This document shows, one piece after another, positions 1 to 64,000 of a DNA stretch of 64,000 nucleotides; the stretch's first letter is position 1; each line of letters begins with the position of its first letter. A program made the translations under genes and the position numbers. The stretch lies in contig OV121085.1 in assembly GCA_921293015.1 (NCBI GenBank), forward strand, positions 14,223,731 through 14,287,730, in the 5' to 3' direction. The notes beneath the pieces were generated by a model. The model saw nothing but the letters and a program-made list of their open reading frames with translations. It made no database searches and had not been told where the DNA came from. Source of the DNA: Phorcus lineatus (Eukaryota > Mollusca > Gastropoda > Trochida > Trochidae).

Positions 1-13
1 GTTCACTTGTTTT

Positions 14-650
14 GATTTCGCGATAGTGCATTATTCGAATTTAGCTATTTGTTGTTTTGAATAAAATAAATTACTTATACATGTATTCAATTACATCAGG
101 GCAAGAAGTGTGAGTGCAAAGAAATTTTGTTATCTTACCATTTAAATTTGTTATTTCATTCAGCAGTGATATGTCACATTTACTGTGTAGACATAAACCA
201 AATATGACCCAATATTTTATTTGCTACCATTATAAATCCAACCAGTTCCGTCTAAAAGTTTTTTGCATCTTGAACTTCAGGTTTTCTAAACTCAAGTTAT
301 AAACAACCACGTGTTATGATGGGAGGAGTTTATCTGTGCAGGCGCAAAGTATAACTTATGTTATCAATAATTGTCAAGTTGTATGTATCAAACCGTTAAG
401 TTATCCTTCAAACGCTCATCATTAGTAAAACATTTCCATAGGATTTAAGTGCTAAAACAATTTCAGCCGTTTGAGAGTTATTGTATCATCCTTGATCAAA
501 ATATTGTAGGTCTGCTTCTTTTGATTTAGGGTCAATGTACTCAATGCTTAAATGGCTGAAATAATGTCCAAGCGGCGCTACAGAATAACTCATTCACTTA
601 CCTCAATCTTTGAAGAACGCAGAGTAAATCGATATATATTATTAGTAATG
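14..650. repeat. First copy of a diverged direct duplication
   Basis: This stretch is repeated, with many substitutions and small gaps, about 941 bases downstream at 955-1640. Matching landmarks in the same order include a 'gatttcg(c/t)gata(g/c)tgcatta' start, a 'tttgttatctta' block, a 'tgtagacat(a/g)aa' block and a 'cttcttttgatttaggg' block. No coding exon is convincing in either copy; the short open frames here differ between copies. The two copies are separated by about 300 bases of unrelated AT-rich sequence. Confidence 0.7.
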
Positions 651-954
651 CTCTTATCAACGTCAATCAGTTGTGACAACAGTGTCGTTTTAAAAAACGT
701 AATTTGTCAATGGCGAGTTAATCATAAAGTCAAACTATGCTGACAAATCTAACTGCCAAATCGTCACAATAGAAAATACAGGACATGAGAATGACAACCT
801 GAATGTTAATATCATTAATCAAACACAGATCGGTTTAATTACATAACATGTAACAACACCAGGGAACATCGATTCATACAGAATGTATGTAGGATGTATA
901 AAGAACTCTTATTGCTAGAGGCTATAGCTAGGACATGTACATGTTTACTAGTAT

Positions 955-1640
955 TGATTTCGTGATACTGCATTAACTGAATTTCACATTTGGGTTGTTT
1001 TAAAATTAAATACATTACTAATATACAGTTAAAATGTGTATCAGTTACAACAAGAAGCGTGATTTGCATATAAAGTTTGTTATCTTAACCTTTTAAATTG
1101 TTATTTTCATAAAGAAGTGATACCGATGTCACATTAATTGTGTAGACATGAAACAAATATGACCCGATGTTTTATTTTGCTACAATTAACCAAATATTTC
1201 CACTAGTTCTAGTTGCTGCCTTTATAAATCCAATTAGCGTGGTGAAAACTTTTTTCCCCCAACATGTAATTACATTTTCCAAACTCAACGTATGAACAAA
1301 CGTAACATGATTGATTGGAGTTTATCGTAGGCGTAAAGATAAATGCCTTGAGTATTAGTTGAATCGTTTTATAACGGTTTGTTATAATTTAAACGCATAT
1401 GATCAGTAACCTATTGGCTTAACTTTAGGTGCTGAAACTCTAAAGAGCTTTATGAAAGTATGACAACTTTCATCTCGGTAAGATATTTTATGACCGCTTC
1501 TTTTGATTTAGGGCCAATGCACGCAATTTGTGAAAAGCCGCATATGGTTGAAATATCCCCCAAGCTGTGCTTAAAACTCGCTTACTCACTCTCTTTTAAA
1601 AAAGGCATAGTGAACCATGCATATTTTAAATGATAGATAA
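955..1640. repeat. Second copy of the diverged direct duplication
   Basis: Partner of 14-650, in the same orientation. Divergence is high, with a rough visual impression of 70-80 percent identity in the alignable blocks, so the duplication is old compared with the near-identical duplications further along the window. No gene recognised. Confidence 0.7.
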
Positions 1641-2029
1641 GAATATATATATATCGGTAAAAATGTGAAAATTCGCACGTGAAGTAAATGTATATTTGAC
1701 AATAAAATACTTCAGACGACACTTGCTGTAGATATCTTTTTAATGATGACTGGATGCGTCGCATTTCGACTTGATAACAAGTCTTTCAACAGTGTATACA
1801 AAACGTGATAATGAGTATGTCTTAATTCAAGAAGTTAGAATCTGGAACTTCATTTTTTACAGGTCACATTCCATAACGGTCATTTACATCTATAAGACCA
1901 AATGTGAGTGTCTGCTCAGTGTTATACTTTCGTGAAGCACATGATCGTGATTCTCGATACTAAGTCTTTCTTGATGATGATCGTACCCACATATAGTTTC
2001 CCATTATTTCTAATTCGCACGTGGTGGCA
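1641..2029. other. AT-rich stretch without a recognised gene
   Basis: No exon, RNA gene or repeat that I can support. The sequence is AT-rich non-coding DNA between the direct duplication and a SINE-like element. Confidence 0.5.
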
Positions 2030-2405
2030 CGTGGTCCTGTGCGTAGCTCAGTTGACCGCTATCAGTGAAGTTCAGCAACATCTGGCGTGGCTCGCCGGAT
2101 GGGTGGGTTACCCGATTGTTGCTGTATTAACTGAGAGTTCAAGGGTTATTCCCTGCCCCACACTGAGACACGAGCTGAAAAACTTGTGGTGTCTCCTTAA
2201 GCAAAGGACTTTATTCAAAATGTGCTTCTGTTCACCCAGCAGTACTAATTGGGTATCTGGTGTACATGTAGATGGTGTTGGAGGTGACCTTTAAGCGCTT
2301 AATCGGCTGCTTGGGTTAGACCAGGGTAATAATGCAGGGAGCGCCTTGAGCATGCAATCTGTGTGGATATGTGCGCTATATAAATACCCTATTATTATTA
2401 TTATT
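2030..2405 (+). mobile_element. SINE-like retroelement with ATT-repeat tail
   Basis: A GC-richer island in AT-rich surroundings that ends in a run of ATT triplets at about 2391-2412. Immediately before the tail is the phrase 'gcgctatataaatac', a type of 3' end common in animal SINEs and their partner LINEs. Near the 5' end, 'gtagctcagttg' resembles a pol III A box, and 'gagttcaagggttattccc' further in is a weak B-box candidate. The 128-codon open frame across it is incidental. The exact 5' border and target duplication are not resolved. Family name not assigned. Confidence 0.6.
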
Positions 2406-2412
2406 ATTATTT

Positions 2413-4061
2413 CGTATATCAATAACGAAACTCAGTTTGCAAAATCTACTACGGCGAAGCAACATAGTATATGAATTTTAATCCTCTTATATATTTTCGA
2501 ATTTATTACATACATTAATATCTCTGAGCAGAGGCTGATTATTCGCCGTGTCATTACCGAGACTCTTTGCGAACAATATGCAGGCTTGTTTTGACAATCG
2601 ATACAAAATAAAATCAAACTAGGAAATACTCTTTTTCGTTTATTAAGGAAGCACTTCAATACAAGCATCGATTTGTGTTATCCAGACTAAATACACATGT
2701 AATATAATTATATCCTAACTCGATTCCGGTTTTTAATTCTACGATGGTTGAAGCTTACCAATTTGTTTGTTCAGCGAAAGGCATATATGCTGTAAGTAAA
2801 TTAATGAGTAAAAATCAATAACACACACTTGAGCTGTTATATATCAAAATGATTACAAGGTGACAATTGTACATTTTCGCCTAGAAAGTGTCGATTGGTA
2901 AATAGGAAGTTAATCTATAAAATATATATACATGTAAGTGAATTAAAAACGTGAAACAATACTTATCTTAAGCTTATCAAAATACTTCTCTATGGCTATG
3001 TAAAGATGATTCATCGAACAGACTTGAAGCATCCTTTGAAGTGATGACAACAGCTCAATATCTGATGGAAATTAGATTTTTTTCGGTCTACCCATTATAT
3101 GGATTGGTATTAAAAAAGTTAAAGCTTTGTCGGTACGTCGGTAACAAAAACAAAGCCTAGGGTCCTGCAGCTCATTAGCTTTTAGATTGTTGATGTCTGA
3201 GACAAATATACCTGCCAGTTCTCAAAGTTAAATACATCACCAAAATTGCTCATCGTCAGTTTACTAGACAAGATATGTTAACATAACCTTGAAAGAAAGT
3301 CGATAAAACCATTTATTGATTATATGATAAAATAATATTATTTAACAGTTGAACGTAGTCTTGCAATTAGAATTGAAAAATGCATCAGTTAATCGAACAA
3401 TTTACAAAAAAATATTTAATAAAAACAAAAGGAGACTGAAATCAAGCTCTAAAGTCTTATTATAGACTTACTTAGCCTTCTACCTTATTTCAGGGTATGG
3501 CCTACAGATTAAGCTTTATTTTGTTCCTCATATTCCTCTTCATTGTAACACCATCAACACATCAACACATTAGTCATCAGTAAATCCAAATTGGAGCAAA
3601 CTCGGCAAAACCCCCGGTTAATGTCAAATACTAGTATATTCATATTATTATATAACAGAAAAAATAGAACACAATGCTGTAAGTCACTGTTCTGTAATGT
3701 GGCAGTTCTATGAATTCTGTTTAGTCTTCCCTTAGTAGAACAATCTGATTTGTAGTTGTTAAGATCACCTGGATATGTTATAGAATTCTATCAACAATGC
3801 AATGCGTTGATTAGATGAGATGAAATGTGGGACAAGTCTTACTGATAAACAACAGATTAAAAGACAAATCGTTCAGGGATCACATAACTGTGCGCCAAAG
3901 GAATGAGTTTCGCGATGAGTTTCTATAATTGATAACATGTAATAGTCATTTTCTCTTGAATACACAAGTGAATCACATTGTATATGGGTAATCAGAAGTT
4001 GGTCCGTTGACACATATCTGCACCTATGAGACAGAAAACATTGCATACCCTTGTAAATAGT
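2413..4061. other. 3' flank of receptor gene 1, no independent gene
   Basis: Mostly AT-rich non-coding sequence downstream of gene 1. One detail stands out: on the minus strand at 3509-3547 a short frame reads YNEEEYEEQNKA followed by a stop, and the same place downstream of gene 2 (about 12275-12325) reads DEEEYEEQSEAFIKCK followed by a stop. It may be an alternative terminal exon or a relic. An AATAAA lies on the minus strand at about 3514-3519. Confidence 0.4.
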
Positions 4062-7000
4062 TCACAGAGACGTTGACTGAAGTGTGTCGCTACTCGGCCT
4101 CTCATCACTCATATCCATCACCCTTCTGATAGCTTCTTCTTCGTCATCATCATACGTGGCTGTCATTTGGTCATTTGGGTCGGCTTCTGGATTCTTGTCA
4201 ACAACTGCATAAACATCACCGGAAGGAGACGTCATGTGGTTTGGATCAAGCACTTGTGGATCTTGCTTCTTGTCAACAACCGCATATACATCTCCAGAAG
4301 GGGAGAAAGTATGGGTTGTATCTAAGTCTTGTGGATCTTGCTTCTTGTTCACAACTGCATAAACATCTCCAGAAGGGGATACCATACTGGTTGGATCTAT
4401 GTCTTGCGGATCTTGCTTTTTGTTCACCACTGCATACTCATTATCTTGAGTAGGATTTGGATGAAAGAGCAGCTCGTTCTTATGCTTCTTGGATTTGTCA
4501 ACTACTGCATACAGATCAGGTGGGGACGCAGTAGGATTTGTGCCAATGACAAGCTGGTCCTGATGCTTCTTGGATTCGTCCACAACTGCATACAGATCCC
4601 CAGAAGAAGTGATAACAACTTCACTTCCTTCAACGGACTCAACTTCTGATTTGTCAATGTTCAGATCACCAGGAGAAGCATAGTGGCCAGCAACACTGTC
4701 TGTAAGGTTTACCCGTGAATGTCGTGGCTGGTTATCGGTATCAGCCGATGCGTAGAGGTCATTCTCCACGTGGACATGTTTTATGTTGTCTGACGATTGC
4801 GTGTCCTGAGGCTTCATATCTCCCATGGTAGGCATACCTGAATCGTAAGCACGGTTGTTATATCCTTGATCTGTAGATGGTTGTCCTCCGTTTTCAAGTA
4901 GCTTTGGTTCCCGATTCCGTCTTCTGTGGGAAAGATAAAATGGACCATTGCCGTGATTCCATTTGATTTGTTCTCATGATACAAGGACTAAAAGAAGTTA
5001 AACACGTACTACATTTTTCGTTATTACTGCATGTGATAAAAAGACTAAAGGTGTGGATATCTATGTATACATTAACAGTAACTTTTGAAGTAATACGAAA
5101 ACACTGGGCACATGCCATACCATTACAAAGGACGTAGCATGTTAAGTTCTATTAAATGAATGTTGATTGTAAGTGACTGATGGTAACATGAAAAAGTATA
5201 AATATGGTGATGGAATAAGGGTTTCGTTGGTTAATATTACCTGAAACAAACAACTGCTAAAGTAACAATGATAATGAGAAGCAGACCCCCAGCTATCCCT
5301 CCTGCAACAGCTGCAACTGGAATTATAAGTAGAGAAGATTAGCATGTGTCATATAACCTATGCATTCATGTAAATGAAAATACATATATTGATTGACTAT
5401 ATGAAATACAAGAATGACAATATTTATTGATGAAAAATTTATTTATGTGTAAGAGAGACGTTTCAGTAAAGGTTCTTATCGAAACGTCGCTCTCATACAT
5501 GTAAAGAAATTGACAATCCATAAATCTTGTCATTCACGGTTCTAACTTTTAAATGCCTATCTAACAAGTCATATGAAATATATAGGATATAGATAAATAA
5601 CTGCTGTTGTTTCGGATGTTTATGATACTTGAATTAAAGAAATGTTTAGGAATGTTTAAACAATAATTTGTAATTGTTTCATTTCTGTAGCCAACAATGG
5701 TTTAACTGTTATTACCAGCAGATAGGTAACTTTACTCGTTATATTCTTTTTGAAGCACCACACTGAAATATGAGCTCATGCCAACTTAATCACTCTCTTT
5801 TACGTTACTGAATACTAATAAATGTAAGGGTTTCATGAAAGAACGTAAGTAGGGATTTACTGAAGGTAAATTGTAATATAAGACCACTTTCAGGACTATG
5901 CTGGATTGTAACTATACCTGGGAACTCTTTTACTTTGTCATCAGTAGAAGGGCTGTTAGCAGGAGCGGATTCTGATGCTGATACAGGTGGACCATAAGAT
6001 GAGGATGTAGTAACGGAAGGAATTGCTGATTCTGCCATTGGGGGAGATTTTGTTGTCGTTATTGATACATGTACATTTTTTGTTGGTGCAGTGGTGGTCG
6101 GGGAAGCGGCGGTTGTTTTGGTTGATGTTGTTGTGGTTGTTGCTGGACTGGAAGTTGTTACTGATGTATTTGAATTTGCGTCGAAACATTCCAGAATGAA
6201 CCGTGAACCTGAAAGTACATGTGTGTAGCATCATATATTTGATTCGCACCTTTGATACATTGTTTCATGACACCTAAAAGTGTTTTCACACCTCAGCATA
6301 TGGGTAAAAAGAGTTATTAGAGAGTCATTACCCTTTTTTAAGAGTTGATAAACATTTTGTAGAAATTATGTTAACTTAAAGATTAAAAATAATGAATTGC
6401 GACATGATATATGCCATCTAATTCTACATTTCAATGGGAAAAAAAGATTTCCCCAAAAGTTAATTATTTTCCTTGTCTTACAACATCAAGATTTGATTGA
6501 CTGGTTTTTAGGTGTTTTGATTAAAAGATTTTCGGACAAACCTGGTGATATATCAGCAAATCTAGTGGCTACAGTAGCCATAGGTACACACAGTACACCT
6601 CCCACTATCTTATTTTTGATATATTTAGAAACATTTATCTTCCCGTTCAAACAACCTTTAGTTACTACAAATATTATATATAGCACTGAACAGAATCAAG
6701 GTGATGATTAAGACTTCGTAATTATCGATGATGTCATATTTCAACATTGGCTTACTGGTTGGCGATGTTTTGATTTGGAGGTTTCCAGTCATAACTTGAG
6801 AGATGTTTGTTGATGTAACAAACAGCCACAGTACGTCTCCTGCTTTCTTTTCAATGGCATATGATATAAAATGAGCTATATTTTGGTTCACACACGTGAA
6901 ATTGTAAGAGGACAGTGCAACTCGTGTACTGCATAATGGGACACTTATGTCTGGGAACATTTGCAATTTTGCATCATCAATGAGGTGTATCCTACAAGAG

Positions 7001-7644
7001 CACATTCCATAGCTGTCTGATATTGGTGATGAAGTCATGTTGAGATTTGTTAGGTTCGTGGTTTCTTGGCCATGATGGCACAGTTGCAATGCTGAAATAG
7101 AGACAAAGTTATTTTGAAATATCTTCAAAATTAACAGCCATAGATTTCACTGACTGAAAGCAAATGGATATTTTGCTAGCTAGAAATAGCATCAATGATA
7201 AATAATGAAATAAAAATCTACTCAACGTTGTAGTTAATGTAAGAGGTACAATCCCATGCATACAGGATTATCATTCATTGTCCAATAAAAGTTTGTAAAA
7301 ATTTACTCATTTCGTTCCATAAGAGTGATATTGTTTGTAAAAGTGATTGTTTATAAATTAAGTATCTAGGTAGTATAAGCAGATACCTGAGTTTAAGTTC
7401 ATAGAGTCAACTGTCTTCGGGGTAAGATGGAATTATTATTGCTTTAAGAATTCTTCGGATGATTTACTTATATTTTGCAAAGTAATGTTCAGTTTTATGC
7501 ACCAGCGCAAAATATAACTGCCATTATTCATTACAATTTAAAGATGATCTTTCACTCACCCGAGGTCCGCCCTATCCGTAGTGTGAGAAATAGGCAAACA
7601 ACGGCAGCAGCGTTTTGGTATCGCAGAAACTTCAGTAGTTCCAT
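4062..7644 (-). CDS. Receptor gene 1: Cys-rich ectodomain, Thr/Ser stalk, TM, long YAVV-repeat tail
   Basis: Five exons on the minus strand: 7560-7644 signal peptide (starts MELLKFLRYQNAAAVV), 6756-7091 ectodomain, 5918-6208 stalk, 5241-5316 membrane span (starts VAAVAGGIAGGLLLIII), 4062-4923 tail. All junctions have GT-AG sites and phases 1,1,1,2; the exons sum to 1650 nt, giving 549 residues. The ectodomain (about residues 29-140) has CHHG, CSC, a fourth Cys and FTC; a sixth Cys opens the stalk (LECFD). N-glycosylation sequons are frequent. The tail (263-549) starts with basic RRR and carries six YAVV(D/N) motifs about 27 residues apart plus NDLYASAD, then an acidic DDDEEE patch. YxxV motifs are plausible SH2 docking sites when phosphorylated, but they do not fit the strict ITIM consensus. 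The family is not one I can name; a CUB-like fold is possible. Ectodomain and stalk match genes 5 and 6; TM and tail match gene 2. Confidence 0.8.
5450..5510. repeat. Small inverted repeat in gene 1 intron 3
   Basis: Left arm 'taagagagacgtttc' and right arm 'gaaacgtcgctctcata' can pair around a loop of about 16 bases. It lies between the membrane and stalk exons of gene 1. It may be a decayed mobile element end; no function is inferred. Confidence 0.5.
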
Positions 7645-8502
7645 CGTTGGTTACACCAAGAACTCTAAGTGTTTCTTGTCACTATAGCTGCACCTGTAAT
7701 GCATTAACATTGAAATACAAACACATCTTCTTTTAAATAAATGCATACAAGTTGTGCAGCTATACAAATGTTCGCACGAATTGTTTACCCTAGTGAGAAC
7801 TTTACCGTATTAGGTCTACACTGTACTTGAACAAAATGGGCCTTTTACAGACATCCATGAAGCATTCGAAATAAGATCGTGTTGGTGTTAATGAAAACAT
7901 ACTGTCTGTTTGAAAGACTGAACTCTGAATAAGTAAGTCACCATGTACTAGTCAATTATATCAGCGAGTATAAATCCTTAATTTGTAAACCCAATTCAAC
8001 AATCATTCATAACTGTCACGTGTTAAGAGAAATACATGAGTTGTTGTATAATCATTTATTTACTTTTGTGGCGAATACCAATAATAAAACTGCACTTTAA
8101 TTTAAACCAGGTACAACGAAGCAATAAGCACAATACGTATATAAGCTTTATTGACCATCGTGTTCTAACTATATAGATCAATAACAGTTGGCGAGACAGT
8201 GCTATAACAGAACATTTCATAGGGTACAGGCAGTAGCAACGCTTCACTGCATCTTCTTACACTTGTTTATTAATTGCACTCATTAAGCTTGCATTAACTG
8301 ATGGGGAAACTACACATATAACATTGAAAGCTTATCGTAAGTTTAGAACTATCCAGTTTAGGATATGAAAGTTATGATCCGTGCAGTTAGGAGATACTAT
8401 TAATTTGCCGTTGTACACCTGTCAACTGACTGTACTCAGCTGTCGTTATTAACATTTTATATCCGTCTAAGTGAAGGGTGTGTAAGTAGTCACTTAAATC
8501 AC

Positions 8503-8635
8503 ATATACTACGGTATATGCTGTGTAGTCACCAGGAAGTTCAACCTATATCGATTGCCTTGCATGACTGCTAAAGTTACATTCATAAACCTGTAAAACAG
8601 GTTCCTTATCATCAGGGTATGTAGGGTGGTTTAGT
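8503..8635 (-). promoter_or_regulatory. Conserved upstream block (gene 1 copy)
   Basis: Contains 'tagtcaccaggaagtt' followed 60-80 bases later by a small inverted repeat 'acctgtaaaacaggt'. Related copies occur at 32741-32850, 39946-40080 and 55541-55700, upstream of genes 3, 4 and 5. It lies 0.86-0.99 kb upstream of the gene 1 start codon. Conservation within otherwise diverged flanks suggests a regulatory element or an untranslated exon. A duplicated mobile fragment is the alternative. Confidence 0.35.
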
Positions 8636-11049
8636 TTTAAATTTATCTCAATAGTTCCGTGAATCATAAAGCTTGCTGGGTCACTCGATTATTACTGAAC
8701 AAGATTTATTAATATATTTATGAGAAACTTTGCGATAAACCCTTGTTAACAATTTTGATGACCTTTATACCATGTAACAATATCAGTGATTTGTTCATTA
8801 TATATAAGATATGGAAAGTGTTAACTCATTTAAATGTTCTAAATAAAAGATAAAGTAAACGATAACCTAAATATCACGGTCGCCGCCAATGTCGTCGTCA
8901 CCCTAATGATGATAAACATCGTCAAATTTCAGGATCATCTATTAATATTAAACTTTTTGTCAGCGGGGGTATACATGTCTGCCTCATGAGAATCTGTTAT
9001 AAAATTGGATTTAAGTATCTGTAAGGTAATACCAAAATATGAGGTTATTAAACTTTTTGTCATTGGGAGATATTTATACCAAATAAGATGAGGTGTTAGG
9101 TACATGTAGTTGATAATTTTTATAGAACAAAAAAATTATTAAATAACAGTTATTTAGCTTAGTGTTTGAATTGAGGAACAGTATTCAGGGGTTTCAATGC
9201 GGGTTTCTTTGATAAATGGCCATTTTATCATGAAATAGGCACCATTATTAATTCATTTCGTATTTTAACCAACTCATTACAAATCTATGAATATCAAGTT
9301 GAACTTTGTAAACTTGGAATCAAATTCAATGGTACGGTAAGACGTTCGTTCAACCGATGATGTGTAGAATAACATTATTATGACAAATTTTAAAAAACTT
9401 TATTATTCAAGTTTTTCTTTAAATTTTATAAAACGATCGCGAAATCATTCATCAAGACATAGTTTTGAGTTTTAAGAGAGCTGTGAAAATCTCGATACTG
9501 GAAGGTAAATAAAGGATTTTATTGTCGCTTCATTGAATTTTTAACGCAGGCAATGCCTTGCAAACGACTGTGATATGACAATGTCTAACATCGTACATAC
9601 ACGAGTTTACTGGTTTTTAACTAACGACGTTTTCGAAATCTTTTAATCTTAAAATCTTGGATCAGTTTGTTTTTGGATTACTTTAAAAAACTTATAATGA
9701 CATCTGAAAATTTGAAAAGAATTTCGAATAACTTTTTCAACCTTGTCGGAAAATATTTGAAATTCTCATTTTTATACCGGGTTGTGTCACTCGTGTTTTA
9801 ATAGCCATACATAGAATGTGTAACTATCAAGACTACTTTCTTTGTAGAAATGTCACCATAAATCCAAAATTAAGTCGCCTGTTTATTGACAAAATAGATG
9901 ATATTGATTCAATGTGAGCGTTCAGGTGAATATGAGAACATATTGCTGTCATAGGGCGGTCACTTAGATGCATTTAATAATTAATGATATAAAGATATTT
10001 CATTACTCTTAAAGCTACTGTGCCTGATAATATTTGAAACATTACTTTGGCGTTCATTTAATAACATTGTGCTCAATCATGTGAATAATGCGATTCAAAA
10101 TTTAAAAATAGTTTATATCATAAGAACTTTTGTCATCATTAAATATATGTTAACTATGTTACATTTTATTTTCATGCAAATGGTATACTGTTAAGAAAGA
10201 AATGAATATAAACGTTGTGCATGGTTGCTTTCCCGAGCAGAAATTTTACACCGTTATAGTGTATGTTTTTGAGTACCAGTATTTGCTAACGCAAGCAAGT
10301 GTAGAAGTAAGCAGAGCTCATGTACCCCTGCATTTACAATAACAACAATAACTACCAATAAGCAAAATGTACATTTCTGATGAATGATTCAAGGCTAAGG
10401 TTGGATGAAAGTGAATCTCCTTTCCTCCTAATGAATAACGGGAATACCAGCATGAGCACTATAATCATCATTTTAATTCAAAGTTAATCAATGTATACAT
10501 TTATGCTCAGGAGCAAAAGAATACGAGAGAAACGGTACACTATGGTTCGATACGTGTTGTGCTATTAAAAAAGTCTTGGTTCGGTACATTTCCGGTTCGG
10601 TACAGAACCAACTACATGTATGCAACAAACTAAAATCGAACCGCGATTTAACTACTGTAAACTGTTTTAATACGTTACAACCCCACAAAAACATGCATTT
10701 TCAACAGTCAGGATAAAAAAAACTGCTGTCAGATATAGTTAATAGATATTTTGATATATTGTATATAAAAAAATTATAAAATACTGATATGTAAGGCAAT
10801 TACAGGTTCAGTCGACATTATTTTCTCTTCTGTAACTTTTGTTGTGGACGTATGATTGATGTAGGACATCATGCAGATTTGAATATTATATTCAGCTATC
10901 TCGTCTATTCAAAATTATCAAATTATATTTAATTTCTTTTCATTGTTTTCGGTGATATTAATTATACCCCTGAAGCAAGTACACTTTCATCTAATATTTT
11001 TTTAAGGACTTTCGGTTACTGCGTTTTGGAATATTTCAAAACCTGCAGT

Positions 11050-11180
11050 TAGTTAAATATAGGCGGACCTGCTAAGCAGGTCTCTTCTCACCGGGGACAT
11101 CAATACCGTGCATGAGTAAACACTGTTGCATGTTTACAAACGCAAAAATAAACATTGTGCTTTACACTGGCGTTTCACAT
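11050..11180. repeat. Dispersed block shared with 53910-54045
   Basis: The two stretches share phrases in the same order: 'aggtctc', 'gacatcaatacc', 'actgttgcatg' and 'aaaataaa(c/g)a'. Both are in intergenic positions of the receptor array. Nature unknown. Confidence 0.5.
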
Positions 11181-12874
11181 TTTTAACATACACATTTACA
11201 AATGAAGCTTTCTACCCGATTAAATTGTAATATGTTCCTTTTAGAAAAAAGAATGAGAGAAAGAACTAGAAACAGATAAATCTTAATGAATGGAATGTAA
11301 CAAAGGAAAGTGGAGAATGTAAGGGAATCAGAGATGATGGAATGAAGCAACGAAAGCTAAGGGGTATGTCATTTAAGTGCTCTTTCTGCAAACATATCGT
11401 TTAATCATATATTCAGTGTTTCGTGATAAGACCGGCTACCTTTAAAAAAATAATACAATATCAAAGGTTGATAATTCAAATCAGAAGCACTCGGGTCAAA
11501 GATGAATGGCATTGAAGATCTGCAATTCTTACATCTTCTATGGCATGGTTACATGAACTAGAGCGTATTTGAAACCATGAACGCCGAGTCTATATGTTTA
11601 CAAACTCCAAAATATATATAAACAATAATCAAATGTCATAAAACTGTCAAAACCAAGTAATAAAGAGTTGGTAGACTATCTATGGATCAAAAGTAAACCT
11701 GATACCCTGCTTCTGCCAAGGGGACATCTAATTGGTTGTTGTAGGCACATTCACAAATCTTTATCAAACGATATCTTATCCAATATTATCGATTGTTGCT
11801 AAACATAAAAATTAAATGCTAATAGATCTAGTTTAGTGACGCCTTATTAAATATTTCATTCTAAAGCAGAAACACAATTTGGTTGCTGGTGTCAAACATA
11901 CAATCTTGCTTCGATTATCTAGAAGAGCAGTTAACTGATGAGGTTTTTTTAAAATAGACCTTAACATGGTGTATCTGAATTGAAAAAAGTGAACCTGAAC
12001 GATGAAGTTGTCACAAAATTTCATCGCAACATTTTCGTCCAGCTGACGTAAAGATATGGCGTTTTGATATCAATAATAATTTTAAAGAATGAGCTAAAGC
12101 ATTCGTTTATCTTTTCAATGAATCGAGTTCGAACTTAAAAGACAACCGCAAATAACAAAATTCACAACGTCAGAAATAACATACTATCTGTGCACATGGA
12201 TTTACATATAGACAAAAATATCAAAATATATATAAAGCAGTAGTTGAAAAATGTTGTTGGCTATCATTATTTGCATTTTATGAACGCTTCACTCTGTTCC
12301 TCGTATTCCTCCTCATCTATAACATTGGTACAAACATCAGCAAATCATTTTGTAACTATCTCTGACTTCACCGTATGTGTATACATCTAGAATAATAACA
12401 GAATGATGGAAACAGGTAGAGGGGCACTGTTCTGTAATGTACTAGTTCACCTTACCTCATTTGCCCTATTTTCTGAAATTTGTCCTTAGTGTTATTGGTA
12501 GTATCATTTGATTTTCAAAGACCTTTTCGAAGACTGGTCTCATTTTCGTCCTCACAGTTACTTCAATAATACAATCAACTCTCAGTTTCTTAACCATTCA
12601 GCAATCAACCAACTCAATTTATATTACAGAATGACAGTTTAAGAATTGTGTCCCTTTTCCAACTTAATCTGCAGTTGACTGTTAACACCGTTTGGATCGA
12701 ATGTGATGGAATTTAAAACAAATCTTTAATGAAATAAAAACGATGATGATTTGCCATAACTGTTGTGAGCTCTATACAACTCTACATATTAGCACTGATA
12801 CATCTCCACATCTCCTAGACAGACAATATGATATCATCTGATATTGAGTTAAAAGAGCTTTTGACAGCTGCTTG

Positions 12875-15800
12875 TCATTGGTCACTGTGGTCAGCTATTG
12901 GTTTCCTGTCAACAACTGCATAAACATCTCCTGATGATGAGATCATATGAGTTGTTTCTAATCCTAATGGGTCTTGCCCCTTGTCAACAAGTGCATAAAC
13001 ATCTCCGGTAAGGGAAACCGTGTGCTTCGTATCCATGTATTGCATCTCTTGCTTCTTATTCACAACCGGAGACGGATATTCAGAATGATTTGGATCAACA
13101 GCTGCATGTAGTTGATTGTCAATGTCAATATCAGCTGATGCATAGATGTCATTTTCCACCAAGACATCCGGCGTTTGCCTTTTCCGATTTTTCATCTCTC
13201 CTTCCACACTTTTATAAAGTTGGTTTTCGTATTTCTGACCAACAGACCGTTGATCTCCGTTTTCAGGGAGATTAGGTTCTTGTTTTCGCCTTCTGAGGAT
13301 CAGAAAGATAATTTTGATAATAGTGTTTCATTCTCGTAAAACGATGTCTACTAGTAATTGTATCCATGTACACGTTTTACATTTCAAATATATTTGATAT
13401 ATGCACTTATATGATTATTAAAGCAAACACTAAAAAAAGAGTCTCTCCTTCTTTTCAGCCACATAGGGCAAACTTTATGGATGTCTCATTTTTCGAATGT
13501 ACGTGATACAGTATATCAAGGTAATTGGTTCAATCAATCGACAATATAGAGGTCTCAAGTCCCTATTCTGATCCGCAAATGGTTCATAAAGTGCAACTTA
13601 ATTTGGAAACTTAATTCAAAAAGGTAGAAGACAAAATTTTAGTTGAAAGTGCTTCAAAGGTTATATAACTTACATTCTTTAAAATTTTACGTTTGATGTC
13701 GGTTTCGTCGTACACACAAATGTTTTTTTAATTTTTTTAACCAAACAATGTGAGATAATTCAAATAGATCAAATCATAAACTTTTCAAATCGAATTCATA
13801 TATCATGTCTTTTAAATATGTAAAGCAATTACACACCACGAACATATCCGAATCCTTAATGAGGGCACATATGATTGGAACCACTAAGAATATAAAACGC
13901 TTACGTTTTACTATCATTTGATTTTCTCGAAAGAAACGAATTTTTACATAAGTGTTGATAACATGATGATAACAAAGAGAGTATGATAAAATATGGATTG
14001 GTAAGTAACATATATGAATGTATTACCTGAAACAAACTACTGCTAAGACAACAATAAGAATAAGAAGTAGACTCCCTGCTATCCCTCCTGCTATAGCTGC
14101 AACTGGGGACAGGAAAACACAAGATTAGCATGCATTATTCAAGGGATGTATTTATTCATCGAGTGTATCAAATTGATAGAATATAAATAATGACAATATT
14201 GATGATTTAACGAATTTATTATATTTGGTATGATTTCAATATTGAAATACTAGAAATGTAAAGCAATTACGTACATATGTTTTTTGTTTATATAGGTAAA
14301 CATGTTTTCAATGGGCAATGACATATTTTTTATATAAACAGACTGGAACAAACGAACAGGATAATAATGTTTCGAATTGCAAGGCAATGTTTTAATCAGA
14401 TGGAGCAGTAAACTTGATCGTTTCAGCTATGCAACGATTTTCCCTACCTTAACGGATTAAAGGTTTTCACACAAAAATGGTTGCCTGTAGTTTTTGCTCG
14501 ACGCGTGATGCTAACTTCAACGACTACGGATCATCGAGTTGAGTAAAGAAATGTTAAACCCCTTGAAGATGATACACGTGACGTAAACTAATTATTATTT
14601 GGGGGAAAATTGAAGGAATGAATCTTTCAAAAATGTGCTACTGCCTCTTTGACAATGATATATAAACTTGCAAAATTAGTAGTCTGGTAAGCTTACTCAC
14701 TTTACCTGGATGTAGAAATTCTATTCCACTTCTATTCCAGCTCACACCAGTTTCATCAGTTACATATAATAAAGACGTTAGTCATAGCTGCGATGAATAA
14801 TAGTGATCGGGTGTTTGAAGAGTATTATAAGCCACTGTCTGAATTATGAAAATTAACTTTACCTGGGAACCCAGTAGTGGAAACGTTAGGGGTAATGGAT
14901 CCCGATATAGAAACAGTCGAACTCTCAGAGAGTGAAACAGTTGCATCTTGTGTCTTTGATGTCATTGAGGTTTTTATTTCAGGGGATGTTTTTGTTGTTG
15001 TTGGAATCGGCGTTGTTACTGATGTATTTCTATTTGGGTCGAAACACTCAAGTGAAAATTGCACAGCTGTAAGTAAATAAAGATAGAAGTTTTGGAATTA
15101 TTTCAATATATACTACAATAATATATCTACAATAATATATATTATTATTGTAGGAGGTCGAACAGATATTTCACAGGTTAATATTTTTTTCATTATTAGG
15201 CATACAGACTATAAGAGAGCGTTAGTGTTGAACGTGCTGATGAAACATAGTTATGCAAAAAGATGTGGTTAATGAAAACTATATGTGTCACAGTGTTTTC
15301 ATTTGACATGACGGCATTACTTTATGCACCCTGATATAGCATACTCTATCAATTTATTTATTTCATGATACAGTGATAAACTCTTAAAGAGTGAAACAAA
15401 ATATTTGATTTACCAGTTTCATTAGTTTTTACTTGAAGGTTTCCAGACATAGGTAGTGATTCATCCGTTGATATAACAAACAGCCACAGTACGTCCCAAG
15501 CTTTCTTATCCGCATAGTATGGTGAGGAAATCATATCCTTCGGACACGTGAAATCGAATGATGAATCAGACACTGACACTCTTGTTTTGCATCCTGGAAT
15601 GTTTAAATCTGGAAACATTGTTATCCTCGCGTCATTAATGAGTTGTATCCTACAGGAGCACAAGCCAGTGCTTCCTGAGATTGTTGTTGAGTTCATGTTG
15701 ATATTTGTTAAATGCGTTGTGGTTTGACCATATTGACACAATTGCAACTCTGAAATATAAATAAGATTGGATATTGTAGAAGAAATTCTCATTCAAACTT

Positions 15801-17524
15801 AATTTATTTTGCATTTTAATGTTGAACGTTAAGTCACTGATGTTCACAATATCTTTGAACCCTATTGTGAACTTCACACGTATCTATTTTTATGTTTTAA
15901 ATAAACACTAGAATACACTTTATTCACGTTTCTTCAATGTCTATAAAGTTTATGTAGTTTATCTCAGTGATGCGTGTTGAACGAAATGAAATCAACCTTT
16001 CAAATGTAATGAAGTCCTTACCTGTCCTTACTACTGAAACTGTTAAGTGATATGTGTACACGTGATATTCAGAACAATGAGTCATTTTATTTAAGTTATT
16101 GAAGATTAATTCAATTCAGGATGATTTTCCTATGACTTTACAATACTTGTTTCTTGCGAAAATCTTGTCAAAATTAAAAAGAAACTTCACGTCTGATCAA
16201 CGGTCGGCATTTAGAAAATATGGGCACATAATGCATTGACTAAGATGTTTTTAATTCTGTGCACCACGATGACGAAGTTCCCTAGATATCTGGTCAATAG
16301 AGTCAACGTTTCGGATCTGAACAGTAACTCATCCCCTTTTAGAAGTGAAAATATTAATAAGCAACTAGCATACTATTTCCAAATGAGAATGTCAGGGTAT
16401 GAACATGAATTGAGTGCATTACACTGAAGCAGTAATTTTTTCTGATAACGCGAATTTAGGATAGGACATGTTCCGAGAAGGCATCCCAAACAATGTTGAT
16501 TGCGACTCCGAATCGGTCAACCTCCTGCATACAACAATGTATGACATCCATCGCGTTTCTTTGATAAACTGATCCTAAGGAGGATGAAGAAAATACGTCT
16601 CCTACATAATATGATCCTGCATACCTGTACCTGAAATCGGTCAATGACGTTCCCTTCATACCAGGATTCTAGCATTTCATGGGAGAGATCACAAAACAAA
16701 TCCCTATTCAACTGCCTACGAATATCAGGTTCCATTATATCCATATATGTACCAATACTGTCTATCGGACAAGGCTGTCAAAATGAGTTTGAAATATGGT
16801 CGCTGTACAAGCAATTGTGGGTGATAAGATATGATTTTACATAGGAAAAGTGCATCCGTACCGTACTACATTCCTATTCTATCCTCTGTTTAAATTAAAC
16901 TCTTCCTCGACTTCTTGTAGGTTCCCCTGGCTGAAAAGCATTGCAATATAAACTAACTTGAAATAACCAAGCCAATGAAAACACTTCATGAATAAACATA
17001 CTCGTTGTCACAGAGGCAAACCCAGTGATGCAGTCATTAAGTGAGGCGACTGCGTTCTGTGAAGAAGATTGAAAGTGCATATTCGAATAAATTTAGCTTT
17101 TCCGTACCATACGAAACATTTCGAATGATAACTTTTACAACGGTGCTTCTGATTGCTCTACTAACTTTGCATCCAATCAGACTTCGACATCCTTGAAGTG
17201 AGAAACACTCCTATTCAGAAAGAGGTACAGGAATTCTTAAGGGTGCTACCTTTGTGGGGAGAGAATAATTACTAACAAACTGTCGAATAATAGACAATGT
17301 AAAATCTTATTAAGAGAAAGTTTCTATTTGATAAGGATGAAAATGTAAACATTCAATGGATTGCCGACCTCTTTATTGCAATGCAAATTGAGTGCAGAAC
17401 TAAACATCATAATCATATATCGCAATAAGAAACATGATAAAGGTAAGAATATGTTTTACTCACTCGAAGTGCCTCCTATCCATAGTGAGGAAAGGATTAG
17501 AGCAACTACGTTCAGTAATCCCAT
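12875..17524 (-). CDS. Receptor gene 2: CQYG-type ectodomain, stalk, TM, short YAVV-type tail
   Basis: Five exons: 17464-17524 signal peptide (starts MGLLNVVALILSSLWIGG), 15414-15749 ectodomain, 14863-15066 stalk, 14027-14102 membrane span (starts VAAIAGGIAGSLLLILI), 12875-13292 tail. Splice sites are GT-AG, phases 1,1,1,2; 1095 nt in all, 364 residues. The ectodomain exon is exactly as long as that of genes 1, 3 and 4 (336 nt), with Cys at CQYG, CSC, PGC and FTC and a conserved DVLWLFV stretch. The stalk opens with FSLECFD and is Thr/Ser-rich. The tail has the same basic start (RRRK) and NDIYASAD motif as gene 1, but only two good repeats, GDVYALVDK and GDVYAVVDR, so the repeat array is contracted or degraded. 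The ectodomain groups with genes 3 and 4, the TM and tail with gene 1. Function is inferred to be a cell-surface receptor; ligand unknown. Confidence 0.78.
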
Positions 17525-19848
17525 TGCTGGTTATAAGGTACACAGTTCTTCATACACGACGTCTCTTCTATAAAGATGAAACCCCTTGGCATAAGGTTGA
17601 ATTACACTTCGTTTCCTTTAAAAATAGCTTGCAAGTTGGGTAGATGGCCACACCATTACGGATATAGAATTTTCGAATGCATTCGTGTTCACCCAAGTGC
17701 AAAGTGTACCGTATATGGCATGGTATTCACTTTCTTTGTCCTGTTATTGCATACAACAACACTGGTGAAATAGAACAGGCTTAAGGGTAAACCATGTTTT
17801 TTCTTCTGCTTACAAACTGTGTATTTATAGATATAAGAGTATGATAATATCCGTGTTGAATCCCCTTACGTATAGTGTCTTATTGTTAATGACATTACAG
17901 AAGCGATATCAAAAATTGAGTGGCACATTTTCAACTATAAACCAGATACCAGGAAGTAAAAATGCTGTACAAATAAAAGGTTAACTCTTCATCTATATTC
18001 TGAAGATAAATAATATGAAGATGAACTGTAGATATAAAGATATTTTTTAGATTAAGACAGTAGAAAAGCATCACCGTCTCTTGCTACACATGTTTATCAA
18101 TGAAGCTAATAAAATGTTCTTTTATACATGTACACGGTTAGTTGAAGCATTGATATATTCTTAGCAAAGAAAATCCAAAGTTAAAGGACAAACTCTTTTT
18201 TATTCTGCAATACCCGAGCATTAACTTACTCCTTCATTTATAGACTCGTAAAACGGGTAAATTGGGGTATCCAGGGGGGTTTGTTGAAATTTCATCAACA
18301 CCATCATATCTATTTCTGTTGAGGTTTGTTGTTTTGTAAGTTTTTGTTATTCCTTTTATTTCATGTGGAAATTTATTTTCATGTATTTCTATATTTTTAG
18401 GGTAACAAAGCTTTAATCATAGAAGAATTTCTAGACCTCATTGCAAAAGGATATATACAATGACAACGTATTTTGATTGTCATCAAATACGTTCCTACAC
18501 CAACTCTTCATCGTTTTAGCCATTGTTGTCGTCTTTATCATCATCATGTTTATCTTTGTCCAACAGGGATACTCCGACTTTCCCTGATGTTCTGCGTCGA
18601 TGGAAGGAATTCCACAAATACACCTGGAAGAAAGTATTGCCAAAGTAACATTTTCTTTTCATATGGTTATGTCGGCTACCTATTTAAACATGTATAGTTT
18701 TTCAAGTTTTGTAAGAGGCGGCCGATACGTTATACGGTTATCATTAGAATTTGTTCGAGTGCTTTCTTGTATTTTAAGTGTTCCTTTCTCTGCACACAGA
18801 GATAGCTCCGCCATAAATTCCTATTATAGAAAGCATCTGTTCAAATACAAGTTCTTCCCGGGCTTCTGGCAGGTGCCCCTAGAGGTAAATTGAAGCAACA
18901 CGAACTACCTTGCAATATTTCAGCCCATGAAAACATTGCATGCATAGATGATATTTTTGTTGTCACAAAAGTCAATGCAAAGAATCAGGCACTTTAGAAA
19001 GGAACCATGTTCTCTCAATAAAGACTCAAAGGCAAATATACATTCTAATGAAATTAAGCTTTCCCTTGGCGCACGGAAATAACTGAGACTTCTCTAATGA
19101 TCACGTATGAAACTAAGTTTGATTGCATCCAATCCGCCTCTTCATTTCTACACCGAAAACGGTCGTATTGAAACAAAGGCTCGTAGATGAATCTGTGATG
19201 AAGCTGACTCTTTCATGAGAGAATGTACTGCGGCGAAGTCTTTTCCAGACGACTTCAGTTTGCTGTTGGGATAAAACACTTCCCGCTATTGGACTGGTAT
19301 ACAAGGGTTACTTCTCTGATTGGTTATAAAGTGATATACTGGGTATTTACTGAATAGTCTGTTAATCATTATGATTACAGGCTTGTTTTATTGTTATTCA
19401 GATCAATGAAATGCTTAATTACTTGATTTATATCGGCATCAATAGAACAACTGGTGTGCAATACTTGTATCCATGTGTTTAATGTGCTTAGTTTATGTGC
19501 TTGTCTAAGAAGAATATATACACTTGTCTGTAACAACTATCTCTAACAACCAATTAAGGTACACTTGAGAAAATATGTACATAGAACAAACAATTCATTA
19601 AAGGATAGTAGTATTCTCGATTTTATAAGCTCAAATCGAAAAAACCTTTTAATCAATACAGAAAATAGCAGAAACCCAAAGCATAAGCGAATACACAATG
19701 TCACTCAACCATACTTGAATGAGAATGTTTTGTCACAGGAATCAACATAAAATTTAAATTTCTAGGATTGACTGACCTTGTAGGCCACATCAGTTATAAA
19801 GGATAGCCTTGATTACTTTTAGTAGATTGATAACATTAAGACTGATTA
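17360..19848. repeat. Near-identical segmental duplication, left copy
   Basis: From intron 1 of gene 2, across its signal exon and 5' flank, to the insertion point of the Ngaro-like element. It matches 31730-34408 with only scattered differences. The alignment continues on the far side of the element: 25758-27000 matches 34409-35690. The left copy lacks about 236 bases present in the right copy at about 32607-32830, including the conserved upstream block. It is intergenic apart from the gene 2 signal exon; the short open frames inside are not convincing. Confidence 0.85.
18430..18660. other. Conserved intergenic block with a hydrophobic open frame (copy 1 of 3)
   Basis: Copies lie at 32990-33225 and 55840-56090. 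On the plus strand each can encode a very hydrophobic run (for example LAIVVVFIIIMFIF here). On the minus strand each ends in a frame reading SL(C/Y)I(S/P)FCNE. The third copy differs at many positions and neither reading frame is clearly protected. A lost exon or an unrecognised small gene is possible. Confidence 0.3.
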
Positions 19849-20395
19849 TTAAGCTAACTATCAATAAATGACAAAGACAGTGTTGTGGAAATAAATGGGC
19901 ACAGTTTATTCATACTGACTATAGCTAGGAGCCTGGGGACCATTTACACAGGGTGCCTACCAAAAGGTAACTGGACAAACCCGAGCAAGGTACACAACTG
20001 TGACAAGCAGTGTACCACAAATCATTAACAGTTAAGCCAGTAGGAGCAACACACTGACTGACTTACCATTAATGGGACACTAGGTAGGGAATCACATAGC
20101 CTGGTGAATATAGCAGCAAAACAAGTACACAAGCAGTGTAACCAAAATGATACCAGTATGAGTGCATACTGACATCATAATATGTAATACCAGGTAGGGG
20201 GTCACATATCCTGATATAAATAAGCAAAGCAAGTACACAAGCAGTGTACACCCAACATATTAGCTTAAAGCCAGCAGGAGGTTCACACTGACTGGCTCAA
20301 TAGAGTTATAACAGGTAGGGGATCACATAACCTACTACTACTCAGCTTAGCCATATGGGGCAAGAAAAAGCATTTGGACCCCAGACTCCCTGCCA
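19849..20395 (-). repeat. Ngaro B2 direct repeat (terminal copy)
   Basis: A 547-base repeat almost identical to 20850-21396; the visible difference is near its inner end (ctgcca against ccgcca). Internally it contains about three degenerate subrepeats of roughly 120 bases, each with 'aggtaggg(g/a)(g/a)tcacat' and 'agcagtgta' phrases. Confidence 0.93.
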
Positions 20396-20682
20396 ATACA
20401 TATAATAAACTGCACCAGTAAAGATGCATGAAATAGAATAAACAATACTTCACCATGAGGGAGAAAACAAAGGTTTTAAGACCCTTTTCATCCGAAATGT
20501 CCATCCGAGAAATGCAGCCACAGCTCTTTAATGTCAATACACGATTCCCTCAATTGTCTGGTAACAAAAGGAGTCCAGTAAGAGGGGTGGCATTCCGGAT
20601 GATCATCGGCAGGGCCCTGGAAAACACAAACAAACACAGCAGAAAAGGATATATGAACATATGATATGGGAGGGTGGGTGGG
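20396..20682 (-). other. Unique spacer between Ngaro A2 and B2
   Basis: A 287-base segment between the A2 and B2 repeats with no second copy in the window. In related elements the A2 and B2 repeats are usually described as adjacent, so this spacer is an oddity. No ORF in it is convincing; it contains a 'gggtgggtgggt' run next to A2. Confidence 0.6.
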
Positions 20683-20849
20683 TAACTTTGACAGTTTGAG
20701 AGCGGCAAGAAAAAGAGCGGAAAAGTAACTGTCGTTAGTATTAAAGCCTAGAACAAAGGGAGATAACTCCCATTACTGATGTGTATTGCTTGCCGCTAAT
20801 AAAATAATTTATCCTGTTATGATATGTTGTGATGGGATAAATTTAATTA
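20683..20849 (-). repeat. Ngaro A2 direct repeat (internal copy)
   Basis: A 167-base repeat matching 25591-25757 with one visible mismatch (agagcgg against agaacgg). It abuts B1 directly, so the A2/B1 joint 'ttaattattaagct' reproduces the junction that a circular intermediate would have. Confidence 0.93.
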
Positions 20850-21396
20850 TTAAGCTAACTATCAATAAATGACAAAGACAGTGTTGTGGAAATAAATGGG
20901 CACAGTTTATTCATACTGACTATAGCTAGGAGCCTGGGGACCATTTACACAGGGTGCCTACCAAAAGGTAACTGGACAAACCCGAGCAAGGTACACAACT
21001 GTGACAAGCAGTGTACCACAAATCATTAACAGTTAAGCCAGTAGGAGCAACACACTGACTGACTTACCATTAATGGGACACTAGGTAGGGAATCACATAG
21101 CCTGGTGAATATAGCAGCAAAACAAGTACACAAGCAGTGTAACCAAAATGATACCAGTATGAGTGCATACTGACATCATAATATGTAATACCAGGTAGGG
21201 GGTCACATATCCTGATATAAATAAGCAAAGCAAGTACACAAGCAGTGTACACCCAACATATTAGCTTAAAGCCAGCAGGAGGTTCACACTGACTGGCTCA
21301 ATAGAGTTATAACAGGTAGGGGATCACATAACCTACTACTACTCAGCTTAGCCATATGGGGCAAGAAAAAGCATTTGGACCCCAGACTCCCCGCCA
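20850..21396 (-). repeat. Ngaro B1 direct repeat (internal copy)
   Basis: A 547-base copy of B2, located between the SGNH ORF and A2. It carries the same internal degenerate subrepeats. The B copies in minus-strand reading contain short open frames that are repeated shadows, not genes. Confidence 0.93.
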
Positions 21397-21468
21397 CAAC
21401 TTCTTGTCTATACAAGAATGTCCCCACCAAATGCAACTACATTAAGGCTTATATTTTTTCATTGGCAA

Positions 21469-22028
21469 TTATGTGCGTAAAGCATTTTCAAGGTAATCTT
21501 GCAACACTGTGAGATAAATGTCATTCCCAAGGTCAGATAGATGTGTCCCATCCTCTCGATACATTCCTCGGATCAGGTTTGTGATGTCATGTTTGGCGAG
21601 AATGCCTCCTCTGCTGCACACCGCTACTGCTGCAAATCTGTTGACCCTCTTCCTCTTTAACTCTATAGCTGAATTGTTCTTCGCACCCCGCCACTGTAAT
21701 CTTGGTAACATTTCAGACCAAATAAGTTTTGTTTTGGGCATTAACATATTGATAGTATTGATGTCATGCTCTATAGCTGAACACAATTGTTTACTCGACA
21801 GTTCCACTAAGTCATTGGAGCCAAGCTGAATAACAAGTATGCTAGGTGGGGGTGAACGCTGTAACCTCTGCCGGATATAAGGCACTAGTTGGCACCAATG
21901 CATCCCCCTTTTACCGTGCCAATTGACATTACCTCCGAGGTCATCCATAGACATATTCAATCCTATTGGCCTGTTACTTGCTCTTCGCTGTGCCCAATAG
22001 ACAATGGAGGAGCCAATTATCCAAATAT
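21469..22028 (-). CDS. SGNH/GDSL-type hydrolase domain of the Ngaro-like element
   Basis: The first ATG is at 21960, but the frame is open back to 22028, just after a good 3' splice acceptor (tttattgcag). The added residues supply the nucleophile block IIGSSIVYWA. The other SGNH blocks follow: block II glycine in DLGGNVNWHGKRG, block III LGSNDL, and the C-terminal catalytic pair in DGTHLSDLG. All four blocks (Ser, Gly, Asn, Asp-x-x-His) are therefore visible. Without the upstream extension the catalytic Ser would be missing, so the domain is probably joined by splicing to upstream element coding sequence; I could not place the matching donor. SGNH ORFs are known in some Ngaro elements; the substrate and role in transposition are not established. 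Confidence 0.85.
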
Positions 22029-22052
22029 CTGCAATAAAATAACAAGGTTAAA

Positions 22053-22964
22053 TTATTCAGCCAGTGCTAAATTTATTCTGATATAAGACTGAAAACTGTT
22101 AGAGCTCCAGCGACCCCACTGCTTAATCTTGTCATATGGAATCCCTTGCATTGCAGCTGTTGTTGCTGCTCCAATCCGAAATGAATGAGACTTGAAGGTT
22201 GACGTGCTGTAACCGCTGAATCTAAGAGCCTTTGCCAGCACTGCCCTGAACTGGTACTGAGTAACTGGCTTCCCATTAAAATGTATGAATAAAAATTTTG
22301 TGGATACCTTTGGCCGGATTGATAAATAGGATTTTAACTGTTGAACTGCACATGGTGACTTGTGATGCTGTACTATTTCCAATGTTGACCCGCGGCCTTC
22401 CTGATCCGTTTTTGAGAACTGTACCTTGAGGATAATTCTGTTACTGGCGCATTCGACATCTTCTAATTTCAAACCGCCTTGTTGCTTGCAGCTCCCTCCG
22501 GATGGCGTAACCTCACTTATTCGTAGAAAACCAAAGAAGGTGATTGTGAAAATAGCTTTGAACAATGATGATTCATAGTGAGATGAACAAACAAAGTTTA
22601 GGTTACATACCAGCTTTTTGAGTAAAGTGAGGGTAATTGGAGCCCTGTTGTCTTGTTTAGATGACAATCTTCTCATACCTTTCAACATTTTTCTAAGTAG
22701 AAATTGGTCAGTTGGATCTGTAATACCAAGTACTTTATGACGTCTTCCTATTGCTGAAAGATGTTGTGCAGCAGTAACTGGTGAAAACTGATGTTTTGAC
22801 AGATAGCCCATATATCCTACTAAATGCTGCAAGGGAACTGGCCATGTGTTTTGTAACTGTACTTGGGATCTAAAAGATTCAAAATGGTCAACTGCACACT
22901 TATAAGCCTTCCTTGTGCTTTCTGCAATGGAATGATCTAATAGTCTTTCAGCTTCTGCTTCCAA
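22053..22964 (-). CDS. Tyrosine recombinase (YR) of the Ngaro-like element
   Basis: 303 residues. An N-terminal SAM-like core-binding region (STRKAYKCAVDHFESF near the start) is followed by the catalytic domain: the box I Arg in GFLRISEV, then SHSFRIGAATTAAM with the His-x-x-Arg pair, GRWSS as the second His/Trp position, and the Tyr nucleophile in FQSYIR close to the C-terminus. These are the hallmarks of phage-integrase-type recombinases. The enzyme would integrate a circular DNA copy of the element. It overlaps the end of the RT ORF by 28 bases in another frame. No in-frame stop or frameshift, so it is probably functional. Confidence 0.93.
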   Translation of the reverse strand: MEAEAERLLDHSIAESTRKAYKCAVDHFESFRSQVQLQNTWPVPLQHLVGYMGYLSKHQFSPVTAAQHLSAIGRRHKVLGITDPTDQFLLRKMLKGMRRLSSKQDNRAPITLTLLKKLVCNLNFVCSSHYESSLFKAIFTITFFGFLRISEVTPSGGSCKQQGGLKLEDVECASNRIILKVQFSKTDQEGRGSTLEIVQHHKSPCAVQQLKSYLSIRPKVSTKFLFIHFNGKPVTQYQFRAVLAKALRFSGYSTSTFKSHSFRIGAATTAAMQGIPYDKIKQWGRWSSNSFQSYIRINLALAE

Positions 22965-24763
22965 TGATTCCAGATAATGGTTGGTATCTTTGTTTGCTCC
23001 TTGTCTGCTTCTGGTACCAGTTGACGAAACCTCTGAAATTCAAATCTAGATAATGAATCTGCAATGGAGTTACATTTACCAGGAATATACTTTGCTTTCA
23101 AAAGCAGATTAATTTGCAAACAATTAAGAACTAATGCCCTAACCAGAACCATAACTCTTGGAGACTTTGCAGACATCTTATTGATAATGGTCACCACAGC
23201 TTGATTGTCAGAGTTAAAGATCACTTTCCTGTTGAGGAGGTCAAAACCCCAGAGGTTTATTGCAATGACAATTGGGAATAGCTCCAAAAAAGTTATATCT
23301 GTCAAAAATCCAGCCCTTGACCATTCCTCCGGCCAACTCTCAGAAACCCATTTGCCCTTGAAATATATGCCAAATCCCTTATCTGTAGAGCCTGCACTGT
23401 CAGTATATAGCTGGAGATGATCATTATGCAACCACAGCCGGTCATGAAATACTGATATTCCATTATGGTTCTGTAAGAAATATTGCCAAGTTGTCAAATC
23501 ATTTTTTATTTCTCGGGTCATGCGAAGTCTGTGATGGGATTTATGAACAGATTTCGTAGAATCGATTAATCTTCGACAAAATGCCCGGCCCATTGGGACA
23601 GCACGACAGATAAAATTTAAAGAGCCAATCAAAGATTGCATATCTCTCAGCGTGACTTTTCTCTTTCCAATAAAATCTGATAGAAGGTCTAAGCATGTTG
23701 AGACCTTAATATCTGGAATTCTGATCATCATTTCCTCAGTATCAATTTCAAGGCCTAAAAATGATATTTTAGTACATGGATGCACTGTTTTCTCATGAGC
23801 TAAAGGTATGTTTAACTCATCACAGACAGATATAAAGGTTTGTAATGTTGTCGCACATTGTTTTGTGTTTTTCATCCCGCCAAATAAAAAATCATCCAGA
23901 TAATGTAACAGCTGCCCATCCTTTATTGATTGTTGAACTGTCCATTGCAGAAATGATGAAAACATCTCAAAGAGAGCGCAACTGATTTTACAACCCATTG
24001 GTAAACACATGTCAATAAAATACTGTTCTTTGAAGTATATCCCCAAAAGGTTGAAGTCTGCATGGTTAATAGGACACAATCTAAAAGCACTTTTAATGTC
24101 AGATTTAGCAAGCAAACAACCTTTCCCTAAAATCTGCACCATTTCAACTGCAGCATCAAAACTGGTATATTTAACAGAGGCCTTGTCATCATCAATAAAA
24201 TCATTAACAGATGATCCAATAGGATAAGATAAATGATGAATAAGTCTATATTGACCTTCCTCTTTCTTGGGAACCAGGCCTATTGGTGAAATTCTCAAAT
24301 TCTCTATTGGAGGAAATGGAAATGGACCAAGCATTCTACCTTCTTTTATTTCTTTATGAAGCTTGTTTCTTGTGACATTAACATTTTCTTCAGCTGATTT
24401 CAAATTAGGTGACCATGTTGTACTCCTTGGACCAAGATAATTTAATGTAAAGCCATTCATAAAACCCTCATACAGTATTTTAGCTGCTTCAGTCTCCGGA
24501 TAAGACGATAATAAACTTGAGAGTTTAGTTGTATTTACTGGAGAGTAGCCTTTAATGGGAAGGATTAAATCCTTGTTTGCTTGACTTGCTTGTATTGGGT
24601 CGAAACTTACACGTTTGGAATGGGTGAGCCTTGCTGCATCGACTGCATGAATGTGAGTAGCGACAGTTTTGTCTGCTGCAACTGCGATAGTTGTAATCGT
24701 AACATACACCTTGTCGATTGGGTTGATGGTTTGGTTTTGATGTACCAACTGGTTGTATAGCAT
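22937..24763 (-). CDS. Reverse transcriptase-RNase H polyprotein of the Ngaro-like element
   Basis: 608 residues, uninterrupted. The RT part has LLAKSDIKSAFRLCPI (first catalytic Asp), LPMGCKISCALFEMF and the active-site LLHYLDDFLF. The RNase H part follows with YTDSAGSTDKGFGIYF, an LELFPIVIA Glu, FNSDNQAVV and NSIADSLSR, giving the usual acidic catalytic set. There is no protease or integrase, as expected for DIRS/Ngaro-type elements. The first 212 bases overlap gag in a different frame, so expression probably needs frameshifting or reinitiation; the listed start codon is uncertain. Confidence 0.93.
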   Translation of the reverse strand: MLYNQLVHQNQTINPIDKVYVTITTIAVAADKTVATHIHAVDAARLTHSKRVSFDPIQASQANKDLILPIKGYSPVNTTKLSSLLSSYPETEAAKILYEGFMNGFTLNYLGPRSTTWSPNLKSAEENVNVTRNKLHKEIKEGRMLGPFPFPPIENLRISPIGLVPKKEEGQYRLIHHLSYPIGSSVNDFIDDDKASVKYTSFDAAVEMVQILGKGCLLAKSDIKSAFRLCPINHADFNLLGIYFKEQYFIDMCLPMGCKISCALFEMFSSFLQWTVQQSIKDGQLLHYLDDFLFGGMKNTKQCATTLQTFISVCDELNIPLAHEKTVHPCTKISFLGLEIDTEEMMIRIPDIKVSTCLDLLSDFIGKRKVTLRDMQSLIGSLNFICRAVPMGRAFCRRLIDSTKSVHKSHHRLRMTREIKNDLTTWQYFLQNHNGISVFHDRLWLHNDHLQLYTDSAGSTDKGFGIYFKGKWVSESWPEEWSRAGFLTDITFLELFPIVIAINLWGFDLLNRKVIFNSDNQAVVTIINKMSAKSPRVMVLVRALVLNCLQINLLLKAKYIPGKCNSIADSLSRFEFQRFRQLVPEADKEQTKIPTIIWNHWKQKLKDY

Positions 24764-25562
24764 TTGATGTCATAAACATGAGCCAGAAATCTGGGTGTAT
24801 CTTTGCCCATGAATTTGAAGGATTTTGAGCTTGTCTGACCCTGAAATGGTGGTCATAAGATCTCCAGCCTATCCCATTATACATGTGTGCAGCCCATCTG
24901 ATGGTGTGCATGTATTTAATTAAGTCTTGATGTTTCTCAGGAAACTTCTCCAAATAAACACTCATAAAAATGAGGAAACATGTTGACCAATCATCAATAT
25001 TATTTACTGATGGTGAGGGTTTCTTTCTCACCTCTATTCCTCCCCTACTATTCATGGTGACCATCCCAAATTGCTCATTTTGCTCAATCTTACTTGAATT
25101 TGAAGCTTTAAGAATAAGACTGAAATCAACATATTCTGAATTCCAAATTTTTTCCTTAATCTGTTGCGGTAAAACATCCCCTACCCTGTCTTTAACACAC
25201 CACACTGTGGGGGTGTCGGTGAAATTTTCACCTTGTATTTGAGAGGGGAGTGTATCGTCGGCCAAATTTGGAATATCACAAGGTTGAGATGGGGTAGACT
25301 GAAAGCATTCATCACCACTTAGTGGGGGATTAAAATTGACTGATGACGAGGAGTCGAAACTAACTTGACAACGCTCACCTGATTTGGCCGCCATTTTCGA
25401 CGGCGTGGTCTTCTGTCTTTTGGAACCACTGTCTCGATCCCCGCTCTCCTCTCGCTGCCCAGCTGTCCTCTCATGCTCGGCCCGCTTTTCTTCTCTGAGA
25501 CGTTTTCTGCCCGCTCCGGCCTCCTTCTTTTTCTTAGCTACACGAACCTTGCTTCGCGGCAT
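24552..25562 (-). CDS. Gag-like nucleocapsid protein of the Ngaro-like element
   Basis: About 336 residues, starting at the ATG at 25562 (MPRSKVRVAKKKK); the frame is open further upstream into the A repeat but without a better ATG. The N-terminus is strongly basic (Lys/Arg-rich, nuclear-localisation-like). The middle is globular and not recognisable by eye. The C-terminus has a Cys/His cluster: CYDYNYRSCSRQNCRYSHSC followed by SRCSKAHPFQTC, resembling the zinc-finger ends seen in DIRS/Ngaro gag ORFs. It likely binds element RNA. Confidence 0.85.
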   Translation of the reverse strand: MPRSKVRVAKKKKEAGAGRKRLREEKRAEHERTAGQREESGDRDSGSKRQKTTPSKMAAKSGERCQVSFDSSSSVNFNPPLSGDECFQSTPSQPCDIPNLADDTLPSQIQGENFTDTPTVWCVKDRVGDVLPQQIKEKIWNSEYVDFSLILKASNSSKIEQNEQFGMVTMNSRGGIEVRKKPSPSVNNIDDWSTCFLIFMSVYLEKFPEKHQDLIKYMHTIRWAAHMYNGIGWRSYDHHFRVRQAQNPSNSWAKIHPDFWLMFMTSNAIQPVGTSKPNHQPNRQGVCYDYNYRSCSRQNCRYSHSCSRCSKAHPFQTCKFRPNTSKSSKQGFNPSH

Positions 25563-25590
25563 ACTTATATAGTCCCTTCCACAACAATAA

Positions 25591-25757
25591 TAACTTTGAC
25601 AGTTTGAGAGCGGCAAGAAAAAGAACGGAAAAGTAACTGTCGTTAGTATTAAAGCCTAGAACAAAGGGAGATAACTCCCATTACTGATGTGTATTGCTTG
25701 CCGCTAATAAAATAATTTATCCTGTTATGATATGTTGTGATGGGATAAATTTAATTA
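25591..25757 (-). repeat. Ngaro A1 direct repeat (start of the element)
   Basis: A 167-base repeat at the sense 5' end of the element, one visible mismatch from A2. Its outer end 'ttaatta' meets 'cctaatgag', the flank seen uninterrupted at the paralogous empty site. It should hold the element promoter; no motif is distinctive. Confidence 0.93.
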
Positions 25758-27127
25758 CCTAATGAGAGCCATGTTTTCAAAGGTATTTGCTTCAGAAACG
25801 GTTTGTTATAACTGAAATTGATATGCACATATCACTGGTTTGTTACTGTCATTAAACTAATACTATATGCACTTATATCTGCAGAAAAAAAATCTATTTG
25901 TTATGCATTCATATCCAAATCAACATTCTGGTAAATCTTCTTTGGTCCTTTGACGTTATCTATGTGTTCATAATCTGCGTTTGCTCTGTTTGTCAAGTCA
26001 CAGTAGGTGGGGTGATCTCTATATTCGGGTATTTGGTCATCTTCTGTTCGACGATTGCGGCGATATCTGGAAAATAACATAAACATTAACATGGAAATTG
26101 AAGAAAGTTAAAAATGTCTACATAAGTTATCGACACAATGATTTGGACCAGCATTTTAAAAAAAACTGAAGACCATTTAATGTCACTTGATTACTACCGC
26201 TACTAAGCAATGATGTTCTGGAATTTCCACAAATTTAAAGCCATGGTAATTTCCTTTAGCAGTGGGAAGATAAGAAAGTCTTAGGGGATTATATTTAGAG
26301 AAGAGGCAGGTTAGGGATGACACCTGAAACAAACCTGAACCTGGGCATTGCACATGTGCACAGGAGCATTGTTATGAAACACCCATTTCCCATATTCCAG
26401 TATAAACCGTCGTTTCTCTGTAAAATGTTTCCGAAATTATATACATTTAGCTTTGAAACCTCTTTTGCGATCGACCTTTTATCATTGTAAGATTCGTTAC
26501 GTCCCAGAAAACGGATGCAATGTTTTCAATCCAGCATTAGCTTTTTGCTCTTGATTAAAACGGTGAACCTAAGTTTCATTTTAATATTACGACTTGGGCC
26601 AAAAACGATCCTTGGGTTGCTATGTATATATCAAGCGTTCGCCAGCTGACAAAGACATGTTAATGCTTTTGGTTTTCTGGGAACGCAAGGGATGATAATT
26701 GATTTCATCAAAGTACACAAGTAAAATGTTTTGATTTTTTACCTTCACGAGCAGCAGCAGCTAAGTTTCTCATAGTCACTCAACTGTCTTGCTTACTGCA
26801 TCAAATACAGCGCTTGTTTTCTATATGAAAGCTATGAATGCACTCCTGCATGTCACAGAATTTATTCCAATTAAATAAAAAGGTGGGAACGCTATTTGAT
26901 CCAAACTCACCTGCGATAAAGGATCACACATCTAGTAACAATAATCACCAGGACAATGACACTACCCGCTATAACTCAAGCTATGGCCGCTGCTGTAAAA
27001 ATACACACCAAATGTTGCTTAAAGTTCACTGACAAAGTAGAACAATCAATACATTTCTGTTCTTCATATGTTTCTGGATATGGATATATACTTTTTACTT
27101 AGCTAGCAATTGCTTTCTGATCTTTGA

Positions 27128-27290
27128 GGTTTTCACTTTGTATGTGGTGGTTTTTGCTTTTACAGAAATGGTAGAAGGGGCAGTGGCACTTGAGAATAAT
27201 GCTCTTGATGTGGTGGTCGGCGATGATGTATTTGATTTTGTTGTTGTTGTTTCTTATGTGTTAGTTCTAATCATAACTCAAACCCGTTGA
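27128..27290 (-). pseudogene. Relic gene-5/6-type stalk exon inside gene 3
   Basis: On the minus strand this stretch aligns with the stalk exons of genes 5 and 6: repeated aca/act codons for Thr, the phrase complementary to 'gtggtcggcgatgatgtatttgattttgttg', and the following intron block 'ccccagaacatgaagatgttggtacatgattttcacaa', which also follows the gene 6 stalk. It is interrupted by stops and lacks the LECFD start. It lies between the working stalk and TM exons of gene 3. Confidence 0.6.
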
Positions 27291-27766
27291 AAACTTATCC
27301 CCAGAACATGAAGATGTTGGTACATGATTTTCACAATATAATTTGTTAAGGCCAGTATAATATCATGATGGTGGGTACACACGGCAGAAGTTTGTGTGAC
27401 AAAATTGATTAAAAAGGTATTTGTAAAAAGGTATACGCAATATAGTCACAAAATGCAGAGGTTTGTCAACCTGTATTACACCAAGATAACTCCAACGCAT
27501 TACGTGAGTTACATGAACAAACAAAAGTTATTTGAGTTTGCAAAATATGCTTTTGATAAATTGTGACAAATTCTTTATTATATTGATATTCTTATTACAC
27601 ATTTTATTCTTAAATTGCATTGTAGATAAAGAGTGGACATAAAACTCATTATTTAGATTAAGCATTGATTCAGTAAAGCGTTACAATTCAATAAATACTA
27701 TAAAAAAATAATCAAGACTGCAAATATTGATATTTTAAAACATTGTATCCTCATCAAAAATACAAT

Positions 27767-27768
<2 letters not shown>

Positions 27769-27842
<74 letters not shown>
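27769..27842. repeat. (TA)n microsatellite
   Basis: About 37 uninterrupted TA units in the stalk-TM intron of gene 3. A likely site of length variation. Confidence 0.97.
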
Positions 27843-30800
27843 GTATTGGTCCAGTTAACTTGTCAGAAGTTGTTTTCATATTGTTGAAATTACTGTATCC
27901 AAAGGCAAGTGTTATTCAAATGTTAATGTTACAAAGTATTGAGAAAATATTCGCTACGTTATCAGACACTTCTGGGCTCCCAGATACAATCATTTCATCG
28001 TATATGTATTCAATTTGAACCGTTTTATAAATGAATGAGAGGTTAGTTGACACTAGCTAATATTGTTGTCTAATAAATAGAGGGAAGACATCACTATATT
28101 TCTCTAAAAAAAATGCTTTCGCTGTAACTGTATCAAAGAGTTGGTAAACCCATAGATAGCTCACCCGTACTACACATTTCTATCAATATCTATATCAATA
28201 TGGTGCACCAATAGTCCTCAGTATGTTATTTCTGAATTTGTTTATTTTTGTTACAGACATTTGTGTTCAAACTTAAATTGTTAAAGTGACGAAGAGTATA
28301 TTTTAGAATGTTTTATGCTCCTTCAAAATGAGCCAAATTACCATATGTCCTCAGTTATGTTCACCTTTATCTCTAAAGTTCCAAAATTGTGCTTTTTTTA
28401 TGTTTTCAATGAAAGTGAAAAACTGCCATATAAATGTTAGTATGTTGAAATTCTGCGTAAATTTTATATGTATACAATTCAAAGTCCCCATTAATATTAC
28501 CAATCATATTTACATTTTTGTCTGCTGTAAATAAGTTTTCAAAATTACGTTTCAGTTATTGACGCGGGTTATTGTCCGGTGTTCGATCACAAATCAAGAC
28601 TAAAACCTGTTTTTTGTCACCAAACTGAACTAGAAAGCACTAAGATGCTAATTTTTGGAAACAACAACCACTTCTTGATAAATTACACCATTTCTGAATT
28701 TAAGGCATATGTGACTCCAACAACATACTCTATGGCCCTTTGAACACTGATTAATTAAAAAGATAGGTCAACAACAAAAAAGAATTTACCATTGACAGTG
28801 TTCTCCCTATATTTTCAATAAGTATTGATATCAAAAAGTAATATCATAGCATTAGCTGGAATAAAATATTATTATGCATATTTTTAAAAACATTTCTCTA
28901 CAGTTTTTCAATTTAGATACCTTATGTTAATTATAACCTACACATGATAAATCCCTTCATTTGTTTCTTGGAGACAGACAAGCTCTATGTTTGTTTGACC
29001 GTTTTCCTCATTTGATGTTTTAATTTGATGGACTAAGATATAACATCAATCTAAATGTAGCCTGAATAAAGGTAAAGAATGATATTTTCTTAGTCCGAGA
29101 AAACGAGTGTGGCTTTGGCAAGAATGATGTTAAATAGATATGTATTTTAATGTGACACATTGTTTAATTCTTAAATATTACTACTTCCTGTATATAAAGA
29201 CACTGATTTTCAGTTGGTATTAAAATCAAAAGAACTTAATTTTTCTAAATAATAGTTCATCAGGCGCTAAACCTTTCTTTAGGATGGCAAATGATTATTG
29301 AGTATGTTTTGCCGTACTCCTCGACAAACACGTAATTAAGAAAAAAAGGAGGTAGCACATCGATAAAAAATAAAGCCAGTATTTTATTCATAATACCTGA
29401 TAATTTCCTCAATTAATACCGATTATCCACTTAAGTAATAAGATGTTATATTGTTGTAGGAACTTTGAAGAAATAAATCTTTCAAAACAAGTGTCAATGC
29501 TCCTTAGTCAGTTTACTCACTTTACCTATATGTAGGAATCACACCACTATTCCATTTCAACACTTCCTTCTAAGAATGACATTAATCATAGCTTATATAA
29601 TTACATTGATATTGTGTTTTTTAGAGATTTTATATTTTCTTTACCTGGCAACCCTCTCTCCTTGTCAACAATATAGGAAACGTTCGGAGAAGTAGAACCC
29701 GATATTAAAACAGTCGAACTCTCAGGATGTGAAACATTTGCATCTGGTGTCTTTGATGACATTGATGTTTGTATTTCAGGTATTGTTTTTGATGTTGTTG
29801 GAGTCGTCGTTATTGCTGATGTATTTCTATTGAGGTCGAAACACTCAATTGAAAATTGCGCAACTGTTAAACAATCGAAGAAATATGTATTTGAAGCATT
29901 TTGATACATACTACAATAGTATATTATTGTATGAAGTCCAATAATCTATCACAGCTTTAATATTGTGATGAAACATACTGAATATAAGAAAAAGTATTGT
30001 TTATTACTATCTTTATTACTGATGAAAGATAATGTTGCAAAAAATATGGTTTTAAGGAAGTGAATAAGATGAGTTACAGTTAAACTGTATTCATATGACA
30101 CAAAGGTCTTACATAATGCATGGAGATATATAACATACATCATCAGTTTTTCTTTTTCATTATGCAGATATTTATGATGAATTCGTATGCATCTAAAATA
30201 TTGAAATTGTAATAAAAATATATGATTTACCAGTTGGGAATGTTTTTACTTGAAGGTGTCCAGACATAGGTTGTGATTCATCTGTTGATATTACAAACAG
30301 CCACAGTACGTCCCAAGCTTTCTTGTTCGCCTGGTATGCTAAGGAAATCTTCGTGTTAGAGCAGGGGAAAACAAATGATGAATCAGACAATGACACCTTT
30401 GTTCTGCATCCTGGATTGCTCAAATTTGGAAACATTGAAATCTTTGCATCATTATTGAGTTGTATCCTACAAGAGCACATGCTGGCGCTTCCTGAGATTG
30501 TTGTTGAGTTCATGTTGACATTTGTTTGATTCGTTGTGGTTTGACCAAATTGACACAATTGCAGCTCTGAAATTTGATAAGATTTAATAGTATACCATAA
30601 ACTTTAATTTAAACTGCATTGAGTTTTCATTTATTTTGAAGGTTAAATAATTCATTTTCACAATATCGAATGAATCCTATTGTGAAACTACAGTCATATA
30701 CACGTATTTTTATAAACATAAGAAATCATTTCATTCACGTTTCTTCTTTGAGTCTATAGTTTACGTATTTTATCCAAATGACGCATGTTGAACCATATAT

Positions 30801-31729
30801 GTAACTTTTTAATTGTAATGCAGTCCTTACCAAGATTACTGTTAAAACTTTTAAGTGATATGTTAACACAAAAATAGTATTCAGAACAATGTGTCAATGA
30901 ATTTGAGTAATTGAATATTACTCCATTTCAGCATGATGACTCTTTACTTCTATACAATGCCGGCTTCTTGCGAAAATCTTTGTCAAATTAAAAAGAAACT
31001 TAACATCTGCTTTACGGTCGGCAGTTAGAACCCATGCGCACGTAATATATTGACCAAGATATTCTTATGACGATGTTCCCTGGATATCTTTTCAATAGAA
31101 TGACTTATTGGATCTGAACAGTCACTCAACCACTTTTAAGAGTGAAAATGGTTTATATATACAACTTAGAATCTGAATAGAGAACAAGTTATATGGATTT
31201 ACAACTTCTTTATTGCAAGAATTGCATCCTGCAATACAGACTTTGTACATACTTAGAACTTGTTCTCTATTTATCTCACCAACTTATAAATGCCTCTCAA
31301 AGAACTTAGAATCTATTTTCATATCAGAATGTTAGTATATGAAGTGTATTTAGCACTAAATCTAGCAGCAATCACGTTTCATTATAACAAGCCATCGGGG
31401 TACGAGATGTTCTGAAAAGATACCCACACCAATATCCATTGCGCCTCTGTTTCGATCCTTATCCCAAACACAATATTGTTCCGGCACTACGATTAGTAAC
31501 GTTAGCAAAAGGGCATCTGATTGTTAACCTAACTTCAGCCTATTAGGCATCAACATTTCTGAAGTGAGAAACGCTCCTATTCATATAGAGGTACGTGAAT
31601 GTATATAGCTGCTACCTTTGTGGGGAGAGATTAACTGCTTACGAACTGTCGAATAAAAAACAATGTGAAATCTTATTAAAGAGAAGTAACTCTTTAACGA
31701 GGATGAAAATGAACACATTCAATTGATGA

Positions 31730-34408
31730 TCGGCCCTTATATTTCAATGCAAATTGAGTGCAGAACTAAACATCATCATCATATATCGCAATAAGAAACA
31801 TGATAAAGGTATGATTATGTTTTACTCACTCGAAGTGCCTCCTATCCATAGTGAGGAAAGGATTAGAGCAACACCGTTCAGTAATTCCATTGCTGGTTAT
31901 AAGGAACACAGTTCTTCACTCACGACGCCTCTTCTATAAAGATGAAATCCCTTGCAAAAGGTTGAATTACACTTCGTTTCCTTTGAATATAGCTTGCAAG
32001 TTGGGTAGATGGCCACACCATTACGGATATAGAATTTTCGAATGCATTCGTGTTCACCCAAATGCAAAGTGTACCGTACATGGCATGGTATTCACTTTCC
32101 TTGTCCTGTTATTGCATACGATAACACTGGTTAAATAGAACAGACGCGTATGTAAGGGTAAACAATGTTTTTTATTCTGCTTACAAACTGTGTATTTATA
32201 AATAGAAGAGTAAAATATCCGTGTTGAATCCCCTTACGTATAGTGTCTTATTGTTAAAGACATTACAGAAGCGATATGAAAAATTGAGTGGCACATTTTT
32301 AACTATAAACCAGATACCAGGAAGTAAAAATGCTGTACAAATAAAAGGTTAACTCTTCATCTATATTCTGAAGATAAATAATATGAAGATGAACTGTAGA
32401 TATAAAGATATTTTTTAGATTAAGACAGTAGAAAAGCATCACCGTCTCTCGCTACACATGTTTATCAATGAAGCTAATAAAATGTTCTTTTATACATGTA
32501 CACGGTTAGTTGAAGCATTGATATATTCTTAGCAAAGAAAATCCAAAGTTAAAGGACAAACTCTTTTTTATTCTGTAAAATACCCGAGCATTAACTTACT
32601 CCTTCTTCACGTGACCTGGTAGAATGATAATGAATTACTAGTAATTATCAATTGTTCATCTTTGAATAGACAGTATTTCAACGTTTGATTGACAAGCGGC
32701 ATGGCTGTGTTAATGAAGGCTTTCAAACGATTGTAACATTCTGGATACACTACGGTATGTACTTTGTAGTCACCAGGAAGTTTGACCTGTATACAATGAC
32801 ATGGTTGACTGCTATTCAAACATTTATAGACTCGTAAAACGGGTAAATTTCATCAACACCATCATATCTATTTCTGTTGAGGTTTGTTGTTTTGTAAGTT
32901 TTTGTTATTCCTTTTATTTCATGTGGAAATTTATTTTCATGTATTTCTATATTTTTAGGGTAACAAAGCTTTAATCATAGAAGAATTTCTAGACCTCATT
33001 GCAAAAGGATATACACAATGAAAACGTATTTTGATTGTCATCAAATACGTTCCTACACCAACTGTTCATCACATTCGTTTTAGCCATTGTTGTCGTCTTT
33101 ATCATCATCATGTTTATCTTTGTCCAACAGGGATACTCCGACTTACCCTGATGTTCTGCATCGATGGAAGGAATTCCACAAATACACCTGGAAGAAAGTA
33201 TTGCCAAAGTAACATTTTCTTTTTATATGGTTATGTCGGCTACCTATTTAAACATGTATAGTTTTTCAAGTTTTGTAAGAGGCGGCCGATACGTTATACG
33301 GTAATCATTCGAATTTGTTCGAGCGCTTTCTTGTATTTTAAGTGTTCCTTTCTCTGCACACAGAGATAGCTCCGCCATAAATTCCTATTATAGAAAGCAT
33401 CTGTTCAAATACAAGTTCTTCCCGGGCTTCTGGCAGGTGCCCCTAGAGGTAGATTAAAGCAACATGAACTACCTTGCAATATTTCAGCCCATGAAAACAT
33501 TGCATGCATAGATGATCTTTTTGTTGTCACAAAAGTCAAAGAAAGAATGAGGCACTTTAGAAAGGAACCATGTTCTATCAATAAAGACTCAAAGGCAAAT
33601 ATACATTCTAATGAAATTAAGCTTTCCCTTGGCGCACGGAAATAACTGAGACTTCTCTAATGATCACGTATGAAACTAAGTTTGATTGCATCCAATCCGC
33701 CTCTTCATTTCTACACCGAAAACGGTCGTATTGAAACAAAGGCTCGTAGATGAATCTGTGATGAAGCTGACTCTTTCGTGAGAAAATTTAATGCGGCGAA
33801 GTCTTTCCCAGACGACTTCAGTTTGCTGTTGGGGTAAAACACTTCCCGCTATTGGACTGGTATACAAGGGTTACTTCTCTGATTGGTTATAAAGTGATAT
33901 ACTGGGTATTTACTGAATAGTCTGTTAATCATTATGATTACAGGCTTGATTTATTGTTATTCAGATCAATGAAATGCTTAATTACTTGATTTATATCGGC
34001 ATCAATAGAACAACTGGTGTGCAATACTTGTATCCATGTGTTTAATGTGCTAAGTTTATGTGCTTGTCTAAGAAGAATATATACACTTGTCTGTAACAAC
34101 TATCTTAACCAATTAAGGTACACTTGAGAAAATATGTACATAGAACAAAAAATTCATTAAAGGATAGTAGTATTCTCGATTTTATAAGCTCACATCGAAA
34201 AAACCTTTTAATCAATACAGAAAATAGCAGAAAACCCAAAGCATAAGCGAATACACAATGTCAGTCAACCATACTTGAATGAGAATGTTCTGTCACAGGA
34301 ATCAACATAAAATTTAAATTTATAGGATTGACTGACTTTGTAGGCCACATCAGTTATAAAGGATAGCCTTGAAAACTTTTAGTAGATTGATAACAGTAAG
34401 ACTGATTA
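31730..34408. repeat. Near-identical segmental duplication, right copy (holds the Ngaro empty site at its end)
   Basis: Partner of 17360-19848. Covers the end of gene 3 intron 1, its signal exon and its 5' flank up to 34408, where the left copy is interrupted by the Ngaro-like element. The match then resumes with 25758-27000. It keeps the 236 bases that the left copy has lost. No independent gene recognised apart from the gene 3 signal exon. Confidence 0.85.
32741..32850 (-). promoter_or_regulatory. Conserved upstream block (gene 3 copy)
   Basis: 'tacggtatgtactttgtag' and 'tcaccaggaagttt' followed by 'actcgtaaaacgggta', a degenerate form of the inverted repeat at 8589. It lies 0.85 kb upstream of the gene 3 start codon. 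The equivalent region upstream of gene 2 is deleted. A regulatory role is inference. Confidence 0.35.
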
Positions 34409-34552
34409 CCTAATGAGAGCCATGTTTTCAAAGGTATTTTCTTCAGAAACGGTTTGTTATAACTGAAATTGATATGCACATATCACTGGTTTGTTACTGT
34501 CATTAAACTAATACTATATGCACTTATATCTGCAGAAAGAAAACTCTATTTG

Positions 34553-37500
34553 TTATGCATTCATATCCAAATCAACATTCTGGTAAATCTTCTTTGGTCC
34601 TTTGACGTTATCTATGTGTTCATAATCTGCGTTTGCTCTGTTTGTCAAGTCACAGTAGGTGGGGTGATCTCTATATTCGGGTATTTGGTCATCTTCTGTT
34701 CGACGATTGCGGTGATATCTGGAAAATAACATAAACATTAACATGGAAATTGAAGAAAGTTAAAAATGTCTACATATGTTATCGACACAATGATTTGGAC
34801 CAGCATTTTCAAAAAAACTGAAGACCATTTAATGTCACTCGATTACTACCGCTACTACGCAATGATGTTCTGGAATTTCCACAAATTAAAAGCCATGGTA
34901 ATTTCCTTTAGCACTGGGAGGATAAGAAAGTCTTAGGGGATTATATTAAGAGAAGAGGCAGGTTAGGGATGACACCTGGAACACACCTGAACCTGGGCAT
35001 TGCACATGTGCACAGGAGCATTGTTATGAATCACCCATTTCCCATATTCCAGTATAAACCGTCGTTTCTCTTTAAAATGTATCCGAAATTTCACAAACTC
35101 ATTTGCATATTATACATTTAGCTTTAAAACCTCTTTCGCGACCGACCTTTTATCATTGTAAGATTCGGTACGTCCCAGAAAACGGATGCAATGTTTTCAA
35201 TCCAGCATTAGCTTTTTGCTCCTGATTAAAACGGTGAACCTAAGTTTCATGTTAACATTACGACTTGGGCAAAAAAACGATCCTGGGGTTGCTATGTATA
35301 TATCAAGCGTTCGCCAGGTGACAAAAACGTGTTAATGCTTTTGGTTTTCTGGGAACGCAAGGAGATGATAATTGATTTCATCAAAGTACACAAGTAAAAT
35401 GTTTTGTTTTTTTACCTTCACGAGCTGCAGCAGCTAAATTTCTCATAGTCACTCGACTGTCTTGCCTTACTGCATCAACTACAGCACTTGTTTTTTTCTA
35501 TATGAAAGCTATGAATGCACTCCTGCATGTCACAGAATTGGTCCCAATAAAATAAAAGGGTGGGAACGCTATTTGATCCAGTCTCACCTGCGATAGAGGA
35601 TCACAGACCCAGTAACAATAATCACCAGGACAATGACACTACCCGCTATAACTCCAGCTATGGCCGCTGCTGTAAAAAAACCAAATGTTGCTTGAAGTTC
35701 ACTGACAAAGTAGAATAATCAATACATTTCTGTTTGCCATATGTTTCTCGATATGGATATATACTTGTTACTTAGCTTGCTGTCAATTAAACGTTTCAAT
35801 TTCTTTCTGTTTTTTGTTGTCAAAGGGCCTACTCTTCCGTAATCGTGTTGTGCATTCTGCCTCTGTAGACATTTTTGTAGACATTGTCCAAACTGGTGTT
35901 TGTGTTGTTTTAGATGTTCGTTGGAGGTTGTTACTTTGTATGTAGTGATTCCTGCTTTAATAGAAATGGTTGAAGGGGAAGTGGCGCTTGATATTAATGA
36001 TCTTCATGTGCTGGTCGGTAATGATGTATTTGATTTTATTGTTGTTGTTGTTTCTGATGTGCTAGTATTTGCGTTAAAACACTAATCATAATTCGAATCC
36101 GTTGAAAAATTACCCCCAGAACATGAATATGTTGGGACATGACTTTCACAATATAATTTCTTGAGGCCATCTCATGATGGTTGCAACTCAAGGCAGAAGA
36201 TGGTGTGACAAAATTTACTTTCCTACGCCATGTAAGAATGCCGATTTCTGATTGGTCCATGTGACCATAAACAAATATGCATATACACCGTCACCGAAGG
36301 AGAATAAATCCCTTACACCCCGCTACTTTAGTAAAGTGTGATTCCACGTCAATTATTCAAAGTGCCGTGATCAGGTCAAAGGTTGTCTTCATTTCTGTTT
36401 GTCTTTTAATAATACATTAAGACATTTGGTAAGAAAAATCGTTATTACATTCAATCAAGGGTGACATAGGGATATACCATTCCCATGAAAGATATAAAGG
36501 TTTTAGGACGGAATGTTATAACTTATATTAATTCATTATAATGCAACACACATAATTCTTTAGTACTCCTCCGTAAAAACGTTGATCAGAAAAAAAAAGG
36601 TAACACATCGATACAAAATTTAGCTAGTAGTTTTATTATTGATAATTTCATCTATGACTACCGTTTATCCACTTAAGTTGTAAGATATTTGACCCTCTCA
36701 GATAATACAATTTATATAAACTTATCATTATTGGAGAATCTTTGAAGAAATAATTCTTTCAAAACAAGTGTCAATGCCCCTTTAACTTTGATAATAATCT
36801 CACTTTACCTATATGTAGGAATCACACCTCTTTTGCAGCACACACACATTTCATCACTTCCCTCTAAGAATAAAATTAATCATATCTATATTTATATATA
36901 ATTTCATTAATATTGTGTTTTATAGAGTTTTTTTTTACTTTACCTGGCAACCTTCTCTCCTTATTAGCAGTAGGAGAAACGTTAGGAGCATTTGATCCTG
37001 ATATCGAAACAGTCGAACGCTCAAATAGTGAAACATTTGCATCTGTTGTCTTTGATGTCATTGATGACTGTATTTCAGGTGTTGGTATTGATGTATTTGG
37101 AGTCGTTGTTATTAGTGATGTATTTTTATTCGGGGAGAAACATTCGATTGAAATTTTCGCACCTGTTAAACAATTAACGATAGATGTATATGAAGCATAC
37201 ATACTACAATAATATATCATTGTATGAAGTCCAACAATCTATAACAGGTATTATAATAAAGCATACGGGATGTAAGAAACATTATTGTTCAGTACCATGC
37301 TGATGAAAGATAGTTATTCAAAGAGATATGGTTTTATGGAAATGAGATGTTTGACAGTTAAACTGTGTTCATATGACTCAAAGGTCTTACCCATAATGTT
37401 TTTTAGTTTTATTATAAAGAATGATAATAGTTCTTATGTATCTTCAAAATATAATTGTTATAATGATATTTGATTTACCAGGTTGGTTAGTTTTTACTTG

Positions 37501-39175
37501 AAGGTTTCCAGACATAGGTAGTGATTCATCAGTTGATATAACAAACAGCCACAGTACGTCCCAAGCTTTCTTATCCTCATAGTATGATGAGGAAATCTTC
37601 TCGTTCGAACACGTGAAATCGAAAGATGAATCAGACACTGACACTCTTATTCTGCATCCTGGAATGTTTAAATCTGGAAACATTGTTATCCTCGCGTCAT
37701 TATTAAGTTGAATGCTACAGGAGCACATGCCAGTGCTTCCTGAGATTGTTGTTGAGTTCATGTTGATATTTGTGTGATGCGTCGTGGTTTGACCATATTG
37801 ACACAGTTGCAGCTCTAAAATGTGATAAGATTTGAAAGTATACCATAGACTTCAATTCAAACTGCAATGATTTTGCATTCATTTTGAAGGTTAAGTCATT
37901 CATGTCCACAATATCGTGAAGAATCCTATTGTGAAACTTCAGTCATCAAATACACGTATCTCTTCTTTTTTTTTAAACATAAGAAAATATTTCATTCACG
38001 TTTCTTCTTTGTGTCTATAGTTTACGTATTTTATCCAAGTGACGCATGTTAACCATATTTGTAACTTTTCAATTGTAATGAAGTCCTTCCCAAAATTACT
38101 AATGGAACTTTTAAGTGATATGTTTACACAATCAGGACAGTATTCAGGACAATGTGTCTAGGAATTGGAGTAATTGAAAATTACTTCATTTCAGCATGAT
38201 GACTCGTTACTTCTATGCAATGCCAGATTCTTGCGAAAATCCTTGTCAAATTAAAAAGAAACTTCACACCCGATTAACAGTCGGCAGTTAGAACCCATGC
38301 GCACGTAATAATTGTATATTGAACAAGATATTCTTAATTCTGTGCACCACGATCACGATGTTCCCTAAGTGTCTTTTCAATAGAGTCACTTTTGTGATCA
38401 GAACAGTCATTCAACCACTTTCAAGAGTGATAATGGTTATATACAACTTATAAAGAAGAAGCTTTATATATTTACAACTTCTTTATTGCAGGCATGTCAT
38501 CAAATAAACACTAAACACTAATAAACACTGTACATCCAAAGAACTTGTTCTCTATTCATCTCACCAACTTCTAAATGCCTCTCAAAGAATTTTGAATCTA
38601 TTTTCATATCAGAATGTCAGGATATGAAAATGTATTCAGCACTTCATCTAGCAGCAATATCGTTTCATTATAACAAGCTGTCTGTCGGGATAAGGGATGT
38701 TCTGAAAAGACACCCACACTAATATCAATTGCGCCTCTGAATCGGTCCACATTCCAAACACAATATTGTTCCCGTACCATACGAAAACCGCTACGGCACT
38801 TCGATTGATCACTTTTGAAAAGAGGCATCTGATTGCTAACCAAACTTTGCATCCAGTCAGGCAAAGTTTCTGAAGTTAGAAATGCTCCTATTCATACAGA
38901 GGTATCTTGGGAGAGATTAATTACTAACGAACTGTGGAATAATAAACAATGTGAAATCTTATTAAGAGAAAGTTTCTATTTGATAAGGATGAAAATGTAC
39001 ACATTCAATGGATTGCCGACCTCTTTATTGCAATGCAAATTGAGTGCAGAACTAAACATCATCATCATATATCGCAATAAGAGACATAATAAAAATACGA
39101 TTATTTTTACTCACCCGAGGTGCCTCCTACCCATAACAAGGACAGGATTAAAGTAACACCGTTAAGTAATTCCAT
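34553..39175 (-). CDS. Receptor gene 4: CQYG-type ectodomain, stalk, TM, intact ITAM-like tail
   Basis: Exons: 39115-39175 signal peptide (MELLNGVTLILSLLWVGG), 37479-37814 ectodomain (acceptor TAG rather than CAG), 36944-37162 stalk, 35588-35669 membrane span (AAIAGVIAGSVIVLVIIVTG), 34553-34718 tail. Phases 1,1,1,2; 864 nt, 287 residues, no internal stop. The ectodomain is close to gene 2 (CQYGQTTTHHTNINM, CSC, PGC, FTC) and the stalk opens ISIECFS. The tail starts with basic RYHRNRR, then Y254-CDL, seven residues, Y265-EHI, which fits the ITAM consensus YxxL/I-x(6-12)-YxxL/I. Y278-QNV fits the Grb2 SH2 preference YxNx. The combination of one ectodomain type with the other tail type makes this the clearest intact chimeric copy. 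Expected role: type I receptor signalling through Src- and Syk-type kinases; ligand unknown. Confidence 0.82.
35900..36090 (-). pseudogene. Relic gene-5/6-type stalk exon inside gene 4
   Basis: Minus-strand reading starts with KCFNANTSTSETTTT, very like the LECFDANTNTSETT start of the gene 5 stalk, and continues Thr/Ser-rich, but soon meets a stop (TSLPTST then TGA). It sits in the intron between the TM exon (35588-35669) and the used stalk exon (36944-37162). It is the counterpart of 27128-27290. Confidence 0.7.
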
Positions 39176-39945
39176 TGCTTGTTATAATGGAACACAGTTC
39201 TGTACTCACGATGTCTCTTCTATGAAGATGAAACCTCTTGGAATAAATGTTGAAATGCACTTCAATTCCTTGATTATAAGCTTACAAGTAGGGTAAATGG
39301 CCATATTATAGAATATTTCACACCCATTCTTGTTCACCCAAGTGCAAAGTGTACCGTAAATGGCATGGTATACACCTTCCTTGTCATTTCATTGCTTATT
39401 AACACTGGTTAAATAGAACAGATGCAAGGGAAAACACTATTTTTCTTCTGCTTATATGATAATGTATGATACTATCCGTGTTTAATCCCCTAACTTTTAG
39501 TGTCTTGTTGTTAAAGACATTACAAAAGCGATATCACAATATTGAGGCGCACATTTTAAACTATAAACCAAATACCAGGAAATGAAAATGCTGTACAAAT
39601 AAAAGGTTAACTCTTCATCTGTATTCTAAAGATAAATGATAGTGTTTTAGAAAACTGAAGTTATAGAAATAATTTTCAGATACAATGTCCTTTTAAACAT
39701 GTACACGCTTATTTGAAGCATTGATATATTCTTAGCAAAGAAAAAGCCAAAGTTAAAGGACAAACTCTTTTTTATTGTGCAATACCCGAACATTAACTTA
39801 CTCCTACTTCACGTGACCTGGTAAAATGATAATGAATTACTAGTCATTATCAATTGGTCATTTTTGAATAAATAGTATTTCAACGTTTGATTGTCATGCT
39901 GCATGGATATGTTTATGAAGGCTTTCAAACGATAGTCACATTCTG

Positions 39946-40080
39946 GATATACTACGGTATGTACTTTGTAGTCACCAGGAAGTTTAACCTGTATACAATG
40001 CCATGGTTGACTGCTAAATATACATTTATAGACTTGTTAAACGGGTAACTCATCATCGGGGTTTGTAGGGGGTTTACTTT
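39946..40080 (-). promoter_or_regulatory. Conserved upstream block (gene 4 copy)
   Basis: Same core as the gene 3 copy ('tacggtatgtactttgtag', 'tcaccaggaagttt'), 0.77 kb upstream of the gene 4 start codon. The remaining 39176-41231 interval holds no gene I can support; it resembles the intergenic DNA of the other repeat units in diverged form. Confidence 0.35.
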
Positions 40081-41231
40081 TAATTTCATGTACATATGTT
40101 TGGTTATCAATAGACTTAATTTGTTGGGTCATTCGTTTATTTCAGGTCGAGATTCATTTTATTGTAATAGTTTTGAAGGTACAGATAAATACATAATTAT
40201 GATGTGAACTTTACATTTACATTACTTACATTCACGGGCTTACAGCAGTCGCCCCTAGCTGCAAATAACTACAACATCTACAACCATCTTGCAGTATTTC
40301 AGCCAATGAAAACACTGTATGCATAGCTAGCCTAGTTGTTGTCACAGAGGCCAATGCAAAGACATTTCTAGACCTAAACAACACTCGTATTAAGACAAAG
40401 GCACGCACAGGAATTTATGATGGAGCTACCTCTTTTGGGAGATAATGAATGTCTTCGGTAATGAGCCAAAAAGTTTCCTTGACGACATCAAGTTCTACTA
40501 ATCTTACGTTGCTGTTGCGGTGAAACATTGACTGGTTTACAGCGGTTACTTCTATGATGTGTTATAACATGATAAACAGGGTATTTACTGAATAGTGTGT
40601 TCATTATAGATCAACAGACAAACACCATACTCTGAATGAAACCTTATCATACAATTTTATAAATTTACATCATGTCAGTTATTGAAAATTCTGGTGTTGC
40701 AATACTTTTAATTATATGCATACATGTGATAACTTCATAGCTTGTCTGACTGACATTGTATTACACAAAGATTAGTAATATGGTATCCATAAAATACCAA
40801 AAGTGTTATCCAACTAGTTTAACCAAATTAAGGTACACTTGAGAATATATGTACTTTGAACAAAAATCATTAATCAAAGGATAGTACAATACAAGCTCTC
40901 ACCAAATATTTTAGTCAATACGGAAAATAAAAGACGCACAGTACATAGGTGAAAACACAATGTACAAGAATCAACATAGAACTTTAGTTTCAAGGATTGT
41001 CTGACTGCGTGAGCTAAATCAGTTGTAAAGGATAGCCTCGAATATTTTCAGTAGATTGATAACCGAGAAACTGATTACCTCTTTCAGGCTATCAATTAAT
41101 TCAAACGTATTTGCTTTAGAAAATATTGTAATAACAAAACAGCGTTTGATGAACATGTCACTTCTTTGTGACTGCCATTTAAACTAATAATATAAGCAGG
41201 TGTTCACAAATCTCTGCGATAATTCGATGTG

Positions 41232-44200
41232 TTATTCATTCATATCCAAAGCTACATTCTGGTAAATCCTCTTTGGTCCTTCGGTGTTGTCAATGTGTTC
41301 ATACTCGGAGTTTTCTCTGTTCGTCAGATCACAGTATGTGGGATGATCTCTAGATTCGGGGATTTGGTCACCTGCTGTTCGGCGTATGCATCGATATCTG
41401 GATTTCAAACATATACATTATAAACATTTAGCTGTGATAAAAAGAAAACATTTCAGGTAATCATCAGGAGAACTTACGAGGGGTGCCTTGAAAGCTTCGG
41501 AACTGAACATGAAAACTGAATATTCATCCAATCTTAAAACCATTTATTTTCACTTGAACATAAAAATCGTCTACTACCTCTACTTCACAATGACGTTCTA
41601 GTCGGAATCAAATGTATGGCCATTGTGATTTCTGTTATTAGTGGGAAGATAAGTAAGACTAAGAGGGCTATATCTGGAGAATCGGCAGGGTGCATTTAGC
41701 ATTGTCCTGAAGCCGCTATTCTCCAATCTTTAGTTAAACCCGTCGGTTGTATATGATATTTACCTGTAATTTCAACCGTTCATTTGACGAAATACACTAA
41801 CTTAGATTAAAATCATTCTTCAAATGATCAATATTACACTCGGTTATTCACTTCAAGCATGAGCTTTTTTCCTCTGTTTAAGAAAGGTGACCCAACTTTA
41901 GCTTCAAATTACAGACCCATATCACTTATAAGCTGTGTTGGTAAAGTTTTTGAAAGAGTTGTCTTCAAACATTTGTTTAATTATTTTCATGCTAATAAGC
42001 TTCTTTATAAATATCAGTCTGGTTTCCAACCAGGACATTCATGTGTACATCAATTAGTTGAGATATATCATAGGGTTTGTGAATCGTTGGATAAGAAAGA
42101 AAATTTTTGTATGGTATTTTGTGATGTATCTAAAGCCTTCGATAGTGTTTGGCACAAAGGATTACTTTTAAAACTTGAAAATTATGGAATAAGCAGACAG
42201 TTGTTGGGTTGGTTAAGTAGTTATATAACAAATCGCAGTCAGAGTGTATTTGTCAATGGATCTTCTTCCTAGCTGAGAACTCTAAGTGCTGGTGTACCAC
42301 AGGGGTCAGTGCTGGGCCCTTTCCTATTCATTGTATTCATTAATGACATAGCAGATGAATTACACTGCTTAACGCGTCTATTTGCTGATGATTCGTCTCT
42401 TGGATATTCCTCACCTGACAATAGACTTATTGAAATTAACTTGAATTCCAATCTAAGTAAACTAAATATATGGGGTAACAAATGGTTAATCAAGTATAAC
42501 CCCGATAAAACTGGAGCTATCCTTTTTTCTAGGAAAAATTATAATGATTTGCCGCATTTGTTTTTTGATGGTGTAGAAGTCCGAATTGTAAATAATCATA
42601 AACATCTTGGAGTTGTTCTTTCCAAAAATGGGAAATGGGCTGAACATATTGAACGTATGATACTTAAAGTTTCGAAAATGGTTGCCTCCATGCGCCTTTT
42701 GAAATATGTATTGTGTAGAGTAAGCCTCAATAAAATCTATGTCATGTTCATTCGGCCACATTTAGAATATGCATGCGAAGTTTAGGACGGATGTACTTTT
42801 GAACAAAAAAGAAAATTAGAGCAGATACAACTACAAGCAGCGAGAAAAGTGACTGGTTTACCTAAATATACATCGACTAGATCTCTTTACTATGAAACAG
42901 GTTGGGAAACATTGCAAGAACGAAGGAGAAAACGAAAATTTCAAAATTGAAAATGGAATGGCCCCTTTATACTTGAACGAATTACTTCCCATGAACGTGG
43001 GTTCTAAATCAAATTATAATTTACGCAGCTAGCACAATATATCAATCCCTTTCTCTAGACTTAAACATCTACAATAAGTTCTTGGAATAATTTACTAACC
43101 AATGTTCGTAACTCGCATAATATTTCTGCGTTTAAATCATCAATATCCAACTTGGGGGCACATGCATCTATGTACTACTCGTACGGTAAAAGAAATCCTA
43201 ATATAATTGATACCAAGTTGCGGTATTCAGTTAGTGGTTTGAACTCTGATTTGTATAGATTTGGGATTAAAACTGATCCTGGTTGTGTATGTGGTAATGT
43301 TGTTGAGAACTCATATCATTATTTCTTTGAATGTCCTTTGTATAAACAACAGAGATTAAAATTCTTGCCACCTATTGAGCGCATTTGTACATTAGTAGGA
43401 ATTGCAGTTAATCATAACATTTTGCTAGAAGGAAGTGCAGATCTATCACTATGTCAAAATAAAATTGTATTTAAGTTATTACAATCATTCATTAGTGCGT
43501 CAAAGAGATTTGAACACATGTAAACCAATATTCTTCTAATTATGTTCTGTTCTTTTTCAATGCTATTCTCTTGTTAACTGTCTGCCATCTGTCTTTGAAA
43601 TATGTAAATTACCATTGTACATCTCAAGGAGAGGGTATCCTAAGTTAGAGAACTTGTTCCTAATCCTTTTCATGTGAATAAAATATGTTTAAACTAACAA
43701 AATGGTGAAATCAGGTTCTTAACGACATAGGTCAAAACGATCCTCGGGCTGTTCGGTATATTTCAGCATATGCCAACTAACAGTGACGGCTTTTCCTTTC
43801 TGATTTTTTTATAACAACCCGTTGACCAAACGTGTTAATTTTGTATTCTTATGAAAATGCTCATGTATAAGTCGTGTAAATGTTGTTTCTATTAATTTCG
43901 TGAGCAGCAGCTAAGTATCTTATGATCACAAGGTTTTCTTGCTGTATCAACCATAGCGGTTAGGTGTTTTCTTGTATGGCATCTACAAACGCACTCCTGC
44001 ACATATCTAGTTACAGAATCGGTTCCAATTAATTTAAAAGACAGGAACGTTAATGCTCTAGTCTCACCTGCGATGAAAGATAACAGATCCAGTAACGATA
44101 ATCACCAGGACAGTGACACAACCCGCTATACCGCCAGCTATGGCTGCTGCTGAAAAATAACATTTGAAATGTTGCTTGAATATTGACAGATTACATTAAA

Positions 44201-47200
44201 GACGAAGCAGGGTAATCAACATATCTATAGATGTTATAATTTCCTCGATATATAATAAAACTCGTAATTTTGTTTTAAATCCTTAGTCTGACATTGACAC
44301 TGACACAGCTTATACGTAAATCCCAAAGTTTATAAGGCCTAAGAGTATTTGAGGGGTCCGGATGACGGGGTCTCTAAAACAACTGTAAAATGCAACCTAG
44401 TCCTTCAAAAAAGCCCAAATGGGATTTTTCTATAGCTGAGATATTTTCTATACAATGATATATGACATGAAACTTTTGAGAATGGTTGCAGACCGATTTA
44501 TCACCTTGAAAACGTCTAATTTTCAAGTTTGGTTGCAGTCCCCTATAGGGAGAAACTAAACGATGATATCTTAAACGATGGAACTTTACCTGGCTGTTTA
44601 TTTACATTTAAATGAAACATCGGCAACTTGCTCAAAGCTACCGAGTCCGGTTTTCGATCATGTCGTGTCCCGTTTTGCTGTCGTTTCTGACAAAGTGGAT
44701 GGACAATTTCTACTAACCTAACATTAACATATTACTAAATCTAACATTCTCTATAGTTTATAATGTCTTGGCAAGTATTTATGACATTCCTTGACCAAAT
44801 TATTCCGAAATTGCCATTTGTTTTTACAACGTAGCCCCGAGACGAATTCGAATTGTCAAATCTCAACACTATTCTCATTGGCTGTAACAGATGCCTCTGA
44901 TAGCAAACTAATTTTGATTGAAAATAAACATCATCAAGTAAGTTTAATGACTAGTTTCTATCTAAAAACCGATCAAAATCAATCATGAATAAGTAAAAAC
45001 GAACGTCAAAATTTTATTGAAAATGTTTGATAGTGAATTAGCCAATTGAAAGACGTGTTATTTAGCGCATGGTATTACGTCACACATTGTCTCAGAGGGA
45101 ACATGTCAAACTGAAACTGTTGATTTGGTCGTTTTCTCGTCAATTTAGGTAAATCCTGCAACCAAATTGATCTGATAAACTTTTCAAAAAAAAATTGTAT
45201 TACCTACAACCAAATTATTATTAGACAAGACATGAACAATAATTTGGTTGCAGTTGCCTATAAGGGACTGCAACCAAACTCGAAAAATACTCGATTTCAT
45301 GATGATTTTTCACTTTGCAACCCAATTCCAGGATTCCTTATAATACAGTATGTTACAGTTAATTATGTCAGCTTTCAGAATACCTTCATCTGAATTATTT
45401 TCAAGTACTGGAGAAGAGCATTTTATAGACGTTTTAGATACCCCGTCATTCGGACCCCTCAATTACTCTTAGGCCGTTTATAATCCTCACTTATCATGCT
45501 GTCAATTCAAAAATCAAACAGAGTGCATGAACAGGAAATCTATTATGCTATCTTATTTGTGTAGCCCAGCTCTTGAGCACAGGACATTTTTTAAAACAGT
45601 TATTATATCACAAATTGTTCTGACATTGATCAATGAAGTGAGATATTCAATTAATTACAATAACATACACACTATAATAATGTTGAAAATGAGAGTTTGC
45701 ATCATTATTCTCTTACCGTCAGTAATGGCGAATGCACAGTTAGACTATAAGTTTTTGCCAACCCACCGTGGAGGGAGATATCTTTGCGTTAATGGATATA
45801 TGTTCATTGTCAATAAGAGAAAAAGGGAAGAATGGATCTCATGGAAATGCGCACAGAACGACTATAGATCAACTGTCTCATCAACAAGTTCGACCTTATC
45901 ACTAAAATACCAGGATACCATAATTATGAGTCTGTATATAACGTGATAATAGAAGTAAGATAATTGGGTTGGCATCATATTTTTCAACACTACTCACTAT
46001 CAAATACATCGGATTTTGTAATCGAGGTGCCCTAGAATGATCATGCAATTGCATTGATTCGCGATTTGAAGAGCTGGACCGGCTCTTTTAAGATTGGCTG
46101 ATGTTCGCGCAAGCGCGAAATGGAATAGCCTTTAATTCTCTAAATGTACAGCTAGTTCTAACTAGATTGTGAAAATACATACATCGTTACCACTCTCTTC
46201 TGACGTTTGTATATAATATTATATTTAGGACTTACTCGCATCTTGTGATCTTGTAGTGCATTCTGCTTCCAGTTGTCCTGTGGACTTGTGCGAAAGTGTT
46301 GTTGGTGTTGTTAACGAGTTTGTGGTAGAGGTTGTCACATTGTTTACTGCAGTTGTTGCTATTATAGAAATTGTTGACCGAGCAGTGGTACTTGAGATTA
46401 TTGTAGTTATCGTGGTGGTCGGGGATGGAGTAGTTGATGTTTTTGTTGTTGTTTTTGGAACTTGAGTTGTTTCTGATGTGTTCGTATTTGCGTCAAAACA
46501 CTCTAATGTAAACTGTGAACCTGTGATGAAGATCCCAAGAACATGATTATGTTGGAACATGATTTTCACAAATCAGTCAATGTGACTAATACCTACCCAG
46601 CAGGCATCTGACGTCATATCGACGTCGAAATTTAGTTGATGTCAGGTCAGGACGTCGATCGATCATTTTTCGACGTCGGAACAACGTTAGTTTCCTGACG
46701 TTGATATTTGGTTGGTTTTTGACGTTGTTTCAACGTTATCAAAACAACTTAAAACTGACAACTAATTACTTTTATGACATTTAATTATTGTTTATAACAT
46801 CAAAAAAGTTAAGAATTGTTTTAAAGAATGAAATGATAAATGCAAAAACGAACAGCTATCATTGACATTTAAAAAGTGTTATTAATATTGGATTTGATAA
46901 AAAAAAAGTTAATTTCTTTCAATTTCACAATAAAGGGAGATAATTCTGTTCTTATAACTAATTAGAAATAACAAGGTATGTTGTATTTTTCAACAGTTTT
47001 TATTTTTTCAGTAAAGTTCACATATGACAATATAAATTTTCAGTCTGAATAAAGTTAGTAGTTCTTAAAAAACGGTAATTGCCTATTTGTAACAAACAAT
47101 TTTTTGGTGACACTTTGATCTAAATCGTTGCACTGTCATATAAACACAAACACCCTCGCCAATCAAGTAATATCCTTAATTTGGATAAAATCAGTTACCA

Positions 47201-50200
47201 GACTCTTTAAGCAAGGTCTTAGTAAGAGCTGATGATTAGAGTAAAGCCTCACAGATGATGCATGGCTGAATATAAACAAAACGAAACAAAATTAACACAA
47301 TCTGAATGATCATCAAGCCTCAAATTGACGTCGATATGACGTCTTTTGAACGTCGATACAACGCAATGGCTTCAACGTTGAACCGACGTGGAAATGACGT
47401 CAGATTTCGACGTCGCCGCAAATTTCAAATCCAATCAAATTTCAACGTTATTTCAACGTTGATAAACGACGTCGTTACAACGTTGATACAACGGCAGATT
47501 GCCTGCTGGATAAGTCGTTTCAGATAAAAGTTACTATGCCCCCTTTTTCACTACGAGCCAACTTCTTCCAAAGCTTCACAGAACGTTGAATATTAGGCCA
47601 CTTACTTTTGAGACTCCGTAAAGATTCCTCCAAATCGTGGCATTCGTGAAAAACATTTTGTTTGTCGAAATTTTATCAAGATTTATTTACAAATTGAAGT
47701 ATCGTAGGCAGTTCGCAAACTATTTGCAAAATCGTCGTAGTAGACACTACTTCTTTGAACTTCGTGGTTGATGATGTTAGTACGAATAATCAATCAATGG
47801 CACAAAGGTTTAGTCACCGTATTGTTACGAGCTTTAGTATTCGTATATGAATCGTGATATCATATCTTATTTGTTGGATTCTGTTTTGTGATGAGTTACG
47901 AATAGAAGGAAATGTTTTGTTTAAGTGTAAATGCTGTTACCAAAATTTGGGGAATGTTCAGGAACATACACCTATACTTGATGGTTTGGGATAAATGGTA
48001 TTGATATGGAGATTTGAAAGCTATAAACCAGTAATGATATAAGCCAAGCAAAATGATCAAAAGTCACTATGCAATTCATTTGAACAGCCTAATTTTCACA
48101 ATATCACAATTATTTTCAGATATAAAATGAAAGTTCTCAAAGATTAGTATTTATTTCAATTTTGAATTATGATTTTAAGGTAGAGTATTACTTTTTTATA
48201 TGTCTGAAACAAAACAATTATATATCGAAGCAATCATAAATGGAAATCACTTCGACCTGGATAGTGACCATAAATGGTGGACTTGACCGATTTCTACGTT
48301 GGTACTAAATACTACAAATATCATATACAGCACTGAACAGATTTAAGATGATGATAACGACTTTGTATTCATCTATGATGTCAATATCAATAATTGGCTT
48401 ACTGGATGGTGTTGTTTTGATTTGGAGGTTTCCAGTCATAACTTGAGAGACACTTGTTGATGTAACAAAGAGCCACAGTACATCTCCTGCTTTCCTCCCA
48501 CTGACATATGCCATAGGATAATCTATCTTTCCGTTCGTACACGTGAACTCGTATGGCAAATCAGACAGTGACACACCTGTACTGCAACCTGGGACTGTCA
48601 TTTCTGGAAACATTGTTAATCTTGCATCATCAATGAGGTCTATCCTACAAGAGCACATTCCATAGCTGTCTGAGATTGGTGATGAAGTCATGTTGAGGTT
48701 TGTTAGGTGCGTGGATTCTTGGCCATGATGACATACTTGAATTGCTGAAAATACAAGTGATTCAATGTTAATCAAATTACGTATCTATAGAGGCCGCAAG
48801 TCAAGTTTGAAGAAAGCACTGTAATGTAATGAGATGTCTTTCGTTTTAGCAAAAACGTATTCAATGTTGACAACAACAATAACTTAAGAACTGACATGAA
48901 TGAATAGATTGTTTATTTCATCATTATTGAAACAATTAAATCACATGTAAGATATTTACAAATTTATCAGATGGAACATTGCATCAACTGTGTAACGTGT
49001 TGGTCTCGTATCTCGCCTTCAAGCCAAGTAAGTTGACATTACAAGATGTTTTTAAAACAAATTGATCAAGGTTAAGATATGTGGGTACATAACTTTGAAT
49101 AATAATCAATTTAATGAGAATTTTAATTTTCAGCAAAATATATTTAAACATATTAAAATTGTAAAGGCTCTCTGTAAAACTGAGGTCATGTTGACAAAAG
49201 CCGGTCAATCTATTGCGATAGCTTGTACATTTCAGTGGGGTGCACGTGCAGCACGAATATTTCATGCCGATGTCAACTATCTGAAATAGACTTCATTTCT
49301 GAGATTCGGACAGAAAACAACGTTACAATGTCACATTCTACAATAACTGTGCGAAATACTAAATGTATAATTTTATGATACAATGCTCTGTTATATCCGT
49401 TTAATTGTCTAGAATTGAATTGAATTGAATAACAGTTCTAAATATGGAATAATAGAAAGTCCCCTTTTAAAAAACTCGGCGGGTATTCCATCTGGACCCG
49501 GTGCTTTACCAGACTTCAAAGAATTAATTGCTTTCCTTATCTCACCTTGTGTTATAGGATCTGACAAAATACAGGAGTTATTACAATCCGTACATTCAAC
49601 AGAGTCGTGATTGGTTATAAAATCATTCACAAAGTCAGTAAATTCAGATGAAACAATTTCCAGATTCTTGGAATATCGGCATGATTTAACCACTTAATAA
49701 GAAGGGTGATCGTTCGGATCCCAATAACTATCGGGGTATTTCTCTTCTCAATATTTTGGGTAAGGTTTTTACATCTATTTTGGAGTCAAGGTTACGGTAT
49801 TGGACAGAGGTAAACTTTATCATTCATGAGTCTCAAGCGGGCTTCAGGAGGCAATATTCGACAGTTGATAATATTTTTGTGTTACAATCTTTATGTCAGA
49901 AATATCTTCGAAAGTCTAGACATCGGTTCTATGCAGCTTTCATCGATTTTCGAAAGGCTTTTGACTTTGTGGATAGGCAGAAGTTAATGTTTGTATTGCA
50001 TAATAAGGGAGTAGTTGGTAAAATGTATAATCTCCTTCAAGATATGTATAGTAAAGTTAAGGCTTGTATAGTTAAGGATAGATTACAATCTGAATCTTTC
50101 ACAACAACCTGTGGCGTTCGTCAAGGTTGTATGCTAAGTCCTGTTTTGTTCTCCCTCTTTATTAATGAATTGGCTTTGGAATTAAGAAACAGTGGTTTGC

Positions 50201-52127
50201 GAGGTATTTTTGTCACAGAAGAAATTGAAGATATTCTTTTGCTGCTGTTTGCTGACGATGTAGTGTTGGTTGATGATACAGTTGTTGGTTTGCAACATAA
50301 ATTGGATTTCTTGCATAATTACTGTTTGAAATGGGGTTTAGAGGTAAATTTAGATAAATCTAATATTATAGTATTTTGAAATGGTGGTTGTATTAAAGGT
50401 GTCGAGAAGTGGTTATATGCAGGAAAAGAGGTTAAAATAGTTACATATTATAAATATCTTGGTATTGTTTTTTCCTCTAGGTTAGTTTGGTCTAAGGCTT
50501 GCGAAACTCTTTCAGTTCAGGCTCGAAAAGCTTTGTTTCCAATTCACAAAATGATTCAGGCGTACCCATACCTTCCATTTGATGTAGTTCAGAAAATATT
50601 TGATACAAAGATAATGCCAATAATGTTATATGGTTCCGAAATTTGGGGGTTTATTTTCAGAGGTGAAATCGAGAAAGTTCAAAATTTGTTCTTTAAGAGG
50701 TGTCTTAATATTTCTAAATTTACTCCAAATCGTGTTGTACTAGGCGATGTTGGAAGGCATCCGGTTTGTATAAATTATTTCAGTCGCTGTGTTGGATTTT
50801 GGTGTCGGCTTCTGTGTATGGACGGAAGTCGGAATCCTAAAGCATGCTACGAAATGCTTAAATTACAGGATAGTAATGGTAAAGCTAACTGGGTAACAGG
50901 AATTCGTATGTTATTGTTTTCAATGGGATTTTCATATGTTTGGATATCGCAGGATTTTGGCAATTATGATTTATTCATGCAGACTTTCCTGGTACGCTGT
51001 AAAGATATTCAGTTCCAAGATTGGCATAGCAGCCTTGTTGAACGGAATGATTTCAGATTCTACTCTAGCTTTAAATCGCTGTTACATACAGAGAAATATG
51101 TTTTAGAATTATTTTGTCACAAGGATCTCCTACGAATATTTTGTAAATTTATATTCCAGTCACATAACCTTAACATTAGTAAATTAAGGTACGACAAAGA
51201 TATTGATAATGATCAGCTTTTATGTATCAATTGTAATATGAAGGTAATAGAAGATGAATATCATTTTTTATTAGTCTGCCCCTATTAAAGGCATTTACGG
51301 GAAAAACTTATTCCTCCATACTATTTCATATTCCCTTCAAGGGAAAAATTTTACAAGTTACTATCTTCTAGCAATCCTGAGCATATTAAAAATCTGTCCA
51401 TTTATTTGAAAAGAAAACTGCCAATATAATTAATGTAAACTGGACATGCGTCAATTTTGAGCTGTATCTCTATGTGCTTTTGGCCATGAGGCCTTTTCAC
51501 GGAATAAACTTGTCACACTTGTCACTTGTTATATCCGTTTACTGCAAAAGAATCCGCTTGTTGCCGAGTTCTTAAACTTCTTTCATGCTAGACATTTGCA
51601 CAGTAAGTCATTAGTTTGATTTACTTGGCATGATAGGAATCAAATCTAATCCAAAGTATATAACTGTCAAACGTGTACAATTATATACACTATAAACGCT
51701 TTCAACATCAAATCAAATTCAAATCAAGTACTTATATTCAAATCTCATAAATATAGTTCGAGAATGTCATGATATTTTTAAAAAATTGTGTTACCTGAAA
51801 TTTTAAAATATATTTACTTTTGTTTACTGAATGATGTCTTCAGCTAGAGTGTAAAATAGTTACCCACCGCGACTTTGGTTGCAAATTAAATGAACCCTTG
51901 CATACGTGAAATATGAACTCCCCTGCCTAACAACCTCAACGTTCATGAGTTACGTAGGTTCATCTAACTTGTACACTTCGGTTTAGTTTTTAGCAAATAG
52001 CAAATAGCAATTAGCAAAATATCTTACGAAAATATTGTCAATTATATATCATAGTCGTTAAACGGAGCATGACTCTACAGCTTGAGGTTTAATTTATTGC
52101 AACTACTATATTTTTACTACGACCAAA

Positions 52128-52158
<31 letters not shown>

Positions 52159-52630
52159 ATAATAATAATAATAATAATAATAACACCACTACCATTACAA
52201 CTTCTGCTGCTACTACTACCACTACAAATACTACTGTTACTTCTTATACCAATTCCACTACAACAACCACTACTCTTGACACTACAAAACTATAACAACG
52301 CCGCACTTCTACCACTACCACTACTACTATTACTGCCACTACCACTATTACTAGAAGTACTACCACCAATACCACTGCCCCACCACCACCGATAATACTA
52401 CTTCTACTACTACCACTAATACTACTGCTACTACCGCTACTACTACTTCTACTATTACTACTTCTACCAATACAACTACAACAACCACTATTACTGTTGC
52501 TGCTTCAACTCTATAAACACCGCACATCTTCTCTACATGTACATGATTGCTTACCTGAACTCAGTCCTATCCGTTCGGAAGTGTACATAAGAAACAACAC
52601 AACATGTTTGCAGAGTATATATTTGATCAT
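41232..52630 (-). CDS. Receptor gene 5: CHHG-type ectodomain, long stalk, TM, ITAM-like tail; introns filled with mobile elements
   Basis: Exons: 52555-52630 signal peptide (MIKYILCKHVVLFLMYTSER), 48403-48744 ectodomain, 46236-46520 stalk, 44068-44149 membrane span (AAIAGGIAGCVTVLVIIVTG), 41232-41397 tail. GT-AG sites, phases 1,1,1,2; 951 nt, 316 residues, no internal stop. The ectodomain (CHHGQESTHLTNLNM) is closest to gene 1 and is two residues longer. The stalk begins FTLECFDANTNTSETT and runs about 95 residues of Thr/Ser. The tail has Y283-CDL, seven residues, Y294-EHI and Y307-QNV. Intron 1 holds a twin-primed LINE, intron 2 a TA-flanked MITE, intron 3 a foldback element and FLYWCH-like fragment, intron 4 a truncated LINE. 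All exons remain intact despite this load. Signalling role inferred from motifs only. Confidence 0.8.
41868..43700 (+). mobile_element. 5'-truncated non-LTR retrotransposon (LINE), degenerate, in gene 5 intron 4
   Basis: Starts abruptly within the RT domain (PLFKKGDPTLASNYRPISL). Frames at 41866-42272 and 42309-42785 carry CDVSKAFDSVWHKGLLLKL, GVPQGSVLGPFLF and LFADDSSLGY (the FADD active site), and the frame at 43152-43523 ends with a Cys/His motif CVCGNVVENSYHYFFECPLY. A TAG at about 42271, a stop at 42783 and frameshifts between 42785 and 43150 show it is dead. The RT is of the jockey/CR1-like kind; the clade is not resolved. The 3' end is near 'gaataaaatatg'. Paralogous introns of genes 3, 4 and 6 read from 'agcattagc' to 'ggtgaacct' without it, which brackets the insertion. 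Confidence 0.85.
44331..45484. mobile_element. Long foldback (inverted-repeat) element in gene 5 intron 3
   Basis: Left arm from 44331 (ataaggcctaagagtatttg, aggggtccggatgacggggt, ctctaaaac) pairs with the right arm ending 45484. A second inner pair also matches inverted: 'agtttggttgcagtccc' at about 44526 and its complement near 45265. No ORF inside is coding-like. This is a non-autonomous DNA transposon or foldback element; target duplication not resolved. Confidence 0.8.
45660..45946 (+). pseudogene. FLYWCH zinc-finger-like fragment
   Basis: An open frame next to the foldback element contains YKFLPTHRGGRYLCVNGY followed by a basic stretch and EEWISWKCAQ. The order aromatic, RGG, L, GY(M/R)(F/Y), W, C matches the first half of a FLYWCH-type zinc finger; the second Cys and the His-containing half are missing (QNDYRSTVSS follows). 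FLYWCH fingers often accompany transposase-derived genes. The frame has an upstream hydrophobic run (MRVCIIILLPSVMANA) that may be chance. Probably a decayed transposon-derived fragment. Confidence 0.5.
46596..47510. mobile_element. TA-flanked MITE-like element with GACGTC/AACGTT subterminal arrays
   Basis: Terminal inverted repeats (C/T)CCAGCAGGCA at both ends, each preceded by TA, giving a TA target duplication. The outer 150-200 bases on both sides carry dense 'gacgtc', 'caacgtt' and 'gacgtt' motifs in both orientations, while the middle is plain AT-rich sequence with no transposase. It lies in gene 5 intron 2, 76 bases from the stalk exon. The arrays may be transposase binding sites, by analogy with other DNA elements. 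Confidence 0.85.
49389..49403. repeat. Left target-site duplication of the twin-primed LINE
   Basis: 'tgttatatccgttta' occurs here and at 51527-51541, at the two edges of the LINE insertion. Confidence 0.9.
49404..51526 (+). mobile_element. Twin-primed, 5'-inverted LINE insertion in gene 5 intron 1
   Basis: From about 49697 rightwards the plus strand encodes an RT (NKKGDRSDPNNYRGISLLNI, AAFIDFRKAFDFVDRQKL, GVRQGCMLSPVLFSLFINEL, LLLLFADDVVLVDD) and a C-terminal region with CINCNMKVIEDEYHFLLVCPY. The preceding segment 49409-49693 encodes the region that should come just before it (SLKSGKAPGPDGIPAEFFK), but on the minus strand. This is the classic 5' inversion produced by twin priming, with a loss of a few codons at the joint. 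Two nonsense codons (TGA at 50377-50379 and TAA at 51286-51288) interrupt one continuous frame. A 15-base target duplication encloses the whole. Confidence 0.93.
51527..51541. repeat. Right target-site duplication of the twin-primed LINE
   Basis: Second copy of 'tgttatatccgttta'. There is no poly-A tail; the element ends in 'gtcacacttgtcac', a short repeat of the sort seen at some LINE 3' ends. Confidence 0.9.
52090..52500. repeat. Imperfect trinucleotide tract (ACT/AAT/ACC)n
   Basis: About 400 bases of interrupted act, aat, acc and aac triplets in gene 5 intron 1, ending 55 bases from the signal exon. It is low complexity and probably variable in length. On the plus strand it would read as poly-Thr, but the gene is on the minus strand. 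Confidence 0.9.
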
Positions 52631-55600
52631 ATCCACAGCACAAAAATACATTAGCGCTATCCGGAATTCTGCATATCTCTAATTTTTAATGACTACGATC
52701 ATTCTAGCATGATATTTTTTCGGAAGGGTAGGCTACATTATCAACAACATAAGTAAATATAGTCCAAACTGGTCTATGTCTTACCGTAATTAATGTAAGA
52801 GATTTTATCTTCAAGAAGTGATTATTCATTAACTAGACACCAAAAGTAAATGTTTTGCCTCTTTAACATTAATATGTATGGATTATATCTTAATATTGAC
52901 TATTCATCTAAAGTACCGTAAAGTTTCTGTTTCTTGAAACTGGATAGGATAACTCATTTGCATCAATACCGATCATGTGAATTTTAATCAATCCTGGCAA
53001 GCACTATTAGTGAATTAGGATCAAAAGTTCAACATGAATTAAAAAACGAAATACTGCTTTAAATCAAAGTTGATAATAACGTGATTAATAAAAGTAATTT
53101 GTAAATTAGTATTCAAAATGTTATTCATCCGGGAATGACCCACTAATTTTTTTTCATATATTCGTACATTAGGGATTCTGAAATTGCCATTTCAAGTCTG
53201 TTTCAAAGTGAATGTAGCACGTTTTAAAATTTAGAATTCAAAATAGAAGATTAGTTCTTTATATTTAGCTTAGAGGGCAAAACATTTCATAACATGATCA
53301 TATTATCCGTTGTCGTTAGAATTGGTGTCCTGTATAATGCGAAAACTGAGTTGCAGGCATTTTAATGTGAATATTATTTATTGTTCAGAATTGTATACAC
53401 GATTCCCAAGGCTTTAACAGGCCATATTAGTCGTTCTTGAGCTTGGTTTTCCAAAGACAGAGATGTGTTCTACCTTTAGTGACGTTAAGTTTCAAATACA
53501 GTTTAGCGACTTTAATGAGCGAAAAACTATGCTTCTGTCTCTCCAGAAGATTTATAGTCATTGAATAAAAAGTTGATATAATGTTAGGTGGACTTTAATT
53601 TGTTGACGTTCAAGAGATGGAGGGCGGCATATAAATGCAGAAAATCCTATTCCATTCGCATATCTTCACATTTTAAGGACATTTTAAACTGACTGTATAT
53701 TAAGGCATATATTTCGAAATGTTAACAGGTAATGTTTATCAATGAATTAGCCAAGTTGGAACATGCTGCTTGGTTGCGTTGATATAACTACCTGTATCAT
53801 CCATTGGTATCGGTGACGTTTGCGAGCCAAGTAAACCTGAATCTATTATATTGAAAGCATTTTCTTGGTAACTACGGTAAGTTTATCTGAAATCCAGAAA
53901 GTAAACTAAAAATAGACACGGCTTGCTAGGCAGGTCTCGTATCACCTGTGACATCAATACCTTGAAAGGGCAAAAACTGTTGCATGCTTGTGAACGAAAA
54001 ATAAAGACTGTGTTTTATCTTACCAGCTACTCAACATGTTCAATTTAAGGACCGAGTTGTTTTTACTTCTCTATGTTCCTCATTGAAAAAATAATCAGAT
54101 AGTTTGATATATGTTTCCTCAATTGAATGTTATCTAGCAGAACAAATGTTAGGAAACAACGTTTTGTAATTACAAATACATGAGAAGCAGAGACTTCATT
54201 GAAAAGAATCAACGAAGCCTGAATGACCCCGAGTTGAGTTTGTGCTAATGGCTCGTGTGACTCAGAAGGCGTGGGTTAAAAACAACTTTGGAATCTTCCC
54301 CACGAAATATATGATATTTTATTTTTGCATTGATTTTGAACTTAATTTGGAAGATTAAGTCTTAGATGTGCACAATATCTTCTAAAATCCTATCGTGAAA
54401 CTTTATTAGGTATATGCATGTTTATTTTTATTTTTAAAACTTAAAATATAGTTAAAAAACTCTTCTTCTTAAATTTCTTTGCAGGCATGATGTTCATATT
54501 TTACCTTTTGATTGTTGAAAGATGATTAGCAACTTTTCAATTGTAAGGAAATCTTTACATTTTACTTGAAATCATAAGTGACAGGTTTACACAAACATTA
54601 AGTTATGAACTATGTTTTGTTTGAGTTGAAAAGTAATTCAAGGTTGCTCTATTTCAGGATGATGTTCCTAAGACGCTTTACTTTTATACAATACCTGTTT
54701 CATGCGAAAACCTTTGTCAAATAAAAAAGAAACTCCACATCCGATTAGCAGTCGACAGTTAGAGCACATGCCCACGTAATACATTAATTACTTAATCATC
54801 CGACCACGATGACCGAGTTCCCTTGGTATCTGGTCCATAGAATTACCTTTCAAGGATACTATTTCCAAATCATAGCTCGTATACCTCTCGGGGTCTCTGA
54901 AGCACGCAAACCACCACACCACGATAAGGTTTTGAGTCAAGTGGTGGTTAAGACAGGTAGAGAAAATATAGATTGATCAAAATACAGAACCGCTTTCAAC
55001 TACCTTCATCGCAGGTGCCTTTATAACATTTTATTTTATACCACTGTCTTCAGCGTAAGGGTATCAAAATGCGTTTTAATATTTGGTATCCGTAGACATG
55101 TTTGCAGGCGATTATGTATGATTTATGTTCTCACAATAACTCTTTCTCCTTCCAAAACGATCAGATGTGAGAGAAAACAACTAGGAAGTGAAAAACCTGT
55201 AAACATAAAAGGATAACCTTTCATTTATCTTTTTATTATGAAGATCAACTATAGTGTGCGAAGAAACAGAAGTTATAGAGATCATTACTTACTGAGACAC
55301 AGTGGAAACGCATCGTTTTCTCTTGTTATACGTAGTTATTAATGAAGCCAATACAAAGAGAGGGAGATAGAAGGAGAGAAGGAGAGACATTATACATTAT
55401 TACTTTTACAATCATAAACTTACTCCTTCACCAGGTGGAATAAATTTCATGACCTGATCAATGATTCAGAGTTAACTGTAATCATCCGTTTGAATAGACA
55501 TTATTTCAACGTTTGATTATCATGATACATATAGACGTATTCGTAAAGGCTATCAAACGGTCGTCACCAATCAGATAAAATACGGTTTATACTTTGTAGT

Positions 55601-56373
55601 CACCAGGAAGTTTAACCTGTATACAATGCCTTGGCTGAAGTTACATTTATAGACTTGTAAAACAGGTTACTCATAATCAAGGTATGCAGTGTGGTTAAGT
55701 CTTAATTTCATAAACACATTGTTGTCTATTGATAGAAGTATGGTGGGTCATTCGCTTATTTCAGGTCGATATTTATTTGAAAGTTCTTAGAGTAAAGCTA
55801 TATGTATAATTAAAGGTGAACTTTACTTTAGATTTTATTTGCTTCATTGCAAAAAGGTATACACAGTGAAAACGTAGTTTGATTCTCATCAAATGCATTC
55901 GTGAAGCAACTCATCATTACAATCGTGATTGCCAGTTTTATCGTCTTTATCATCATCATGTTATCATCAACACATCTTTGTCCAAGAAAGATACTCCTAC
56001 TTTCCCTGAAAATATTCTGCTTTGTCGAAAGCAATTCTACATATTTTGAAATATACACCTGGAAGACTGTATTGCCAAAGTAACATATACTTCACTTTTG
56101 CATATGATAGGCTTATCATTTTAAAAAGTACATTTTTCAGTTTTTAAGGGGTGGTGGAGACGTTTTTCTGTTATCGTTCGTGTCTGTTTGGGCGCTACGA
56201 AATACTGACTTTCTTGTCTTGGTGTCTTCCTATCTCTCCTCACAGAGGTAGCTCCGTCATAAATTCATATTATAGAAAGAATCTGTTCAAATACGAACTC
56301 TTCTCAGGCTTCCGTCACGATCCCCTAGCGGCAAATTACTGCAAGATGAACTACCTATCTAAAGACCTATTTC
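52631..56373. other. Intergenic region between receptor genes 5 and 6
   Basis: No gene supported. It holds the 53910-54045 dispersed block, a GA-rich run at about 55358-55390, a diverged copy of the conserved upstream block (55541-55700) and the third copy of the hydrophobic-frame block (55840-56090). Pieces resembling the gene 1-4 intergenic units occur in diverged form throughout. Confidence 0.5.
55541..55700 (-). promoter_or_regulatory. Conserved upstream block (gene 5 copy)
   Basis: 'tactttgtagtcaccaggaa' and 'cttgtaaaacaggtta' are retained, but this copy lies 2.9 kb upstream of the gene 5 start codon, against 0.8-0.9 kb in the other genes. The weaker position argues for caution over a promoter role. 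Confidence 0.3.
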
Positions 56374-59300
56374 TTATTCATTCATATCCAAAGCAACATT
56401 CTGGTAAATCCTCTTTGGTTCTTTGGCATTGTCTATGTGTTCATACATGTGTTTTCTCTGTTTGTCAGGTCACAGTGTGTTGGTTGATCTCTAGATTCGC
56501 GATATGCAGCGATATCTGGAAAATAACCATATACTTGAAAATATTTGAATAAAAATAAAAATATTTTTTTAACACAATCACCCATTAGCTCGATGTATTT
56601 TGACCAACATTTTTCACCAATCCGAAAACCATTTTTTTGTCACTTAACAATAAAACTTCCCTTACTACCACTACTACGCAATGACGTACTGGTTTTCCCA
56701 AATTTGTAGCCATTTCCTTTAGCAGTGATGGAGATAAGAAAGGCTGAGGGGATTATATTGCTAGAAGAGGCAGGTTATAGTCACTAGCCCATGCACTAAC
56801 TCATCTCTTCTATACAGTTAATGTATATCATTTTATCTTACTTTATTTCCACTGAGAGTAGATTAATGAGCACGTGTGACCCTTTTGTGTACTTTGTGTA
56901 CTTATAACACACAAATTAACTGTTCAAAAGCAAACTAAGGGACCTACAGTTCATCTACTATCATTGAAATACACCAACTCAGCCTTGGGAAAAAACTCAC
57001 AATTTTGTATTTTGAATATGTTGTTTTGCTTCGAAATCATTGGGGATTTAAAGGGATAGATTTAAAGGGTGCAAAGAAGAAAGTTTCAACATATGTACTA
57101 ATTCCGTCATTACACACATAACAGTCATGTAGTATAGGAGTACATTCTTGCAAATTATTTATTTTCAATCTCCATATGACTGTTTGATTCAGCTGCTTTT
57201 TGGACATCAGCATTTTATCAAAATCATAGTTTTAAGAGCGAGCATTATCCGCAAAAACATCACTATAGACCACGCAATGCATTGGGGCCCCTACTGGCCG
57301 GTGGACTAGTCAGGGATGACACCTGGATGGCACCTGAACCCCTGTCACGTGTCGCACCTGCCCAGGGCAGTGTGCACAGGAGCATTGTCATGAATCAGCC
57401 ATTTCCCACTCTTCAGTTTAACCCGTTCTTTTTCTTGGATATTATCCTTAATTTCAACCATTCATTTGAGGTATGTACATTTATATTTAAAACCTCTCGG
57501 TAAGTCCCAAAATACGGATTCCATGTTTTCATTTCCAGCATTAGCGTTTTCCTATGGTTCAAAATAGTGAACCTTGGTTTCATTCTGAGTAACGACTTGG
57601 ACTAAAAACGATCTTAGATCTGCACGTTATATGTCCAAAATGTGTCACCTAACAAAGACGCGTTGTTATTTTGGTTTTGACATAATAACCTGGGTACCCA
57701 AAGAGTTAATAAGTGTTCATCAAGATACTCAAGTATAAATATTTTAAATGTTTTGGGGTTTTTTTTATCTTAAAAGCATCTTCTGGTCACACGGATGTCT
57801 TGCTTTATTTTATCAACAACGCTTAAGTCTTTTCCTCTGTGGTAAATTTTAATACACTCCTTGAGATATCTAGTCAGAGAATTGGTCAATTAAAATCAAT
57901 AGGTGGGAAAGTTAATTGATCCAGTCTCACCTGCAATGAAAGATCACAGATCCAGTAACAATAATCACCAGGACTATAACACTACCCGCTATACCGCCAC
58001 CTATGGCAGCTGCTGAAAAACATTTGAAATGTTGCTTACATATTGACAGATTACATTACTGACGAAGCAGAGTAAACAACATTTTTCACAATTCATAATA
58101 ATTCCCTTAATAAATTATAAAACTCGAACATGAATTGGTCTGATATTGGTCAAAGTAAATCCCAATATTTTTAATACTAACTGAATTCAAGCAGACTGCA
58201 TAAATATGACTCTTATAATGCTAAATTATTGTGTAGCTAATCTATTGAGCAGACGAAATTTTGTTTTGAAAACAATGATTTTTATGAAATTTATCAAGTT
58301 GTTCTGAAATTGATCATGATCGATTATTTTACTTGTCATGTTGATATATGTGACTGGTTTACTATTAATACAAATGTGAATACAAATGAATGCACAAGTA
58401 TCATATATAATGTAAAATGTAAAAAAAATACGTACTGTTTATTTCCTTCAACACACTCTATGGCATGAAATTAAATAAATCGTTTCCACTACCTTTTGTT
58501 TTAGGTTGTCAATATACTAATTAGGACTTACTCGCAGCCATCTGTCTTGTAGACTTGGGCGGAATTGAAGCTTGTGTTGTTAATGAGGTTGCGGGAAAGG
58601 TTGTCACTTTGTTGGTTGTGGTTGTTGCTTTTATAGAAATGGTTGGAAGGGCCGTGATGCTTGAGATCAATGTTGTTGCTGTGGTGGTCGGGGTAGTTGT
58701 TTCTGATGTGTTAGTATTGGGGTCAAGACATTCTAATGTAAACTGTGAACCTGTAGTTAAAAAAATCCCCAGACCATGACGATATTGGTAAATGATTTTC
58801 ACAATTCAGTTAATCTGACTATTACATAATATATAAGTTTAAACGTTAGGTGTTGTTATGCCCATAGTTACTACAAGCCAGATTATTCTGAATCATTACA
58901 AAAAAATGCATGTAAGGTAACAATAGACCAAATCGTAATTACTTCTTATAATTCATACAGAATTCGGTGACATTCCTCAAATTAGTTGCATTCGTGTAGA
59001 ATATTTGTCAATAAACCTTTCATCTAAGAATTGCTGTTGCAAAAAGATGCTTCGAAAACTATTCGCAAACTACAACTTCTTAAACAGATAAACATCCCGA
59101 ATTACTCACGATTCATCTACCAATGTCACGAATAAATGCTGAATTAATTCAAACTAGTATCCAAATTGTTAGGAACTATTTTATTTGTCGAAAACCGTAG
59201 TTACTTTTGTGGAATTTCAGCACGAAGAGCTACGATCTTTGTAAACGTTGGTTAAGTGTCATTTCTGTACACATAATTTTGCCGAGTGTTCACGAATAAT

Positions 59301-60109
59301 CACCAATTCTATTATATATATGTATATGGTATTTTTAATGTTAATAATTTGATATACAGATTTCTCGTGAAAGCTATTAAGCTAAAATAATAAGATAACC
59401 CAAGCAAAATGTGTCACTTAATATTACACTTCACTTTCACAGCCTAATTACCACATTATTATATTTCAATACAGATAGAAAACGAAAGTGATCAAAAATA
59501 AGTATTTGATTCAAATATGGATTGTGATTTTAATGAACGATTCTTACATTTTTATATTCAGCAAATAAATAATTGTAAATCGAAGCAATCATATAAAGAA
59601 AGACACTTCTTACTAGATGGTGACGTTGTTTTCTCTTATTTGGCCGATGATGTCTATGTTGGTGTTGACTACTTCAGATAATTTATTTAATTTATAGCGC
59701 TGATCAGAATCAAGATGATGATACAGATTTCGTATTTATCTATGATATCATATTGTCATTATTGACTTACTGGTTGGTATCGTTTTGATCTGGAAGTATC
59801 CAGTCATAGCTTCAGAGTCATTCGTTGATGTAACAAAGAGCCACATTACATCTCCTGCTCTAAAATGGAAATATCCTTTAGGGAAATTTAACCTTTGGTC
59901 AAAACACGACAACTCGAATGACATCTCAGACACTGACACTCTTCTACTGCATCTTGAGATTGTTATATCTGGATACATTAGTAATCTTGCCTCGTGAATG
60001 AGTTGTACCCTACAAGAACACATTCCATTGCTTCCTGAGATTGATGATAAGTCCATGTTGAGATTTGTTTGGTGCGTGGTTTCTTCTCCATGACGACACA
60101 GTTGCATTG
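56374..60109 (-). pseudogene. Receptor gene 6: CRHG-type ectodomain, stalk and TM intact, tail frameshifted, signal exon not found
   Basis: Exons seen: 59771-60109 ectodomain (CRHGEETTHQTNLNM, CSC, CSR, LSC), 58532-58750 stalk (FTLECLDPNTNTSETT), 57931-58012 membrane span (AAIGGGIAGSVIVLVIIVTG), 56374-56515 tail. The first three are open with correct splice sites and phases. Compared with gene 5 the tail exon has lost 23 bases near its start and 1 base further on. The reading frame after the membrane becomes RYRCISRI then TAG (56491-56493), removing both ITAM-like tyrosines and YQNV. In the old frame the first motif Tyr is also changed to His (THCDL). The product would be a nearly tail-less receptor. 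No convincing signal exon lies between 60110 and 64000; it may be outside the window. Confidence 0.7.
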
Positions 60110-63100
60110 CTGAAAATACAAGTGATTGAACATCGTATCTATAGTGGTCGTATATTAAATTTGAAGAAGCCCTGTAATTAGATGTTTGTTATAGCAAAAC
60201 ATATTTCATCGTTAACAAGAAATGGACCTATGGAACTAACATGGAAAAATAAATTGTTTTCATTTTGAGGTGATGAAGACAATTTAAGTCACATTGTTTA
60301 ATGCTATGACTAATTTAAGTTCCGAGAAACGTTAAAGTGGGGCTCCCGGGTAAAATCACCTTATTTAACCAAGCCAAATTGTACAATTATGTGCATGTTT
60401 TCAATATATATCCTTCTTGAATTGATTTTACGTCATGTTTTAACAAGTTTAGATAACTTGATTATGTTAATAATTTCGATTGAAAAAAGGATAGTAAATT
60501 GCCTTCCCGATCGTGTCGTTCCGTGAAATCAACCGGATGTGACGTCAACTGTGGAAAACACACGTGACGTAGCCGCCATAACAAATGTAAACAACACCAC
60601 ATTTCATAATTAGGTGATCGTGTTGTCGTAGCTATTGAAAACTCAGAACACTTTAGGGTGATGTTTTTTAAATATAAGTGCTGTGCGAAAATTAAGAAAA
60701 AAGGAAAAGGCTTTTGATGACTTTTATACGTCATTATGGAAACAATTCGTATGATAAATTCGCAGTCTTAAATTAAACCACTGCTTTACACTGTCTACAC
60801 GGGTAATGCACCCAATTAAAAACACCGGTGAGTGACTCCTTGTAATAATTTTTCTAAAAAAGAATTCTTCGTCAGTTTACTGTCGAGTTTATATTTCGCT
60901 GCCGTGACTTTCGAAAGGGGGCCTCAATCTACATCAGTACAAGTGTATGAAAAAAACATTAGAACAATCGGTGAAGTTTAATTTGTTGTACTGGGGATTT
61001 TGAGTAAATTACAAAATGAACAATATGAACAAATATAATTTGTTGTTGATATTAGAATTAGAAGGGTGAAAAATTACCAGATGACACCATTTACATTTTA
61101 GTCTTTCAACTCTAAATTTCAAAATGATATATACTTTGATTATTTCAACATTTTTTGTAAATGAACTATGAATACAAAGCAAAATAGAGTGAATCAAATA
61201 AATTTTATTATTATTTTAACAGAAGGGATTTATAAAATTTAATTTATTCAATCAGATTCAATATCAAATATTGCTTAAATTAGTCTCCCTAATCAGGAAA
61301 TTAAATATAATTTTTTGCAAAGCTTGGAAATTATGTAAAGCCCAATTATTCTGTGTGCCAATCTTGACTTTCAAAATTAAGTCAATCATTTCAATGCATC
61401 ACAAACAAAACACTGTGCTTGAGCATTCTTATTTATTATTTGGAAACTTTATATGATAATTTATCTATTTTTGTTGCAACACCAAAAAAGAAAGAAAATT
61501 TAATTGCACCAATTTTTGGAACATTATTTAACTGTAGTAATGTTGTCAATACATTGTTCGTAATATCATATATTTTATTTTGATATTTATTAAATTTATA
61601 TATTTTAATCTTTTTTATCCTAATTCCTAGTGAATAAGTGAAGGGCGATTGATCAGCTTATTTCCAATTCCAACAAAGGTAATATTTAAAATGGACGAAA
61701 GAATGAATGATGGTTCAGAATATTTGATAATTTTTGTGTTTGGTCAGAAAAAAATAAAGACTTGTCATGCATTTTAAAACATGGAAAGCTTACAATAAAA
61801 TTCCATATCGAACATCGGCCATGCACAAATAAATCATTTAGTGAAATCAGCAAATAATTGAAAAAAATTGCCAGATTCAACCACCACAGGTTATTATGAT
61901 TTTACTATGCATTCGCAAAATGTTATCATAATTTTCAATTTTATGATAAATAAAAAGTATGCAGCTGGTAATTTTGAATCTGTCCACGATACATTGAATT
62001 ATTTCACACTCGTGTATTTTGCTGCGTTGTACGTACGTGCAAGTTGACTTACGTAACGAGCGGCATTTCGCTAAATCAAACGATAAAAATACAGTTACAC
62101 AAAATATGTTCGTTTAAATCATCATTGTCCTTACATTGGCAAGGGCATTTGTAAAAACACGTACGTTACCCGATGTCTTTTCGACCGAAGTTAGTACTGT
62201 TTTGACGTTCGAGTTCAACATATGAAGAGACTAACTTCCGGGTTATGTAATGGACATTTATTTAACTTTATCGTCATTTTTATTTTATTTCCTTTTTACT
62301 ATTGCGTCAGAAGTTCATAAGAAGTTATCTTGCCAATTGTTGTATCAATTGGTCGACTGGTATGGCTGCTACAATCTGCGCTATTTCATTGTCTGACAGT
62401 GTATAGATACGACAGAGGCCATCTGTTTTCCACAGGTGACGTCACACATTCCATAGGACGAAATCGAGGTTTACCCGGTGTTTATAATAAAGTAAGATGG
62501 CCGACACGTCAAAATAGCGACGTAAACGGTGGAGTTTTCAACTTCTTTTACGATTTTCTAAAAACATCCTTCATCCGAATAGCTAAGGTATTTGTGATAT
62601 TGATGACTTTTAACTAATAAAAGCGTTTTTTACGTCTAATAGATGTACATGCGAAGCAAAGTGTATATAGATGGAACATTTTGGAGCCAAATCACCCGGG
62701 AGTTGCACTTTTTAAACACCAGTATAACCAGTTATTTACTTTTATTTGACAATACAAATGTATTTGTAATGCAAATGAACCATCACTTAGCACGATTACG
62801 TTCATCCACATACCTGTAATGTAGTTTGAAAATCCTTCAGTGATCATATACACCATATGTGCTAGATCCTTCATAATAAGCAAAGACGTGTCAGTCCAGA
62901 ATCTTACTCACAAACTCCTTTGTTTTCTTTAGGATTTGTGTTCATACACGTCCATATTGTTTATAGTATGTTCGTGTATCTATTATGCATACCGGGTATG
63001 CATTCATCATGAACACATGGTTTACCCATGAACACCTTACACAATATTTTTGTTTTTCTATAAAACTACAAAAACCTAAAAACAAATGTAATTAATTAAA

Positions 63101-64000
63101 CACATATGCCGGGTTTTAAGTTTTTTCAAAATATTACTGGGGATCTGATTCGCTGACAGAACTACTTACTTTTTATTCGTTCAGCGAGTCATACACCTGT
63201 CAACGCGACTTCAAGCAAACATTGTTTTCGTATGGTATAACATGGAATGTAAAGTGTTTATGTATGGTTTGTGTTACTATTTCGTTCATATGAGATTGTC
63301 TTGCTCTATAAATGATTTATAAACACGTTACATATTGGTGGAACTACATTTGACTGCGCAAGACATGAGACATTGACACAATCCACCCAAGACAGAAAAA
63401 CTGTACTTCATCTCCTCTTGTTGATTCGAATAATCAACAATAACTGGTCATTCTATTGCGCTAGCTTGTAACTCTTAGTGGGGTGCACGTGCAGCACGTC
63501 CATGTTGCACAGGTGATGTTGCATGTGCATGATTGTCGAATTGCGGCACGACAATAGTTTTAGGAATTCCCGGATGTAGCGATCTCCTGTCAAGTCGCCT
63601 AGTATGGTCACAAGGTCAAGTTTAATAATAATCTTAATCATAATAATCATAATAATCATAATCATAATAATAATTTGCATTTGTATGGCTCTTTCTTTAT
63701 GTACAAGGCTAATGCTAAAAGCTCAAAAATATATTATCCTGAGGGAATTATACTTTCGATGCAGCTACTAAGCGCTTATCGCGACCATATAGGTCCATAC
63801 ATCCCGTATTCAGGTTTGCAGTCAAACGAGAAGTACCCCAATATCGCCACAGATTCCCCGCCATGTTGGCATGATGGTCCGTGGTGCATACGCTGTTCCT
63901 GGACGCCTCCAAACCCTGATTCAAATAGTCAATTTGAATCATTCAAATAGTGCAGAAGGAACCTGCTTTCGTCTGACCAGTGAACGTTCTTCTATGATAT
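60110..64000. other. Right-hand region without a supported gene
   Basis: Contains two stretches richer in CpG and CRE-like 'tgacgtca' motifs (about 60510-60610 and 62400-62520), a block 'agtggggtgcacgtgcagcacg' at about 63477 shared with gene 5 intron 1 (about 49236), and the ATT-tailed sequence listed separately. It is probably the beginning of gene 6 intron 1 plus repeats; no exon is convincing. Confidence 0.4.
63612..64000 (-). mobile_element. Putative SINE-like element with ATT-repeat tail, minus orientation, cut by the window end
   Basis: In minus-strand reading the sequence runs through 'gcgcttagtagctgcatcg' and 'catacaaatgcaaattatta' and ends in ATT/ATG triplet repeats (63620-63675 in plus coordinates). 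The layout (body, then tail of short repeats) resembles the 2030-2405 element but the bodies differ. The short open frames at 63675-63950 are not convincing. Confidence 0.4.

Follow-up and report, generated by a model that had tools for sequence, protein, structure and literature searches.

Tandem Array of Single-Pass Receptor Genes with Probably Re-Paired Ectodomains and Signaling Tails in Phorcus lineatus

Results

Organization of the Gene Array

The window, i.e., the whole analyzed stretch of 64,000 nucleotides, contains six ectodomain exons, all on the minus strand (genes A–F, Table 1). They were placed at 7089-6757 (A), 15747-15415 (B), 30564-30232 (C), 37812-37480 (D), 48742-48404 (E), and 60107-59772 (F); Table 1 gives slightly wider limits. 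A profile search of the flanking DNA, window included, revealed 17 ectodomain copies on the same strand over about 185 kb, and the array continues rightwards to about W189 kb. The 64-kb window is the left part, one end, of a tandem array of single-pass receptor genes, which is larger than the six genes given in the preliminary description. The genes encode, in order, a signal peptide (SP), a six-Cys ectodomain, a Ser/Thr-rich stalk, a transmembrane (TM) segment, and a tail, with the sixth Cys of the ectodomain located in the stalk exon. All 17 ectodomain exons are open and retain the invariant Cys, and their identity to that of gene D ranges from 24 to 86%. The array comprises nine ITAM genes and eight YAVV genes; relic tails were found at W143065 and W192934. 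Genes B, D, N, and O are open throughout.

Table 1. Features of genes A–F and of the duplicated tract (window coordinates; a slash marks a splice boundary).
Gene	Feature	Position	Strand	Remarks
A	exon 1, SP (MELLKFLRYQNAAAVVCLFLTLRIGRTS)	7560..7644	-	phase-1 donor CGG/GTGAGT
A	ectodomain exon, CHHG type	6756..7091	-	
A	Ser/Thr-rich stalk exon	5918..6208	-	sixth Cys near start
A	TM exon	5241..5316	-	phase 1 in, 2 out
A	YAVV tail exon	4062..4923	-	six YAVV sites, 75-bp repeat
B	exon 1, SP	17464..17524	-	
B	ectodomain exon, CQYG	15414..15749	-	
B	stalk exon	14863..15066	-	
B	TM exon	14027..14102	-	
B	YAVV tail exon	12875..13292	-	YALV and YAVV; phase-2 acceptor
C	exon 1, SP	31830..31890	-	
C	ectodomain exon, CQFG	30231..30566	-	
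C	B-type stalk exon	29645..29863	-	
C	homology block around dead E/F-type stalk exon	27123..27406	-	stop; acceptor AG to GG
C	TM exon with in-frame stop	26911..26992	-	
C	ITAM tail exon	25901..26066	-	
D	exon 1, SP	39115..39175	-	
D	ectodomain exon, CQYG	37479..37814	-	
D	B-type stalk exon	36944..37162	-	
D	interval bracketing B-like to E/F-like crossover, stalk-TM intron	36152..36700	.	
D	homology block around dead E/F-type stalk exon	35875..36152	-	stop; acceptor AG to GG
D	TM exon	35588..35669	-	
D	ITAM tail	34553..34718	-	YCDL-x7-YEHI plus YQNV
E	ectodomain exon, CHHG	48403..48744	-	
E	stalk exon	46236..46520	-	donor CGA/GTAAGT
E	TM exon	44068..44149	-	
E	ITAM tail exon	41232..41397	-	
F	ectodomain exon, CRHG	59771..60109	-	
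F	stalk exon	58532..58750	-	donor CGA/GTAAGT
F	TM exon	57931..58012	-	
F	tail exon	56374..56515	-	23-nt deletion before ITAM
B, C	left copy of near-identical tract	17491..27125	.	C TM/tail, 3' flank, B upstream DNA and SP
C, D	right copy of near-identical tract	31857..35841	.	D TM/tail, 3' flank, C upstream DNA and SP

The preliminary description had combined CHHG- and CQYG-type ectodomains with two tail types in all four ways. The corresponding exons were located: the ectodomains of A and B are followed by YAVV tails, those of C, D, E, and F by tails of the ITAM type. The four joins stand, but CHHG with ITAM is the one combination that has no complete intact gene model in the window, because the first exons of E and F were not found. 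For gene E, SP candidates were scored against an opposite-strand null, and none was credible; the best candidate, at 52555, was rejected with a score of 26, below the plus-strand best of 29. Searches for a first exon of gene F found none. The phases read from consensus splice sites are 1 (SP/ectodomain), 1 (ectodomain/stalk), 1 (stalk/TM), and 2 (TM/tail). This series, originally claimed for every junction, was verified throughout A–D, including the SP junction, and in E and F at all junctions except that of the missing first exon. In gene A, the tail exon has a phase-2 acceptor (cccacag/A), and the stalk donor CAG/GTATAG is one among several candidates.

Two genes previously treated as intact are damaged. 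The TM exon of gene C carries TGA at the position where D reads GGA, and the tail of gene F is broken by its deletion, which leads to a stop upstream of the ITAM, while the first ITAM Tyr codon is changed to His. Of the four ITAM tails in the window, three are intact as tails, and in two of these genes, D and E, the TM exon is open too. Across the array, lesions were found in five of nine ITAM genes (C, F, H, P, and Q) and in one of eight YAVV genes (I). The first exon of gene L would require a GC donor; a stalk donor was looked for in gene M and not found. Given the five lesions, the missing first exon of E, and the GC donor of L, part of the ITAM side may be in decay. For each tail type, a canonical open gene is present in just two of the five ectodomain groups, and K/L was ruled out as a fully canonical pair because of the L donor.

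Exchange of Ectodomains and Tails

For the quartet A, B, D, and E, the ectodomain supported the tree AE/BD and the TM exon the tree AB/DE, both with strong likelihood differences, i.e., the conflict between exon trees that the preliminary description expected of swapped blocks. The same change of partner was observed in the non-coding DNA of gene D, which is B-like down to about D:36700 and E/F-like from about D:36152 onwards, so the proposed mosaicism through block exchange is supported. The 3' half of C and D resembles E and F in both introns and 3' flank. A second, dead stalk exon of the E/F type, absent from the preliminary description, is present in both C and D, with stops and the same acceptor change; in C, it is the scar left by fusion.

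Similar switches were found outside the window. Genes N and O have 5.5 kb in common at 90.5% identity, which ends abruptly before the TM exon. In N/O and in B/C-D, the TM exon and intron differ as well as the tail; the pairs G/H and K/L have TM exons in common and different tails. The switch points are situated in introns, either stalk/TM or TM/tail, and the phase is equal in the genes checked. Owing to these same-phase introns, recombination between neighbors would re-pair ectodomain and tail with the frame kept. Swap junctions occur in older DNA (about 70–80% identical) and in younger DNA. Five ectodomain groups were distinguished, each with both tail types; three of them are starred clades, and the split among the A–F ectodomains has weaker support. 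The TM tree, built on 26 columns, grouped the tails only partly (three changes), and a single ectodomain clade for the ITAM genes was rejected.

The two copies of the near-identical tract are 92–100% identical in 19 of 20 windows of comparison, the remaining gapped one having 57% over 46 columns. The left copy is broken at 19848-25754 by a retroelement, which we take to be Ngaro/DIRS. The tract is a young duplication out of register with the gene borders, both ends falling inside genes. The ectodomains of N and O gave a dN/dS of 2.98 (21.8 nonsynonymous and 2.2 synonymous changes), which is suggestive of positive selection and not significant (Fisher p 0.12).

Signaling Motifs of the Tails

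By sequence, an ITAM was found in the ITAM-type genes only; it marks the activating member of paired receptors, where an adaptor may carry it instead, and is also present in the tail of the Draper/MEGF10/CED-1 class. The motif YxxL-x7-YxxI occurs once in C–E and, by predicted splicing, twice in H, L, O, P, and Q, so that all five two-exon ITAM genes are predicted to encode two canonical ITAMs. In shuffled tails, YxxL/I-x6-8-YxxL/I appeared by chance in 127/20000 (D) and 119/20000 (E) cases. The comparison of D with E indicated purifying selection on the ITAM tail. Judging from the motif, these tails probably transmit an activating signal.

Each YAVV tail has between one and six sites, most of which follow the pattern [D/N/E][V/I/L/M]Y[A/T]xV, the residue at -2 to Tyr being mostly D, N, or E. 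The strict ITIM pattern [SIVLT]xYxx[IVL] had no match in the six of eight YAVV tails covered (A, B, I, J, M, and N; G and K, read out of frame, were left out), so the inhibitory member with an ITIM that characterizes paired receptors was not found among them. Since this pattern fails, a signal of the YAVV twin that is inhibitory or opposite to that of the ITAM twin is a guess. Tails of the YAVV type appear to occur in other invertebrate receptors as well. A literature search for "YAVV" as a whole word gave no match in open-access PMC text, which does not imply its absence from print.

Affiliation of the Ectodomain

The ectodomain, unrecognized at first inspection, has no useful sequence match in Pfam or PDB. 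The Pfam scan of all 17 copies (E up to 10) returned seven unrelated families, each in one or two members, with Profilin as the best (0.0037, one member). No Ig, C-type lectin, or EMI/EGF (NIM) domain was matched, the last distinguishing these ectodomains from those of Draper/MEGF10/CED-1, and CUB is absent from the Pfam families listed for the 17 members. The PDB sequence search with a 17-row ectodomain profile gave no matches; an earlier one had given a single chance match at E 0.37. Fold comparison yielded many middling matches with none standing out, and for this reason the domain is not named CUB. The scan of viral contigs for relatives recovered 17 pattern stretches and no relatives, and the Rfam search produced no match.

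Discussion

Origin of the Ectodomain-Tail Combinations

We consider it probable (about 0.7) that the locus is a paired-receptor-like array in which ectodomains and tails were re-paired by recombination in phase-compatible introns. Plain tandem birth-and-death without exchange, with the original tails kept and the likeness of ectodomains due to old ancestry or convergence, is extremely improbable. Tandem duplication with decay is evident from the relic tails, but the conflicting quartets, the change of partner in intronic homology, and the rejected single ITAM clade contradict this scheme, and for B/C/D and N/O it is refuted, as co-linear intron homology stops at the switch point. An assembly artefact, with haplotypes or collapsed repeats joined into a false array, might be suspected from the near-identical tract; it is very improbable given the diversity of the ectodomains and the presence of swap junctions in DNA of different ages. 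Alternatively, one two-tailed ancestor with alternative 3' exon sets could have been duplicated, the apparent swaps being reciprocal losses. The common TM exons of G/H and K/L agree with such an origin, and Draper is, in the passages cited, a receptor with ITAM and ITIM isoforms (PMC4503800, PMC8092387). We regard it as improbable all the same: among the profile matches, both tail types never lie between one ectodomain and the next, the difference in N/O and B/C-D extends to the TM exon and intron, and the likeness of C/D to E/F reaches into introns and 3' flank.

It is likewise quite improbable that the cluster consists mostly of pseudogenes, its layout having no current function. The damage to six genes (C, F, H, P, Q, and I), the missing first exons of E and F, the GC donor of L, and the failure to find a stalk donor in M suit this explanation; the open ectodomain exons with their invariant Cys, the purifying selection on the D–E ITAM tail, the ITAM spacing retained in all five two-exon tails (damaged genes included), and the four fully open genes do not. 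As for function, immunity, which the preliminary description rightly offered as inference, is a putative role. A role in self/non-self (allo-)recognition, fertilization, or engulfment, and not in anti-pathogen immunity, appears somewhat unlikely. According to the cited passages, Botryllus FcoR, related type I receptors with tails carrying differing signaling motifs, act in allorecognition (PMC12065747), and the ITAM-bearing Draper acts in engulfment and wound responses (PMC4503800, PMC8092387).

Under the re-pairing reading, twin ectodomains would share a ligand or recognize related ones. After phosphorylation by Src-family kinases, the ITAM twin would recruit a Syk-family kinase, and the YAVV twin would serve as a phosphotyrosine scaffold with a different, probably opposing or tuning signal. 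Selection may re-create ITAM/YAVV pairs again and again while the ectodomains diverge. This outline draws on SH2 preferences and the general Src/Syk/phosphatase logic. More tentatively, and with some doubt on our part, the array could be an independently evolved paired-receptor system with a new six-Cys beta-rich ectodomain, in which exon phase acts as a universal joint, so that every newly diverged ectodomain is joined anew to both tails by recombination, tandem ITAMs are assembled in part by splicing, and the YAVV repeat, as a new module, replaces the ITIM as the counter-signal.

Comparison with Known Receptor Systems

Related ectodomains on different tails were found in all five groups (the three starred clades and, less firmly, A–F), and clustering by duplication and recombination is indicated by the 17 copies over about 185 kb with intronic switch points. 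The likeness to paired immune receptor clusters of vertebrates noted in the preliminary description is therefore stronger than six genes showed. The CEACAM1/CEACAM3-type paired receptors of mammals, as far as the cited passages of PMC2832619 describe them, also form a gene cluster with close ligand-binding ectodomains on unlike tails and tail exons of identical intron phasing. Gene conversion and recombination are named there as the source of pairs, and marsupial members have a conventional ITAM with x7 spacing. However, their ectodomain is Ig-like, while that of the present array is unrecognized; their other tail is ITIM/ITSM and not a YAVV repeat failing the ITIM pattern; and several switches at two intron positions occur here within one array (PMC2832619).

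The Botryllus fester/FcoR genes are a further non-vertebrate type I receptor cluster with long tails and differing YxxI/L/V motifs, the choice of motif being reportedly due in part to alternative splicing; unlike the present genes, they belong to a tunicate locus and have Ig and sushi ectodomains (PMC12065747, passages cited). Drosophila Draper-I/Draper-II likewise show an invertebrate activating ITAM tail (Src42A, Shark), opposed by an ITIM tail (Corkscrew), but they arise from one alternatively spliced gene with an EMI/NIM ectodomain, whereas separate genes without a Pfam match are found here (PMC4503800, PMC8092387, passages cited). The GRC and PTC2 clusters of Biomphalaria, likewise an invertebrate, encode single-pass proteins that are divergent, those of PTC2 having no known domain besides the TM segment and those of GRC beta-rich ectodomains; in contrast, several GRC proteins contain FNIII, and paired tail types are not reported in the passages cited, the comparison being by description only (PMC4361660, PMC7494358). 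Paired receptor, mollusc, and ITAM were not found together in the open-access PMC text searched, which does not imply absence from print.

If the re-pairing reading is true, the paired-receptor layout, one recognition surface with different signals, arose on an ectodomain of an unrecognized family. The joints of exchange would be directly visible in the introns of equal phase, the scars of dead exons, and the tract that does not keep to the gene borders, and the YAVV repeat would be a candidate new tyrosine signaling module. The locus would also be a natural experiment, with twin groups of several ages in which ligand, signal, and selection could be compared pairwise.

Extent and Organization of the Array

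The flanks of the window were read over 100 kb to the left and 180 kb to the right, and positions are given as W coordinates, the window numbering carried past the window (contig position minus 14223730 on C9, the contig on which the window sits). A profile search of the window and flanks yielded 18 ectodomain matches, 17 of which were full-length (W6757 to W189340), so the array exceeds the six genes of the preliminary description. Genes A-F lie within the window and genes G-Q beyond its right edge. Every gene is encoded on the minus strand, with its 5′ end at the higher coordinate. The six ectodomain exons and tails of the window were recovered at the positions first reported, as were the phases 1,1,1,2 with consensus acceptors and donors (alignment of each exon class; tails examined separately). 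First exons with a hydrophobic signal peptide and a phase-1 donor were found in genes A-D, and the search gave no credible first exon for E and F.

Each tail was allotted to a gene from its same-strand position: the YAVV type follows A, B, G, I, J, K, M, and N, and the ITAM type follows C, D, E, F, H, L, O, P, and Q. In a scan with phases imposed beforehand and then matched at the exons found, transmembrane (TM) exons (phase 1 in, 2 out) were located in 16 of the 17 genes (all except P) and in the relic at W143 kb; all eight YAVV tails have a phase-2 acceptor. The A tail carries six YAVV sites and the B tail one YALV and one YAVV (also YKSV). The motif order in D is YCDL-x7-YEHI, then YQNV, with identical motifs in E; the ITAM tail is under purifying selection between these two genes (dN 0.134, dS 0.524). 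Genes H, L, O, P, and Q have two tail exons, each opening at a phase-2 acceptor. If the phase-2 donor of the upstream exon is spliced to the downstream one, as predicted, all five genes acquire a pair of YxxL-x7-YxxI motifs, the first of which is completed over the predicted junction by a conserved YLSI.

Genome-wide searches, whose counts are lower bounds, returned at least 16 matches to the E ectodomain (15 in the array, one 26 Mb off on the same contig) and at least eight to the A tail (seven in the array, one adjoining the 26-Mb outlier). The outlier gene, Z, is most like gene A, its YAVV-type tail resembling that of A, and its arrangement is possibly the older one. Coordinates of Z and other features are listed in the table.

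Features in and around the window (W numbering unless indicated; L, labels of extracted stretches)
Feature	Position	Strand	Remarks
ITAM-like fragment	W-54318 (L016)		left of array
Ectodomain-like exon, weak outlier	W-10804 (L012)		left of array; E about 1e-3; CSC motif
Retroelement	19845-25757	minus	reverse transcriptase, tyrosine recombinase, weak GDSL-like match
Reverse-transcriptase ORF fragment	41811-43523	+	antisense in gene E, between TM and tail exons
ORF	45473-45946	+	FLYWCH zinc finger match, 4.3e-06
Reverse-transcriptase ORF fragment	49690-51288	+	antisense in gene E, upstream of ectodomain exon
Stretch between E and F	54326-56356		homologous to B/C/D upstream region and intron 1
Relic gene	W143065-144943 (L008, L009)		YAVV tail and TM without ectodomain
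Relic, lone ITAM-type exon	W192934 (L023)		right end of array
Gene Z	L029:3234-8164; C9:40.585-40.590 Mb	+	ectodomain, stalk, TM, YAVV-type tail

The stretch expected to carry a signal-peptide exon is absent from the region between E and F. The retroelement has inserted 3′ of gene C, within its flank, and is missing from the sister flank of D. Its split direct repeats (25757-25591 with 20849-20683, 99.4%; 21396-20846 with 20395-19845, 99.8%) have the layout of Ngaro/DIRS elements.

Ectodomain Identity

Five columns of the 17-row ectodomain alignment are invariant, each of them a Cys, and a further Cys lies at the start of the stalk exon. A Pfam scan of all 17 ectodomains gave no family of note, and a PDB sequence search with the 17-row profile gave no match. 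The AlphaFold model from the six window rows was modest (pLDDT 70.6), with eight strands and no long helix; structure comparison returned mostly beta folds, CUB domains among them, none standing out.

Mosaic Structure in the Window

The mosaic is real. In quartet tests of A, B, D, and E, AE|BD was favoured by the ectodomain exon (dlnL 87.7) and AB|DE by the TM exon (dlnL 44.6), each rejecting the other's tree; the exon trees thus disagree rather than agree, which upholds the swapping initially proposed. Evidence independent of the coding sequence comes from a switch of partner: D matches B from its upstream DNA and intron 1 through the ectodomain exon and the B-type stalk exon as far as D:36700, whereas from D:36152 on, where the dead stalk exon, the TM and tail exons, and the 3′ flank lie, it matches E and F. 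The same switch is seen in C. The second stalk exon of C and D, of E/F type and overlooked in the preliminary description, is dead in both (stops and a lost acceptor). On the simplest reading, a single fusion within the stalk-TM intron would have stranded the E/F stalk exon, which was silenced later.

A second, younger event involves a B/C/D tract offset from the gene borders. The TM/tail and 3′ flank of C with the upstream DNA and signal peptide of B, aligned to the TM/tail and 3′ flank of D with the upstream DNA and signal peptide of C, were 92-100% identical in 19 of 20 comparison windows (57% over 46 columns in one gapped window). From stalk to upstream DNA, C and D were 78-93% identical (83% at the ectodomain). 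Through an offset of this kind, ectodomains and tails can become re-paired.

Twin Ectodomains on Unlike Tails

Both tail types occurred within each of three starred clades of the 17-ectodomain tree, (G,H), (K,L), and (N,O,P,Q); the A-F clade was also starred, as was (A,E) inside it. In a later tree analysis, (A,E) received 94/89; support for (A,E,F) was 91/85 in the 17-row tree and 80/68 in the later one, and (B,C,D), not resolved in the former, received 90/94 in the latter. Tail type required seven changes on the 17-row tree, of which starred branches forced five. When labels were shuffled, 479 of 500 replicates required no more than this, so tail types do not cluster on the ectodomain tree. 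The tree with Z required seven changes (four forced; 446 (ITAM) or 434 (YAVV) shuffles as low), and removal of the long-branch rows (I, J, and M) gave six (four forced; all 500 shuffles as low). A single clade of ITAM ectodomains was rejected (p-AU 5e-9). The TM tree (26 columns) required three tail changes, fewer than in most shuffles (16 and 9 of 500 reached so low a count); such a result would follow if tails are accompanied by their TM exons more often than by their ectodomains.

N/O illustrates the pattern best: the two genes are 90.5% identical over 5.5 kb, a stretch that begins upstream of the signal peptide, includes the stalk, and stops ~170 bp short of the N TM exon. G and H match blockwise, starting in the upstream DNA and ending with the TM exon, and K and L have the TM exon in common; tails were therefore exchanged at two different introns. 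Ectodomain dN/dS was 0.32-0.73 in most pairs computed and higher in P/Q (0.97), E/F (1.36), and N/O (2.98, from few changes).

Integrity of the Genes

Genes B, D, N, and O are open throughout and have GT-AG at their junctions, which makes both members canonical in two twin pairs. Open frames were likewise seen in A, in G, in K, with weak signal-peptide donors, and in L, in which the first exon has GC at the phase-1 donor where K has GT; the GC could be either a lesion or a functional donor. C and F, previously regarded as intact, are not: the C TM exon has a stop, and a 23-nt deletion in the F tail exon terminates the frame ahead of the ITAM. The stalk exon has a stop in H and a frameshift in Q, the I ectodomain donor is replaced by an ATTCA-rich insertion (L004, near W98888), a search for the M stalk donor found none, and P has lost a 406-bp stretch, the one in which the TM exon of O lies. 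Lesions of one base may reflect errors in sequencing.

Possible Mode of Action

The ITAM twins may signal via Src- and Syk-family kinases, the route described for Draper of flies (PMC4503800, PMC8092387); the YAVV twins would give a different, perhaps opposing, signal. The overall layout is similar to that of CEACAM paired receptors, which their authors explain by gene conversion and by swapping of the segments that encode the tails (PMC2832619). Because no site in the A and B tails fits the strict ITIM pattern, the array is not assigned to the ITIM/ITAM class; by analogy, it would work like paired receptors. The sequence itself shows one common recognition module and two tail modules, repeatedly re-paired via same-phase introns.
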